The position numbers and the translations under genes are program-made. Below the pieces are notes generated by a model. The model saw only the letters and a list, made by a program, of their open reading frames with translations. It made no database searches and was not told the DNA's origin. A DNA stretch of 64,000 bases from Polaribacter ponticola (GTDB lineage Bacteria; Bacteroidota; Bacteroidia; Flavobacteriales; Flavobacteriaceae), in the NCBI RefSeq assembly GCF_026191475.2, contig NZ_JAOSLC020000003.1, forward strand, positions 899,001-963,000, written 5' to 3'. Positions 1 to 64,000 of this stretch are shown here, one piece after another. Positions within the stretch are counted from its first letter, which is position 1; the number at the start of each line of letters is the position of its first letter.

Positions 1-238
1 TATGCTTCAATTGTCCTGGAAAAACTTTTAACAAAATGAAAGCTTCCAAATCATTTCCAAGTTTTTTGTTATCTAAATCTAATGTGTATTTTTTAATCAC
101 TTCAAATTCTTCTAACTTTTGAATTCTTTCTCTAACTGCTGATGGAGAAAGATTTATTTGCCTTCCTAAATCTGCAAAAGACATTCTAGAATTATCTTTT
201 AAAATATCTAACAATTGCCTATCTATATCATCTACCAT
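1..238 (-). CDS. Lrp/AsnC-family transcriptional regulator, N-terminal part (runs off the left edge)
   Basis: The visible 79 codons start at an ATG at 238 and give MVDDIDRQLLDILKDNSRMS, followed by a winged helix-turn-helix in which FADLGRQINLSPSAVRERIQ is the recognition segment. This is the typical N-terminal DNA-binding domain of Lrp/AsnC regulators, which sense amino acids through a C-terminal RAM domain; that domain would lie outside the window. The gene is divergent from the 2-hydroxyacid dehydrogenase at 349, with about 110 bp between them, so it may regulate that gene. The family call is firm; the target and effector are unknown. Confidence 0.85.
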   Translation of the reverse strand, partial: MVDDIDRQLLDILKDNSRMSFADLGRQINLSPSAVRERIQKLEEFEVIKKYTLDLDNKKLGNDLEAFILLKVFPGQLKH

Positions 239-332
239 TGTATAAACTTAAATTTAAAACAAAAAACTTCTTTTCAATTGCAAATATAACCATTAACAAC
301 CAAATCAATTTTACGATTATTAAATTAGATTT

Positions 333-340
333 TATCTTTG
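333..340 (+). promoter_or_regulatory. Candidate Bacteroidetes -7 box (TATCTTTG)
   Basis: TATCTTTG matches the Bacteroidetes sigma-A consensus TAnnTTTG and lies 9-18 bp before the two candidate ATGs (349, 358) of the dehydrogenase gene. No clear -33 TTG is visible at the right distance. Its position argues that translation starts at 349 or 358 and not at the upstream in-frame ATG at 238. Confidence 0.35.
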
Positions 341-348
341 TACAAAAC

Positions 349-1287
349 ATGAAACGTATGAGTATTCTACTAATTTTCGAAAACAAAGATGTAAAACCCT
401 GGTTAAAAGAACTAAAGATGAAAATACCTAATACTTTAATAGAAGTATATCCAAAGGTTAAAAAAAATGAATCTGTAGATTTTATAATCTGTTGGAGACC
501 TAAAAAAGATGTTTTTGAAAATTTTTTAAATGTTAAAATTGTACAATCTGTAGGAGCATCAATAGACCACATTACAAACTCTCAAAAAATTAACAAGGAA
601 ACAATAGTTACCCGAATTATTGATAAAACACTATCCAATGATATGTGGGAGTTTTTAATTACAATAGTAATGGCAGAATTAAAAAACACAAACACTTATT
701 TGACTCAACAAACTGACAAAGTATGGCAACAACACTCCTATAAAACTATTAATAAAACTACTATTTCCATTTTAGGTTTAGGAAAAATTGGAAGCTTAGT
801 TGCAGAGAAATTTTCTCAAATTGGGTTTAATGTTAAAGGTTGGAGTAATTCAAAAAAAGACATACTAAATGTTGATAGTTATTATGAAGAAAATGAGTTC
901 GATACCTTTTTAGCAGATTCAGATTTTTTAATCAATCTTTTGCCTTTAACAAAGAATACAGCTAACATATTAAATAAAAATGTTTTTGAAAAATTACCTA
1001 ATAATGCATTTCTTATAAATGCAGGAAGAGGAGAGCATTTAGTAGAAAAAGATTTACTTAATGCCTTAGAAAAAGGTGATATTTCTGGAGCTTTGTTAGA
1101 TGTTTTTAGAAAGGAGCCCTTACCTAAAAATCATCCGTTTTGGAATCATTCAAAAATTAAAATAACACCACATGTAGCTAGCTTAACTGATGTTGAGCAA
1201 GCATCAAACCAAATTTCAGAAAATTACAAACGATTTATAAATAGAGAAACACTTTTAAATACAGTTTCATTAAAAAAAGGTTATTAA
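349..1287 (+). CDS. D-2-hydroxyacid dehydrogenase, glyoxylate/hydroxypyruvate reductase A-like
   Basis: A cytosolic NAD(P)H-dependent reductase of 2-keto acids such as glyoxylate or hydroxypyruvate. The Rossmann motif ILGLGKIGSLVAEKF sits mid-protein. It is followed by NAGRGEHLVEKDLLNALEKG, GALLDVFRKEPLP and the C-terminal catalytic His in TPHVAS, the usual order of the D-2-hydroxyacid dehydrogenase family, GhrA branch. The frame is open from an ATG at 238, but that ATG overlaps the divergent regulator and lies upstream of the promoter-like box. I therefore start at 349 (MKRMSILLIF, about 312 aa), which fits the family length; 358 is an alternative. The VOC gene follows after 2 bp, so the two are probably co-transcribed. 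The exact substrate is not determined. Confidence 0.85.
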   Translation: MKRMSILLIFENKDVKPWLKELKMKIPNTLIEVYPKVKKNESVDFIICWRPKKDVFENFLNVKIVQSVGASIDHITNSQKINKETIVTRIIDKTLSNDMWEFLITIVMAELKNTNTYLTQQTDKVWQQHSYKTINKTTISILGLGKIGSLVAEKFSQIGFNVKGWSNSKKDILNVDSYYEENEFDTFLADSDFLINLLPLTKNTANILNKNVFEKLPNNAFLINAGRGEHLVEKDLLNALEKGDISGALLDVFRKEPLPKNHPFWNHSKIKITPHVASLTDVEQASNQISENYKRFINRETLLNTVSLKKGY

Positions 1288-1289
1288 CT

Positions 1290-1706
1290 ATGAATAATAA
1301 ATTTCACCTTGCATTTAAAGTAAAAGACTTAGAAAGTACAATAATTTTTTACAACCTCATACTTGGCTGTAAATTAGGTAGACAAACTGAGCATTGGGTA
1401 GATTTTAATTTTTTTGGACATCAACTTTCTGTTCATGTATCTGATAAAATACCAAAATTAGATTACTGTGGAAATGTAGAAAACCTTAAAGTTCCAATTC
1501 CACATTTTGGTTGTCTAGTAGAAAATAAAGTCTTTAGTACGATACAGGAAAGCTTAGAAAAGCATAAAGTAGATTTTATTATCAAACCTCAAAAAAGATA
1601 TAAAAACAAAATTGGAGAACAAAAAACAATGTTTTTTCTAGATTATAGTAATAACCCTTTAGAATTTAAATGTTTTAAAAACGAATTAGATATTTTCAAA
1701 GACTAA
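1290..1706 (+). CDS. VOC-family (glyoxalase/bleomycin-resistance fold) protein
   Basis: A 138-residue protein with the opening of vicinal-oxygen-chelate proteins: HLAFKVKDLESTIIFYNLIL, then WVDFNFFGHQLSVHV in the middle, and a C-terminal FFLDYSNNPLEFKCF strand carrying the conserved metal-ligand Glu position. These small cytosolic metalloenzymes include dioxygenases, glyoxalases and isomerases, and sequence alone does not tell which. It starts 2 bp after the dehydrogenase stop, which suggests one transcript and perhaps a shared role in detoxifying or reducing a small keto compound. That role is inference. A strong hairpin follows at 1724. Confidence 0.8.
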   Translation: MNNKFHLAFKVKDLESTIIFYNLILGCKLGRQTEHWVDFNFFGHQLSVHVSDKIPKLDYCGNVENLKVPIPHFGCLVENKVFSTIQESLEKHKVDFIIKPQKRYKNKIGEQKTMFFLDYSNNPLEFKCFKNELDIFKD

Positions 1707-1723
1707 TCGTGAGTAAAACAAAA

Positions 1724-1748
1724 AAACGCTTGGAATAACCAAGCGTTT
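1724..1748. terminator. Bidirectional intrinsic terminator
   Basis: A perfect 10-bp stem (AAACGCTTGG / CCAAGCGTTT) around a 5-nt loop, A-rich on one side and T-rich on the other, lies between two convergent genes. It can serve both the VOC gene and the E2 gene. Confidence 0.8.
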
Positions 1749-1773
1749 AATAATTTAAATTAGAATAACTATT

Positions 1774-3084
1774 TTAGAAATCTTGGTTTACATCCCAAGC
1801 TTCTATAATCTCTTTTAAAGTTTTAATAAACATTCCGCCTAAAGCGCCGTTTACAACTCTATGATCGTATGAATGAGATACAAACATTTTTTGTCTGATT
1901 CCAATAAAATCTCCATCTGGAGTTTCAATTACAGCAGGTACTTTTCTAATAGCACCTAAAGCTAAAATTGCAACTTGTGGTTGATTGATAATTGGTGTTC
2001 CCATTACAGAACCAAAACTACCAACATTTGTTACAGTATAAGTTCCTCCTTGAATTTCATCTGGCTTTAATTGATTATTTCTTGCTCTTCCTGCTAAATC
2101 ATTTACAGCTTTTGTCATTCCGACCAAGTTTAATTGATCTGCATTTTTAATAACAGGAACAATTAAATTTCCGTCTGGTAAAGCTGCAGCCATACCAAGG
2201 TTTATATTTTTCTTTTTGATAATTGTATCACCATTTAAAGCAATATTTATCAAAGGATATTTTTTAATTGTTGATGCAACTGCGTGCATTAAAATTGGTG
2301 TAAAAGTCAACTTCTCTCCTTCTCTTTTTAAGAAAGCATCTTTAACTTTATTTCTCCATTTTACAATATTAGTAACATCAATTTCTATGAATGACTGAAC
2401 ATGTGCAGAAGTTTGAACAGAATCAACCATATGTTTGGCGATTAGTTTCCCCATTCTACTCATCTCAATAACCTCGTCTTCACCATTTACAGAAACTGGC
2501 GCCGCTTTAGCAACAGGTTTATCTGACTTTGTTGGTGTTTCTGGTTGAGAAGCTACAATTTTAGGCTGAGGATTTTTTCCTCTATTTGCTATGTAAGTTA
2601 AAATATCATCTTTAGTTACTCTATTATCTTTTCCTGAACCAGAAATTGCACCTAATTCAATCATAGAAACGCCCTCTTTCTCAGCAATATTTCTTACTAA
2701 AGGTGAATAAAATTTACCTGAATCCGAAGTCTTAGATATTGGTGCAGAAACAACTTCTACAACTTTTTCTATCTTTTTTTCAACTTCTGCTACTTCTTTT
2801 GGCGCCTCAACTTTAACCTCTGTACTTGCAACAACATCTCCACCTTCAGTTTCAATAACTGCTATCGTATCTCCAACAGCTACTACATCGTCTTGGTTAA
2901 ATAAAATTTCAACAAGAGTTCCTTCTACTTCAGAAGGTACTTCAGAATCTACTTTATCAGTAGCAATTTCTACAACAGCTTCATCTAATTCAATGGTATC
3001 ACCTACTTCTTTTAACCAAGAAGTAATAGTTGCTTCAGCAACACTTTCTCCCATTTTTGGTAACTTTAATTCAAATCTTGCCAT
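1774..3084 (-). CDS. 2-oxo-acid dehydrogenase dihydrolipoamide acyltransferase (E2) component
   Basis: The 436-residue core subunit of a pyruvate, branched-chain or 2-oxoglutarate dehydrogenase complex. It transfers the acyl group from lipoamide to CoA. Domains in order: one N-terminal lipoyl domain with the lipoylated Lys44 in EIATDKVDSEVPS; a charged/Ala-Pro linker; a peripheral-subunit-binding domain starting at YSPLVRNIAEKEGVS; a second linker; and the CAT-like catalytic domain ending SHSYDHRVVNGALGG. The catalytic motif is usually HxxxDG, but here it is HRVVNG, with Asn for Asp. The single lipoyl domain and overall length fit the branched-chain-type E2 of flavobacteria, but the substrate is not certain. 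It stands alone, 170 bp after hemF, convergent with the VOC gene. The 170-bp gap holds nothing I can identify. Confidence 0.92.
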   Translation of the reverse strand: MARFELKLPKMGESVAEATITSWLKEVGDTIELDEAVVEIATDKVDSEVPSEVEGTLVEILFNQDDVVAVGDTIAVIETEGGDVVASTEVKVEAPKEVAEVEKKIEKVVEVVSAPISKTSDSGKFYSPLVRNIAEKEGVSMIELGAISGSGKDNRVTKDDILTYIANRGKNPQPKIVASQPETPTKSDKPVAKAAPVSVNGEDEVIEMSRMGKLIAKHMVDSVQTSAHVQSFIEIDVTNIVKWRNKVKDAFLKREGEKLTFTPILMHAVASTIKKYPLINIALNGDTIIKKKNINLGMAAALPDGNLIVPVIKNADQLNLVGMTKAVNDLAGRARNNQLKPDEIQGGTYTVTNVGSFGSVMGTPIINQPQVAILALGAIRKVPAVIETPDGDFIGIRQKMFVSHSYDHRVVNGALGGMFIKTLKEIIEAWDVNQDF

Positions 3085-3255
3085 AATAAGTCTGTTTTAA
3101 CGAGAGCAAAAGTACAAAATACTACCGATTTTTTCATATTTATATTAATGAAAATTTTTGTTAATATTTATGATATTCGTAAAAAAGAAAGCCAAAAATC
3201 AATTTTAAAATAAAAAATACTGTTTTATGGCTTTATAATTATGTTTTCAGCAAAT

Positions 3256-4158
3256 TTAGGCCCAGTTTTTAGGTTTTGCTAAAACTTTTAGAAGTTTGTT
3301 TTCTTCGGAATTTTCTTCTGGATGATGATTGTAAATCCACTGAACCGTTGGTGGTAAAGACATTAAAATACTTTCTATTCTTCCGTTGGTTTTTAAACCG
3401 AAAAGTGTTCCACGGTCATGTACTAAATTAAACTCTACATAACGTCCTCTTCGTACTTCTTGCCAATCTTTATGCTGTTTTGTAAATGAAATTTCTTTTC
3501 GTTTTTCTACAATTGGCACATAACTTTCTAAGAAACTATCACCAACTTCTGTAACAAAATTATACCTGTCTTGCATTGTAAATTCTTCGGTTTCTTTTAA
3601 ATAATCGAAGAATAAACCTCCAATTCCACGAGCTTCATTTCTATGTTTATTCCAAAAGTAATTATCGCAAGTTTCTTTAAACTTCGGATAAAATTCTGAA
3701 TTATGCTTGTCGCAAGCCGATTTACAAACTGTATGAAAAAGCGTAGCATCTTCATCAAACAAATAATAAGGTGTTAAATCTTGACCACCACCAAACCATT
3801 GTGTTACAATATTTCCTTCGGAATCATACATTTCAAAATAACGCCAATTTGCATGTACAGTAGGTACAAAAGGATTTGTTGGATGCAAAACTAAACTTAA
3901 ACCACATGCAAAGAAATTACCTTCTGTTACACCAAACTGTTTTCTTAAAGCTTCTGGTAATTCGCCAAAAACCTTAGAGATATTTACACCTCCTTTTTCA
4001 AAAACATTTCCGTTTTCTATAACTCGAGTTCTTCCTCCACCACCTTCATTTCTTGTCCAAAGGTCTTCTTTAAATTTTGCGCCAGCATCAACTTCTTCAA
4101 TTTTAGAAGTAATAGTGTCTTGCAAATTTTCTATATAATTATAAAACTTATTTTTCAT
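3256..4158 (-). CDS. hemF: Oxygen-dependent coproporphyrinogen III oxidase
   Basis: HemF converts coproporphyrinogen III to protoporphyrinogen IX by two oxidative decarboxylations using O2. The 300 residues carry the family signatures: NWRYFE, the WFGGGQDLTPYY loop, NKHRNEARGIGG, and a C-terminal block with RGTLFGLKTNGRIESILMSL. Length matches bacterial HemF. It is the last gene of the minus-strand haem cluster and overlaps the end of the EI24 gene by 11 bp, indicating translational coupling. An aerobic HemF and no HemN in the window fits an aerobic marine bacterium, although HemN could be elsewhere. Confidence 0.96.
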   Translation of the reverse strand: MKNKFYNYIENLQDTITSKIEEVDAGAKFKEDLWTRNEGGGGRTRVIENGNVFEKGGVNISKVFGELPEALRKQFGVTEGNFFACGLSLVLHPTNPFVPTVHANWRYFEMYDSEGNIVTQWFGGGQDLTPYYLFDEDATLFHTVCKSACDKHNSEFYPKFKETCDNYFWNKHRNEARGIGGLFFDYLKETEEFTMQDRYNFVTEVGDSFLESYVPIVEKRKEISFTKQHKDWQEVRRGRYVEFNLVHDRGTLFGLKTNGRIESILMSLPPTVQWIYNHHPEENSEENKLLKVLAKPKNWA

Positions 4159-4906
4159 AAACGAGTTCTTGTTTCTTATGTAGTAAAGCCAATGTTTTAG
4201 TAGAAGCTGCTGTTACAGATAATGGTAAAACGATAATTATACCAATTACCGGAATTAACAAACACAACATAAAAACAACACCATTTCCTATTGCAAAACC
4301 TTTATGATTACCTACAAAATCTACACTTTTCTTATAATCTAAATGACGTTCTAAAGTGTAATCCATATTACCAAAACCTGCGTAATAAGACTGAACCATA
4401 AAGAGTAAAAATGTTGAAAATATATTTACTACTGGTATAAATTTAAGTACTAAAATAGGTAATGTTATTAAAAGTTCTTTTGATAAATTTCTAACATTTA
4501 TTCTAACACCTCTAACTAATTGTTCTGTATTTGTAGTTTTTCTATGCAAATGTTTTACATTTCCATAAAAATGTGCTTCAATTTTTTCTGACACAAAACT
4601 CATAAAAGGCGCAGATAAAGCCATTATAATGTGTTTATAAAGAATTAAACCAATGATTACAACAACTAATCCACCAACAAAGTTACTAATAGCTATAAAA
4701 GCTTCTTTTCCAAATTCCCAAATCCATAATTTAGAAATAACCCCTCCAATATTATCAGATAAAACATACGCCTCTACACCAATTAAAACAGCTGTTACAA
4801 TACTTATTAAAATAGGAACTACAAAATACTTCCAAAGTTTTAACTTTGAAATTAATGCAAAAGCACCAGCGTATTCTTTTATTCCTAGAACGATATTTTT
4901 TATCAT
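4148..4906 (-). CDS. EI24-domain (CysZ-like) integral membrane protein
   Basis: About 252 residues with four or more hydrophobic segments: FVVPILISIVTAVLIGVEAY, GLVVVIIGLILYKHIIMA, ITLPILVLKFIPVVNIFSTF and GVVFMLCLLIPVIGIIIVLP. This is the pattern of EI24/CysZ proteins in the inner membrane. CysZ is a sulfate channel in proteobacteria, but flavobacterial relatives have no assigned role. I start at ATG 4906 (MIKNIVLGIKEYAGAFALIS), because the upstream in-frame start at 4954 would run into the CHMI gene, which ends at 4917. It lies between the CHMI gene and hemF in the haem operon, and the 11-bp overlap with hemF suggests coupled expression. A link to porphyrin or sulfur transport is speculation. 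Confidence 0.75.
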   Translation of the reverse strand: MIKNIVLGIKEYAGAFALISKLKLWKYFVVPILISIVTAVLIGVEAYVLSDNIGGVISKLWIWEFGKEAFIAISNFVGGLVVVIIGLILYKHIIMALSAPFMSFVSEKIEAHFYGNVKHLHRKTTNTEQLVRGVRINVRNLSKELLITLPILVLKFIPVVNIFSTFLLFMVQSYYAGFGNMDYTLERHLDYKKSVDFVGNHKGFAIGNGVVFMLCLLIPVIGIIIVLPLSVTAASTKTLALLHKKQELVYEK

Positions 4907-4916
4907 ATATAAAATG

Positions 4917-5261
4917 CTAAACCATTGTTTTATTGCAATAAGATTCTTTTTCAAAATCTCTTACATTCATAGAAACAATTGGCACTTGCGGAAATAAAGT
5001 ATTTAATGTAGTTACAATTGCAAATGAAAGTTCTGCTTTCTGATCTGCAGTTCTTCCTTCCATTATATTACCAAATACATGTATAAAATCTGCTTTACCT
5101 CCTTGCACTAAAGAGTGTTTAAAGGGATTTAAACGTACTTTAATATCATTTCTTTCAAATAATCCTGTAGAAAAAGCTGTTTCTAAAACAGCTTCAAGAG
5201 TTTTTCTAGGATCTTGAAGCTCTAATATGTTTTCTGAGCAATCTAAAATAAAGTGAGGCAT
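4917..5261 (-). CDS. 5-carboxymethyl-2-hydroxymuconate isomerase (CHMI)-family tautomerase
   Basis: A 114-residue protein starting MPHFILDCSENI. Removal of Met exposes the catalytic N-terminal Pro used by tautomerase-superfamily enzymes. The rest (LNPFKHSLVQGGKADFIHVF, then GRTADQKAELSFAIVTTL) matches CHMI/HpaF, which isomerises an intermediate of homoprotocatechuate degradation. No other aromatic-degradation gene is nearby. It sits 3 bp after hemE and 10 bp before the EI24 gene, so its real substrate here may be different. The fold call is good; the substrate is open. Confidence 0.8.
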   Translation of the reverse strand: MPHFILDCSENILELQDPRKTLEAVLETAFSTGLFERNDIKVRLNPFKHSLVQGGKADFIHVFGNIMEGRTADQKAELSFAIVTTLNTLFPQVPIVSMNVRDFEKESYCNKTMV

Positions 5262-5264
5262 TTT

Positions 5265-6293
5265 TTAACTTGCTTTATATTCTTTTACCGCATCTACAAA
5301 TGCCTTGGCATTTTCTAATGGAATGTTAGGTAAAATACCATGACCAAGGTTTACAATATATCTATCTTTACCAAACTCATTAATCATTTGGTGTACCATT
5401 TTCTTAATTTCTGCAGGTGGAGACAACAATCTAGAAGGATCAAAATTACCTTGTAAAGTAATTTTTCCGCCAGATAAATAACGTGCATTTCTTGCAGAAC
5501 AAGTCCAATCTACTCCTAAAGCAGATGCTCCTGATTTCGACATATCATTTAATGCAAACCAACAACCTTTTCCAAAAGCAATTACTGGTGTAATATCTTT
5601 TAAAGCATCGATAATTTGCTGAATATATTGCCAAGAAAATTCTTGATAATCTACAGGAGATAACATTCCTCCCCAAGAATCAAAAACTTGTACAGCATTT
5701 ACACCAGCTTCAACTTTAGCTTTTAAATATGCTATCGTTGTATCGGTAATTTTTTGTAGTAAACTATGCGCAACCACAGGGTTTGTAAAACATAATTCTT
5801 TTGCTTTATCAAAGTTTTTAGAACCTTGACCTTGCACACAATAACATAAAATTGTCCAAGGAGAACCAGCAAAACCAATTAATGGCACTTCATCATTCAG
5901 TTTTTCTTTAGTCGCTTTAATTGCATCCATAACATACCCTAAAGTATCTTGAATATCTGGAACAATTACTGAGTCTAAATCTTTTTGATTTCTAATAGGA
6001 TTTGGTAAATATGGTCCAAAATCTGGCTTCATTTCCACATGAATATTCATTGCTTGCGGAATTACTAATATATCAGAAAATAAAATTGCTGCATCCATTC
6101 CATATCTACGAATTGGTTGCACTGTAATTTCCGATGCTAACTCAGGCGTTTGACAACGAGTAAAAAAATCGTATTTCTTTTTTATTTCCTGAAATTCTGG
6201 TAAATACCTTCCTGCTTGACGCATCATCCAAACTGGTGGTCTATCAACAGTTTCTCCTTTTAATGCTCTTAAAAATAAATCGTTTTTAATCAT
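5265..6293 (-). CDS. hemE: Uroporphyrinogen III decarboxylase
   Basis: HemE removes the four acetate carboxyl groups of uroporphyrinogen III to give coproporphyrinogen III in the cytosol. The 342 residues contain the two classical signatures: [16 protein letters not shown] near the N-terminus with the substrate-binding Arg, and [20 protein letters not shown] mid-protein. [11 protein letters not shown] supplies the catalytic Asp region, and [13 protein letters not shown] is near the end. Length is normal. It follows hemL after a 93-bp gap holding a palindromic repeat and is followed directly by the CHMI gene. Confidence 0.97.
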
Positions 6294-6303
6294 ATTCTTT
6301 CTA

Positions 6304-6376
6304 CGTCATTGCGAGTTTACGAAGCAATCTGTTTATTGAATAAGAGATTACTTCGTCATTCTTCCTCGTAATGACG
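6304..6376. repeat. Imperfect long inverted repeat (CGTCATTGCGAG ... CTCGTAATGACG)
   Basis: The outer arms CGTCATTGCGAG and CTCGTAATGACG, and the inner arms GAAGCAATCT and AGATTACTTC, fold into one long imperfect hairpin between hemL and hemE. Such palindromes with a CGTCATTGCGAG end are common dispersed elements in bacterial genomes, including Bacteroidetes. It may act as an mRNA-processing or attenuation site inside the operon; that is inference. Confidence 0.7.
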
Positions 6377-6386
6377 ATTTGTTTAT

Positions 6387-7676
6387 TTACATTTTTGATA
6401 CAGCTAACATTCCTGCATCAATTGCTTTACTTATTTTTTCTAAATCTTTTTTTGATAAAGCTGATGACAAAAACCATGCTTCAAATTGAGATGGTGGTAA
6501 AAACACACCGTTGTTAATCATTTCCCAAAAGAAAACTGCAAACTTTTTAGTATCAGACAATTGAGCTTCTACAAAATCTGTAACTTCACTATTTACAAAG
6601 AATGGATTTATCATTGAACCAAATCTATTCACTGTTAAAGATACATTGTATTTTTTAGCTGTTTCTAATAAAACCGTTTCTAAAGAACTCGCTATTTTCT
6701 CAAACTCTTTATATGGATTTTGTTTTTTCAACTCCGTTAAAGTTGCAATTCCGCCCGCCATAGCAATAGGGTTTCCACTTAACGTTCCTGCTTGATACAT
6801 TCCTCCTAAAGGCGCAACTTCTTGCATAATTTCTTCTCTGGCTCCGTAAGCTCCAACGGGGAAACCACCACCAATTACTTTACCTAAACAAGTAATATCT
6901 GCTTCTACACCTAATAACTCTTGCGCTCCTCCAAATTTAGAACGGAATCCTGTCATAACCTCATCAGCAATTAATAAGGCTCCTTTTGTTTCTAAATAAG
7001 CTTTTAATTCTACCAAGAAATTATTTTCTGGTATTACAACTCCCATATTACCAGCAATTGGCTCAATAATAACACCTGCAATATTATCGTCGTTTTCAAA
7101 ATGCTTTTTAACACTTTCTAAATCATTAAAATTAGCAATTAATGTGTTTTTTACTGCTCCATCTGGCACACCTTTAGAACCCGGTAAACTTAAAGTTGCT
7201 AATCCAGAACCTGCTGCAACCAATAACGCATCTTGATGCCCGTGATAACAACCTGCAAATTTTATAATTTTATCTTTTCCTGTAAAAGCTCTTGCTAAAC
7301 GGATTCCGCTTAAAACTGCTTCTGTTCCAGAATTTACAAAACGTACTTTATCCATTCCAGGAAAAGCATCACAAACAATTTTTGCTAATTTTATTTCATT
7401 TTCTGTAGATGCTCCAAAAGAATAACCTTTTTTTAATGCCTTTTCAACTGCTTTTTGGACTTTTTTATGCCTATGACCTATAATCATAGGTCCGTAAGAA
7501 AGTACTAAATCTACATATTTATTACCATCAACATCGGTAATTTTAGTTCCTTTTGCTTTTTTTATAAACAACGGATTTCCTCCTACTGAAGAAAATGCTC
7601 TTACCGGAGAATTTACGGCTCCAACAAGGTTTTTTAATCCTTTTTTATATAGTTTTTCTGATTTTTTAAACTCCAT
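6387..7676 (-). CDS. hemL: Glutamate-1-semialdehyde 2,1-aminomutase
   Basis: A PLP-dependent aminomutase that converts glutamate-1-semialdehyde to 5-aminolevulinate, the second step of the C5 pathway. The 429 residues show NSPVRAFSSVGGNPLFI at the start, SGTEAVLSGIRLARAFTGKD, the CYHGHQDALL block, IADEVMTGFR, and the PLP Lys in CLGKVIGGGFPVGAYG. This is the full family pattern and length. It starts 2 bp after the stop of the small secreted protein at 7678 and belongs to the minus-strand haem cluster. Confidence 0.97.
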   Translation of the reverse strand: MEFKKSEKLYKKGLKNLVGAVNSPVRAFSSVGGNPLFIKKAKGTKITDVDGNKYVDLVLSYGPMIIGHRHKKVQKAVEKALKKGYSFGASTENEIKLAKIVCDAFPGMDKVRFVNSGTEAVLSGIRLARAFTGKDKIIKFAGCYHGHQDALLVAAGSGLATLSLPGSKGVPDGAVKNTLIANFNDLESVKKHFENDDNIAGVIIEPIAGNMGVVIPENNFLVELKAYLETKGALLIADEVMTGFRSKFGGAQELLGVEADITCLGKVIGGGFPVGAYGAREEIMQEVAPLGGMYQAGTLSGNPIAMAGGIATLTELKKQNPYKEFEKIASSLETVLLETAKKYNVSLTVNRFGSMINPFFVNSEVTDFVEAQLSDTKKFAVFFWEMINNGVFLPPSQFEAWFLSSALSKKDLEKISKAIDAGMLAVSKM

Positions 7677-7677
7677 A

Positions 7678-8094
7678 CTATTCTTTCTGCTTTTCCATTT
7701 TTAACACAAGCGGAAGTCTTTCGTCTGCACTTAAATTAAAAAAGGTACCGTTTTTATTTTTTGAAACTTTTATTCTCATTATTGAGTACTTGTTCTTCTC
7801 ATTGCCTACTAAAACTGTACTGTCGTTTACAATCCAACTCGCTTTTTTAACAGATTTTAAAATATAAGAAAATATGGCATTTGAAGAATCTGATTTTAAA
7901 ACCATTGTACTATCTTTTTTTAACTGAAAAGTAGCTTTTCTATAACCATCAACCACACTTTTAAAATTAACTTTATTAGGTGATTTTTCTATTTTTACGA
8001 CCTTCCAACTACCAATAATTGAATCTCTATCAATATTTTGAGCAACAATAATTGTTGATGACAAAAAGATAAGTAAAACGATAAATTTCTTCAT
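7678..8094 (-). CDS. Small exported protein of unknown function (possibly lipocalin-like)
   Basis: A 138-residue protein with a clear signal peptide (MKKFIVLLIFLSSTIIVAQ). Its mature part contains IIGSWKVVKIEKSP, followed by alternating short beta strands. The GxW-type opening plus a beta-rich, basic body resembles lipocalin-like small proteins of Bacteroidetes, but I do not recognise a defined family. It lies between hemB and hemL, 2 bp before hemL, so it is expressed with the haem genes. A periplasmic tetrapyrrole-binding role would be attractive but is unsupported. Confidence 0.6.
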   Translation of the reverse strand: MKKFIVLLIFLSSTIIVAQNIDRDSIIGSWKVVKIEKSPNKVNFKSVVDGYRKATFQLKKDSTMVLKSDSSNAIFSYILKSVKKASWIVNDSTVLVGNEKNKYSIMRIKVSKNKNGTFFNLSADERLPLVLKMEKQKE

Positions 8095-8131
8095 AAAATG
8101 TAGTTTTCAATTTTCTCTTAGGATTAAACAA

Positions 8132-8443
8132 CTATAATGTTTTTTCATTTAATTTATTTATTAAATCCTTTCCAAAATCTCGTGTATTTTTTTCAGAACT
8201 ATTAGGATAATTTAAATCAACCATTAACCTATTTTCTGTATTAATTTCACGTAAAGTTGGAAGAACAGGGTCATACGAAACATTATCATTTTCATCATAA
8301 ATTAAGATTGTTCTATCCAAGTGTTTTTTTATATGTAAAAGATTCCCATTTAATTTAACAGAAGATTCAGATATCACTTCAAGCAAAGAAGCTTTATCAA
8401 CTCGCTCCATATTAGTTTGTTTAGTTTTACTAATCCTTTCCAT
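8132..8443 (-). CDS. Hypothetical protein, 103 residues
   Basis: A hydrophilic, soluble-looking protein starting MERISKTKQTNMERVDKASL, with no signal peptide, no membrane segment and no motif I recognise. It begins 17 bp after hemB and is followed 37 bp later by the small exported protein, so it probably belongs to the haem transcript. A second possible start is the Met at codon 12. Function unknown. Confidence 0.5.
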   Translation of the reverse strand: MERISKTKQTNMERVDKASLLEVISESSVKLNGNLLHIKKHLDRTILIYDENDNVSYDPVLPTLREINTENRLMVDLNYPNSSEKNTRDFGKDLINKLNEKTL

Positions 8444-8460
8444 TTTAAATACTTTTTAGT

Positions 8461-9426
8461 TTAACTTTTCAATAAAACTTTAGCAGCTTCTTTTGCAAAA
8501 TAGGTAATAATTATGTCTGCTCCTGCTCTTTTCATAGATAACAAACTTTCCATCATTACTCTTTCTCCGTCAATCCAACCTTTTTCTGCAGCAGCTTTTA
8601 CCATTGCATATTCTCCACTTACATTATAACAGGCAATTGGTCTATCAAAATTATTTTTTAAATCTCTAATAATATCTAAGTATGATAATGCAGGTTTTAC
8701 CATTAAAACATCAGCTCCTTCTTGATCATCAAAAGTAGCCTCTCGCATACCTTCATCTCTATTTGATGGATCCATTTGATACGTTCTTCTATCTCCAAAA
8801 GTTGGCGCAGAATCTGCTGCATCTCTAAACGGACCATAAAATGCTGAAGCGTATTTTACTGAATATGTCATAATTGGTAAATTTACAAAACCAGAATTAT
8901 CCAAAGATTGACGAACCATATCTATCGTTCCGTCCATCATACCAGATGGCGCAACCATATCTACACCCGCTTTAGCATGAGATATAACTTGTTTTGCAAG
9001 ATTTACTAAAGTTGCATCATTATCTACATCATTATCATGTATAATTCCGCAATGACCATGAGAAGTATATTCGCAAAAACAAACATCTGTAATTACATAT
9101 AAACTCGGGTAATTTTTCTTGATAAAACGAATTGCTTGTTGCATAATTCCGTTATCATTCCAAGTTTCTGTTCCTTCTTCATCTTTATTAGAAGGAATAC
9201 CGAATAATAAAACTGCAGGTATATTTAATTCAACAACTTCTTCTAATTCTTTAGAAATTCTATCTAAAGAAAAACGTTTAATTCCTGGCATCGAAACAAT
9301 TTCTGTTTCAATATTTTCTCCTTCTTCTATAAAAAGTGGATACACAAAATCGTCTACAGATAGTTTAGTTTCTTTAACTAATCTTCTAATTCCTTCTGAT
9401 TTTCTTAATCTACGAGTTCTAAACAT
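8461..9426 (-). CDS. hemB: Porphobilinogen synthase (5-aminolevulinate dehydratase)
   Basis: HemB condenses two 5-aminolevulinate molecules to porphobilinogen. The 321 residues include the metal-binding Cys cluster [14 protein letters not shown], the first active-site Lys in [16 protein letters not shown], and the Schiff-base Lys in [12 protein letters not shown]. The Cys triplet indicates a zinc-dependent enzyme. The frame also has a TTG one codon upstream, but the ATG at 9426 gives the normal N-terminus ([14 protein letters not shown]). It is separated from hemCD by about 80 bp that contain a palindromic repeat. Confidence 0.96.
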
Positions 9427-9445
9427 CAATTTTTACTATGTCAGG

Positions 9446-9494
9446 TCGAGCGCAGTCGAGACCTAATTTATAAAAACCTCTCGACTGCGCTCGA
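9446..9494. repeat. Inverted repeat TCGAGCGCAGTCGAGA ... TCTCGACTGCGCTCGA
   Basis: A perfect 16-bp inverted repeat with a 17-bp spacer lies between hemCD and hemB. It is far richer in GC than its surroundings. This motif type is a frequent dispersed intergenic element in Bacteroidetes, and its position suggests an RNA hairpin within the haem transcript. Confidence 0.75.
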
Positions 9495-9508
9495 GGAGAC
9501 CTTCTTTA

Positions 9509-11098
9509 TTATTTTGAATAATACAAGTTCACCAATTCTAAAACACTATCTACACTTGGCATATTTGCTACTTCTACTTTATCAAAATGTTTTCTTGCCT
9601 CTACAGCTGTTGTTTCTCCAATACAAAAAGCAACTTTGTCTGGGTTGTTTTCTTCTAAATAACTTACAATACCAGAAGGACTGTAAAATATAAGTCCAGA
9701 AACTTCATCTCCAACTTCTGTTGGACTTAACATTGTTTTATAAGCTTCTACTTCGTTTACAACTATATCATTAGATTGCAAATAAGCAGGTAAAATATCT
9801 AATCTTACATTACTACAAAAATAAGTTACTTCCTTATTATCTAATTCTTTAATTAAATATTCAGATAGTTTTTTAGCATTTTTAGAAACATGAGCAACTT
9901 TACCTATTCTATTTTCAATTAGCTTTTTTGTTCTTCTACCAACGCAATAAATATTTTTAAAACTCATTTCATCTCTTGTGAAAGAATTTAAAAGTGCTTC
10001 TACTCCATTCTGACTAGTAATAATTACGTTTTCAATTTCATTTTTTACTGCCTTTGGCGGAATTCTATTAAAACGAATTTTAATAAAATCGCTATCTTTT
10101 ACACCAATCGTTTCAGAAAGTGTTTCTTTCTGAAGTTCAGAAAGTTTTTTAGTAGAATAAATGTGTTGTAAAGGTGCTTCAGCTTCATCATTATCTTCTG
10201 CTATTAACTCTTTACCACCTCTGTTAATTACATAATCTGCACAATCTTTAGCTAGATACTTATGACTACCTAGCTTAACAGCTTTATTAACTGTAATTTT
10301 CTTTGAGCCATCTTTTTTAAGTAAAACACCTTTAAAGTTAACCTCTTCCGTTTTTGAGTTGATATACACTACGGCTCCAATTGGCGCTGTACAACCACCT
10401 TCTAAAAGATTTAAAAACTCACGTTCTATAGTAGTACAAATTTCTGTTTCTCTATGGTTTAATTGCTCACAAGCATCTAAACAATACTCATTATCTTCCA
10501 AACAAGTAACCATAATTGCACCTTGTGCTGGTGCAGGTATCATCCAAGAAAGACTAATAATTTCTTCAGGCTTTATATCTAAACGATACAAACCTGCAGC
10601 AGCAAAAATTGCTCCGTTCCAATCGTTATTTTCAAGTTTTTCTAAACGTGTATTTACATTACCCCTTAAGCCAACAACTTTATGTGTTGGGTAACGATCT
10701 AGCCATTGTGCTTTTCTACGCAAGCTACCTGTTGCAATTACTGCATTTGGTTGTCCAAAAAACTCTTCACTTTCCTTAAAAATTAAAACATCAGAATAAT
10801 CATCACGTTTTAAAACTGCAGCTTGTATTATGTTTTTAGGTAAAACTGTTGGCACATCTTTTAAAGAATGAACAGCAATATCAATTTCTTTATTTAACAT
10901 GGCAATATCTAGATTCTTTGTAAAGATTCCAGTTACTCCCATTTCATATAAAGGCTTGTCTAAAACAATATCTCCAATAGATTTAATAGGCACAATTTCT
11001 GCTTGATACCCTAATTCCTCTAATTCTTTACGTACTTTGTTCGCTTGAAAAAGAGCCAATTGACTATCGCGAGTTCCAATTCTTATAATTTTTTGCAT
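9509..11098 (-). CDS. hemC: Fused hydroxymethylbilane synthase / uroporphyrinogen-III synthase (HemC-HemD)
   Basis: A single 529-residue frame carries two consecutive enzymes. Residues 1 to about 300 are HemC: RIGTRDSQLALFQAN, VHSLKDVPTVLP, GSLRRKAQWL, LRGNVNTRL, and Cys236 in EGGCTAPIGA, which holds the dipyrromethane cofactor. After a short linker, residues from about 315 to 529 are HemD: VIITSQNGVEALL, IYCVGRRTKK, VTYFCSNVRLDILP, LIFYSPSGIVSYL and FCIGETTAVEARK. The protein therefore takes porphobilinogen to uroporphyrinogen III, and fusion would shorten the path of the unstable hydroxymethylbilane. It lies 11 bp after hemA. Confidence 0.95.
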   Translation of the reverse strand: MQKIIRIGTRDSQLALFQANKVRKELEELGYQAEIVPIKSIGDIVLDKPLYEMGVTGIFTKNLDIAMLNKEIDIAVHSLKDVPTVLPKNIIQAAVLKRDDYSDVLIFKESEEFFGQPNAVIATGSLRRKAQWLDRYPTHKVVGLRGNVNTRLEKLENNDWNGAIFAAAGLYRLDIKPEEIISLSWMIPAPAQGAIMVTCLEDNEYCLDACEQLNHRETEICTTIEREFLNLLEGGCTAPIGAVVYINSKTEEVNFKGVLLKKDGSKKITVNKAVKLGSHKYLAKDCADYVINRGGKELIAEDNDEAEAPLQHIYSTKKLSELQKETLSETIGVKDSDFIKIRFNRIPPKAVKNEIENVIITSQNGVEALLNSFTRDEMSFKNIYCVGRRTKKLIENRIGKVAHVSKNAKKLSEYLIKELDNKEVTYFCSNVRLDILPAYLQSNDIVVNEVEAYKTMLSPTEVGDEVSGLIFYSPSGIVSYLEENNPDKVAFCIGETTAVEARKHFDKVEVANMPSVDSVLELVNLYYSK

Positions 11099-11109
11099 GT
11101 ACTTTTTAG

Positions 11110-12345
11110 TTAGTTTTGAAACACTTTATTGATAACTTGTAGACTTTGAGATACAGATGTATCTTCATCTTTTAAGTGCTTAACAAACTGTGTTGTAATT
11201 TTTTGAATGATGCGTGAAGTTAAGATTTCTGCTTGATTTTCATCAAAATTATTTATTTTCTTTTTCTGAAAATTAATCTCATCATTTTTTATATTCTCTA
11301 AAGATTCTTTTAAAGCCGCAATTGTTGGTGTAAATTTTCTATGATTTAACCAGCTATTAAACTCTGCTTTATGAATTTCTATAATATTTTCTGCTAAAGG
11401 AATTTCTTGTTGACGAACCGCTAAAGTTTCATCGGTAATTTTAGAAAGTTCATCTACATTTACCAAAGAAACACCTTTAAAATCGGTTACATTTTTAGCA
11501 ACATTTTCTGGCATCGATAAATCTAAAATCAGTAATTCTTTATTATTAGCAATATGTTCTTTTAAAATTGTTGGTTTGTCTGCACCAGTAGAAACAATTA
11601 ACACATCTGCTTTCTCTATTTCTTCAGACAAATTTTCTATTACAGACTTTCTAATAGAACTATGTTCTTTCACAAACTCCGCTGCCTTTTCTTCTGTTCT
11701 ATTTATCAAACAAATTTGATTGTTCTGCGTATATTCTGCTAAGTTTTTACAGGTATGTTTCCCCATTTTACCCAACCCAAAAACTAAAATATTTTTAGAG
11801 TTGTAATCTGGTAAGTTTTTTATGATGTATTGCACAGCTGCGTAAGAAACAGAAGTTGTACCAGAACTTAATTTCGTTTCGTTTTTAACACGTTTACTAG
11901 CTTGTAAAACATTGTTTAATAAACGCTCTAAATACGCATTCGTTGTATTTAGTGATTTTGCTAACTTAAAAGACTGTTTTAATTGACCTACGATTTCGTA
12001 ATCTCCTAAAATCTGACTTTCTAAACCTGTACCAATTCTAAATAATTGATAAATTGCTTCTTGATTTTTGTAAACGTTAGAAACTTTTGCAAATTCATGA
12101 ATTGAACCTTCAGAAAATTCGCATAAAAGTTCTATTAACTGACAAGGTCGTTCTGCAAAACCAGAAATTTCTGTTCTATTACAAGTTGATAAAATAAAAA
12201 TTCCTTTAAAATCTTTCTCTTTAGCAAGTTCTAGCAATGCTATTTGATTTTCTTTAGACAAAGAAAACTTCCCACGCGTTTTTGCGTCGGCTTTTTTATA
12301 ACTTACTCCAATGTTGTAAAAGTGCTCTTGTTTGTTGGCCTGCAT
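11110..12345 (-). CDS. hemA: Glutamyl-tRNA reductase
   Basis: HemA reduces glutamyl-tRNA to glutamate-1-semialdehyde with NADPH, the entry step of the C5 haem pathway. The protein has FILSTCNRTEI with the catalytic Cys55, then GLESQILGDYEIVGQLKQSF, the Rossmann motif ILVFGLGKMGKHTCKNL, and a C-terminal dimerisation helix. An in-frame ATG also exists at 12381, but a TACTTTTG promoter box lies at 12364-12371, downstream of it. I therefore start at 12345 (MQANKQEHFYNIGVSYKKAD, 411 aa), which matches the family. It is the first gene of the haem operon and divergent from an AraC-type regulator. Confidence 0.95.
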   Translation of the reverse strand: MQANKQEHFYNIGVSYKKADAKTRGKFSLSKENQIALLELAKEKDFKGIFILSTCNRTEISGFAERPCQLIELLCEFSEGSIHEFAKVSNVYKNQEAIYQLFRIGTGLESQILGDYEIVGQLKQSFKLAKSLNTTNAYLERLLNNVLQASKRVKNETKLSSGTTSVSYAAVQYIIKNLPDYNSKNILVFGLGKMGKHTCKNLAEYTQNNQICLINRTEEKAAEFVKEHSSIRKSVIENLSEEIEKADVLIVSTGADKPTILKEHIANNKELLILDLSMPENVAKNVTDFKGVSLVNVDELSKITDETLAVRQQEIPLAENIIEIHKAEFNSWLNHRKFTPTIAALKESLENIKNDEINFQKKKINNFDENQAEILTSRIIQKITTQFVKHLKDEDTSVSQSLQVINKVFQN

Positions 12346-12363
12346 GTATTTGTAAAAGATGGT

Positions 12364-12371
12364 CAAAAGTA
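12364..12371 (-). promoter_or_regulatory. Candidate -7 box of the haem operon (TACTTTTG)
   Basis: On the minus strand TACTTTTG matches TAnnTTTG and is 18 bp before the chosen hemA ATG. No convincing -33 element is seen. Because it lies between the two candidate hemA start codons, it favours the shorter protein. Confidence 0.45.
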
Positions 12372-12466
12372 AAAACTTCAATTAGAAAAAAGTATCGCTA
12401 AAAGTACTTTTAATAACGATATCAGTTTTTTGACGAATTTTAGCATCAATAAATTACAAAAACCCT

Positions 12467-12474
12467 TATTTTTG
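12467..12474 (+). promoter_or_regulatory. Candidate -7 box of the AraC regulator (TATTTTTG)
   Basis: TATTTTTG matches TAnnTTTG and would give a leader of about 70 nt for the AraC-family gene. Together with the box at 12364 it makes the 205-bp hemA/araC gap a divergent promoter region. Confidence 0.4.
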
Positions 12475-12550
12475 CAATGGTGTTAAGGTTTTGCAATTAT
12501 TTTATATAGAATCATTCTAAATAAAAACACGTCAAAAAACAAGAATATTT

Positions 12551-13435
12551 ATGTTTAAAAATGTCGGAGAAAGTACTTTTGAAGAAATAAACTTAGAAAA
12601 AGGCTTTTATGTACTTCATTTTCAGAACGAAAGCAAAGAGGTTCAAAGTTTTGAAAGAGAAATAAGTAGTACATTTATTCAAATGCACTTTTGTTTGCGG
12701 GGTAATTCTAAATTTCTATTCAACAATAGTTCTTATTCTTTTGATGTATTAGACAATAGATCTATTTTATTATATAACCCACAACGAACCTTACCTATCA
12801 ATTTAGAAATTCAGCCAAAAACAACGTTAATCTCTCTATTGATTTCTATTGAAAAATTCCATTCTTTATTTTCTAAAGAATCAGGATACATTCCTTTTTT
12901 AAGTGATGAAAACAGCAATCGAAAATTTTATGACGATACTGAGACAAAACCAACAGTTTCTATCGTTTTACAACAAATAATCAACTCTAACATTAACAGT
13001 TCTATTAGAGAATTATATGTGAAAGGAAAAGTTTATGAGTTATTAAGCTTGCATTTTCAGCAAGAAGAAAATACAAATGGCGAATACTGCCCTTTTTTAG
13101 TTGATGAACAGAACGTTATCAAAATTAGAAAAGCGAAAGAAATTATTATTGCTAGAATGTCTGAGCCACCAAGCCTACAGGAATTAGCGAACGAAATTGG
13201 CTTAAATCTTAAAAAATTAAAAGAAGGTTTTAAGCAAATTTATGGCGACTCTGTTTTTAGTTTTTTATTTGATTATAAAATGGAACACGCAAGAAGATTA
13301 CTAGAAAGCAACCAATATAATGTTAACGAAGTTGGTTTAAAAGTTGGTTATAGTACTGCAAGTCATTTTATTGCTGCTTTTAAAAAGAAATTTGGCACAA
13401 CACCAAAAAAATACGTAATGAGTTTAAATAAATAA
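12551..13435 (+). CDS. AraC-family transcriptional regulator
   Basis: The 294-residue protein has an N-terminal sensor-like beta domain (about 1-170) and a C-terminal double helix-turn-helix (about 195-294). The latter carries PPSLQELANEIGLNLKKLKE and the second motif NVNEVGLKVGYSTASHFIAA followed by FKKKFGTTPKKY, the AraC/XylS signature. It is divergent from hemA and lies upstream of hemH and hemJ, so it is the obvious candidate for controlling the haem genes. That is inference from position; no operator could be assigned. A heptamer repeat tract begins 2 bp after its stop. Confidence 0.9.
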   Translation: MFKNVGESTFEEINLEKGFYVLHFQNESKEVQSFEREISSTFIQMHFCLRGNSKFLFNNSSYSFDVLDNRSILLYNPQRTLPINLEIQPKTTLISLLISIEKFHSLFSKESGYIPFLSDENSNRKFYDDTETKPTVSIVLQQIINSNINSSIRELYVKGKVYELLSLHFQQEENTNGEYCPFLVDEQNVIKIRKAKEIIIARMSEPPSLQELANEIGLNLKKLKEGFKQIYGDSVFSFLFDYKMEHARRLLESNQYNVNEVGLKVGYSTASHFIAAFKKKFGTTPKKYVMSLNK

Positions 13436-13436
13436 A

Positions 13437-13492
13437 CAATTAGCAATTAGCAATTAGCAATTAGCAATTAGCAATTAGCAATTAGCAATTAG
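13437..13492 (+). repeat. Heptanucleotide microsatellite (CAATTAG) x 8
   Basis: Eight perfect 7-bp copies run from just after the AraC stop to about 40 bp before the TrmH start. Because seven is not a multiple of three, the tract carries TAG in all three forward frames and so blocks read-through. Such tracts vary in copy number by slippage. Confidence 0.95.
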
Positions 13493-13530
13493 CAAAAATG
13501 AAAACTTTGAAAATTTGAAACTAAAACATT

Positions 13531-14040
13531 TTGAAACAATTAACACATTACGACATCGAAAATAATCAAAAACAATTTCCAATAACCATTGTTTGTGATG
13601 CTATTAGAACTCCAGAAAATATTGGAATGTGCTTTAGAATATCCGAAAGTTTTGGTGTAGAAAAAATCTATTTCCATGAGAGCTCACCTTCTTTAGATAA
13701 TAGAAAAGTAACAAAAACAGCTAGAAACACAATTAAACATATTCAACATAATTATTATACTGATTTCATATCTGTAGTTAGCAAATTAAAGGAAGAAGGA
13801 AACACAATTATAGGGATAGAAATTACTGATAAAAGTATAAATATTCAGGATATCAATTTTAAGAATCATGATAAAATCGTACTACTTTTAGGAAGCGAAA
13901 GAAACGGAATTGAAAATGTTGATTTAATAGATTATTCTATTGCAATACCAATGTTTGGCAAAAACTCTAGCATGAATGTTATACATAGTTTAGCAATTAC
14001 TTTGTATGAAGTTACGAATCAGTTAGTAGTTAGTAGTTAG
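13531..14040 (+). CDS. TrmH/SpoU-family RNA 2'-O-methyltransferase
   Basis: A 169-residue SPOUT methyltransferase that uses S-adenosylmethionine on tRNA or rRNA. The trefoil-knot motifs are visible: NIGMCFRISESFGVEKIYF (motif 1), LLLGSERNGI (motif 2) and IPMFGKNSSMNVIHSLAI (motif 3). The start is TTG at 13531 (KQLTHYDIENN follows). The only nearby in-frame ATG, at 13498, is cut off by a TGA after six codons. The last codons and the TAG stop come from the heptamer repeat that begins at 14021. It may share a transcript with the genes either side of it. The exact target nucleotide is unknown. Confidence 0.88.
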   Translation: MKQLTHYDIENNQKQFPITIVCDAIRTPENIGMCFRISESFGVEKIYFHESSPSLDNRKVTKTARNTIKHIQHNYYTDFISVVSKLKEEGNTIIGIEITDKSINIQDINFKNHDKIVLLLGSERNGIENVDLIDYSIAIPMFGKNSSMNVIHSLAITLYEVTNQLVVSS

Positions 14041-14062
14041 TAGTTAGTAGTTAGTAGTTAGT
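14021..14062 (+). repeat. Heptanucleotide microsatellite (AGTTAGT) x 6
   Basis: Six perfect 7-bp copies begin inside the TrmH gene and supply its last residues and stop codon. As with the tract at 13437, the 7-bp period puts a TAG in every forward frame. Confidence 0.95.
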
Positions 14063-14172
14063 AAAACAAAAAAAATAAGATTCTGGATTAATTTCAGGAT
14101 GATAAAAATAATTAAATAACAAAAGTTTTAATTTTTACTTTTAAAAACTTTGAAACTTTGAAACTTTTTTAA

Positions 14173-15189
14173 ATGAAAGGAATATTAATAAACAATTTAG
14201 GATCACCAGACACAACAGAAACAAAAGACGTTAAAAAATACTTAGATGAGTTTTTAATGGACGAACGTGTAATTGACATTCCGTACTGGAAACGTTATTT
14301 ACTTATTAAAGGTATTATTCTTAGAACAAGACCTAAAAAATCTGGTGCTGCATACAAGAAAATTTGGTGGAAAGAAGGTTCTCCATTAGTGGTCATTTCT
14401 GAAAGGTTTACAAAAAAACTGATTAAAAAAGTAGATACCCCTGTTGCATTAGCAATGCGTTATGGATCTATGACCATGGAAAACGGAATTAAAGAACTTG
14501 CAGACAAAGGTGTTACAGAAATATTTTTAGCACCAATGTATCCACACTACGCAATGTCTTCTTACGAAACTGTAGTAACCAAAGCAGAAGAAATTATTGC
14601 AGCTAATTATCCAAATATAAAACTAGATGTTTTACCTGCTTTTTACAACAAACCTGGTTACATAAAAGCGATGAGTAGCAATATTGCAAATCACTTAAAA
14701 GGATTCGATTACGATCATATTTTATTTTCTTATCATGGTATTCCAGAACGTCATATTTTAAAATCAGACGTTACAAAAAGTCATTGTAAAATAGATGGTT
14801 CTTGTTGTGAACGTAATTCTGTTGCGCATCATACATGCTATAGACATCAATGTTTTGAAACTACAAAAGAGATAGTAAAAACACTTGGTTTAAAAGAAGG
14901 TTCTTATAGCAACTCTTTTCAATCTCGTTTATTAAAAGATCCTTGGTTAAAACCGTATACAGATTTCGAGTTAGAGAAATTCCCTTCAGAAGGAAAGAAA
15001 AAATTAGCCGTTATTACTCCTGCGTTTGTTGCCGATTGCTTAGAAACTTTAGAAGAAATTGCAATGGAAGGAAAAGAAGAATTTTTAAAATTTGGAGGAA
15101 CAGACTACAAACATATCCCGTGCATGAACGACAATGATGACTGGGTTGATGTAGTAGTTTCTTGGATTAACGACTGGAAAAATAAATAA
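14173..15189 (+). CDS. hemH: Ferrochelatase
   Basis: HemH inserts Fe2+ into protoporphyrin IX, the last step of protohaem synthesis. The 338 residues begin MKGILINNLGSPDT, contain YGSMTMENGIKELADKG and APMYPHYAMSSYET, the catalytic His188 in FSYHGIPERH, and SNSFQSRLLKDPWLKPYTD near the C-terminus. A segment with five Cys (205, 211, 212, 222, 227) lies where some bacterial ferrochelatases bind a [2Fe-2S] cluster. The gene follows the TrmH gene and precedes hemJ, divergent from the main haem operon. Confidence 0.96.
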   Translation: MKGILINNLGSPDTTETKDVKKYLDEFLMDERVIDIPYWKRYLLIKGIILRTRPKKSGAAYKKIWWKEGSPLVVISERFTKKLIKKVDTPVALAMRYGSMTMENGIKELADKGVTEIFLAPMYPHYAMSSYETVVTKAEEIIAANYPNIKLDVLPAFYNKPGYIKAMSSNIANHLKGFDYDHILFSYHGIPERHILKSDVTKSHCKIDGSCCERNSVAHHTCYRHQCFETTKEIVKTLGLKEGSYSNSFQSRLLKDPWLKPYTDFELEKFPSEGKKKLAVITPAFVADCLETLEEIAMEGKEEFLKFGGTDYKHIPCMNDNDDWVDVVVSWINDWKNK

Positions 15190-15202
15190 ACGTTTTGCAA
15201 AC

Positions 15203-15310
15203 TGTCAGTTCGAGGGAATTTATGAAGAATGAATAAATTTGTATCGAGAACCTTATCAAAAAAAATCTCGATACAATTTCGAAAAAAAATCGAAATCACT
15301 CGAAATGACA
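15203..15310. repeat. Nested inverted repeat between hemH and hemJ
   Basis: The outer arms TGTCAGTTCGAG (15203-15214) and CTCGAAATGACA (15299-15310) pair with one mismatch. The inner arms TTGTATCGAGA (15239-15249) and TCTCGATACAA (15266-15276) pair perfectly. The element is a third type of dispersed palindrome in the haem region and could be a terminator or an RNA-processing hairpin. Confidence 0.7.
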
Positions 15311-15353
15311 AATTGTTTTAAAAAACTGAACTTTGAAACTAAATTAAAATAAG

Positions 15354-15928
15354 ATGGATTTCCTATACGTAAAAGCATTGCATATTATATTTGTAGTAAC
15401 CTGGTTTGCTGGTTTATTTTACATTGTTCGTTTGTTTATTTATCATGCAGAAGCAGAAAAAAAGAAGAACCAGCTAAAGAAATTTTACAAACTCAGTATA
15501 AATTAATGAGTAAAAGGTTATGGTACATTATCACTTGGCCTTCTGCTATTTTAGCTAGTTTTTTTGCTTTTTGGATGCTATATAAAAATCCTATTTATCT
15601 AGAAATGCCTTGGATGCATGTAAAACTAGCATTCGTTTTTGCATTGTATTTTTATCATTATTCTTGCCAAAGAATTTATAGTCAATTGCAGAAAAACATC
15701 ATTAAATACTCTGCTTTAAAACTGAGAATGTTTAATGAAATTGCAACAATCATTTTATTTGCAGTTGTATTTTTAGTAACCTTAAAAAGTGCAATTAATT
15801 GGATTTGGGGTGTTGTAGGCATTATTCTTTTTGGAATAATTATGATGTTATGTATTAAACTCTACAAAAGAATTAGAGAGAAAAAATCTTGGGATAAAGC
15901 AGAGAAGGAAGTTTTGAAAAAGGAATAA
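15354..15928 (+). CDS. hemJ: HemJ-type protoporphyrinogen IX oxidase (CopD-like), frame interrupted
   Basis: The reconstructed 191-residue membrane protein starts MDFLYVKALHIIFVVTWFAG and continues LFYIVRLFIYH. It resumes in another frame with MSKRLWYIITWPSAILASFF and WMHVKLAFVFALYFYHY. These are the conserved His- and Arg-bearing segments of the HemJ family, which oxidises protoporphyrinogen IX in haem-b-dependent fashion. The first frame stops at 15504-15506 because the A run at 15457-15463 has seven A; eight would join the frames through EEPAKEILQTQYKL. The stop overlaps the ATG of the second part (TAATG). It directly follows hemH and fills the missing pathway step. Probably intact in the organism; see findings. 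Confidence 0.8.
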
Positions 15929-15939
15929 AAATAACATAG

Positions 15940-15965
15940 AGTAACTGTTTGCATTCGCAGTTACT
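15940..15965. terminator. Candidate hairpin between convergent hemJ and recR
   Basis: An 8-bp stem AGTAACTG / CAGTTACT with a 10-nt loop lies between the two convergent genes. There is no long T tract, so this is a weak call. Confidence 0.35.
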
Positions 15966-15995
15966 TACTATTGACTGAATACTGCAAACTAACTT

Positions 15996-16613
15996 TTAAC
16001 TTCTAATACTCTGCTCAAACGGAATTCTATTAACAATAGACCTTCCTAAAGTAACTTCATCTGCGTATTCTAATTCATCGCCAACAGCTATTCCACGTGC
16101 AATTGTAGACGTTGTTATTTCAAATTTTTCTATCTGTTTAAAAATATAGAAATTTGTAGTATCACCTTCCATAGTAGAACTTAATGCAAAAATGAGTTCT
16201 TTAACTTCTCCGCTTTCCACTTTATGAACTAAAGAATCAATTTCTAAATTTTGAGGTCCAATACCTTCAATGGGAGATATTTTACCACCTAAAACATGGT
16301 ACAAACCATTAAATTGCGATGTACTTTCAATAGCCATTACATCTCTAATATCTTCTACAACACAAACAATTTCTGCATTCCTTTTTGGGCTATTACAAAT
16401 ATCACATAAAACAGTATCAGAAATATTAAAACACTTTTCACAGTTTTTTACATCATTTCTTAAATGCAACAATGCTTCAGACAAATACTTTGTATTTTCT
16501 TTAGGTTGTTTTAAAAGATGTAAAACTAATCTTAAAGCTGTTCGCTTCCCTATTCCTGGTAAACGAGAAACTTCATTCACAGCATTTTCTAATATTTTCG
16601 ATGAAAAATCCAT
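15996..16613 (-). CDS. recR: Recombination protein RecR
   Basis: RecR works with RecO and RecF to load RecA on gapped DNA. The 205-residue protein has the helix-hairpin-helix [17 protein letters not shown], a four-Cys zinc finger [17 protein letters not shown], and a Toprim domain with [12 protein letters not shown] and ISPIEGIGP. The C-terminus carries the Walker-like region up to [15 protein letters not shown] chose ATG 16613 ([14 protein letters not shown]), which matches the family start; a TTG three codons upstream is also in frame. It is convergent with hemJ and divergent from the symporter gene. Confidence 0.95.
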
Positions 16614-16718
16614 AGTTGGCAAAATTATGAATTATCAATTATCAATAACGAATTAATCAATTAAAATTTTAAAAAAGTATATCTTCGTTATTACCAAATC
16701 GTAATTTGTACATATTTC

Positions 16719-18155
16719 ATGCAACCACTTCATATAATTCTATTAATAGTAGCTTATTTTTCTGTATTAATCTTAATTTCTTACATCACAGGAAAATCTG
16801 CAAATAACAAAACCTTTTTTAAAGCTGATAATTCATCGCCATGGTATTTAGTTGCTTTTGGTATGGTTGGCGCTTCGCTTTCTGGTGTTACTTTTATTTC
16901 TGTTCCTGGCTGGGTAGAATCGCAAAGTATGAGTTACATGCAAATGGTTTTAGGCTACATTGTTGGTTATGCTGTTATTGGCATGGTTTTACTTCCACTC
17001 TATTACAAGTTAAATTTAACATCAATTTACAGTTATTTACAAGATCGTTTTGGAGATTACTCATACAAAACTGGTGCAAGTTTCTTTTTACTCTCTAGAA
17101 CTATTGGTGCTGCTTTTAGGTTATTTCTTGTTGCAAATGTTTTACAATTGCTATTATTTGATGAATACGGAATTCCGTTTTGGGTAACCGTTACCATTAC
17201 CATTCTACTTATTTGGCTGTATACATTTAAAGGCGGAATAAAAACAATCGTTTGGACAGATACTTTGCAAACACTTTTTATGTTAACTGCAGTTGGTGTT
17301 TGTATTTATACAATTTCTGACGAGTTACAAATTAGCAACCTATTTTCTTACGTTGCAGATAGCGAACTGTCTAAAACTTTCTTTTTTGATGATGTAAAAA
17401 CCGGTGATTATTTCTGGAAACGATTTTTAGCTGGCGCTTTTGTAGCTATTGTAATGACTGGCTTAGACCAAGATATGATGCAAAAAAACCTTACTTGTAG
17501 AAACTTAAAAGACGCACAGAAAAACATGTTTTGGTTTACAATAGTTTTAGTAATTGTAAATTTCTTCTTTTTAGCATTAGGAGTACTTTTAACAGACTAC
17601 GCTCAAAAAAACGGTATAGATGCTCACAAAGATCAATTGTTTCCTATAATAGCCACAAAAGGCACTTTAGACCTTGCAACAGCTATTTTCTTTTTACTTG
17701 GTTTAATTGCTGCCGCATATTCTAGTGCAGATTCTGCACTTACTTCTTTAACTACTTCATTTAGTATCGATATTTTAGAGATTGACAAAAAACAAAACGA
17801 AGTAGATCAAGAAAAAACTAGAAAGAAAATTCATATTTTATTTTCATTTATATTAATAGCTACTATTTTGGTTTTTAAATACTTTATTGCAGATGAGAGT
17901 GTGATTGCAAAAATATTTACTTTTGCGAACTATACATATGGTCCTCTTTTAGGTTTATACGCTTTTGGTTTATTTACTAAATTAAAAGTAAAAGACAGAG
18001 CAGTTCCGCTTATTTGTATAACCTCTCCAGTAATAACTTTCCTAATAAACTCAATTTGTATTGCATACTTTAATTTCGAATTTGGTTTTGCTTTACTTAT
18101 ATTAAATGGACTACTTACTTTCTTTGGTTTATTTCTTTTTAAGCGCAAAAAATAA
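16719..18155 (+). CDS. Sodium:solute symporter (SSS family)
   Basis: A 478-residue inner-membrane protein with about 13 hydrophobic segments, starting MQPLHIILLIVAYFSVLILI. It has the SSS hallmarks FKADNSSPWYLVAFGMVGAS and SGVTFISVPGW in the N-terminal half, TFKGGIKTIVWTDTLQTLFM in the middle, and LGLIAAAYSSADSALTSLTT, whose Ser/Thr cluster matches the Na2 site. The substrate cannot be told from sequence. It is divergent from recR, with about 100 bp between them containing imperfect AATTATC repeats (about 16623-16650). The giant protein A gene follows after about 125 bp. Confidence 0.9.
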   Translation: MQPLHIILLIVAYFSVLILISYITGKSANNKTFFKADNSSPWYLVAFGMVGASLSGVTFISVPGWVESQSMSYMQMVLGYIVGYAVIGMVLLPLYYKLNLTSIYSYLQDRFGDYSYKTGASFFLLSRTIGAAFRLFLVANVLQLLLFDEYGIPFWVTVTITILLIWLYTFKGGIKTIVWTDTLQTLFMLTAVGVCIYTISDELQISNLFSYVADSELSKTFFFDDVKTGDYFWKRFLAGAFVAIVMTGLDQDMMQKNLTCRNLKDAQKNMFWFTIVLVIVNFFFLALGVLLTDYAQKNGIDAHKDQLFPIIATKGTLDLATAIFFLLGLIAAAYSSADSALTSLTTSFSIDILEIDKKQNEVDQEKTRKKIHILFSFILIATILVFKYFIADESVIAKIFTFANYTYGPLLGLYAFGLFTKLKVKDRAVPLICITSPVITFLINSICIAYFNFEFGFALLILNGLLTFFGLFLFKRKK

Positions 18156-18235
18156 GAAACTCTAAACGGTCAAATTTGCACTTTATTGCATAACATTTTA
18201 AAAATCAACCTAAAACATTAAAATAAATTAGGAAA

Positions 18236-18280
18236 TTCATTTTTTTTATAATTTTATAGTATCATTTTAACCCCCATATT
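18236..18280 (+). promoter_or_regulatory. Repeated 5' leader, copy 1 (before giant gene A)
   Basis: The stretch TTTTTTTTATAATTTTATAG, followed by a T-rich segment and AACCCCCATATT directly before the ATG, is nearly identical to the sequence at 36806-36847. Its last part (CCCCATATTATGA) also occurs before gene C at 37122. It probably sets transcription or translation of these genes; the mechanism is unknown. Confidence 0.5.
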
Positions 18281-21200
18281 ATGAGTACTACAAAAAAATT
18301 GCATTGTAGTAGGTATAATCCTACTTTTTATCAAATCTGCTTACAGTTTAACTCCTTCAATTACAGACAACGATTTTAATCTTTTTAAAGATATTACTTC
18401 GATTGTAAGTGATAAAATTAAAACCAGCTCTGAAGAGAATAATTCTTTTTGGAAGAATCATGAATCAAACTGGAAAAAAACAGAAAACTTTAACTCTAGT
18501 AACTACTGGAATCAAAAAGAATCTACTTTTATAGTAGTAAACTCTACAGGAAACACTGTTACTATAAGTAATAAAAAAATCAGCTCTAAAAAAGACGATT
18601 CTTATCAAACTTCAAATGGTAAAAATTATCCTAAAAGCTATGAATCTGGAGAAATTAGATACAAGGGTTTCCGCTTTACAAATTTAAACATACCTTCTAA
18701 CGCAGTAATTACAGATGTAAAACTAAATTTAACAGGATACAAATATGGTAATACAACTGTTAATGTAAAAGCAGAAAAATTAAAAGCACCAACTCAATAT
18801 AGTAGCTCAAATAATTATCTATCTTCTACTACTAGAACATCTAACTCTGTTAATTGGAATATCCCAAGCTTATATAACGGAATACAACTAACATCTCCAA
18901 ACTTAAAAGATATTGTACAAGAGGTTGTCGATGCTAAAGGTGGAATAACAAATTTATCTTTAATCATTTCTTCTAGTACAAAATGGGAAGGTTGGAATTA
19001 CGATGATGGGAGTTCTACCTACTATCCAAAAATAAACATTACTTATTCTACTGCAAGTATAGAACTTGAAGACGATTATAAAGAAACAGAAGTAAACATA
19101 CCTGTTATTGTTGATGTTTTTAATAATGACAACAACTTACCTACTAACGGAACTGTAAAAATAAGCGTAGAACCAACTAACGGAACTGTTGTTATAGTTG
19201 ATACAAACCTTACTCCAAACAATCCTGGTGATGATGTTGTTACCTACGTGCCTAATTTAAACTATGTTGGTTCTGACTCCTTTAAATATAAAGTATGTAA
19301 CAGCAGTACAAACGAGTGCGAAACTGCATCAGTTAACATTGTTACCAACTCAACTATAGACAATTGTGATGCACTTGCTTCTGGAAACTTAGATACAGAT
19401 GGAGATGGTGTTTCTGATATTTGTGACTTAGACGATGATAATGATGGTATCTTAGACACAGACGAATGCCCTGTTGTTACTCCTTTCTTATTTAAACTAA
19501 ATGACAACAACAAAACATTTAAAAGTAGTGGTAGATCTGGAGATATTGGAGATACAATGCTTTATAAAAACGTGGGTACAAGTTTTGGTGTTATCATCGA
19601 TTTAAAAATTACTGTTACAGCAAATTCGGATCCACAAAACATGACCATAGATATTAGTGGTTTTAAATACGGATCAGATTTATACCCAATTTTATTAGGC
19701 GGTACAAATACTAAGGAAATCCCTTCAGCAACTGTTAAATTCGAATTTTTTAAATCAAATACAGATCAATTAGTAAATGTAGCTCCTTCATTTTTATTTA
19801 AAGATATAGATCATTTAAGTGATGGTACTGGTGAGTCTTTAGAAATAGACAACAACCTCGTTAGTAGCTATTCTTTATCTAAAAACCCATCAACGGATTT
19901 ATATATTGTAGACAATATTTCTACAAATTATACAGGTGCTTCTGGTAATTTCTTAAGAGTAAATTCTAAAAAAGAAGAAAGCAGCCTTAATAGCGAAAAT
20001 TTATGGCTTGGACTTCAACTATTAGAAGTTAACTCATTTAACATAAACATATTAAAAAGAACAGGAAATACAGGTTATGTTTTTGAATCTGACACTTTTT
20101 CTAACAGCACAACTACATATCAGTTAGACGCAGATTGCTCTATAGATACAGATAATGATGGTATCCCAGATTATTTAGACACAGATTCAGATAATGATGG
20201 TTGCCCAGATGCAACAGAAGCAGAAAAAAACATGCAAACAACTGCAACTCTTAGCGGTGGTAGTAAAGGTGGTAGTTCTGCTAACTTAGGAACTGTTTCT
20301 AACAAAAACGGAATTCCGATACCATTTGGAACAGCTAATGGATCTGAAATTGAAGGTCAAAAAATAACTTCTGCTACAAAAACATTCGAAAAAATAATTA
20401 TCAATACAACAGAATTTACCTTAACAAAAAACAAAGAAGAAAATGCAACTTTAACCATAGACGCATCAGCCGTAAAAACAAATACCTTTACAGATGGTGT
20501 TGCTAATTATGAAGACCCTAACGGAACTGACACTTCTAACCTCTTAACTTATAAATGGTACAAAAACTCAGATCCAAGTAAAACATTATCAACAGACGCC
20601 ACATATTTAGCTAAAAAAGTAAACCTTTCTAACAAAGGAGATTATACAGTAGTTATAACGGGAGCAAATTCTTCTTGTTCTGAAGAAGTTACATTTACTT
20701 TAAACGTAAACGACACACCTACAGCCTCTAACGACAATCTAACTGTTAATGAAGATTCTACAAATAACTCTTTAAATATTTTAACCAATGATTCTTTTGG
20801 TGGTGATGGAGCAAATTCTGGAACAATTTCTATAACTTCAATTACAACTTCTGAAAACGGAACAGTTTCAGTAGATAATAACGCAACACCTTCTAATCCT
20901 TTAGACGATAAAATTACATATACTCCACTTGCAGATTTTAGTGGTTCAGATTCTTTTACTTATACAATTACAGACGCAGATGGAGATACTTCTACAGCAA
21001 CAGTAACTGTTAATGTAACCTCTATAAACGACGTTCCTACTTCTGTTGCAGACACAGTAACCATAAATGAAGATTCAACCAACAACTCAATTAATGTTCT
21101 AGACAATGATTCTTTTGGTGGAGACGGAGCTAACTCTGGCGCTATTTCTATCGCTTCTACTACTTCTAACCAAGGAGGAACTGTATCTGTAGACAATAAC

Positions 21201-24200
21201 GCTACACCTACAAATCCGTTAGACGATAAAATTATTTATACTCCTTTAACCAACTTTAATGGCGCAGATACTTTTTCTTATAACATTACAGATGCTGATG
21301 GAGATATTTCTTCTGCTGAAGTTACAATTACAGTAACTTCTATTAACGATTTACCAACAGCAACTGCAGACACAATTACTGTTAATGAAGACAGTGCTAC
21401 AAATTACATTAATGTTTTAAATAATGATGACTTTGGTGGTGACGGAGCTAATTCTGGTGCTATTTCATTAGTTGCTGCAACATCTAATAATGGTGGTACT
21501 TTAACTATAAATAACAATAACACGCCTAACAACCCTAATGATGATGGAGTTTTATACACACCTGTAGCAAATTTTAATGGAACAGATACTTTTAGTTATT
21601 CTATTACTGATGCTAACGGAGATGTTTCTACAGCACAAGTTACAGTTACAGTTACTTCTGTAAACGACAAACCTAATGCAACTGAAGATGTTGTTTCTGT
21701 TGATGAAGATTCTACAAATAACTCTTTTAATGTATTAGCTAATGATTCTTTTGGTGGCGATGGAGCTAATAATAGTGCTATAACTATTAATTCTGCAACC
21801 TCTAATCAAGGAGGAACTGTAGCTGTAGACAACAACGAAACACCAAACGATCCTACTGATGACAAAATTACTTATTCTCCTTTAGCAAACTTTAACGGAA
21901 CAGATGTTATTAAATACACAATAACAGATGCAAACGGAGATACATCAACAGTAAAAATTAAAATTACTGTTAATTCAATTAATGATACACCTTCTGCAAT
22001 AGCAGACACCATTACTGTTAATGAAGATTCTACAAATAACACTATTAGCGTTTTAAGTAACGATTCTTTTGGTGGCGATGGCGCAAACACTGGAACAATA
22101 ACTTTATCTGATGAAGTTTCTACAAACGGAGGAACAATTTCAGTAAATAATAACGGAACTTCGAGTGATCCTACGGATGATTCAATAACTTATACGCCAG
22201 CTAAAGATTTTAATGGAGCCGACACATTTAATTATACCATTACAGATAAAAATGGAGATATTTCTACAGCACAAGTAACAGTTACGGTAACTTCTGTAAA
22301 CGACACTCCTGCATCTGTTGCAGATACTAAATCTGTTGATGAAGATTCCACAAACAACTCTTTTGATGTATTAGCTAATGATTCTTTTGGTGGCGACGGA
22401 GCTAATTCTGGAGCTATTACTATTGCTTCTTCAACATCTGCAGAAAACGGAACAGTTACTGTTGATAACAACTCAACTCCTTCAAATCCGTTAGACGACA
22501 AAATTACATATACTCCATTTGCTAATTTTAACGGTTCTGATTCTTTTACATACACAATTACAGATGCAGATGGCGATACTTCTACCGCAACTGTTACAGT
22601 TAATGTAAGTTCTACAAACGACACACCTAGCTCAGCAGCAGATACAGCAACTGTAAATGAAGACTCAACTAATAACTCAATTGATGTTTTAAATAATGAT
22701 AATTTTGGTGGTGACGGAGCTAATTCTGGTGCTATTTCAATTACTTCTACAACAACAAGTAAAGGTGGAACTATTGAGGTAGATAAAAATGCTACTCCAA
22801 CAAATCCATTAGATGATAAAATTATTTATACCCCTTTAGCAAATTTTAACGGTACAGATACTTTTAGCTATTCTATTACAGATGCTAACGGAGATATTTC
22901 TACCTCTGAAGTAACAGTAACAGTAACTTCTATTAACGATTTACCTACTGCAACCGCAGACACAATTACGGTTAATGAAGATACTACTTCAAATTACATT
23001 AATGTTTTAATTAATGATGATTTTAGTGGTGATGGAACTAACACCGGAGCAATATCATTGGTTACCACTACTTCTAATAATGCCGGTACTTTAACTATAA
23101 ATAACAACAATACTCCTAACAACCCAAGTGATGATGGTGTTTTATATACACCAGCAGCTAACTTTAATGGAACTGATACTTTTAGTTACTCTATTACAGA
23201 TGCAAACGGAGATATTTCTACAGCACAGGTTACAGTTACAGTTACACCTGTAAACGATTTACCAAGCGCAACAAAAGATACCTATACTGTTAATGAAGAT
23301 TCTTCAAACAATAATTTCAGCATTTTAGATAATGATGATTTTGGTGGAGACGGACCTAATAACGGGTCAATTTCTGTTACTTCTACAACTTCTACTCAAG
23401 GCGGTACGGTTTTAATAAATGACAACGATACTTCTCAAGATCCAACGGATGATACCATAATTTATACTCCTATAGCTAATTTTAACGGAACTGATGTTAT
23501 TGAATACTCAATAACAGATGCAAATGGAGATATTTCTACAGCAGAAATAACAATTACAGTAAACTCTGTAAACGATATGCCAAATGCAGTTTTAGATACA
23601 ATTACTGTTAACGAAGACACTACAAATAACACAGTTTATGTTTTAAGTAACGATTCTTTTGGTGGCGACGGAGCCAACACCGGTACAATTACTTTATCTA
23701 ATGAAACTTCTACTAAAAAAGGAATCATCACCATAAATAATAACGGAACTCCGAACGACCCAACAGATGACTCTATAACTTATATTCCTGCAAAAGATTT
23801 TAATGGTACAGATACTTTTAGCTATACAATTACAGATAAAAACGGAGATACATCTTCTGCAGAAGTTACAGTTACCGTAAACTCAGTAGACGATTTACCA
23901 CTAGCATCAAATGACACTACTTCAGTTAACGAAGACTCAGCAAACAATACAATAAATGTAATTAATAATGATTCTTTTGGTGGTGATGGACCAAACACTG
24001 GAACAATAGCTATTATCTCTACAACTTCTGCAGAAAACGGAACAGTTGCTGTTGATGATAATGCGACTCCAACAAACCCATTAGATGATAAAATTACTTA
24101 TACTCCATTTGAAAACTTTTTTGGAGTAGATACATTTACATACACAATTACAGATGCAGATGGAGATTCTTCTAATGCAACAGTTACTGTTAATGTAAAC

Positions 24201-27200
24201 TCTGTAAATGACACGCCAACTTCTGTTGCTGATACCGCAACGGTAGACGAAGACACAACAAACAATACTATTAACGTAACTAGCAATGATAATTTTGGAG
24301 GTGATGGACCTAATTCTGGTACTATCTCAATTATTTTCGATACTACAAGTAAAGGCGGAACAATAGCAGTAGACAACAACGAGACACCTACTAATCCACA
24401 AGATGACAAGATTATTTATATACCTTTAGCTAATTTTAATGGTACAGATACTTTTAGTTATACTATTACAGATGCAAATGGAGATATTTCTTCTTCTCAA
24501 GTAACAGTAACCGTAACTTCTATTAACGATGTACCAACAGCTACTGCTGATACAGTTACAGTTGACGAAGACAGTACTACAAATTATATTAATGTTTTAG
24601 AAAATGATAATTTTGGTGGTGATGGAGCTAATTCTGGTACAATCTCATTAGTTACTACAGTTTCTAACAACAACGGTTCCTTAACTATAAACAATAACAA
24701 TACTCCAAACAATCCTAGTGATGACGGTATTTTATATACACCAGCAACTAATTTTAATGGTTCTGATACTTTCAGTTACTCTATAACAGATGCTAATGGA
24801 GATGTTTCTACTGCAGAAGTTACTGTTACAGTTACATCTATAAACGATTTACCAAAAACCACTTATGATACTGTTACTATAAACGAAGATTCTACAAGTA
24901 ATTCTTTTGATGTTTTAGTTAATGATTCTTTTGGTGGTGATGGACCAAATAATGGAAGTATAGTAATTGCCTCTAGCACAACAAATCAAGGAGGATCTGT
25001 TACAATTGATAATAATGGAACTGAAAATAACCCAACAGACGACAAAATAATTTACACACCAATAGCCGGAAGCACAGGTTCTGATTCTTTTGAATACACA
25101 ATTACTGATGCAAACGGAGATACTTCATCAGCAACTGTAAATATTACAATAAATGCTTCTGGAGTAAAATACAATCCAACTGCAGCTGCAGATTGTTTTA
25201 ATATTTTTGTACAAAATAACCTAACAGTTGCAAACGGAGATACTGCTGGAAGTATAGCAGCTGGTGGAAACTTAACTTATAACGAAAACTACTCAATCAC
25301 TTCAGAAGATTGTGGTTGTTTTTCTGTGAACGATGTTAATATTGGTATGTTAATTGGTGGTAAAGTATCTTACCCAGAAACTGGAATCTTTACAATTACT
25401 AATGAAAATCAGTATATAAAAATTGGAGAAGAAAATAACACAACTGCTTGGTATCAAAACCCAGACAATACGTATTCTCCAATAAGAATTACACCACAAG
25501 ATAACTACGAAGCTAACGCATACATTCAATTAGCAAGTAATTCTACATCTTTAGATGTTTCTAACAGTAAAAATCCTGTTTTTGAAAACAATATTATAGA
25601 TTTTGATATGGCATTTCAACAATTACAAACGAATGCAATTAGCATGTCTAAAGAAACAAACAATGCTTCTGTTTTAAACACAGATTACGAAGCTATTTCT
25701 AACAATAACCTTCCTTCCGAAATTGTTATTGGTTTAAATAACGGAATTAACTACCTAAACATTACTGCAGAAGACTTAAATAACGTTACAAGTGTAGAAT
25801 TTTATGATCAACCAAATTCTTCTAGAGTATTAATTATTAATGTAAATACTACAGAATCTTTTGATTGGAATGTTTGGGAGCAAAAAAACCTTGATGAAGA
25901 AAGTAATGCATACATCCTTTACAACTTCTATAATTCATCAACCTTAAATATTTTAAATAGCAATACTATTCAAGGTACAATTCTTGCACCATTTGCAGAT
26001 ATTAACAAAACAGTAAACAAAGCTAATATAGCAGGTCAAATAATTGGTAAATCATTAAATATTGACGGTGGAGAAGTTAATTGTGATGTTTTTGACGCAC
26101 AAGTTTATAGTCCAAAAGACGCTAACACATCTCCAATTGCAGAATTTACATCAGATAAAGAAAATGATTGTTTAGTAGATAATAAATTTACATTTACTAA
26201 TAATTCTAACACAGGCACAAATTCACAACCAACAGAACCAATATCTTATTCTTGGGATTTTGGAGATGGCTCTAGCAGCATATTTATGAATCCTTCAAAA
26301 ACATATTCAAAGGCTGGTGTTTACGATGTAAAGTTAACTGCAACCAACAAGTACGGATCTACAGATAAGACAATTCAAATTGAAATAACTACTACAGCAG
26401 ATATCGATGTTACAGAAAGTAATAGCACCGTAGATGAAGATGCAGGATCAGTTACAAAAGAATTCACTTTAAACAACGACACAGATTACACTAGTTATTC
26501 TTGGTCATTATCTAATGTTGGCGAAAACTTACATCTAAATGAAAAAGTAGTTTCATTTGAATTTACTGAAGAAGGTGAATATGATTTAACAGTAACAGTA
26601 ATTAATAACAACTGTAGCAACACAAAAATAATTCCAATTACAATTACATCAGATGAAGTTAGCACAGGAAACGATGGTGGCTTAGAAAGTGAAAGTTTAG
26701 GAGACGCTATTTCAATTAGATATTTTAAAAGAAAAGTTAAAAGTGTACCTACTATTTTTAAGAAAACTAGAGACATTATATATAACAAGAAAAATCTTCA
26801 GAAAAATTAGTTAGAAAATCTAGCGATTTAGAAATGTTAGACATGTTCCCAGATCAATTAATTGTTGGTGATATTGCCCATGTAACTTCACCTACAGATA
26901 TATTAGATTTTACAGTTGCAGATGAAGTTTTAAGTGTAGATTTTTCTATTGATGATAAAACAATAGGAGTTGTTTTAGGTGTAAAAACATTAGATCAAAT
27001 TTACAACCACACCAAAGCAACTTGTGATCGTTTAAGAGGTGCAGAAATTTTAAATGTAAAAACTGTAGAAATTGATGGATACAACTTCTTAAAACAAGCC
27101 ATTAAACAAAGAAGTGGTGTAATTGAACACGCAATTTCTTTTGCAGTTGGTAAAAACACAAGTGATGAGTTTTACTCTCTACAAACCAATTGGTATGTTT

Positions 27201-28366
27201 TCGATTATTCTGCTTCTAATGCCGTTTATAATTTTCAAGTTTGGGCTTCAGAACCAGAGAATACAGAAAAAATGGTAAAAGATATTCTTGCAAATCTAAA
27301 CAACTACAAACCTTTAGATCAAACAGAAAAACAAAAATTACCAAAAACTTTTGCTACAAAAGTTTCTAGAGTTTCAGACAATTTAGTTGTTAATTTAAAA
27401 AGTGTTGAAAAAGCTCAGAATTTAGAAATTTCAATTGATGAAAAATTAAATGAAACTACTACAGAACTTAATTCTAGATACACACCAGTAAATACAGAAC
27501 TAGAGCAAACACTTACATTAGATATTAATGATGGTTATGAGTATGATGGTGATGTTAAGTTTGATGGTGAAATTCAAGATGCATTTTACCATGCTGATGG
27601 AAATTGGGGATTAGATTATGATAAAAAGTATACCACAGTTAGTGAATATGAGGTAACTAATAATTTTGAGAGAGATTATAATGAAGGCGAATTACCAATT
27701 AACAGAAATATTCAAGTAAAAGCATATAGTGAATATGATTATTTATCGGTATACAAATCTTTACTTCCAGGTACAATTCCTGCAGACTACACTAATTATA
27801 AATATTTATCTTTTAAAGCAAAAGGAAATGGTATTACGCAATTAGTTTTAGTTAAATCATCTGTAGAAAACTGGGGAGAACAATATAGAACAACGGTTAC
27901 ATTAACAGAAGAAGAACAAACATTCTTTATTCCTTTTGATTCTTTTACATCAACTACTAATACAAATAACATTAATGCAGATGATTTAACTACTATTTCA
28001 TTTACGTATATAGCAGTTGATGCTGGAACTAATGATTTAGATATGAAGATTAGCGATGTTAAATTCACTAAAGAAAATACAGCTCTTAATGTAGATGAAT
28101 TTATTAAACCAATGAAAAATGAATTCTTAGCTTACCCTAACCCAACAGAAGGGAAAGTAAAATGCATTATTCAAAGTGACATATCTACTAGCGCTACAGC
28201 CACACTTTACGATATAACTGGTAAAACCATTTACAACGGGCCTATTAGTTTAACGGAAGGTAAAAATGAAATAGCCTTCAATTTTAAAGCAAAGGCAGGA
28301 ATAATGTTTTTGAAAATAATGAGTTCTAAAGTTAATTATGGTACAACAAAAATTGTATTCAAGTAA
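18281..28366 (+). CDS. Giant T9SS-exported repeat protein A (two apparent frameshifts)
   Basis: The reconstructed protein has about 3360 residues. From the ATG at 18281, a signal peptide (IVVGIILLFIKSAYS) is reached only if the A7 run at 18292-18298 is one base shorter or two longer. The frame is then open from 18303 to 26810. Order: DNRLRE-like beta domain (about 18660-19050); a cadherin-like domain; a thrombospondin-3 block (19390-19470); a variable insert; a second such block (20140-20220); an Ig-like domain; fourteen 106-residue cadherin-like repeats (20710-25160); a choice-of-anchor-A-type domain (25160-26090); a PKD domain with YSWDFGDGSS (26240-26390); and a shared C-terminal module ending in a T9SS type A sorting domain. 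A second shift at 26790-26794 (A5, A6 expected) separates the module starting MLDMFPDQLI. Adding one base there gives exactly the 15-residue spacing seen in paralogues B and C. A surface adhesin role is inferred. Confidence 0.8.
20710..25161 (+). repeat. Fourteen exact 318-bp coding repeats in gene A
   Basis: Each unit encodes 106 residues with the pattern VNEDSTNN, NDSFGGDGANSG, a Thr/Ser-rich strand ending GG, DNNATP, DDKI.YTP, NFNG.DTF and YTITDANGD. The spacing between FGGDG sites is 318 bp throughout (for example 20791, 21109, 21427, 21745, 22063, 22381). Units 1-5, 6-10 and 11-14 repeat in the same order, giving a higher-order period of 1590 bp. The Asp-rich loops suggest calcium binding. 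Confidence 0.9.
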
Positions 28367-28385
28367 TAAATTATTATTCATCAAT

Positions 28386-28420
28386 AAAAAGAAGCAAAAA
28401 AGATATTTTTGCTTCTTTTT
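28386..28420 (+). terminator. Intrinsic terminator after gene A
   Basis: A perfect 15-bp stem (AAAAAGAAGCAAAAA / TTTTTGCTTCTTTTT) with a 5-nt loop and trailing Ts lies 20 bp after the stop codon. Confidence 0.85.
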
Positions 28421-28805
28421 TTATGCTTGTAAATTAAATATGTGACTTATTAAAATAATATGTGTCTTATATATAGTAGTAAAAATTATCTTTGAATTCT
28501 TTTTATAAAAAACATAAAAACGTTTAAATAATAATTATTACATTTGCTGCCCCCTTTAAAATTACAAAATACAGGCAATTTCTTGCCTTTAGAAATCCCC
28601 TCAATTATATAAAAAAAGTATTCATAGGTTCATTTAATAAATGATCCTAAAACAAAATGAATGAAGTAATTAAGAGAAAAAGTGAATTTATATATCTTAA
28701 CTTTTAATGCATTCGTCGAGTTTAAAAAGTTGTTAGTCGAAGTTTAAATAATAAAACGAAGGAAAAAAATTAATTTTACCGAATATATCAAAACAATCTC
28801 CAAGA
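28421..28805 (+). other. Noncoding region before gene B
   Basis: This stretch of about 385 bp has no credible gene. It holds a TATCTTTG promoter-like box at 28487-28494, a small hairpin (AGGCAA / TTGCCT near 28570-28586), and a pair of direct repeats at 28715-28748. If transcription starts at the box, gene B has a leader of about 310 nt. Confidence 0.5.
28715..28748 (+). promoter_or_regulatory. Direct repeat GTCGAgTTTAAA, 21-bp spacing, before gene B
   Basis: GTCGAGTTTAAA at 28715 and GTCGAAGTTTAAA at 28736 start 21 bp apart, two helical turns. They lie about 60-90 bp before the gene B start. This is the geometry of sites bound by paired LytTR-type or similar regulators; the assignment is inference. 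Confidence 0.3.
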
Positions 28806-31800
28806 ATGATAAATTTTACTAAAAACAATAAATATAACAATATAAGAACATTGTTATTTGCTTTACTTACCTTAATTGTAAGCATAGATTCTTTTTCACA
28901 GAATGATAAATTCAAAAATAAAGCAGAAATTATAGCAGCTAAGAATTCTATAATTGTTTCTAAATCTGAAACTAAAATAGAATTTGATTACAATTCAACA
29001 TTTAATCAATTTTCTACATCGAGTAGATCTACTGTGTGTGAACCAGCTACTTCATCTATTATTATAGATGAATATACTAGTTTTGGTATTGCTAGAGCTA
29101 CAGTAAACAATGGAGGAATACCAACTTTTTGTTTAGATCTAAATGCTAGTTCTCCAAGAATTGGAGACATTTATAATACTACTTTAAACCCGAGCACAGA
29201 TTTAGGGTATAGTAATTCTAACTTAAATTCAGCTACTATAAGGTTAAAAATTCAAAAAACACTTTCTATTTTAACACATCCAATTTATGGTCCTGCTAGT
29301 TTACCTAGTGCTCTTAATGCAAATGTTTATGATAATAGTAATATTTATGAAATAGTTCAAGATGTAATTTGGAAATGGTCAAATAATGAAAATTTATTTG
29401 GTTATAAGTGGATTGCTGCAAACGGAAATGAATATGATGAACATGACCTAAAAAATTGGGTAAATGGTACTCTACCTAATGGAACACAATTAGATGCTGC
29501 AAATGTACATTGGTTAGTACCAAATAATACAAATAGGCAACCTGAGGTTACAATAAATACAAATACTGTTTTAGATTGTTGTCCTACACCACCAACTGTT
29601 ACTACAAGTACAGTAGCTGCAACATCTGGTAATAATGGTCAAATAAAAATAAATTCAACTTCAGGTGCTCAATACTATGGTATTAGCTCGCTTAACGCTG
29701 GTAGTTATAATGGTCCTACAACAATAGCAACAGCTACAAAAATACCAAATTCTCTACCAACTACTATTCTTTCTAATGCTCCTGCAGGTGGAGGCACATA
29801 CATTGTTAGAGTATTTACTTATATAGATGGTTGTTATACAGATTATACAATTACTACACCTGGAGGTATTGATCCTTGTGATGCAACTGCTTCTGGCAAC
29901 TTAGATACAGATGGAGATAATGTTTCTGATATTTGTGATTTAGATGATGATAATGATGGTATTTTAGATACAGACGAATGTAATGACCCTAGTTTAAACG
30001 GAACACTTTCATTTGATGATGCAGGAGTTACTGGAACTGGATTCAATACAGATTACTTAAATATTGATGGCACAACAATGGATATCAATATTTCTTATAC
30101 AAATACAAGTTATATTACTTCTCAATATGAAAGCTCTACTAGACCTAATAATGGTGATACAGGATTTTTTGCTATAGCAGGTAATAGTATAAATTCTGGA
30201 AATTCTAATATTAAAATTAACATTGAATATAATGAAGCTGTAGATGCAGGAAATATGATGATCTATCATATTAATGATTTAAACGGTGGTGGAGATAAAG
30301 TTACTATCAAAGGTTTTTTAGATGATGGTACAATAATTACTAATCCTATTCTTAATCAAGAAGGTGGTACACCTGGAAGTGTTTTCACTATTAATAATAA
30401 TGTAGTTACAGCTAATAGTTCAAATTCTTTAGTTGAAGGACCTGCTGCTAATTTATTTGTAGAATTTAATAGTACAAATATTCCTTCTGGAAAAAAACTT
30501 AAAAAAATACAAATTGTTTGGAAAGATAGAGCTAATAACTCTGGAGGTCATGGTCTAGGAATTGGAGAAATTTATTTTTCAAAAATAGGTGATTGTGATA
30601 CTGATAAAGATGGTATTCCAAATGATAAAGATACAGATTCAGATAATGATGGTTGTCCAGATGCTACAGAAGCTGCAAACAATTTAGATACAACTGCTAT
30701 TTTAGCAGGTGGTTCTGTTGGAGGTAGTTCTGCAAATTTAGGAACTACTGTAAATGCAAAAGGAATTCCAACTTCAGCTGTAACTTCTGCAACTACTGGT
30801 CAAGACACAAATTCTAAAGTAGTAACTGCTGAGCAAATCACAATCAATACTGCTCCAAGTAATCAGTCTCTAACTGCTGGTAACAATGCTAGTTTTTCTA
30901 TAAATGCAACAGCAAAAACTACAACGACTTTTAATGCTGGTACACCAGATTATAATTCAGGAACGAATTCTACAAATTCTTTAACTTATCAATGGTTTAA
31001 AAATTCAGCTCCTAATACTATTTTATCTACCTCAAGTACATTAAACATTAACAATGTAACTCAAGCAAATGCAGGAGATTACACAGTTGTTGTTAAAGGG
31101 TCACAAACAATGTGTCCTGAATTAAGATATTTTACATTAACTACATGTATTGTTGCTGATAATACTACAACTACTGCTTCAATCTCTGAAGATAGTACTA
31201 AAACATTATCTGGTTCGCCTGCTGGTGGTACTTGGTCAATCGTTTCTGGTGGAGGTTCTATTAATGGAAATATCTACACACCTGCTAATATTACCGACAA
31301 CACAACAGTACAAATAAAATATACTATTGCATCCAATGGTAGTTGTTCTGAAACTAATGATATTGCTACTTTTACTGTAGAAGCTTTTCCTAAGGTAACT
31401 GTTTCGAAAATAGATGTTACTTGTAATGGTTTAGATGATGGAAGTATTACTTTTACTTTTCTTGACAATTCTGCAAGAACTCACATAATGTTTAGTTTAG
31501 ATGGAGGTTCGACATACGAAACTAGTGTTGCTGACAATTCTGGAAGTGTAACTTATTCTAATTTAAGTCCAGGAATTTATAATGTTTGGACAAAATGGGG
31601 TGATGGTGATTTTCCACAAGATTTAGGAAATATAACAATTACAGAACCTACTGCAATTACTCCTATCGTAACAGATGTTACAATTTGTTCGGATGAAACA
31701 TATGAGTGGGCTGCTAATAATGTTACTTATAACGGAACTGCTGGAACTCAAACTGTGTTTATATCTGGTGCTAATTGTGCTGCTGATCAAACACTAAACA

Positions 31801-34800
31801 TTACTGTAACTCCAGAACCAACTCCGGTTGTAACTAATGTGACTATTTGTGCTGATGAAACGTATGAATGGACTGTAAATAATGTTACTTATAATGGTTC
31901 AGCTGGAACGCAAACTGTATTTATCGAAGGTGTTAATTGTGCTGCTGATCAAACTCTAAACATTACTGTAACTCCAGAACCAACTCCGGTTGTAACGGAT
32001 GTGACTATTTGTTCAGATGAAACATATGAATGGACTGTAAACAATGTTACTTATAACGGAACTGCAGGAACGCAAACTGTATTTATCGAAGGTGCTAATT
32101 GTGCTGCTGATCAAACACTAAACATTACTGTTACTCCAGAACCAACTCCAATTGTGACTGATGTTACAATATGTGCTGATGAAACGTATGAATGGACTGT
32201 AAATAATGTTACTTATAACGGAACTGCAGGAACTCAAACTGTATTTATCGAAGGTGCTAATTGTGCTGCTGATCAAACACTAAACATTACTGTTACTCCA
32301 GAACCAACTCCGGTTGTAACGGATGTGACTATTTGTTCAGATGAAACATATGAATGGACTGTAAACAATGTTACTTATAACGGAACTGCAGGAACTCAAA
32401 CTGTATTTATCGAAGGTGCTAATTGTGCTGCTGATCAAACACTAAACATTACTGTTACTCCAGAACCAACTCCAATTGTGACTGATGTTACAATATGTGC
32501 TGATGAAACGTATGAGTGGGCTTTCAATAGTGTTACTTATAATGGTTCAGCTGGAACGCAAACTGTATTTATCGAAGGTGTTAATTGTGCTGCTGATCAA
32601 ACTCTAAACATTACTGTTACTCCAGAACCAACTCCGGTTGTAACGGATGTGACTATTTGTGCTGATGAAACATATGAATGGACTGTAAACAATGTTACTT
32701 ATAACGGAACTGCAGGAACTCAAACTGTATTTATCGAAGGTGCTAATTGTGCTGCTGATCAAACACTAAACATTACTGTAACTTCAGAACCAACTCCGGT
32801 TGTAACGGATGTGACTATTTGTTCAGATGAAACATATGAATGGACTGTAAACAATGTTACTTATAACGGAACTGCAGGAACTCAAACTGTATTTATCGAA
32901 GGTGCTAATTGTGCTGCTGATCAAACACTAAACATTACTGTAACTTCAGAACCAACTCCGGTTGTAACGGATGTGACTATTTGTTCAGATGAAACATATG
33001 AATGGACTGTAAACAATGTTACTTATAACGGAACTGCAGGAACTCAAACTGTATTTATCGAAGGTGCTAATTGTGCTGCTGATCAAACACTAAACATTAC
33101 TGTTACTCCAGAACCAACTCCAATTGTGACTGATGTTACAATATGTGCTGATGAAACGTATGAATGGGCTTTCAATAGTGTTACTTATAATGGTTCAGCT
33201 GGAACGCAAACTGTATTTATCGAAGGTGCTAATTGTGCTGCTGATCAAACTCTAAACATTACTGTTACTCCAGAACCAACTCCGGTTGTAACGGATGTGA
33301 CTATTTGTGCTGATGAAACGTATGAATGGACTGTAAATAATGTTACTTATAATGGTAGCGCTGGCTCTCAAACTGTATTTATCGAAGGTGCTAATTGTGC
33401 TGCTGATCAAACACTAAACATTACTGTTACTCCAGAACCAACTCCAATTGTGACTGATGTTACAATATGTGCTGATGAAACATATGAGTGGGCTTTCAAT
33501 AGTGTAACTTATAATGGTTCTGCTGGAACACAAACTGTATTTGTTGAAGGAGCAAATTGTGCTGCTGATCAAACTCTTAATATTACTGTTACTCCAGAAC
33601 CAACTCCAGTTGTGACTGATGTGACTATTTGTGCTGATGAAACATATGAGTGGGCTTTCAATAGTGTAACTTATAATGGTTCTGCTGGAACTCAAACTGT
33701 ATTTGTTGAAGGAGCAAATTGTGCTGCTGATCAAACACTAAACATTACTGTAACTCCAGAACCAACTCCAGTTGTGACTAATGTGACTATTTGTGCTGAT
33801 GAAACGTATGAGTGGGCTTTCAATAGTGTAACTTATAATGGTTCAGCAGGAACACAAACTGTATTTGTGGAAGGTGCTAATTGTGCTGCTGATCAAACAT
33901 TAAATATTACTGTTACTAGTGAACCAACTCCAGTTGTGACTGATGTGACTATTTGTGCTGATGAAACGTATGAGTGGGCTTTCAATAGTGTAACTTATAA
34001 TGGTTCAGCAGGAACACAAACTGTATTTGTGGAAGGTGCTAATTGTGCTGCTGATCAAACATTAAATATTACTGTTACTAGTGAACCAACTCCAGTTGTG
34101 ACTGATGTGACTATTTGTGCTGATGAAACATATGAGTGGGCTTTCAATAGTGTAACTTATAATGGTTCAGCTGGAACTCAAACTGTATTTGTGGAAGGTG
34201 CTAATTGTGCTGCTGATCAAACATTAAATATTACTGTTACTCCAGAACCAACTCCAGTTGTAACTGATGTGACTATTTGTGCTGATGAAACATATGAATG
34301 GAGTGTAAACAGTGTAACCTATAATGGTGCTGCAGGTGATCAATCTATAACTATAGAAGGAGCTAATTGTGCTGCTGATCAAACTTTAAATATTACTGTT
34401 ACTCCAGAACCAACTCCAGTTGTGACTAATGTGACTATTTTCTCTAATGAAACTTATGAATGGGCTTTCAATAGTGTAACTTATAATGGTGCTGCTGGAA
34501 CACAAACTGTATTTGTAGAAGGAGTTAATTGTACTGCTGATCAAACACTAAATATTACTGTTACTCCAGTTCCTGTATTTGGTTCAATAGGAGACACAGT
34601 TTGGTATGACACAGATGGTGATGGAATTTTAGATTCAGGAGAAAATGGATTAGAAGGAGCAACTGTAACTTTAGACCCAGGAACACCTGGTAATCCAAGT
34701 GATGATATTACAACTACAACTGATGCTAATGGAAATTATTTATTTGATAATTTATCTGCAGGAGATTACAAAGTTACTGTAGATATTAGTACTGTAACTG

Positions 34801-36659
34801 GTGGAATACCAGCTGGTAAAACTGTAGCTGATTTAGTTCAAACTTTCGATAATGATGGTTTAGGATCTCCTAGTAAAAGTTATGTTCAACTAGCTCAAGG
34901 TGAAGATAACTTAGATCAAGACTTTGCTTTTGTTGCTCCTTCTGGTAATACTACTGGTGGTAATGGTGGTGGTGTTGAGAGTGAATCTCTTGGGGATGCT
35001 ATTTCTAAAATTTATGTAAAACGTAAAAAAGAAAATGTACCAACTATTTTTGTGAAATCTCAAAAGAACATTTATAACAAAACAAAGTTAAAAAACGCTC
35101 AACCATATCAAGGTAAAGGTCAAACATTATTAGACATGTTCCCTACTGAATTAGTAGCTGGAAATGTTGCTAACGTTACCTCTCCTACTGATATTCTTGA
35201 TTATACTGTTGCTGATGAAGTATTAGCTGTAGATTTCTCTATCAATGGTAAAACCAAAGGAGTCGTTTTAGGTATTAAAACTTCTGATAAAGTTTATAAT
35301 CATACTAAAGCTTCTTGTGATCGTTTAAGAGGTGCTGAAATTCTAAACATTCAAAGAATTGAAATTGAAGGATACAACTTCTTAATGCAAGGTATTAAAC
35401 AAAGAAGTGGTGAAGTTGAGTATGCTGTTTCATTTGCTGCTTCTAAAAATAATAATGACAATTATTATAACATTCAAACTAATTGGTATGTTAATCATTA
35501 TACTCAATTTAATGATATGTATAACTTCCAAGTTTGGTCTACTAGACCAGATGATACTAAGAAGTTGGTTGCAGATGTTTTAAATAATTTAAAAACTTTT
35601 ATTTCTGTAAAACAAATTGAAAAACAAAAATTCCCAGAAACGTATGCTTCTAAAATTTACAGAGAAAAAGGTGAGTTAGTTGTAGAATTAAGAAGTACAA
35701 AAGAAGGTAATACCGCTGAGGTTTCTATGGTTGAACTATATTCTGAAACTGCTAATAACATTAAACACAGAAACAATACATTAACTACTGAAATTCAACA
35801 AGCTTTAAGATTAGATATTGCCGATGGATATGAATATGATAGTCTTATTAAAGTAGATGGAGATGTTGAAGATGCTTTTTATCATGCTGATGGTAACTGG
35901 GGATTAGACTATGACTCTCAATACACTGAAATTAAAAATTACTTTGTATGGAATGACTTTGATAGAGAATACCAAGATGATGAGTACACTATTAATAGAA
36001 ATGTAGAAATTAAAGCAACTAGTGATTATGATTACTTAACAATATACAAATCTTTATTACCAGGTACTATATCTGCTGATTATTCTGAATATAAATATGT
36101 AGCTTTTACTGCTAAAGGTTCTGGTTTAATGGAATTAGGGTTAATTAAATCTTCTGTAGAAAACTGGAAAGAGCAATACAGAGTTATGGTAGACTTATCG
36201 GAAGAAGAACAAACTTATTATGTTCCATTTGATATTTTTGCTTCAACTGGATCTTTAAATAAAATTGTAGCGGATGATTTAACAACATTAACTTTTACTT
36301 TCTTACCTGTACAAGCAAATACTAAAAACTTAGATTTAACTATTTCTAATGTAAAATTTGCTAAATCTGCACCAGAAGATAAAACAGTTGGTGTAATTGA
36401 AGAGTTTGAAAACAACTTTATGGCATATCCAAATCCTTCTAAAGGGGATGTAAATGTGTTATTGTTTAGTAAAGTAGATACAAAAGCAACCGTTTCTCTA
36501 TATGATGTAACAGGTAAAGAAATTTACACAGCTCCTAAGAACTTAACTGCAGGTAAAAATGAAATTAAATTTAACGTAAAAGTGAAGCCTGGTATTATGT
36601 TCTTAAAAGTAAATAGTAAAGAAATTAATTATGGTACTTCTAAAGTTATATTTAGATAA
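28806..36659 (+). CDS. Giant T9SS-exported repeat protein B with a thioester-like N-terminal domain
   Basis: A 2617-residue intact frame. The signal peptide ends near IVSIDSFSQ. Residues about 75-240 resemble a Cys-Gln thioester domain, with Cys109 in IPTFCLDL and Gln185 in [11 protein letters not shown]. Next come a thrombospondin-3 block (about 29890-29975), a variable insert, a second block (30595-30670), an Ig-like domain, and a domain resembling the SprB repeat ([18 protein letters not shown]). Then follow eighteen 54-residue repeats with two Cys each (31650-34569), an SdrD B-like domain ([20 protein letters not shown], 34580-34930), a Gly-rich hinge, and the C-terminal module shared with A and C. 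The end ([16 protein letters not shown] to the last GTSKVIFR) is a T9SS type A sorting domain. Exported to the cell surface; an adhesin role is inferred. Confidence 0.88.
31650..34569 (+). repeat. Eighteen 162-bp coding repeats in gene B
   Basis: Each 54-residue unit reads about [17 protein letters not shown], then [14 protein letters not shown], then [19 protein letters not shown], with one Cys near the start and one near the end. Many copies are almost identical at the DNA level, so the array is recent or kept uniform by gene conversion. The last unit has lost its first Cys ([11 protein letters not shown]). Array length is exactly 18 units of 162 bp within reading error. Confidence 0.92.
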
Positions 36660-36682
36660 ATCAAAATAAAATTGACAATATT

Positions 36683-36714
36683 AAAAGAGGAACTTTAAAA
36701 AAGTTCCTCTTTTT
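36683..36714 (+). terminator. Intrinsic terminator after gene B
   Basis: A stem AAAAGAGGAACTT / AAGTTCCTCTTTT of 13 bp followed by Ts lies about 25 bp after the stop. Confidence 0.85.
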
Positions 36715-36805
36715 TGTTGTCAATAAATTTAAAAATAAATCAATACAAATCAACACTTTAAAATAAAATAAATATAAAATTATCTTAGTAAAGTTAGGTT
36801 TAATA

Positions 36806-36847
36806 ATTTTTTTTATAAATTTATAGTGTCATTTTAACCCCCATATT
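36806..36847 (+). promoter_or_regulatory. Repeated 5' leader, copy 2 (orphan)
   Basis: Nearly the same 42 bp as before gene A, including TTATAGTGTCATTTTAACCC and the CCATATT directly before an ATG. What follows is only a short open frame, not a giant gene. Confidence 0.5.
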
Positions 36848-36973
36848 ATGAACTTCAATAAAAAAACAGTTAAAACTGTACAGTCACTTAGCAAATTTAG
36901 TATTCAAAATGGTTTTATTTTAAACCATAAACTTCATTTAGATTTTATTAAAAACCTAGTAAATAGCAGGTAA
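36848..36973 (+). pseudogene. Short 41-codon open frame after the orphan leader, possible remnant of a paralogue start
   Basis: The frame begins MNFNKKTVKTVQSLSKFSIQ and ends at a TAA at 36971. Its first residues resemble the start of protein C (MNFSIKSINK), but it lacks a hydrophobic signal-peptide core. The leader upstream matches that of gene A. It may be the stub of a lost fourth paralogue or a small regulatory ORF; there is no evidence that it is translated. Confidence 0.35.
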
Positions 36974-37131
36974 AACTTCAACTTATTATTTACAATAAAA
37001 AATTAAATATTATTTGTTGTTACTATAAACAATAAAGCACAAGTTTAAAATAATATTCTAATATCATAAGGAATAAATATTTATTTTTTTAACATTTAAC
37101 AATCTTTAAAAATTGATTCAATCCCCATATT

Positions 37132-40100
37132 ATGAATTTCAGTATAAAGAGTATAAACAAATATACATTGATAGTCTTAATATTATCAATAACACAATTT
37201 AGCTTATCAAACAATTTAAAAGATCTTGATAAAAAAAAGGTGTCTAATAATGAAAATGCGATTCCATCTAAATCTTTTTATGAAAAGCATGAATCTAATT
37301 GGAATAATAAAGAAAATTTTAATTCTAAAACTAGAAGAGCTCCTTTTTTAAGAAAACAACAATTAACTAAAATAGAACTTTCTTCTTTTAATAAAAGTAG
37401 TAAGAAGTTCATAAATAGTAAATCATCTAGTAATGGAACATTTGTAATCAATAAAACTCTAACTTCTGGTTCTGATGATTCTTTTCAATTAAGAGATAAT
37501 TCAAATCACCCAAATTCTTATGAAGTTCCTAGTGACAATGTTAGATGGAAAGGGTTTCGTTTTAAGAATTTAAATATACCTTCTAACGCAGTAATTTCTA
37601 GTGCAGTATTAGAAATTCATGCGTATAAAACAAGAAACTATAATTTTGCTGGAAACATAGCTAGAGTAAAAGGTGAATATTTAAAATCTCCTTCTACCTT
37701 TGGTGGGAGTAATAATTATTTATCTAATTTATCTAAAACTAGTGAATTTAAAGATTGGACAATACCTAATATTTCAAGTAACGGACAAGCAATCTACTCG
37801 CCAAACTTAAAAGAAATAGTTCAAGAAGTTGTAGATAGTAAAAATGGAGTAACTCATTTATCACTTATTTTATCTACTTCAGAATCTTGGATTACATGGA
37901 ACTACGAAGATGGAGACTCTAATTGTTATGCTACCGTAAGGGTTGAGTATACTTTACAGAATGTTGCAATTGATACAAATAACGATACTGCTGTTACTAA
38001 TTCTGGATCTTCTGTTATCGTAGATATTTCAAATAATGATGCAAACATTCCAACGAATGGAAATTTAACGATTACCAACAATCCTAACAATGGAACCGCT
38101 ACAATTGATACAAATGGAACTCCAAATGACATTACTGATGATACAATTATCTATACAGCAAATGCTAATTTTACTGGTACAGATTCTTTAAACTATAGAG
38201 TTTGTGATAGTAACAATAATAATTGTGATACCTCATCTATTACTATTAATGTTTCTGCTGTACCTTCTAACCCTTGTAGTGCAGCTTCAGGAAATTTAGA
38301 CACAGATGGTGATGGTGTTTCTGATATATGTGATTTAGATGATGATAATGATGGAATATTAGATACTGATGAATGTACTGGTACTGGAACAAGTAAATTA
38401 GATTGGAGTACATTAGGTATTGCAGATCAAGCACCAATTCATGATGGTACTGTTTATACAATAGACGGTTTACCAATAACTATAAATTATTCAACAGAAA
38501 TAAATGGAGGTACTTTTGTACCCGCAAATCAATATTTTTCTTCTTACGAAGCAGGACAACGAGGTGCTTTCTTTGGTTATGCCGAATTAGGTTTTAACAA
38601 TTCTGCTGATGATTATAGAGACAGACTTATTTTTACTATGAGTTTTGGTAAAGCAACTTCTGGTATAAATTTTACAATAACAGATATAGACCAAGCAGTA
38701 GATGATAGTTGGGACGATGCTGTAGAAATTTTTTATACCACCGCTTCTGGTACTTATAATATAAAAACACAACCAACTTATTATACTTTAAATTCGGCTG
38801 TAGCTTTAGACAATGAATCTAATATTGATGGATTTGAAGGGACAGGAAATGCAGAGATAGAAGAAACTAAAGGAAATCTTATTCTTGATTTTAAAAATGA
38901 AGCAATTACCTCAATAAGAATAGAGTATTTTTCTACAAATGATGCAATTTCAAACCCTGAAGATCAATATATAGGTATTACCGATATTTTATTTAATAAA
39001 TGTGGTGATACAGATAATGACGGAATACCTGATTATTTAGACACAGACTCAGACAATGATGGTTGTCCTGATGCTACTGAAGGAGCAAATAATTTAACTA
39101 CTAAACTTGATTTAAACAACGGAAGTAATGGTGGAAGTTCTTCTAATTTAGGTACAACATCTAACAGTAACGGAATCCCTACAAATGCTGTTGTTAACGC
39201 AACAACTGGTCAAGCAAATACTTCTGCAACTACAATTGCTGAAGAAATAACTATCAATACTGCACCAATTAATCAAAATATAACTGCAAATAATACTGTT
39301 AACTTCTCTGTAAGTGCATCAGCAATAAAAACAACAATATTTAACAACTCTGGAACACCTAATTATGGTTCTGGTACAAATTCTACGAATACTTTAACTT
39401 ATAAATGGTTTAAAGACACGGACCCTAATACAACTTTAGCCACAACAAGTACACTTGCAATACATAACGTTTCTGCATCAAATGCAGGAGATTATACAGT
39501 ACAAATAAAAGGAGCCAACAATAGCTGTAGCTCAATAGCAACTGCAACATTAACTGTAGATGCAACAGACCCTTGTGATGCAGTAGCATCTGGAAATATC
39601 GATACAGATAATGATGGGATTTCTGATATGTGTGATTTAGATGATGATAATGATGGTATTTTAGATACCGAAGAAGGAGAAGGTTCTTGTGATCAATCAA
39701 ATGTTGCGAATTCTTCTTCAGGAACTGGTAATTATCAAGATCAATTGTATTTTTTCAACTGGTCTGGGTCAGATTTTACAGATGGAGTTCATAATAATGA
39801 TACGCAAACTTTTACTTTACCTGGTAATTTAATAATTACAGCAACTATTTCTAATGCAATGAATGCCAGTTCATATGTACCAACAGATATGAACACTTAT
39901 TCTGGCGCAACACTTTATAAACTTTATAATACAACAGGTACTAAAGAAGCACTTTATGGAGCAAATGGTGAAGACGCTTCGTTTACAGTAAATTTTACAG
40001 CAACAAAAAATGGAAATCCGTATCCTTTAGATTTTTTAACCCTAGATCCAGAATCTACAGATAGTGGAGAACATGTTGAGTTTAGTACAAACGGTGAAAG

Positions 40101-43100
40101 TTGGAAAGTTTTAGAAACTGTTGGTAATGGAGGTTCTTGGACAGGTGTTGGTTCTAAAACTGTTAAAACTACTAATACCAATAAATCTCAAGGAAATACA
40201 ATCTATTATTCTTACAATGCAACAAAAATTGATGTTGATTTAAATGCTGGAGGAAGACAAGCTGTTGCTTTTGGTATTTGGTTAAAATGTGATACAGATA
40301 ATGATGGTATTCTAAATCATAGAGATACAGATTCTGATAATGATGGTTGCCCAGATACTACAGAAGCTTCTGCAAACTTAACTCCAAGCGGAACATTAAA
40401 CGGAGGAAGTGTTAATGGTAGTTCTGCCAATCTTGGTACAGTTTCTAACAACAACGGAATACCTTTACCTTTAGGAACAGTTAACGGAAACGAAACTACA
40501 GGTCAAGCTTCAACAACTGCAGTTAATACTGCAGAAAAAATTACATTAATTACATCTCCAACAAATCAATCTATAAACGAAAACGGAAGTGTAACATTTT
40601 CTGTTCAAGTAAACGCTGAAACTACTACAACCTATAATGCGGGTTCTCCTGATTATAATTCAGGAACAGACACTACAAATTCTCTTAACTATAAATGGTT
40701 TAAAACCTCTGCTCCAAACACAATAATATCTACAAATAGATTTTTAACATTAAATAACCTTTCTGCTTCTGATGCAGGTGATTATTCTGTTCAGGTAATT
40801 GGAGTTAATAATACTTGTTTTATAACTGAAACCGCTACTCTTACTATTGAAAACAACAATATCTGTGATGCTGTTTCTTCTGGAAACATAGATACAGATA
40901 AAGATGGTGTTTCTGATGTTTGCGATTTAGATGATGATAATGATGGTGTTTTAGATAGTGATGAAAATTGTACTGGGTTTATTTCTCAAAATACAAACGG
41001 TGTTTGGAAAGGAAAAACCAATTCAAATGTAACTTATACGTATACAAATACAAACACACAATCTACACAAAGCTCTTTCGATGATAATCAAATAGAGTAT
41101 TCTATCAATAAAAATGGTGGAGAACAAAGAGTTGAAAAACGTGGAAACACAAATTTTACTATAAGCTTTTCTCCTGCTGTACCAGCAAATGAAATAGCCT
41201 TCGCAATAATAGATGTTGATGTAAAAGAAAGCGAGCCAGTAAATAGTAACTTCACTCCTACTTATGCTACTTATAATCTTAAAATTAATGGAGGTAATAA
41301 TCCTAATGGAGTTTTTCTAAGCGCAACTAATAAACTAAATAATTTACCTCAACTAAATTACAATACTAATTCTGGTTTAGTTACCATGAATGGTGATAAA
41401 GAAAATCAATATCTTATCCTGAAAGGAAAATCTAATAATTTAATTTCTTCAATAACAATAACCTCAACAAATATTTCAAATAATAGTGAAATTTCTGGTG
41501 ATTTAATAGCATATTCAATTCTAGCAAAAGAAGAATGTGATACTGATAAAGATGGAATTTCTGACAGTTTAGACACAGATTCAGATAATGATGGTTGTGC
41601 AGATGCTAAAGAAGCTGCGAGTAACTTATATACAACTGCAACTTTATCTGGTGGTAGTAATGGAGGTAGTTCTGCTAATTTAGGTACTAATGTAAATGCA
41701 AATGGTATTCCTACAGTTGCTGCTACAAATGCAACAACAGGTCAAGCAATTACTACGGCAGTAACAACAGCAGAATTGATTACCATAGATACTGCACCTA
41801 TTAATATTACTGCTAATGAAAATACAACTGCAAGCTTAACAATTACTGCTTCGGCTGTAAAAACATCAACTTTTAATTCTGGTTCTCCTGTTTATTCAAA
41901 TCCAAATGGAGTTAGCACAACAGGGTCATTAACATATAAGTGGTTTAAAGATTCTGCTCCAAATACAATTTTATCTACAGCAAGTACTTTAAACATCAAT
42001 AATTTAACAGCTGCAAAAACAGGAGATTATACTATTCAAATTTTTGGTTCTAATAACAAATGTTATCTAGAAGAAACTGCTACTATAAGTATCAACTACC
42101 TACCAACGGCAGAAGATGACACTATTACAGGTATTACTGAAGGCAGTATAAACAATCAAATAAATGTTTTAGCAAACAATGGTAACAATGCAGATTCATT
42201 TGGAACAGATGGACCTAACATAGGTTCAATTACCTTACCTTCGGCAACAACTACCGAAGGAGGAACAGTAATTATTGATGATAAAGGAAACAATGATCCT
42301 ACAGATGACATTATTTTATATACTCCTGTAGATAATAATTTTTATGGTACAGATACTTTTGATTATACAATTACAGATAGTAATGGAGATACCTCAACTG
42401 CAACAGTTACCATATCTGTAAGCTCTGTAAATGATGCTCCTACTGCTGTAAATGATAATTATACAACCTTAGAAGATACACCTAAAGTATTAAAGCCGCT
42501 TACAAAAGGAACAAATGATAGTGATCCTGAAAATGATACTTTAACAATTACATCAATCAATAACGAACTTATTACTCTTGGTACTGCGAAAACAATAACG
42601 GTTCCAAATGGTTCGGTTACTTATAGTCAAACTGGTATTATTACTTTTATTCCAAATGCAAATTTTACAGGAACTGTTCAATTTCCTTATACAATTAGTG
42701 ATGGAAATGGAGGAACTGATTCTGCTACAGAAATAATTGTTATTTCTCCAATTAAAGATGCTCCGATAGCAACTGATGATTCTTATACAACTAATGAAGA
42801 TGTTGCTATAATTATTACACCGCTTACTCAAGGTTCTCCTGATAGTGATCCTGATAACGATACAATTACCATTATATCTATAAATAGTGTTAGCATTACT
42901 GGAGCTATACAATCTATTCCTGTAACAAATGGAACTGTTAATATAGATACTAATGGAGTAATTACTTTTACTCCAAACCTTAATTATAATGGAACTATAA
43001 GTTTCCCATATACGATTAGTGACGGAAATGGAGGAAATGACTCTGCAACTGAAACAATTGTTATTAATCCTATAAATGACGCTCCTTTAGCAACTGATGA

Positions 43101-46100
43101 TTCATATACAACAGACGAGGATACTGCACTTACAATAACACCATTAACAACAGGAACTGCAGATAGCGATCCTGAAAATGATACGTTAACAATTACATCT
43201 ATAAACAACGTAAATGTTACAGGCGGTATTCAGTCAATTACTGTGGATAATGGTACTGTTAACATAGATCTTTTTGCAGTAATAACTTTTACTCCTAATT
43301 CTGGTTATAACGGAACTGTAAGTTTTCCTTACACAATTAGCGATGGAAATGGTAAAAACGATTCAGCTACAGAAACAATTATTATCAATCCTATAAATGA
43401 TGCTCCTACGGCAACTGATGATTCTTATACAACTGATGAGGATATAAGTATTACAATAACTCCTTTAACAACAGGAACTGCTGATAGTGATCCAGAAAAT
43501 GATACTTTAACAGTTGCATCTATTAATGGTACATCAATTTTAATAGGAACTGATAAAACAATAGCTGTTACAAACGGATCTGTAACTTATAATGGAACTA
43601 CTAATGTGATTACATTTACTCCGGAAACTAATTTTACAGGAACAGTGACTTTTCCTTATACAATTAGCGATGGAAATGGTGGTACTGATAATGCTATAGA
43701 AACCATTGTTATTAATCCGATAAATGATGCTCCAATAGCTACTGATGACTCATATACAACAGATGAAGATGTTAGCATTACTCTAAACCCTTTAACAACA
43801 GGAACTGCAGATAGCGATCCTGAAAATGATACTTTAACAATTACATCTATTAATAATGTAAATATAACTGGTAATTTTCAATCTATAACAGTTGATAACG
43901 GAACCGTTATTATCGACCTTTTTGCTGTAATTATTTTTACTCCAAGTACAGGTTATAACGGAACTGTAACTTTTCCTTATACAATTAGTGATGGAAATGG
44001 AGGTACTGATAATGCTATAGAAACTATTATTATCAACCCTGTTAATGACGTTCCTATTGCAACAGATGACACATATACTACAGATGAAGATGTAGCAATT
44101 ATTCTAAACCCATTAAGTGCAGGAATTGCAGATAGCGACCCAGAAAATGATACTTTAACAATCACTTCTATCAATGGCGTAAACCTTTCAGGAGGTATAC
44201 AAACAATTACTGTAACAAACGGAATCGTAGAAATTGATGCAGTTGGTGTAATTACGTTAACTCCTAATCCTAATTTTAATGGTACAATTACATTCCCTTA
44301 CACAATTAGCGATGGAAATGGTGGCACAGATTCTGCTACAGAAACCATTATTGTAAACCCAATAAATGATGCTCCAATTGCAACGAATGATGATTTTTAT
44401 ATAGACGAAGATACATCACTTGTTATAAACCCATTAACTGATGGAATTGCAGATAGCGACCCTGATAATGACACACTAACAATTACTGCAATTAATGGCG
44501 TAAATATTACAGGAGGAGTTCAATCGATTCCTGTAGATAATGGAACTATTAATATTGATAATAATGGAATAATTACTTTTACTCCTAACACAGATTTTAA
44601 TGGCACAATTACATTTCCATATGTGATAAGCGATAGTAATGGAGGTTCAGATAATGCCACCGAAACTATTGTTATAAATCCTGTAAATGATGTACCAGAT
44701 GCTGTAGATATTACAGTGGTAGATCCTATGGATGAAAACAGTATTAATAATGTAATTGATGTTTTAATAAATGATACTTTTGGAGGAGACGGACCTAACA
44801 ATGGCGCTATTACTCTTGTAAGTGGTAATACTGCTAATGGCGGAACAGTTACAGTAAATAATAACGGTACTCCAAACAACCCAACAGATGATACAATTTT
44901 GTATACTCCTGTTGCAGAATTTAATGGTCAAGATTCTTTTCAATATACAATTACAGATTCTAATGGAGACACAGATACCGCAACAGTTTCATTAACAATA
45001 AAACCAGACGGAACTCCTTACAATCCTACATCTGCTGCAGAATGTTTTAATGTTTTTGTAGAAAACAACATCACAGTTTCTAGCGGAAGTACATTTGGTA
45101 GTGTTGCTGCAGGTGGTGATTTAACTTTAAATGGAGATTATAGTATTGCCTCAGAAGAATGTGGTTGTTACACTGTAAATGGCAACGGAATAGGTCTTTT
45201 AGTTGGCGGTAAAGTTAATTATCCGGTTAATAATTCGGTACTTACAATTGCTAACCCAAATCAATATTTAAAAATAGGAGAAAGTAATGGTTCTAGTGCT
45301 TGGTATCAAGACCCAAATAACAATTATAATCCTATAAGAATTACATCAAATTCAGATTATAACGCGTCTTCTCATATTCAATTACAAGGAGCAGCAAATG
45401 CATTAAATGTTTCGGCAAATAACAATCCTGTTTTTGAAAACAATTTAATAGATTTTGCTAGCGCATTTCAACAACTAAAAACAAATTCAACAAGTCTGTC
45501 ACAAGGAGCTCACAATGCCCAACTAACAGATTCTAATGGAAATACAATATCTAATACAAATTTACCTTCTAATGTAAGAATCGATTTACAAAACGGTATA
45601 AATTACCTTAATGTGTCTGGTACAGATTTAAATAACGTAAATACATTTACATTTAATCAACAACCAAATGCAAGTAATGTATTAATAATAAATATTGATG
45701 TTTCTGGTTTATTTAATTGGAATGTTTGGGAACAAGTGTCTGCCGGATTAACAGAAAGTCCTTATATATTATACAACTTTTTTAATGCTACAGAATTACA
45801 TATTAATGGTAATGAGACAATAGCTGGTACAATTTTAGCGCCTTTTGCAGACATTACTAAAACTGTAAATACAGCAAATATTTTAGGCCAAATAATTGGT
45901 AAATCTCTTACACAAGATGGAGGTGATTTAGAATGTGCTCCTTTTGTTCCAAATGTAATTAGTCCGCCAACAACTGGTGTACCTCCAACAGCAGAATTTA
46001 CTGTAAATGATGTTGAGCAATGTTTAGCTGGTAATGAGTTTGTATTTTATAATACTTCTAATACCGGAAATACACTACAACCAGCGAATCCTATTTCTTA

Positions 46101-48216
46101 TTATTGGGATTTTAGCGATGGTACTTCTAGTTCATTAATGAATCCTTCTAAAACATTTGCAGGAGCAGGAACGTACGATGTAATTTTAACAGCAACTAAT
46201 TCTTTTGGATCTAACACACAATTAACTCAAGTAACAGTTTCAAATACTATTAATCACCCAATAGTTACTAAAGCAACTTTAGCATCACCACCAGGAACTG
46301 TAACAAGAGAATTTACATTAGATAATGACACATATTTTGATAGTTACTCTTGGGCATTAGATGGTGTTGGTGCCAATTTATTCCCAAATCAAAAAGTTGT
46401 AACTTTTGATTTTACTACAGATGGTTCATATAATCTTACTATTACTGGTTTTAAAGATAGCTGTACACAAACATTAACATTACCAATTGTAATTTCATCT
46501 GGTGAAGTTTCTGGAGGAAACGGTGGTGGAGTTGAGAGCGAAAGTTTAGGTGATGCTATTTCTAAGATTTATGTAAAACGTAAAAAGAATAGTGTACCCA
46601 CTAAATTTGTAAAATCTAATAAAAACATTTACAATAAAGCTAAATTACTAAAAGCACAAACTTACCAAGGGAAAACGCAAACAATGTTAGAAATGTTTCC
46701 TACTGAGTTAATTACAGGTAATGTAGCCAATGTAACTTCTCCTACAGATATTTTAGATTATACAGTAGCAGACGAGGTTCTTTCTGTAGATTTTTCTGTA
46801 AACGGACAAACAAAAGGTGTTGTTTTAGGTATTAAAACTACCGATAAAATTTACAACCATACAAAAGCTTCTTGCGATAGGTTAAGAGGTGCAGAAATAT
46901 TAAATATTCAAACAGTAGAATTAGATGGCTATAATTTCTTAATGCAAGGAATTAAGCAAAGAAATGGTGTTACAGAATATGCAATCTCGTTTGTGGCCGC
47001 TAAAAATACAACAGACACAAATTATACCATTCAAACAAACTGGTATGTTAATGAGTATATTAAATTTAATGATGTTTACAATTTCCAAGTTTGGTCTTCT
47101 AATCATGAAGATACTCAGAAGTTAGTTAAAGACATTTTAGAAAACTTAAATGCTTACGCTCCTGTTATACAAGAAGAAAAGCAAAGAGTTCCAAGAACTT
47201 TCGCAGCAAAACTTACCAGAGAAAAATCAGATTTAATCATTAAATTAAAAAGTAATGAAATAGGATTGAATACAGAAATATCGATGGATGAAGTGTATAC
47301 TGAAACTACTACAACTCTAAAACATAGATATAACTCTTTAAATACAACTCTAGAACAAACTTTAATTGTAGATATTAAAGATGGATATGAATATGATGGA
47401 TTAATAAAAGTTGACGGAGCAATACAAGACGCTTTTTATCATGCAGATGGTAATTGGGGCTTAGATTATGACAAGCAATACACACAAGTTAATGAGTATG
47501 TTGTTTCTAACAACTTCGATAGAGAATATTTAGATGATGAACATGAAATTCATAGAGATGTAAAAATTAAAGCAGTTAGTGAACTAGATTACTTGGGTAT
47601 TTATAAATCTTTATTACCTGGTAACTTATCTGCAGATTACTCAGAATACAAATATTTAACTTTTACTGCTAAAGGATCTGGTTTAATTGAATTAGGGTTG
47701 ATAAAATCTTCTGTTCAAGAATGGAAAGAACAATATAGAGTAATGGTAAACTTATCAGAAGAAGAACAAACTTATTACATTCCTTTTGATGCGTTTACAT
47801 CTACAGGTACAACAGATAAAATTATTGCAGATGATTTAACAACCATTACTTTTACATTTTTACCTGTTGAAGCAAATACAAAAGAATTAGACTTAACAAT
47901 TTCTGATGTTAAATTTGCTAAAACTAATTCAGAAGCAGAAAACCCTGATGTAATTGAAGAGTTTGAAAACAACTTTATGTCATATCCAAACCCTACTAAT
48001 GGTAAAGTAAATGTGTTATTATTTAGTAAAGTAGATACCGAAGCTACTATTTCTTTATACGATGTTACAGGTAAACAGATCTACTCTGCTCCTGCTCAAC
48101 TTACTGTTGGTAAAAACGAACTAGATTTTAGTGTAAAAATAAAACCAGGAATTATGTTCTTAAAAGTAAATAGTAAAGAAATTAATTATGGTACATCTAA
48201 AATTATTTTCAGATAA
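37132..48216 (+). CDS. Giant T9SS-exported repeat protein C
   Basis: A 3694-residue intact frame. A signal peptide (YTLIVLILSITQFSLS) is followed by a DNRLRE-like domain (about 37540-37950) closely matching that of protein A, and a cadherin-like domain. Then come three successive cassettes, each made of a thrombospondin-3 block, a variable insert, a second block and an Ig-like domain (38270-39560, 39570-40850, 40860-42100). Next: one FGTDG cadherin-like unit; seven repeats of about 107-110 residues with TDDSYTTDED and FPYTISDGNGG (42430-44700); one FGGDG unit; a choice-of-anchor-A-type domain (45010-45950) with GTILAPFADITKTVN; a PKD domain (YYWDFSDGTSS); the shared C-terminal module (46530 on); and a T9SS type A sorting domain ([17 protein letters not shown]). 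A surface adhesin role is inferred. Confidence 0.9.
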   Translation: MNFSIKSINKYTLIVLILSITQFSLSNNLKDLDKKKVSNNENAIPSKSFYEKHESNWNNKENFNSKTRRAPFLRKQQLTKIELSSFNKSSKKFINSKSSSNGTFVINKTLTSGSDDSFQLRDNSNHPNSYEVPSDNVRWKGFRFKNLNIPSNAVISSAVLEIHAYKTRNYNFAGNIARVKGEYLKSPSTFGGSNNYLSNLSKTSEFKDWTIPNISSNGQAIYSPNLKEIVQEVVDSKNGVTHLSLILSTSESWITWNYEDGDSNCYATVRVEYTLQNVAIDTNNDTAVTNSGSSVIVDISNNDANIPTNGNLTITNNPNNGTATIDTNGTPNDITDDTIIYTANANFTGTDSLNYRVCDSNNNNCDTSSITINVSAVPSNPCSAASGNLDTDGDGVSDICDLDDDNDGILDTDECTGTGTSKLDWSTLGIADQAPIHDGTVYTIDGLPITINYSTEINGGTFVPANQYFSSYEAGQRGAFFGYAELGFNNSADDYRDRLIFTMSFGKATSGINFTITDIDQAVDDSWDDAVEIFYTTASGTYNIKTQPTYYTLNSAVALDNESNIDGFEGTGNAEIEETKGNLILDFKNEAITSIRIEYFSTNDAISNPEDQYIGITDILFNKCGDTDNDGIPDYLDTDSDNDGCPDATEGANNLTTKLDLNNGSNGGSSSNLGTTSNSNGIPTNAVVNATTGQANTSATTIAEEITINTAPINQNITANNTVNFSVSASAIKTTIFNNSGTPNYGSGTNSTNTLTYKWFKDTDPNTTLATTSTLAIHNVSASNAGDYTVQIKGANNSCSSIATATLTVDATDPCDAVASGNIDTDNDGISDMCDLDDDNDGILDTEEGEGSCDQSNVANSSSGTGNYQDQLYFFNWSGSDFTDGVHNNDTQTFTLPGNLIITATISNAMNASSYVPTDMNTYSGATLYKLYNTTGTKEALYGANGEDASFTVNFTATKNGNPYPLDFLTLDPESTDSGEHVEFSTNGESWKVLETVGNGGSWTGVGSKTVKTTNTNKSQGNTIYYSYNATKIDVDLNAGGRQAVAFGIWLKCDTDNDGILNHRDTDSDNDGCPDTTEASANLTPSGTLNGGSVNGSSANLGTVSNNNGIPLPLGTVNGNETTGQASTTAVNTAEKITLITSPTNQSINENGSVTFSVQVNAETTTTYNAGSPDYNSGTDTTNSLNYKWFKTSAPNTIISTNRFLTLNNLSASDAGDYSVQVIGVNNTCFITETATLTIENNNICDAVSSGNIDTDKDGVSDVCDLDDDNDGVLDSDENCTGFISQNTNGVWKGKTNSNVTYTYTNTNTQSTQSSFDDNQIEYSINKNGGEQRVEKRGNTNFTISFSPAVPANEIAFAIIDVDVKESEPVNSNFTPTYATYNLKINGGNNPNGVFLSATNKLNNLPQLNYNTNSGLVTMNGDKENQYLILKGKSNNLISSITITSTNISNNSEISGDLIAYSILAKEECDTDKDGISDSLDTDSDNDGCADAKEAASNLYTTATLSGGSNGGSSANLGTNVNANGIPTVAATNATTGQAITTAVTTAELITIDTAPINITANENTTASLTITASAVKTSTFNSGSPVYSNPNGVSTTGSLTYKWFKDSAPNTILSTASTLNINNLTAAKTGDYTIQIFGSNNKCYLEETATISINYLPTAEDDTITGITEGSINNQINVLANNGNNADSFGTDGPNIGSITLPSATTTEGGTVIIDDKGNNDPTDDIILYTPVDNNFYGTDTFDYTITDSNGDTSTATVTISVSSVNDAPTAVNDNYTTLEDTPKVLKPLTKGTNDSDPENDTLTITSINNELITLGTAKTITVPNGSVTYSQTGIITFIPNANFTGTVQFPYTISDGNGGTDSATEIIVISPIKDAPIATDDSYTTNEDVAIIITPLTQGSPDSDPDNDTITIISINSVSITGAIQSIPVTNGTVNIDTNGVITFTPNLNYNGTISFPYTISDGNGGNDSATETIVINPINDAPLATDDSYTTDEDTALTITPLTTGTADSDPENDTLTITSINNVNVTGGIQSITVDNGTVNIDLFAVITFTPNSGYNGTVSFPYTISDGNGKNDSATETIIINPINDAPTATDDSYTTDEDISITITPLTTGTADSDPENDTLTVASINGTSILIGTDKTIAVTNGSVTYNGTTNVITFTPETNFTGTVTFPYTISDGNGGTDNAIETIVINPINDAPIATDDSYTTDEDVSITLNPLTTGTADSDPENDTLTITSINNVNITGNFQSITVDNGTVIIDLFAVIIFTPSTGYNGTVTFPYTISDGNGGTDNAIETIIINPVNDVPIATDDTYTTDEDVAIILNPLSAGIADSDPENDTLTITSINGVNLSGGIQTITVTNGIVEIDAVGVITLTPNPNFNGTITFPYTISDGNGGTDSATETIIVNPINDAPIATNDDFYIDEDTSLVINPLTDGIADSDPDNDTLTITAINGVNITGGVQSIPVDNGTINIDNNGIITFTPNTDFNGTITFPYVISDSNGGSDNATETIVINPVNDVPDAVDITVVDPMDENSINNVIDVLINDTFGGDGPNNGAITLVSGNTANGGTVTVNNNGTPNNPTDDTILYTPVAEFNGQDSFQYTITDSNGDTDTATVSLTIKPDGTPYNPTSAAECFNVFVENNITVSSGSTFGSVAAGGDLTLNGDYSIASEECGCYTVNGNGIGLLVGGKVNYPVNNSVLTIANPNQYLKIGESNGSSAWYQDPNNNYNPIRITSNSDYNASSHIQLQGAANALNVSANNNPVFENNLIDFASAFQQLKTNSTSLSQGAHNAQLTDSNGNTISNTNLPSNVRIDLQNGINYLNVSGTDLNNVNTFTFNQQPNASNVLIINIDVSGLFNWNVWEQVSAGLTESPYILYNFFNATELHINGNETIAGTILAPFADITKTVNTANILGQIIGKSLTQDGGDLECAPFVPNVISPPTTGVPPTAEFTVNDVEQCLAGNEFVFYNTSNTGNTLQPANPISYYWDFSDGTSSSLMNPSKTFAGAGTYDVILTATNSFGSNTQLTQVTVSNTINHPIVTKATLASPPGTVTREFTLDNDTYFDSYSWALDGVGANLFPNQKVVTFDFTTDGSYNLTITGFKDSCTQTLTLPIVISSGEVSGGNGGGVESESLGDAISKIYVKRKKNSVPTKFVKSNKNIYNKAKLLKAQTYQGKTQTMLEMFPTELITGNVANVTSPTDILDYTVADEVLSVDFSVNGQTKGVVLGIKTTDKIYNHTKASCDRLRGAEILNIQTVELDGYNFLMQGIKQRNGVTEYAISFVAAKNTTDTNYTIQTNWYVNEYIKFNDVYNFQVWSSNHEDTQKLVKDILENLNAYAPVIQEEKQRVPRTFAAKLTREKSDLIIKLKSNEIGLNTEISMDEVYTETTTTLKHRYNSLNTTLEQTLIVDIKDGYEYDGLIKVDGAIQDAFYHADGNWGLDYDKQYTQVNEYVVSNNFDREYLDDEHEIHRDVKIKAVSELDYLGIYKSLLPGNLSADYSEYKYLTFTAKGSGLIELGLIKSSVQEWKEQYRVMVNLSEEEQTYYIPFDAFTSTGTTDKIIADDLTTITFTFLPVEANTKELDLTISDVKFAKTNSEAENPDVIEEFENNFMSYPNPTNGKVNVLLFSKVDTEATISLYDVTGKQIYSAPAQLTVGKNELDFSVKIKPGIMFLKVNSKEINYGTSKIIFR
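42430..44700 (+). repeat. Seven cadherin-like coding repeats in gene C
   Basis: Seven units of about 107-110 residues share ATDDSYTTDED, GTADSDPENDTLTITSIN, a DNGTV strand and FPYTISDGNGG, ending INPINDAP. They differ from the FGGDG repeats of gene A, but one FGTDG/FGGDG unit flanks them on each side. The Asp-rich DSDPENDT loop suggests calcium binding. Confidence 0.9.
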
Positions 48217-48240
48217 ATCATATTAAAAATTATTAATCTA

Positions 48241-48275
48241 AAAAAGAGGAGCCAATTTGGTTCCTCTTTTTTTAT
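48241..48275 (+). terminator. Intrinsic terminator after gene C
   Basis: AAAAAGAGGAGCCAA and TTGGTTCCTCTTTTT form a long stem with one G-T mismatch and a T tract, 25 bp after the stop. Confidence 0.85.
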
Positions 48276-48366
48276 GCAAAATGAATACAATTAATTTATA
48301 AGCATTTGAAATAAATAAAAATCATAAACAGAACTAAGCTTACGCTATATAATAACATCCAAAGAA

Positions 48367-48585
48367 AACTATAATATAAACACTAGAATAGGTATTTCTA
48401 CTTATCATTTCATTCTAAAAATATAGATTTTTTTGAAAGTTACTTTTTACCTATTAAATTGAAATAAGACCTTTTAAAGGAGTTAAAATTGGGGTTTTGT
48501 ATTAGAAAGTAGTTATCACTTTTCTAATATAATTGATGCAGCAGGTATTAGAAATTCTATTGGAATTAGATATGTTTTTAATTAA
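48367..48585 (+). pseudogene. Remnant of an outer-membrane beta-barrel protein (C-terminal end)
   Basis: Short open stretches in changing frames read YNINTRIGISTYHFILK, then ESYFLPIKLK, then RPFKGVKIGVLY, then ESSYHFSNIIDAAG and finally RNSIGIRYVFN before TAA at 48583. Alternating hydrophobic strands ending in an aromatic-rich RYVFN are typical of outer-membrane barrels. At least three indels or stops separate the pieces, so this is a decayed gene. It lies directly downstream of giant gene C. Some T9SS adhesins have PorP/SprF-type partners in this position, but the remnant is too short to assign. Confidence 0.4.
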
Positions 48586-48725
48586 TTATTTATCTATAGT
48601 ATGATTTGTTTCTAAACTAAAAAAAACTAGCTTCGCTATCATATTCTTGTTAAATGACTTCTGTCTAACTTTATTTTTAATTTCACGAGTATTCAATTAA
48701 CAGAATTACACAATTAAAAAATAAT

Positions 48726-48879
48726 ATGAAACTAAAAACTATTAAATCATTAATTATATTACTTACAATTATTAGTTTAACATAGTACTGAATAGTTGTA
48801 AACAAATAGTAGAAAAACCTGTAGATTTAACAATAAAAAAACTATAGTTGGTGAAAGTACAAATCCTAATAAAAAATAA
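48726..48879 (+). pseudogene. Small broken lipoprotein gene
   Basis: It starts MKLKTIKSLIILLTIISL, a signal peptide, and then stops. In a shifted frame the sequence continues IVLNSCKQIVEKPVDLTIKK with a lipobox-like Cys, and after one further shift at an A7 run (48835-48841) reads TIVGESTNPNKK and stops at 48877. The first break is near 48779. With two added bases this would be a lipoprotein precursor of about 50 residues, ending 9 bp before pdxH. Function unknown; the reconstruction is tentative. Confidence 0.35.
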
Positions 48880-48888
48880 TTTTTACAA

Positions 48889-49536
48889 ATGTCTCAAGAT
48901 TTAAGTAATCATAGAAAATCTTACGAAAAACAAGAACTTTTAGAAAGTAATTGTCCAGAGAATCCAATTGAATTATTTAGAACTTGGTTTCTAAATGCAG
49001 ATAATTCAGATTTAGTTCATGAAAGTAATGCAATGACTATTTCATCTATTGGTTTAGATGGTTTTCCTAAAAGTAGAGTTGTATTGTTAAAAAAATATAC
49101 TTGGGAAGGTTTTATTTTTTATACAAATTATAACTCAGAAAAAGGAAAAGCAATTTCTAAAAACGGTAATATCTGTTTATCCTTCTTTTGGGCAGGTTTA
49201 GAACAACAAATTATAATTAAAGGAGTTGCAGAAAAACTATCAGAAAATTTATCTGATGGCTATTTCAGTTCTAGACCAGACGGAAGTAAACTAGGTGCTT
49301 GGGCATCAAATCAAAGTAATGTAGTTTCTTCCAGAGAAGAGTTGGATAAAAATTTATCATCCTTTGAAAAAAAGTTTAAAGAAAAAGAGATTCCTAGACC
49401 TAAACATTGGGGTGGTTATATTGTAAAACCAGTATCTATAGAGTTTTGGCAAGGGAGACCAAACAGAATGCACGATAGAATACGATATTCTTTAGAAAAA
49501 GATTTTTCTTGGAATTTAGAGCGTTTAGCTCCTTAA
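48889..49536 (+). CDS. pdxH: Pyridoxamine/pyridoxine 5'-phosphate oxidase
   Basis: PdxH is an FMN enzyme that oxidises pyridoxamine or pyridoxine 5'-phosphate to pyridoxal 5'-phosphate, the cofactor used by HemL in this window. The 215 residues show SRVVLLKKYTWEGFIFYTNY with FMN contacts, SEKGKAISKN, LSFFWAGLEQQIIIKG, SRPDGSKLGAWASNQS, and the C-terminal FWQGRPNRMHDRI with substrate-binding Arg/His residues. Length is normal. It begins a plus-strand run pdxH-sixA-ppx. Confidence 0.96.
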   Translation: MSQDLSNHRKSYEKQELLESNCPENPIELFRTWFLNADNSDLVHESNAMTISSIGLDGFPKSRVVLLKKYTWEGFIFYTNYNSEKGKAISKNGNICLSFFWAGLEQQIIIKGVAEKLSENLSDGYFSSRPDGSKLGAWASNQSNVVSSREELDKNLSSFEKKFKEKEIPRPKHWGGYIVKPVSIEFWQGRPNRMHDRIRYSLEKDFSWNLERLAP

Positions 49537-49572
49537 ATTTTTATATTTACATAATTAACTATTAAAAATTTA

Positions 49573-50061
49573 ATGAAAACATTATATATAGTTCGTCACG
49601 CAAAATCTTCATGGGATTATAACGGAATTGAAGATATTGATAGACCTCTAAAAAAACGCGGAATTAAAGATTCTCATTTAATGTCTAAATTTTTGTCTAA
49701 AGAAATAGCTAAGCCAGATGTTTTTATTTCTAGTAGTGCAAATAGAGCTTTACACACATCAGTTATTTTTTGCGAAAACTTTGAGTACCCATTATCTAAC
49801 TTAAAAATTAGAAGGCAATTATATAGTTTTAGTGATGGTTACTTAGTAAAAACTGTAAAAGCGTTAGATGACGGGTTTAGTAGCGCAATTATTTTTAGTC
49901 ATGATCATGGTATTAATACTTTTGTAAATAAATTTGGAAATACTCCAATAGCACATGTTCCAACCTGTGGCATAATAGGTATTCAATTTGAAGAAAAACA
50001 TTGGAAAAATATTAAAAAAGGTAAAACAATTATGACCGAATCACCAAAAAATCATAAATAA
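49573..50061 (+). CDS. Histidine phosphatase, SixA type
   Basis: A 162-residue phosphatase of the phosphoglycerate-mutase-like superfamily. The catalytic motif is LYIVRHAKSSWDY, with the RHA in place of RHG that is typical of SixA. The second catalytic region is IIFSHDHGINTFV, and DRPLKKRGIKD and SSSANRALHTSVIF are further conserved elements. SixA removes phosphate from histidine in phosphorelay proteins of E. coli; the target here is unknown. The next gene starts 2 bp after its stop. Confidence 0.88.
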   Translation: MKTLYIVRHAKSSWDYNGIEDIDRPLKKRGIKDSHLMSKFLSKEIAKPDVFISSSANRALHTSVIFCENFEYPLSNLKIRRQLYSFSDGYLVKTVKALDDGFSSAIIFSHDHGINTFVNKFGNTPIAHVPTCGIIGIQFEEKHWKNIKKGKTIMTESPKNHK

Positions 50062-50063
50062 AT

Positions 50064-50960
50064 TTGTTAGAAATAAAAAAATATGGAGCAATAGATATTG
50101 GTTCTAATGCAATTAGACTACTAATTTCTAATGTTATTGTTGAAAAAGATAAAGAACCTAGGTTTAAAAAATCATCTTTAGTTCGTGTTCCTATTCGTTT
50201 AGGAGCAGATGCTTTTGTTAATGGAGTCATTAGCGAAGAAAATACAAAGAGAATGGTAGAAGCTATTGAAGCTTTTAAACTACTTATGAATATACATAAA
50301 GTAGTTCGTTATAAAGCTTGTGCTACTTCTGCGATGAGAGAAGCAGAAAATGGAAACGAAATAGTTGATAAAATTTTTAAAGAAACAGGAGTTAAAATTG
50401 ATGTAATTGGTGGTAAAGAAGAAGCGGCAATTATTTCATCTACAGATTTAAACGAACTAATTAAAGGAGATAATTCTTATCTATATGTAGATGTAGGTGG
50501 CGGTAGTACAGAGTTTACAGTTTTTTCTGGTGGAAAAATTATAAATTCTAAATCTTTTAAAATGGGAACGGTACGTTTATTAAACAATAAAAAATCTGTA
50601 AATAAAGAAATTTTTGCAAGTGTAGAAAAATGGATTAAGAAAAACACTAAAGATTTAAAACGTGTTTCATTAATTGGTTCTGGTGGAAATATTAATAAAT
50701 TATTTAAAATGTCTGGTAGAACAGAAGGTAAACCTATTTCATTTATTTATTTAAATGCTCAATATCAATTTTTAAAACAGATGAGCTATCAAGAAAGAAT
50801 TTCTGAATTGAGCTTAAATCCTGATAGAGCAGATGTTATAATACCAGCAACAAAAATATACCTTTCGGCAATGAAATGGAGTGGCTCTAGAAAAATATAT
50901 GTACCTAAAATTGGACTTTCTGATGGAATTATAAAAAGTTTGTTTTATAACAAATTATAA
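50064..50960 (+). CDS. Ppx/GppA-family phosphatase (exopolyphosphatase-like)
   Basis: A 298-residue ASKHA-fold protein that hydrolyses polyphosphate or pppGpp in characterised relatives. The nucleotide-binding elements are GAIDIGSNAIRLLISNVIVE at the start, YLYVDVGGGSTEFTVFSGG in the middle, and SLIGSGGNINKLFK. It also has ACATSAMREAENGNEIV and GGKEEAAIISSTD. The start is TTG at 50064, since no in-frame ATG is available close upstream. The short form, without the long C-terminal HD domain, is usual in Bacteroidetes. It lies 2 bp after sixA, so the two phosphatases are translationally coupled. Confidence 0.9.
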   Translation: MLEIKKYGAIDIGSNAIRLLISNVIVEKDKEPRFKKSSLVRVPIRLGADAFVNGVISEENTKRMVEAIEAFKLLMNIHKVVRYKACATSAMREAENGNEIVDKIFKETGVKIDVIGGKEEAAIISSTDLNELIKGDNSYLYVDVGGGSTEFTVFSGGKIINSKSFKMGTVRLLNNKKSVNKEIFASVEKWIKKNTKDLKRVSLIGSGGNINKLFKMSGRTEGKPISFIYLNAQYQFLKQMSYQERISELSLNPDRADVIIPATKIYLSAMKWSGSRKIYVPKIGLSDGIIKSLFYNKL

Positions 50961-50998
50961 TTTCTGATTATAATTCTTTAATTTCTAAATGTTTTTAG

Positions 50999-51006
50999 TA
51001 CATTTG
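50999..51006 (+). promoter_or_regulatory. Candidate -7 box of the first OmpA gene (TACATTTG)
   Basis: TACATTTG fits TAnnTTTG and lies 49 bp before the chosen ATG. A matching -33 element is not clear. Confidence 0.35.
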
Positions 51007-51054
51007 GCGCTATATTTATGTATAAAATTAAGGTAATTATTAATGTTTACTAGT

Positions 51055-52155
51055 ATGAAAAATATTTTACTTATTGTAGTTTTTTTGATGTTTACAACTG
51101 CAACTTTTGGTCAAGATCTCCCAGAAAATCCTGAACCAGGAAAATGTTATGTAAGATGTAAAACTCCAGATGTTTGGAAAAATGAAACTATAAATGTTGC
51201 TGTTGCACCCGAATATAAAAAGATTATTACTTTTCCTGCACAATATAAAACTATACAAGAAAAAGTTTTAGTTAAAGAAGCTGGACAAGAAATTTTAATT
51301 GTACCTGCAGTTTGGGGAACACAAGAGGTTACTTATTACGAAAAAGAAGATGGCACAAAATTAGAAGCTCAAAAAGCTGTGTTTAATCAAGGTTTTGAAA
51401 CTGTAGAAACAAAAGCTGCTTCTGCAAGTTGGCAAATGAGTGAAAAAGCTCCTGATTGTGATTCTGATGATCCAGAAGATTGTAGATATTGGTGTTATAA
51501 GCCATTACCTGCAGAGTTTAAAACAATGCCAGTAGAAAAATTAATTTCAGATGCTAATGTTGTAAGTCTTACTATTCCTGGTATAACAAGAACTTATCAA
51601 AGAAAAGTGATGGTTAAAAAACCAGAAACAACTATTGTGCAAACTCAACCTGAATATAAAACAATTAAAAAAACTGTTCTTGTTAAAGATGCATATACAG
51701 AAGAAACTACTGTACCTGCAGTATTTAGATCTGTTACTAAACAAATTTTAGTAAAAAAAGGAGGTTTAACTTCTTGGAAACCGGTAAACTGCCAACTAGT
51801 TAACAATACACCTTTACCAATTAATTGGGATTTTTCTAGCGCAACTCTAAACGATGGAGCTAAAAAAATTATTGATGTAAGATTATTACCAATTTTAAAC
51901 TCTGGTGTTGCTGTATTTATTGAATCTCACACAGATATGAGAGGAACTAGAAGAGATAATCAAGACTTATCTGATAGAAGAGCTAGAGCTGTTACAGATT
52001 ATTTAATCTCTAAAGGAATTAATGCTAGTCAATTATACGCAAAAGGATTTGGAGAGTCTAGACTATTAAACAAATGTTCTGATGGCGTAGTTTGTTCAGA
52101 ATCTGAACACTCAATAAACAGAAGAACAACATTTAGAGTTGTAAATCAGAAATAA
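51055..52155 (+). CDS. OmpA-family outer-membrane protein, copy 1
   Basis: The ATG at 51055 gives the signal peptide MKNILLIVVFLMFTTATFGQ; an in-frame ATG four codons earlier is less likely. The 366-residue protein has a beta-rich N-terminal region with repeated YKTI.E.VLVKEA and VPAV segments, a Cys-rich stretch (CDSDDPEDCRYWCYKPLPAE), and a C-terminal OmpA domain (about 255-366). The OmpA domain contains ESHTDMRGTRRDNQDLSDRR, ARAVTDYLISKGI and GFGESRLLNKC, the peptidoglycan-binding signature. It would anchor the outer membrane to the cell wall. The next gene is a close paralogue in tandem. Confidence 0.9.
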   Translation: MKNILLIVVFLMFTTATFGQDLPENPEPGKCYVRCKTPDVWKNETINVAVAPEYKKIITFPAQYKTIQEKVLVKEAGQEILIVPAVWGTQEVTYYEKEDGTKLEAQKAVFNQGFETVETKAASASWQMSEKAPDCDSDDPEDCRYWCYKPLPAEFKTMPVEKLISDANVVSLTIPGITRTYQRKVMVKKPETTIVQTQPEYKTIKKTVLVKDAYTEETTVPAVFRSVTKQILVKKGGLTSWKPVNCQLVNNTPLPINWDFSSATLNDGAKKIIDVRLLPILNSGVAVFIESHTDMRGTRRDNQDLSDRRARAVTDYLISKGINASQLYAKGFGESRLLNKCSDGVVCSESEHSINRRTTFRVVNQK

Positions 52156-52180
52156 AAAATACTTCTCATATAAATTAAAA

Positions 52181-52208
52181 AAAACAAAGCTAAGCGCTTT
52201 GTTTTTTT
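52181..52208 (+). terminator. Intrinsic terminator after OmpA copy 1
   Basis: AAAACAAAGC / GCTTTGTTTT forms a 10-bp stem with a 5-nt loop and a run of Ts, 25 bp after the stop. Confidence 0.8.
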
Positions 52209-52294
52209 TACGTTTTATTTTGTGACGTTTTAATTTTTGTAGTGTCCCATAAATAACAAACAAAAATTAATCTAATATTAAATCAAAATTTAAC

Positions 52295-53402
52295 ATGAAA
52301 AAAATTTTACTAAGCGGAGCTTTTTTACTTTTAGGAGCTAGTACTTTTTCGCAAGCACTAACATTACCATCAAATCCAGAACCAGGAAAATGTTATGTTA
52401 TGTGTAAAACACCAGAAGTTTGGAAAAACGAAGAAGTAACAATAGAAATTGCACCTGCTTATAAAACTATTAAAACTCATCCTGCAGAATATAAAACTAT
52501 TACAGAAACTGTATTAATTAAAGAAGCTGTAAAAAAACTAGAAATTATACCAGCAGTTTGGGAAACAAAATCATTTTCTTATGTAGCTAAAGAAGATGCA
52601 AATAAATTAACTGCTATTAGAGCCACTTTTGCCAATGACTCTAAAACAATAGAAACAAAAGCTTCTTCTGCTGTTTGGCAAATGAGTGATAGAAAACCAG
52701 ATTGTCAATCTGACGACCCTAATGACTGTAGATATTGGTGTTTTAAACCAGTAGCAGCAAAATTTGTTACTGTACCATTAACAGTACTATCAACAGATGC
52801 AACAACTAAGTCTACTACTGTTGCAGGTTATAATAAATCTTATACAAGAAGAGTTGTTGTACAGCCAGAAACGACTAGAAGTATTGAAATTCCTGCTGTT
52901 TACGGAACTATCAAAAAAATAGTATTAGTTAAAGATGCATGGCAAGAAGCTGTAACTGTAGCCGCTAAATACAAAACTGTAAGAAAAGAAGTTTTAGTAA
53001 ATAAAGGTGGTTTAACTAGTTGGAAAGAAGTAGAATGTGAATTGGTAGACAATACACCTTTACCAATTAATTGGAACTTAAATAGTGCTACTTTAACTCC
53101 TGGAGCAAAAAGAATTATAGAACTCTAGATTACTTCCAATTCTACAAAGAGGTCTAGCAGTTGCCTTAGAATCTCATACAGATATGAGAGGTACAAAATC
53201 TTCTAATCAAGATTTATCAGAGAGAAGAGCTCAAGCTGTTACTAGATATTTAATATCTAAAGGGATTAATGCTAGTCAAATTTCTGCAAATGGATATGGT
53301 GAATCTAGATTATTAAATAGATGTGCAGATGGTGTTACTTGTTCAGAAGCTGAACATGCCCAAAATAGAAGAACTACTTTTAGAGTAATCAATCAAAACT
53401 AA
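52295..53402 (+). CDS. OmpA-family outer-membrane protein, copy 2 (frame interrupted)
   Basis: A tandem paralogue of the preceding gene with the same architecture. It has a signal peptide (MKKILLSGAFLLLGASTFSQ), the PSNPEPGKCYVMCKTPEVWK opening, YKTI/VLIKEA-type strands and the DPNDCRYWCFKP Cys region. The C-terminal OmpA domain contains ESHTDMRGTKSSNQDLSERR. The frame stops at 53126-53128, inside the OmpA domain, because of one extra base (or two missing) in AACTCTAGA near 53123-53126. It resumes in the frame ending at 53402. Unlike other breaks in this window, this one is not in a homopolymer. It could be a true recent mutation or an assembly error. Confidence 0.8.
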
Positions 53403-53420
53403 CATAGAAGTTTGTCATAA

Positions 53421-53452
53421 AAAAACCGAAGCAATTTGCTTCGGTTTTTTTT
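53421..53452 (+). terminator. Intrinsic terminator after OmpA copy 2
   Basis: AACCGAAGCAA and TTGCTTCGGTT pair around a single-base centre and are followed by a run of Ts. Confidence 0.85.
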
Positions 53453-53475
53453 ATGATTTCTAAATCTTTCCTTTT

Positions 53476-53962
53476 TTAATATTTACTTATTTGAGATTGG
53501 AGAAATGGATAATAATACTCAGTCATAATATATCCTTTCTTCTCTGCTATTTTTTTCCTCTGTGATTAACTATCATTAATGTAGGAAAAGCTTTTACTTT
53601 AAATTTTTTTGAATTATCTTATTCTCCTTCATCTTTTCTGGAGAAATAATATCTACTCGTCTTGGAATATCTACTTCTAAAAGTACAAGCTCTTTGTCTG
53701 CTAAATTTTTAAATTTTTCTGTATGAAAAAGATCTTTATCTAAAATTTTACAAGGTCCGCACCAATCTGAACCTGTAAAATAAATTAAAATTGGTTTTCT
53801 TTCTTTTTTAGATTTTTTTAAAGCCTTTTTATAATTTGGCATCCAATTTAGTTTAATTTCTAAACTCTCAGAAAATTCTGTATTTACAGAAACCATTTCT
53901 TGTGAAAAAGAAATTTGACATACTAATAAACAAAAAATAAAACTGTAAACTATTTTTCTCAT
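53476..53962 (-). CDS. Exported thioredoxin-like protein (two apparent frameshifts)
   Basis: The reconstructed 162-residue protein starts at ATG 53962 with a signal peptide (MRKIVYSFIFCLLVCQISFS). It has the redox motif FTGSDWCGPCKILDKDLF (CGPC type preceded by W), then KFKVKAFPTLMIVNHRGKKI with the conserved cis-Pro, and ends YYYPFLQSQISKY. The frame is broken twice at T7 runs (53604-53610 and 53550-53556); each would be repaired by one more T (A on the coding strand). It is likely a periplasmic thiol-disulfide or DUF255-type thioredoxin. As given, translation would end after KENKIIQKNLK. Convergent with OmpA copy 2. Confidence 0.75.
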
Positions 53963-54100
53963 ATTAAAACATTGTTTTGTCAAAAGTATCAAAAATAATA
54001 CCAATAGTAAAAATAATAACTGTGACTTAATAAACTTTATTGTGTCATAAAATTGTTAGGTAATCAGACAATGAGTGCTTCTAGCAAAAATCAAAAAAAG

Positions 54101-54128
54101 AAAACCGATGTACTCACACATCGGTTTT
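54101..54128 (-). terminator. Intrinsic terminator of lpxK
   Basis: AAAACCGATGT / ACATCGGTTTT is a perfect 11-bp stem. On the minus strand it is followed by a T-rich tail. The lpxK stop codon touches the stem. Confidence 0.8.
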
Positions 54129-55141
54129 TATTTTAAATGAGAATTAATAATATTATCAAATTCATTTTTATCACTTAAAAAATTAGTCTCTATTTGTATA
54201 TAGGATAGGTCTTTTATAAAATTTTCAAGCCTTGTATAATCTTTTTCTGTAGTTAAAATTAACTTTTTATCCGATTTCATTATCTTAAATTTATCATCTA
54301 TTTCATTAATTTCTTTTTGAGAGAAATTATGATGGTCAGAAAATTTTAAGTGCTTAAATTTAATTCTTTTACTTTTTAAGAAATCTGTTAACGGTTGAGG
54401 ATTTGCAATACCTGTAATTAGCAAAACCTCAAAATCTACAACTTCTTCTATAAGAATTTGTTTACTACCAGATATTTTGGAAGCATAAGAAATTGTTGAA
54501 AAGAAAATTTTCTTATTATATTTTTTCAACTTTCTTTCTATTATCTTTTTATCAGAGTCTTTTAAATTACAAGGGCATTTAGTAACTATAATAACATCTG
54601 CCCTATTTGCTCCTGCTCTACTTTCTCTTAAATTACCTGTTGGCAATAAAAAATCATCGGTAAAAATATCGTTATACTTTGTTAACAGAATATAAAAACT
54701 ACCTTTTACTTTACGGTGCTGAAATGCATCGTCTAACAAAATTACTTCTGGAGAGTTATTTTGTATTAATTTATCTATGCCTTCTACTCTATTTTCATTA
54801 ACAGCTACATTAATATTATTAAATTTTTTAAAGTATTGTAAAGGTTCATCTCCAACATCATCTGCTGTATGTATATTATCTACAAGTACAAAACCTTTGG
54901 TTTTTCTTTTATAACCTCTACTTAATACAGAAGTTTTAAATTGATCTTTTAATAATCTAACTAGATACTCTATTTGTGGTGTTTTACCAGTACCTCCAAC
55001 ACTTAAGTTCCCTACCACGATAATTGGTATTTTAAATGTGGTTTCTTTAAAAATACCAACACTAAAGAAGAAATTACGAATTGAAGTAATCAAATCGTAT
55101 AAAACAGCAAACGGAAACAGTAAAAATCTAACTAACTTCAT
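54128..55141 (-). CDS. lpxK: Tetraacyldisaccharide 4'-kinase
   Basis: LpxK phosphorylates the 4' position of the lipid A disaccharide at the inner membrane. The 337 residues start MKLVRFLLFPFAVLYDLITS, a membrane-associated helix. They contain the P-loop VGNLSVGGTGKTPQIEYLV, LSRGYKRKTKGFVLV, GDEPLQYF, ILLDDAFQHRKVKG and LLPTGNLRESRAGANRADVI. All are family hallmarks. The ATG at 55141 is preferred over the TTG one codon earlier. It is divergent from the NIF3-like gene. Confidence 0.96.
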   Translation of the reverse strand: MKLVRFLLFPFAVLYDLITSIRNFFFSVGIFKETTFKIPIIVVGNLSVGGTGKTPQIEYLVRLLKDQFKTSVLSRGYKRKTKGFVLVDNIHTADDVGDEPLQYFKKFNNINVAVNENRVEGIDKLIQNNSPEVILLDDAFQHRKVKGSFYILLTKYNDIFTDDFLLPTGNLRESRAGANRADVIIVTKCPCNLKDSDKKIIERKLKKYNKKIFFSTISYASKISGSKQILIEEVVDFEVLLITGIANPQPLTDFLKSKRIKFKHLKFSDHHNFSQKEINEIDDKFKIMKSDKKLILTTEKDYTRLENFIKDLSYIQIETNFLSDKNEFDNIINSHLK

Positions 55142-55166
55142 CAACGTAAAAATACATTAAAAATGT

Positions 55167-55174
55167 TAACTTTG
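55167..55174 (+). promoter_or_regulatory. Candidate -7 box of the NIF3-like gene (TAACTTTG)
   Basis: TAACTTTG fits TAnnTTTG and lies 20 bp before the ATG at 55195. Confidence 0.4.
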
Positions 55175-55194
55175 GTTTTCAATACAATCTTAAA

Positions 55195-56288
55195 ATGATC
55201 ATAAAAGACATCACAAATTATATCGAAGAATTAGCTCCATTAAACTATGCTGAAGATTTTGATAATGTAGGTTTATTAGTGGGAAATTATAAAACAAAAG
55301 TATCTGGAGTATTAGTTACTTTAGACACTTTAGAAGAAACTGTAGATGAAGCCATTGCTAAAAATTGTAACTTAATCATCAGTTTTCATCCCATCATTTT
55401 TGGCGGATTAAAAAAATTAATGGAAATTCTTATGTAGAAAGAGTGGTTTTAAAAGCTATAAAAAATGATATAGCAATATATGCTACTCATACAGCTTTAG
55501 ACAATTCTAAAAACGGAGTATCTGCTAAAATCTGTGAGGTTTTAGGTTTAGAAAATTCAAAAATTTTAATCCCTAAAAAGGGAATAATAAAAAAGTTAAC
55601 AACTTATGTACCATACGCTAGTTCTAAATCCCTTAGAACAGCTCTTTTTGTAGCTGGAGCAGGAAATATAGGTAATTATGATAATTGTTCTTTTAACACT
55701 TTTGGGAATGGTACTTTTAAAGGTAATAAAGATTCAAACCCAGTTATTGGTAAAAAAGGAATATTTCATACTGAAGAGGAAACTAAAATTTCTGTAGTTT
55801 TTGAGAGTAAAAATGAAGCTGCCATTTTAAAAGCACTCCAAAATAATCATCCCTATGAAGAAATAGCTTATGAAATTGTAACTACAGAAAATATCCATCA
55901 GAATATTGGAATGGGAATGATTGGCGAATTCCCCGAAGAAATGAATGAAAAAGATTTTTTGCTCTATTTAAAGGATACAATGAAAACAAACTGTGTGAGA
56001 CATTCTGCATTAATTAATAAAAAAATTAAAAAAGTTGCCGTTTTAGGTGGTTCTGGAAGTTTTGCTATCTCAAATGCAAAAAAAGCTGGAGCTGATGCTT
56101 ATGTAAGTTCAGATTTTAAATATCATGAGTTTTTTAAGGCTGAAAACAGTATACTTTTAGCAGATATTGGCCATTATGAAAGCGAACAGTTTACAAAAAA
56201 CCTTTTAGTAGATTATCTTACAAAAAAAATTAGTAATTTTGCAGTCATTTTATCAGAAAAAAGTACGAATCCTATTTATTATATATAA
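55195..56288 (+). CDS. NIF3-like dinuclear metal-centre protein (GTP cyclohydrolase I type 2 family), frame interrupted
   Basis: The reconstructed length is 364 residues. The first part has MIIKDITNYIEELAPLNYAE and DFDNVGLLVGN. It goes on to NLIISFHPIIFGGLKK, where the His is a metal ligand. After the break come YATHTALDNSKNGVSAKICE, VAVLGGSGSFAISNAKKAGA, DAYVSSDFKYHEFF and LADIGHYESEQF, the remaining metal-site and hexamer-core motifs. The A run at 55410-55416 has seven A; one more joins the frames as GLKKINGNSYVERVVLK. As given, the first frame ends at 55435-55437. The metal-dependent enzyme function of this family is poorly defined. The next gene starts 2 bp downstream. Confidence 0.88.
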
Positions 56289-56290
56289 CC

Positions 56291-57063
56291 ATGGCAAAGA
56301 AGAAAGAAGTTTCGGTTGAAGAAAAGTTAAGAGCTTTATACGATTTACAATTAATAGACTCTAGAATTGACGAAATTAGAAATGTTAGAGGAGAATTACC
56401 TTTAGAGGTTGAAGATTTAGAAGACGAAGTTGCCGGTTTAAATACTAGAATTTCTAATTTAAACGAAGATGCTACTAATTTAGAAACTGACATCAATAAC
56501 AAAAAATTAGCCATAGAGGAATCTAAAGGGTTAATGAAAAAATATGATGAGCAGCAACAGAAAGTTAGAAACAATAGAGAATTCGATTCTTTATCTAAAG
56601 AAATAGAATTTCAAGATTTAGAAATTCAATTAGCTGAAAAAAGGATAAACGAGTATAAAGCTAAAATTGCTCAGAAAAACGAAGTAATTGATGCAACTAA
56701 AGAAAAATTAGCAAAACAAGAAAAACATTTAAGTCATAAAAAGGCTGAGTTAGATGCTATCTTAAAAGAAACTGAAAAAGATGAAAAACTTTTAAGTGAA
56801 AAATCTGAAGAGTTTGGTCAGTCTATTGACGCACATTTATTAACGGCTTATAAAAGAATTAGAAATAAAGTTAAAAATGGTTTAGCAGTTGTTGCCATTG
56901 AGCGTGGAGCTTCTGGAGGATCTTATTTTACTATTCCACCACAAGTACAGTTAGAAATTGCAAATAGAAAAAAATAACGATCGACGAACATAGTGGTCGT
57001 ATTTTAGTTGATGCTGCTTTAGCTGAAGAAGAAAAAATAAAAATTGATAAAATATTTTCTTAA
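56291..57063 (+). CDS. DUF164/CdsZ-like coiled-coil protein with a Cys-less zinc-ribbon end (frame interrupted near the end)
   Basis: The reconstructed 257-residue protein starts MAKKKEVSVEEKLRALYDLQ. It is a long antiparallel coiled coil (about 30-185) with NNREFDSLSKEIEFQDLEIQ in the second helix. The C-terminal tail matches the zinc-ribbon half of the DUF164 family (FTIPPQVQLEIANRKK, then EHSGRILVDAALAEEEK), but the four Cys are absent. The A7 run at 56968-56974 needs one more A to reach the tail; as given, the frame stops at 56977. It lies 2 bp after the NIF3-like gene, a pairing that suggests a shared operon. Function unknown. Confidence 0.85.
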
Positions 57064-57089
57064 TATCAAGAAAGAAAATTATTCATAAA

Positions 57090-57118
57090 AAAACTCGAAG
57101 CAATTGCTTCGAGTTTTT
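57090..57118. terminator. Bidirectional intrinsic terminator
   Basis: AAAACTCGAAGCAA and TTGCTTCGAGTTTT form a perfect palindrome with Ts on both outer sides, between two convergent genes. Confidence 0.88.
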
Positions 57119-57139
57119 TTATGAGTTAAATTAAACAAA

Positions 57140-59041
57140 CTAATAATCTAACTTTTTAATATAACTTAATTTTTGTTTCCAAATAACTAAATCATTTTTA
57201 AATTCATTTACTCTATTTTTTACATTTATTACTAAAGGGTTATCGTCTTTAGCATTAGAAAAGAAACCTAAATTGTTTTCTAATTGTTGAATTTCTTTAA
57301 CAACTTCATCAATTTTCTTTCTAACAAACATTTGTTCAGAATCTAATTTTCTTACATCATTATCAGCAAAATAGCTATCAACTACATTCGTAAATTTCAG
57401 CATCGATATCTCGTTTTTATCTAGCGATAAACTATCGAACATTCTATCTATTTGTTTGTAAAACTTACCCTCTAAATGACGAACATTTCTTGGTAAACTA
57501 CCCAATCTTTTCCATTTATTTACAGCTTCTAAAATAGACTCTTTTGTAGAATCTTTCTCTTCTTTTACAGTATCTAAAAATTCTTTTTTAGCTTCTACTA
57601 TTGCTTGTTGTTCTTTACTTACTGCATTTTTCTGTTGATGAAATCTATCAAAATAATGATTACAAGCTGCTTTAAAACGTTTCCAAATATCATCTGAAAA
57701 CTTTCTAGGGACATGACCTATTTTTTTCCAATCTGATTGAACCTTTTTTAAAGCATTTGTAGCCGACTCCCAGTCTTCACTATCTTTTAGTGATTCTGCT
57801 AATTCAATTAAAGCAATTTTCTTTTTTAAATTTTCTTGCTGCTCACCTTTTTCTTCTTTATAAAAAACGTTTTTTGCAGAGTTAAATTTTTTGGTTGCGC
57901 TTTTAAATTTTTGCCAAACCTCTTCACTCTTAGAATATGGCAACTTACCAATGGTAAAATACTGCTGTCTTAAAGCTTCAATATCTTTAATACTTTTTTG
58001 CCAATCTCCATGAGATTCATTTTTAGAAGTATCATACACATCTATAGCAGCAATAACTTCTAATTTTTTATTGATAATTTCCTGGTATTTAGAACGCATT
58101 GCTCTAAAATAGTTATGCCTATTATCATGAATTTTCTTAGTTGCAGCACTAAATTTTTTCCAAACTTCTTCTCTTACGTCTTTTGCTACAGGGCCAATAT
58201 CTTCTTTCCAAATTTTATGTAAATCTTGCAACTCTTTTGCTGCATAATTTACATCTTCTTCATTTGCTAAAGATTCTGCTTTTTCTATAACTTTAAGCTT
58301 TTTCTCTAAATTATGTTTAAAATCTAAATCTCTAAAATCGTTACTTAAATGTAGTAAATCGTAAAAACGTTCAACATGATGATGATACGTTTTCCAAGTA
58401 TCATTATAATGATTTTTAGGAACAGGACCTATTGCACGCCAAGTATCTTGTATTTCTTTAAAACTTTTATACATTGTAGTAGCATCTGCTTCTTCAATAA
58501 TGTTTTTTAAACTTTCTATAACTTGTATGCGTTTCTCTAAATTTTCTTTTAACTGTTTCTCTAAACTATTATAATAAGCATCTCTCTGCTTTTTATAATC
58601 TGATAATAATTTATTGTACTCAGATTTAATAGGACTTGAAAATTGAAAATCGATAGAATTACCTCCTTCTGCAAGAAAAGCTTCTTTTTTACTCGCTAAT
58701 AAATCGCCAAACTTCTCGTTAAAAGCATTTTTAACTCCGTCTACTTGCGATTTTATTTTTTGAACAGGGTTTTCCGCTAAAATTTTGGTTAAACTAATAA
58801 CTAATTCTTCTAAAGATTGAACAGAATAATCTACAACAGGTATATCTTCTTCTTTTGATTCTTCTATTTCAGCTTGTTCTGCAACAGATTTTTCTATTTC
58901 ATTTACTGCTTCAATTGTATCATCTACCTCAGTAACTTCTTTTTCTGCTACAATTTCTTCTTCTACAGAAGTTACTTCTTTAGCTACTTCTTCTGCTTTT
59001 ACTTCGTTTTTTTCAACGTTTTCTTCATTACTATCTAACAT
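57140..59041 (-). CDS. DUF349-repeat protein
   Basis: A 633-residue cytosolic protein. Residues 1 to about 80 are strongly acidic (VEEEIVAEKEVTEVDD). The rest consists of about seven DUF349 units, each with a Trp-containing core such as IQDTWRAIGPVPKNHYNDTW, LHKIWKEDIGPV, VQSDWKKIGHVPRKFSDDIW and WKRLGSLPRNV. These helical repeats are common in Bacteroidetes and have no firmly assigned role; they may bind nucleic acid or ribosomes, but nothing here proves it. It is convergent with the DUF164 gene and downstream of aroE. Confidence 0.88.
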   Translation of the reverse strand: MLDSNEENVEKNEVKAEEVAKEVTSVEEEIVAEKEVTEVDDTIEAVNEIEKSVAEQAEIEESKEEDIPVVDYSVQSLEELVISLTKILAENPVQKIKSQVDGVKNAFNEKFGDLLASKKEAFLAEGGNSIDFQFSSPIKSEYNKLLSDYKKQRDAYYNSLEKQLKENLEKRIQVIESLKNIIEEADATTMYKSFKEIQDTWRAIGPVPKNHYNDTWKTYHHHVERFYDLLHLSNDFRDLDFKHNLEKKLKVIEKAESLANEEDVNYAAKELQDLHKIWKEDIGPVAKDVREEVWKKFSAATKKIHDNRHNYFRAMRSKYQEIINKKLEVIAAIDVYDTSKNESHGDWQKSIKDIEALRQQYFTIGKLPYSKSEEVWQKFKSATKKFNSAKNVFYKEEKGEQQENLKKKIALIELAESLKDSEDWESATNALKKVQSDWKKIGHVPRKFSDDIWKRFKAACNHYFDRFHQQKNAVSKEQQAIVEAKKEFLDTVKEEKDSTKESILEAVNKWKRLGSLPRNVRHLEGKFYKQIDRMFDSLSLDKNEISMLKFTNVVDSYFADNDVRKLDSEQMFVRKKIDEVVKEIQQLENNLGFFSNAKDDNPLVINVKNRVNEFKNDLVIWKQKLSYIKKLDY

Positions 59042-59147
59042 ATCTACAATGTTTAAGGTCGTTAATATTACTTATATTATGGTTATAAAGATACAGACAA
59101 CTATTATAATCTACAAGTTAACTTTACAAGTAAGATTATATGATAAA

Positions 59148-59901
59148 TTAATCATTCCAAATTCTCCAAGATTCTTCTGCCTGTAACTCTAACATTTCAT
59201 AACCGTTTTTAATAATTGCTCCTTTTTCTTTTCCTTTAGACAAAAAAGTAGTAATCTCTGGATTATAAATTAAATCATACAAAAGGTGTTTCTCTGTAAT
59301 ATATTGATAAGGAATATCTGGGCATTGATTTATATTTGGTGAAGTCCCTAGAGGTGTACTGTTTATAATAATAGTATACTTTTCTACAATTTCTTCTGTT
59401 AAGCTATCGTAAGAAATTTGTTTTTTACCCATTGGGTTTCTAGAAACAAATTTATATTTAATTTTATTTTTTTTAAGGCATATGCAATTGCTTTTGATGC
59501 ACCTCCTGTTCCTAAAATTAAAGCTTTTTTATGATGATTTTTAAGAAATGGTTTTATTGAATTTTCAAATCCAACAACATCTGAATTATAGCCTTTCAAA
59601 TTTCCTCTTTTAGTAAATTTTATTGTATTAACAGCACCAATTTCTTTTGCAGTTTCATCTAACTTATCTAGAAATTGTATTACTTGTTGCTTATAGGGTA
59701 TGGTTACATTTATACCTGCTAAATGCTCTCTTTCTTTTATTATTTTTGAAAATTCTTGAATATCTTGAATGTCAAAATTTACATATTTGTTTTTATTTAG
59801 TTTTAATTTCGTAAACTTTTCAGAAAAATATCCTCTAGAAAATGAATAAGATATATCTTTCCCTAATAAACCAAAAACTTTATTTTTTCTTCTTCTATCA
59901 T
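59148..59901 (-). CDS. aroE: Shikimate dehydrogenase (frame interrupted, apparently fused to DUF368)
   Basis: AroE reduces 3-dehydroshikimate with NADPH in aromatic amino acid synthesis. Visible motifs are FGLLGKDISYSFSRGYF (shikimate-binding Ser pair), NVTIPYKQQV with the catalytic Lys, GAVNTIKF, NSDVVGF, the nucleotide loop LGTGGASKAIAYAL, INSTPLGTSP and LELQAEESWRIW. The frame breaks at the T8 run 59467-59474; one more base restores NKIKYKFVSRNPMGKK and the C-terminal third. Upstream it is in frame with the DUF368 gene, but adding one base to the T6 run at 59883-59888 would give it its own ATG at 59901 (MIEEEKNKVFGLLGK) and about 251 residues, a normal length. Confidence 0.85.
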
Positions 59902-60892
59902 AATAATCTATGGCTAATATTAAGCCTATTCCTAAAAAAACAAAAAACACAGCGAACAATGTTTCTACATTTGTAATTTCTGGGATAAAACGTTCATAAT
60001 TTTCTACAATTTTCCCTCCTTCTTGATCTAATAAAAACACATTATTTTCATCAGTAGCAAAAATGGTTCTTTTCCATGGCCAAACGATACCTAAAGAACC
60101 GGTAATAAATCCAATAATAATTGCGTTTACAATTTTGTTCCACCTTTTTAAGACAAAACCTAAAACATGTGATATAGAAACCAAACCAAAAGCAGAACCT
60201 CCAGTAAAAACAGCTATAATTTTTAAGTATTTAATTTTTATAGGATCTGATAGTACTTCAAAATTCCCAATTATAATATTACCAAAAACACTTAATAAAA
60301 CGTTAACAGAATCTACAAGTAGTAACACATAATTACCTAAAAGTATTAAAATAAAAGAACCAGAAAGCCCAGGTAATGTCATACCAGACACACCAATAAT
60401 ACCACATAAAAACACAAACCAAAGATTATCATTTTCTACAGCAGGAGTTAAAAAACTAATACCTAAACCTATAGAAACTCCAATAGCTAATGAAACAAAA
60501 TTTCTTTTATTCCAACTTCCAAAATCTTTAGCCATGTAATACACTGAACCTACAATCATTCCAAAAAACCAGCTCCAAACATAAAGTTCGTAGTATTTTA
60601 AAAAATAATCTAATACTAACGAAACACTGAAGTAACTAAACATACTACCTCCCATAATAAGCATTACAAACTGGGCATTGGTAAATTTAAAAAACTCTCT
60701 AAACTCACCTTTTATAAGTAGTTTAAATGCTCTGTAATTTATTTTTCTAAAAGAATAAATTAACTCTTCATAAAATCCTAAAACATAAGAAACGGTACCT
60801 CCAGAAACTCCTGGAACTTTATTTGCGGCCCCCATTGCTAAGCCTTTAATAAAAAGCAAAAGTTTATCTAAAAATGATCTTTCTTTTTGCAT
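59880..60892 (-). CDS. DUF368 membrane protein, copy 2 (candidate polyprenyl-phosphate transporter)
   Basis: A multi-pass inner-membrane protein with the family signature GLAMGAANKVPGVSGGTVSY near the N-terminus and a second, inverted copy GVSGMTLPGLSGSFILILLG in the middle. About eight hydrophobic segments follow, ending FAVFFVFLGIGLILAIDYYD. DUF368 proteins have been linked to recycling undecaprenyl phosphate across the membrane. In the sequence as given the frame continues past RRRKNK straight into aroE (open to 59399). With one more base at 59883-59888 it would end at a TAA (59880-59882). Its ATG follows the stop of the other DUF368 gene directly. Confidence 0.88.
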
Positions 60893-61816
60893 TTATTGCT
60901 TTTTAACTGCTAATCTTTCCATCAATAAAATTAATGCAAACCCAACAAGTGCTAAAACAATTGCAAAAGTTAATTCAGAATTTCCTTCAAAAGAAAAAGG
61001 AGAAACACTTTGCTGGTTAAATGGAACTTTTATGCCGTGAGAATTTAAACGCCAAGTTAAAGTTTCTTTCCAAGGCCAAATTTTATTTAGAGAACCAATG
61101 ATAAAGCCTGTTAATGCTGCTAGTGTGAAATTTTTATAATTGGCAAATAACCACTTTAAAACTTTAGAGAAAGTTAATAAACCAACAATAGCTCCTGCCA
61201 TAAATACAAGTATTGTTTTAATATCTTTATTATCTAAAGCTTCTAATACAGGTTTATACGCACCTAATAAAACCAAAATAAAAGAACCAGAAATTCCTGG
61301 TAAAATCATTGCACAAATTGCAACGGCTCCAGCAATTAAAATATATAAAGACGAAGCTCCTTCTGAAACTAATGGATTTAAAGTAGTAATATAATAAGCT
61401 AAAAAGGCACCAAAAATTAATACAATAATAGAACCTACACTCCATTTTGTAATTTGTTTAGCTATATATATAATACTAGCTAAAACAAGCCCAAAAAAGA
61501 AAGACCACAATAAAATTGGTTCATTTTCTAATAAATATTTAATGGCTTTAGCTAATGATAAGATACTAATAAAAATCCCTACAAAAAGTGATAATAAAAA
61601 ATTACCGTTTAACTGTTTCCAAGCTTTTTTTAACCCTTCATTCTTTAAGGTTTTAAATAAACCAAGGTTAACATTACTGATAGAGCTTAAAAGCTCTTCG
61701 TAAATACCAGATATAAAAGCAATTGTTCCTCCAGAAACACCAGGTACAACATCTGCAGCGCCCATTGCCATTCCTTTTAAACCTATAACTATGTAATCTT
61801 TAATCTTTCTTTCCAT
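60893..61816 (-). CDS. DUF368 membrane protein, copy 1 (candidate polyprenyl-phosphate transporter)
   Basis: A 307-residue multi-pass membrane protein with GMAMGAADVVPGVSGGTIAF at the N-terminus and AICAMILPGISGSFILVLLG mid-protein, the two halves of an internal inverted repeat. It also has WPWKETLTWRL, matching WPWKRTIF in the neighbouring paralogue. It is upstream of, and directly abuts (TAAATG), the second DUF368 gene. Two adjacent copies could form a heteromer or have different lipid substrates; both ideas are inference. Confidence 0.9.
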   Translation of the reverse strand: MERKIKDYIVIGLKGMAMGAADVVPGVSGGTIAFISGIYEELLSSISNVNLGLFKTLKNEGLKKAWKQLNGNFLLSLFVGIFISILSLAKAIKYLLENEPILLWSFFFGLVLASIIYIAKQITKWSVGSIIVLIFGAFLAYYITTLNPLVSEGASSLYILIAGAVAICAMILPGISGSFILVLLGAYKPVLEALDNKDIKTILVFMAGAIVGLLTFSKVLKWLFANYKNFTLAALTGFIIGSLNKIWPWKETLTWRLNSHGIKVPFNQQSVSPFSFEGNSELTFAIVLALVGFALILLMERLAVKKQ

Positions 61817-61956
61817 TAATATTTTCGCTTTTTTTTAAAACGAAGATAACAGTTTTTGAATTGGTATGTTTCTAAAGTCAAAAAAAATATCTTTAACTAT
61901 TTATTATTAGTAATTAAGTCTAGAAAGTCATTTATAGATTTTAATCAATAGTTTTC

Positions 61957-61964
61957 TATTTTTG
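61957..61964 (+). promoter_or_regulatory. Candidate -7 box of the chrA gene (TATTTTTG)
   Basis: TATTTTTG matches TAnnTTTG, 44 bp before the ATG at 62008 and inside the 191-bp gap divergent to DUF368. Confidence 0.35.
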
Positions 61965-62007
61965 TTCTTAAAAGAATATACTATAAAATCATTGAACCCT
62001 AATTAAG

Positions 62008-63128
62008 ATGTCTCAAAAAAAGAACTAAAAGAAATTGCAAAACTATTCTTTAAATTAGGAAGCATTGCTTTTGGTGGCCCTGCAGCTCATATTGCCATGA
62101 TGGAAGATGAAGTTGTTAAAAAAAGAAAATGGATGACACAAGAGCATTTTCTTGACCTTATTGGAGCAACTAATTTAATTCCGGGTCCGAATTCTACAGA
62201 AATGACTATGCATTGCGGTCATGAACGCGCAGGTTGGAAAGGTCTTATTATAGCTGGAATTTGTTTTATTTTTCCTGCAGTTATTTTAACAACTCTTTTA
62301 GGCTGGCTTTACCAAGAATATGGTAAACTGCCAGAAGTTGAGCCTTTTATTTATGGAATAAAACCTGCAGTAATCTCAATAATAGTAATGGCTGCTTTTC
62401 GGTTAGGCAAAAAAGCGTTAAAAAATATAAAACTTGCAATTTTAGGTTTTATAACTTTAGTAGCTTGCTTACTTGGTTTAAATGAAATAATTGCACTTTT
62501 TGGATGTGGTATTCTGGGATTATTACTTTATTATTTTAAAAAAAACAAGAATAATATAAATAGTTTCCTTCCTTTAATATTCTTACAAGTTTTTGAACCA
62601 TCTAAAATTGGAACCTTAAAGATATTTATAGTATTCTTAAAAATAGGCGCAATACTTTATGGTAGTGGCTATGTTTTATTCGCCTTTTTAGATACTGAGT
62701 TAGTTGCAAATGGATGGTTAACAAAACAAGTTTTAATTGATGCAATTGCTGTAGGACAAATAACTCCTGGACCTGTTTTATCTACTGCTACATTTATTGG
62801 CTGGCAAATGAATGGGGTTTCAGGTGCAATTGTAGCAACCCTTGGAATTTTTCTCCCTTCATTTCTACTTGTGCTCTTATTAAATCCTTTTATTCCAAGA
62901 ATGAGAAAATCTAAGGTAATAGGAGTAATTTTAGACGCCGTAAATGTTGCGTCTGTAGCATTAATAGCTGCAGTTTGTATAGGTATGATAAAAGACACAT
63001 TAATAGACTGGAGATCAATTTTAATTGGTATTACCAGTTTAATTATTGTGTTTGCTTTCAAAAAAACAAATAGTGCTTTTATCGTTTTAGGAGGAGCTCT
63101 TTTTGGCTATTTACTCACTTTTATATAA
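62008..63128 (+). CDS. chrA: Chromate transporter ChrA family (frame interrupted at the start)
   Basis: The reconstructed 373-residue two-domain transporter begins at ATG 62008 with MSQKKELKEIAKLFFKLGSI, then AFGGPAAHIAMMEDEVV, WMTQEHFLDLIGATNLIPGP and HCGHERAGWKG. The second half repeats the fold: KIGAILYGSGYVLFAFLDTE, VGQITPGPVLSTATFIGWQM and GVSGAIVATLGIFLPSF. These are the duplicated ChrA halves, which in characterised members export chromate by proton exchange. The A7 run at 62015-62021 needs eight A to join the first six codons to the rest; otherwise translation could start at 62097 and would lose the first conserved helix. Substrate in this organism not proven. Confidence 0.88.
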
Positions 63129-63184
63129 ATGTTTAACCACAATTAATTTCCAAAAAGGAAAGGGTAATTTTAATTAAAAAATCT

Positions 63185-63664
63185 TTATTTCTTTTTTAGA
63201 ATGGGTATTTTTATAAGAGAAATAATTAAAAAAATAAGAGAAATAATCTCTAAAAAAACTCTACTCCAATGCCAATAACTCCAAACAATTAATTCTTTTT
63301 TTAATTCAACATCATTAAATGAAGCCAGATAAAACAACTCATTCGTTTCTTTAAAATACATATAAAAAGAAGAAACAAAAAGAATAGCAAATACAGAAGA
63401 AATTAGTGAATATTTAAAAGCTATAGATTTAATAATTTTAAGGTAAAAAGAAAATATTATTGGTATTAAAGCTGCAATAATTGTTAAAAATGTATAAAAA
63501 CTACCTATAGAAGGTCCAAATTTACTGTAATAAGCATAAAAATCACTTGCGGATAAAGATTGCCAATACGGAACCAACAAAACTCCTTCTGTTATTTGGC
63601 TTCCTATAAAAATAGCGAAAACAGCAATTGACAAAGTCAGTAAAAACTGTTTTAAAAAAATCAT
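63185..63664 (-). CDS. Small integral membrane protein, possibly DUF1772-like
   Basis: A 159-residue protein with four hydrophobic segments: FLLTLSIAVFAIFIGSQI, YTFLTIIAALIPIIFSFYL, SLISSVFAILFVSSFYMYF and VFLEIISLIFLIISLIKI. The region EGVLLVPYWQSLSASDFYAY and a late WSYWHWSRVF recall the DUF1772 (anthrone-oxygenase-like) arrangement, but the match is by eye and weak. It starts directly after the stop of the TPR gene on the same strand, so the two are probably co-transcribed. Function unknown. Confidence 0.6.
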   Translation of the reverse strand: MIFLKQFLLTLSIAVFAIFIGSQITEGVLLVPYWQSLSASDFYAYYSKFGPSIGSFYTFLTIIAALIPIIFSFYLKIIKSIAFKYSLISSVFAILFVSSFYMYFKETNELFYLASFNDVELKKELIVWSYWHWSRVFLEIISLIFLIISLIKIPILKKK

Positions 63665-64000
63665 CTATTCGTTCGCTTTTTTATAATCTACTAATATTTT
63701 TTGCACTTTTTGGCTATCCAAAACTGTTGGATAGATTTCTTTTAAGACTACATGGTAATTGTAATCTATTTTCATACCAGAAATTAAATGATTAAAACCG
63801 TATTTTTCTTTGTTTAAAATAAAAAACAAACCTGCCAATCTATACTCAATCTCAGCTAAGTTTTTATATGTTTTTTGGGCTTTATACAATATTTTAACTG
63901 CATCATTAAATTCCCCTAAAAAAGATAAAACATCTGTTAATCCAATATAAATTTCAAGAGAATCATCATTTAAAGCTAAACAATTTTCGAAACCCGAAAC
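63665..64000 (-). CDS. TPR-repeat protein, C-terminal part (runs off the right edge)
   Basis: The frame is open from the window edge to the TAG at 63665, about 111 codons. It reads FENCLALNDDSLEIYIGLTD, then VLSFLGEFNDAVKILYKAQK and NLAEIEYRLAGLFFILNKEK, helical pairs with the spacing of tetratricopeptide repeats. It ends KILVDYKKANE. TPR proteins mediate protein contacts; no further function can be given. The N-terminus lies outside the window. Confidence 0.65.
   Translation of the reverse strand, partial: VSGFENCLALNDDSLEIYIGLTDVLSFLGEFNDAVKILYKAQKTYKNLAEIEYRLAGLFFILNKEKYGFNHLISGMKIDYNYHVVLKEIYPTVLDSQKVQKILVDYKKANE

What the first reader, a model, noticed from the sequence alone, without database searches (positions are those of the whole stretch)
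18281..48216. Three consecutive giant T9SS proteins sharing one long C-terminal module on different N-terminal architectures
A, B and C occupy about 30 kb. Their last roughly 560 residues are clearly homologous: [70 protein letters not shown], and a type A sorting domain. Everything before this module differs: DNRLRE/cadherin/PKD in A and C, thioester/Cys-repeat/SdrD-like in B. The module, with an apparent galactose-binding-like half, is not one I can name. It could be a dedicated anchoring or assembly unit for a surface-protein family.
Basis: partly seen in the sequence, partly recalled or inferred. Interest (0 to 1): 0.7.

Follow-up and report, generated by a model that had tools for sequence, protein, structure and literature searches.

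The report
Shared C-terminal module of giant adhesins
Three giant surface proteins of a bacterium, and many relatives in other species, end in the same undescribed three-domain block just before the export signal, which suggests a common base on which very different surface-protein heads are mounted.

Summary
Genes A, B and C end in a homologous 480-residue module plus an 80-residue type A T9SS sorting domain. Gene A is frame-broken just inside the module. Two more copies lie elsewhere in the genome. No Pfam or NCBIfam model covers it. It occurs once per protein and starts at a glycine linker with GG[L/I/V]ES. In 150 of 151 complete C ends a type A sorting domain follows. The exception is in a genome without detectable PorU or type A sorting domains. 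Upstream parts hold at least seven kinds of domain, and the kind changed at least 11 times on a quick tree. D1, not D3, holds most invariant residues, including one lone cysteine. My best guess is a membrane-proximal docking base; function is untested, and published swaps in Flavobacterium johnsoniae show that sorting domains alone can set anchoring or release. Corrections: "everything before differs" is too strong, and the choice-of-anchor A domain of A and C was missed.

The parts
18288..26810 (+).
   Evidence: no ATG/GTG/TTG before 19248
25176..26081 (+). Gene A choice-of-anchor A / ice-binding-like adhesive domain (PF20597)
   Evidence: 152.3 bits against cut-off 23.8
26685..28123 (+). Module of gene A, broken in frame within its first ~45 codons (frames 26685-26807 and 26786-28123)
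28124..28366 (+). Gene A type A sorting domain
   Evidence: TIGR04183 29.4 bits, cut-off 23; PF18962 26.8 bits, just under its cut-off 27
28806..36659 (+). Gene B, 2617 aa
31668..34569 (+). Gene B array of 17.9 copies of a 162-base (54-aa) unit
34584..34928 (+). Gene B SdrD_B domain, directly upstream of the module
   Evidence: PF17210 1.6e-17
34977..36416 (+). Module of gene B (480 aa), preceded by the glycine linker [13 protein letters not shown]
35064..35624 (+). Module D1 (residues 30-216): weakly PsbP/Mog1-like domain with the nearly invariant Y-x-H-T-K-x-x-C-D-R and YNFQVW motifs
35625..35951 (+). Module D2 (about residues 217-325): Ig-like beta-sandwich
35952..36386 (+). Module D3 (about residues 326-470): CBM11/CIA30-like beta-sandwich
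36417..36659 (+). Gene B type A sorting domain
   Evidence: TIGR04183 29.8 bits, PF18962 34.5 bits
37132..48216 (+). Gene C, 3694 aa
45046..45945 (+). Gene C choice-of-anchor A domain (TIGR04215 / PF20597)
46063..46230 (+). Gene C PKD domain
   Evidence: PF18911
46534..47973 (+). Module of gene C (480 aa)
47974..48216 (+). Gene C type A sorting domain
   Evidence: PF18962 35.4 bits, cut-off 27

Best explanation
The shared end is an undescribed three-domain module of T9SS type A cargo that works as a membrane-proximal docking base. Shown by sequence and model: it is one unit (helix, PsbP/Mog1-like D1, Ig-like D2, CBM11/CIA30-like D3), once per protein, joined upstream by a glycine linker with GG[LIV]ES to exchangeable head domains and followed at nearly fixed distance by the sorting domain. 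Inferred: after export PorU removes the sorting domain and fixes the new C end to the surface, so the module becomes the foot of the protein; D3 binds surface glycan and D1, with its invariant residues, recognises a conserved cell-surface partner or ligand, holding long adhesins upright or at a set place, in addition to what the sorting domain itself does.
For: 150 of 151 complete C ends continue into a type A sorting domain, 145 of 146 with identical modules counted once; the PNP motif of the sorting domain starts 12-40 residues, median 17, after the module in the 149 tails that have it, and these tails are 81-116 aa. The query alignments held no sorting domain. One copy in each of 161 proteins. 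Junction pattern in 153 of 155 assessable. At least seven kinds of domain in the upstream parts: choice-of-anchor A with PKD, SdrD_B, DUF6923, DUF4114, DUF11, Kelch, Big_2; 11 changes of five upstream classes on a quick tree, SdrD nested among choice-of-anchor A. D1 holds 17 of 25 columns with over 90% one residue, so D1 is kept while heads change. D3 fold Z 12.4 to CBM11, 13.5 to a CIA30/NDUFAF1-type chain. It also caps open frames of 7,605 to 11,607 codons. PorU and 46 TIGR04183 matches exist in the own genome.
Against: No partner or ligand is known; a CBM-like fold shows no binding. PMC12618676 (passages) reports for Flavobacterium johnsoniae that the sorting domain alone dictates localisation of swapped substrates and that type A sorting domains give static anchoring or release depending on the sorting domain, which leaves no need for a further docking base. 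Most type A cargo does without the module (G000: 46 TIGR04183 matches and 5 modules). L086 has D1-D3 in a genome with no match to PorU or TIGR04183, so the role may be apart from T9SS. Recurring gene neighbours are few and mostly confined to close relatives. The position before the sorting domain would also arise if the module were just an old C-terminal piece carried along while upstream parts recombined.
Confidence: 0.38

Rival explanations
1. D1 is an active or ligand-reading site: the module is the working part (enzyme or small-molecule/glycan receptor) and the variable heads are targeting adhesins.
For: Residues D86, H109, K111, C114, D115, R116, N183, Q185, W187 are each kept in 157-160 of 159-160 rows, down to 18-25% identity; exactly one cysteine in 134 of 154 full modules; L086 keeps H109, C114 and YNFQVW without head or sorting domain.
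Against: L086 lacks K111, D115 and R116 and L084 lacks Y107, H109 and C114; D1's nearest solved folds (PknH sensor, TiME, PsbP, LpqN, Mog1) are not enzymes as far as I recall, and the match is weak (no Foldseek E under 0.001; Z 9.4 at rmsd 4.2).
Confidence: 0.26
2. The module is an export-compatible cap: like the domain before the RgpB sorting domain, it must pack against the sorting domain for T9SS passage, above all of very long proteins, and has no role afterwards.
For: Nearly fixed distance to the sorting domain; [quoted passage not shown] found on giant frames.
Against: Found also on ordinary ~820-1,100 aa proteins, absent from most type A cargo of the genomes tested; 12-40 residues lie between the module and the PNP motif; [quoted passage not shown]
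Confidence: 0.17
3. The module binds environmental carbohydrate (for instance algal cell wall), D3 being a CBM like CBM11, and its place before the sorting domain is only historical.
For: D3 matches CBM11, CBM30, CBM29, CBM4 chains; Polaribacter and related carriers are largely marine (recalled).
Against: D3 and D2 are the least conserved domains; carriers include Chitinophagaceae, Chryseobacterium and Ignavibacteria; never more than one copy per protein in 161.
Confidence: 0.13

Closest known systems
T9SS type A cargo (TIGR04183 / PF18962), e.g. RgpB, RemA
   Same: Same sorting domain at the C end; surface proteins with large variable N parts
   Different: Most of the type A cargo of this genome lacks the 465-480 aa module, and no Pfam or NCBIfam model covers it
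Choice-of-anchor A proteins (TIGR04215, PF20597)
   Same: Genes A and C carry this domain upstream, and so do E (local profile) and D (by eye); the family name says that the anchor differs between bacteria (recalled)
   Different: Here the anchor side includes the undescribed module; gene B has SdrD_B instead
CBM11 / CBM30 / CIA30 (NDUFAF1) beta-sandwich
   Same: Fold of D3 (Z 12.4 to 1v0a, 13.5 to 7zkq); PF08547 reached at E 0.01 or better by 4 of 63 members
   Different: About 11-17% identity; sugar-binding residues and ligand untested; D3 is one part of a three-domain unit
PsbP/Mog1-like domains (PsbP, LpqN, TiME, PknH sensor domain, DcrB)
   Same: Topology of D1 (Z 9.4 to 4esq at rmsd 4.2 over 134 residues)
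   Different: No such Pfam family over its cut-off and no PDB sequence better than E 0.2; D1 has its own Y-x-H-T-K-x-x-C-D-R and YNFQVW motifs
Type B cargo with PorP/SprF shuttle (SprB)
   Same: Giant adhesin-like proteins of Flavobacteriia
   Different: Sorting domain here is type A; PMC12618676 (passages) says type A goes through PorV and gives static anchoring or release

Membership tests
T9SS type A cargo | C-terminal TIGR04183/PF18962 domain over curated cut-off | tested here: met
   A: TIGR04183 29.4 bits (cut-off 23), PF18962 26.8 (cut-off 27, just under); B: 29.8 and 34.5; C: PF18962 35.4, TIGR04183 not listed for the 3694-aa protein
T9SS type A cargo | Genome has the T9SS sortase PorU | tested here: met
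   G000 1365.6 bits, cut-off 420; of 14 control genomes 2 ring, none over the cut-off
T9SS type A cargo | Export and processing by T9SS/PorU | not testable with these tools
   needs experiment
CBM11/CIA30 superfamily (D3) | beta-sandwich fold | tested here: met
   Z 12.0-13.5, 143-151 aligned residues, rmsd 3.2-3.4 for the five best rows; Foldseek 7e-7 to 1.1e-6 to CBM11
CBM11/CIA30 superfamily (D3) | sequence match over Pfam cut-off (PF08547, 24 bits) in a window copy | tested here: not met
   best in window A at 21.7 bits; none for B and C modules at E 0.1; 4 of 63 family members at E 0.01 or better
CBM11/CIA30 superfamily (D3) | carbohydrate binding | not testable with these tools
   no ligand data; no coordinates to map the cleft
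PsbP/Mog1-like fold (D1) | fold | tested here: inconclusive
   Z 9.4, 9.3, 8.2 to 4esq, 7cu9, 2xb3, but no Foldseek E under 0.001
Choice-of-anchor A proteins | TIGR04215/PF20597 over cut-off in genes A and C | tested here: met
   C 144.7 bits, A 152.3 bits
Choice-of-anchor A proteins | same domain in gene B | tested here: not met
   not among B's matches; SdrD_B stands there
Type B cargo with PorP/SprF | TIGR04131 sorting domain in the window genes | tested here: not met
   not among the matches of B, C and the second frame of A. Of 151 tails two reach TIGR04131 weakly, E 0.002 and 0.0044

The most novel reading that the evidence does not exclude
D1 is a new secreted cysteine-dependent or cofactor-binding domain: the lone, nearly invariant Cys114 with His109, Lys111, Asp115, Arg116 and the facing Asn183/Gln185/Trp187 form a catalytic or covalent-linkage site, so that the module itself ties giant surface proteins to the envelope (or to each other), beside the PorU route.
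Probability: 0.08. Interest if true: 0.8.

Novelty: new variant of a known kind. Interest (0 to 1): 0.45.

Why it matters
Type A cargo of T9SS ends up either fixed on the surface or in the medium. PMC12618676 (passages seen) assigns this to the sorting domain itself. A module that stands directly before the type A sorting domain in nearly every carrier seen, with one fixed core and exchangeable heads, makes a testable case that the region before the sorting domain also carries instructions, at least for large adhesins. It also gives a name and a likely position to a long stretch of proteins that are otherwise recognised by their sorting domain and common repeats, and a domain model built from it would be useful for annotation at once.

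Tried and rejected
Whole-module match to a described domain: none in Pfam or NCBIfam; the weak matches listed (DUF5382, RseP, trehalase, one choice-of-anchor A at 1.1e-4 and others) are scattered over few members; PDB by sequence gave only E 0.2 or worse. The Foldseek top hit to a Vip3-type chain, and two more such rows, were set aside: TM 0.15 and rmsd about 20 point to a patchwork of beta domains. Conserved gene partner: among the 69 of 76 loci of 8 kb or more, the widest recurring neighbour family, response-regulator-like proteins, is in 13 loci and the rest in at most 8, mostly of close relatives, e.g. capsule-export-like genes beside 5 Mesonia/Salegentibacter loci. Programmed frameshift or phase switch in gene A: considered, since A and the copy D both lose frame early in the module, but aroE in the window and an MFS gene in L010 look broken too, and among the other same-genus matches listed only one, a distant copy in G024, holds a stop; so assembly indels are likelier, though not shown. 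A family member in G164 is also split over two frames. Dating of the head exchange: the tree is a quick one without bootstrap and 32 of 126 labelled rows are 'other', so 11 changes is a floor for these labels only; labels rest on a local profile for choice-of-anchor A and on text patterns for the rest, and those of gene A's second frame and of D were set by inspection. One pattern label (L144) was wrong and was corrected, which lowered the count from 12 to 11. Literature: searches listed papers (titles and abstract starts seen), none of which names such a module there; searches returned none; two searches were for fold and sorting-domain background. The library lacks most subscription journals.

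Of 151 tails 146 have distinct module sequences, and 127 of 154 full-length modules remain after thinning at 85% identity. Of the 71 tails of the named loci TIGR04183 itself is met at E 0.01 in 66, and a profile built here from the 80 other tails in 70. For the structure model 61 of 76 loci plus two window copies were used; 15 truncated, masked or near-identical loci were left out.

Full report
What is in the window. Three co-oriented genes lie at 18288-28366 (A), 28806-36659 (B) and 37132-48216 (C). B and C each end in 560 clearly homologous residues: a 480-residue module (B 34977-36416, C 46534-47973) and an 80-residue T9SS type A sorting domain. A ends in the same parts, but its frame is broken: the long frame closes at 26807, 41 codons into the module, and the rest continues in another frame to 28366. 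Two further copies are in the same genome, E (contig 2, 777009-778448, minus) and D (contig 2, around 29.9-31.4 kb, also broken in frame in the same part of the module). The other four copies are 55-79% identical to B over the module. The genome has 46 matches to TIGR04183, so the module sits on a minority of its type A cargo.

What stands upstream. A and C both have, before the module, a choice-of-anchor A (ice-binding-like adhesive) domain and a PKD domain; E has the former by a local profile (L087) and D by eye. B has SdrD_B there, after 17.9 copies of a 54-residue repeat. A, B and C also share a thrombospondin-3-like/Ig-like block further up.

How far the module reaches. A scan of named genomes with the five-copy alignment, sorting domain removed, gave 79 confirmed stretches of 126 candidates and 76 distinct loci: Polaribacter, Flavobacterium, Mesonia, Brumimicrobium, Chryseobacterium, Psychroflexus, Salegentibacter, Chitinophagaceae, Ignavibacteria and others. 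The genomes drawn overlap between these searches. Some carriers in one genus have open frames of 7,605 to 11,607 codons that end in module and sorting domain.

Always before the sorting domain. Of the 76 named loci 71 have a complete C end; 70 of these continue into a sorting domain by a profile built here, and TIGR04183 itself is met at E 0.01 or better in 66 of 71. Together 150 of 151, or 145 of 146 with identical modules counted once; the tails are 81-116 aa and the PNP motif starts 12-40 residues after the module. The one exception, L086, lies in a genome (G490) with no match to PorU or TIGR04183, while the five other carrier genomes tested, the own included, have both over the cut-offs. 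In the controls of those two searches no genome passed the PorU cut-off and one of 14 passed that of TIGR04183. Among 45 genomes of the phylum of G490 it is the only match. G490's completeness is not told.

The upstream border. Each of 161 proteins has exactly one module. In 153 of 155 assessable proteins the pattern [GADNS][GA][LIVTA]ES, as a rule in a glycine-rich linker, marks its start; one miss is masked sequence, the other is L086. Domains found in the upstream parts of genes A-C and of ten further examples are choice-of-anchor A with PKD, SdrD_B, DUF6923, DUF4114, DUF11, Kelch, Big_2 and Cohesin among others. On a quick tree of 127 modules (thinned at 85% identity) five upstream classes need 11 changes, the least possible being 4; the SdrD class, gene B included, is a clade (support 99) inside larger clades of choice-of-anchor A rows (supports 95-99). 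I read this as head exchange on a conserved base.

Structure. AlphaFold2 on 63 aligned sequences gave pLDDT 92.2 and pTM 0.88. D3 is a CBM11/CIA30-like beta-sandwich: Foldseek 7e-7 to CBM11, VIA-align Z 13.5 to a chain of a complex I assembly intermediate and 12.4 to CBM11. D2 aligns over about 84 residues with beta-sandwich domains of complement C4, transglutaminase 3 and GH2 enzymes, Ig-like by recall. D1 predicted alone (pLDDT 90.6) resembles the PsbP/Mog1 group weakly: Z 9.4 to the PknH extracellular domain, 9.3 to TiME, 8.2 to cyanobacterial PsbP, with no Foldseek E under 0.001. What these proteins do is recalled, not tested here.

Where conservation lies. With 161 rows (effective number 62), D1 holds 17 of the 25 columns in which one residue exceeds 90%, D2 four, D3 two and the leading helix two. 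D86, H109, K111, C114, D115, R116, N183, Q185 and W187 are each kept in 157 or more of 159-160 rows; the exceptions include L086 (K111, D115, R116) and L084 (H109, C114). N183, Q185 and W187 alternate along one strand, so they should face the same side (inference). Exactly one cysteine is found in 134 of 154 full modules, so in these it cannot form a disulphide within the module. The loop 110-119 has block pLDDT about 90 in the whole module and 60 in D1 alone, which suggests that it packs on, or depends on, the other domains.

Interpretation. The heads change, the base does not, and the base is where the protein meets the cell after the sorting domain is cut off. That fits a membrane-proximal docking module best; the CBM-like D3 and the invariant D1 are natural candidates for binding envelope glycan and a conserved partner. 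These binding steps are inference. Against it, PMC12618676 (passages) reports that in Flavobacterium johnsoniae swapped sorting domains alone dictate whether a substrate is anchored, released or moved, so a docking base could at most add to that. The alternatives are that D1 is itself a catalytic or ligand-reading site, that the module only eases export (for RgpB, contact between the sorting domain and the domain before it matters, PMC11285876, abstract passage), or that it binds outside sugars.

Verdict.

Noticed in passing
window 26685-26840 and L010 8000-8060: Genes A and D of this genome both lose their reading frame in the first ~45 codons of the module; intact relatives exist in other genomes.
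   Followed up: partly
window 59071-61816 (minus strand): Two DUF368-like genes in a row (by eye); the second frame runs on without a stop into an aroE-like sequence, and that is itself broken in frame. Together with a broken MFS-like gene (L010 4607-5877) this points to indel errors in the assembly.
   Followed up: partly
window 18285-19248: Gene A's open frame begins with a signal-peptide-like stretch (by eye) but has no ATG, GTG or TTG before 19248.
   Followed up: no
window 31668-34569: 17.9 copies of a 162-base unit in gene B (54 aa) at fixed spacing; no Pfam family other than a doubtful Asp_DH_C match is listed with its best stretch inside the array.
   Followed up: no
G024 contig 1: 1127811, 1133880, 1139949; G042 contig 1: 1000536, 1006605: Module matches at a spacing of exactly 6069 bases, the three of G024 with identical scores: probably recent tandem duplication of whole genes.
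   Followed up: no
   Followed up: partly
L029, L034, L035, L040, L047: In Mesonia and Salegentibacter the module gene lies near capsule/EPS export-like genes (Wzc-, Wza- and PglF-like by eye).
   Followed up: no
L086 476-2404: Lone divergent module in a genome of another, small phylum-level group; signal-peptide-like start, no sorting domain, different C end.
   Followed up: partly
window 5265-12381: Genes that look like heme biosynthesis genes (by eye, no search) stand upstream of the giant genes.
   Followed up: no
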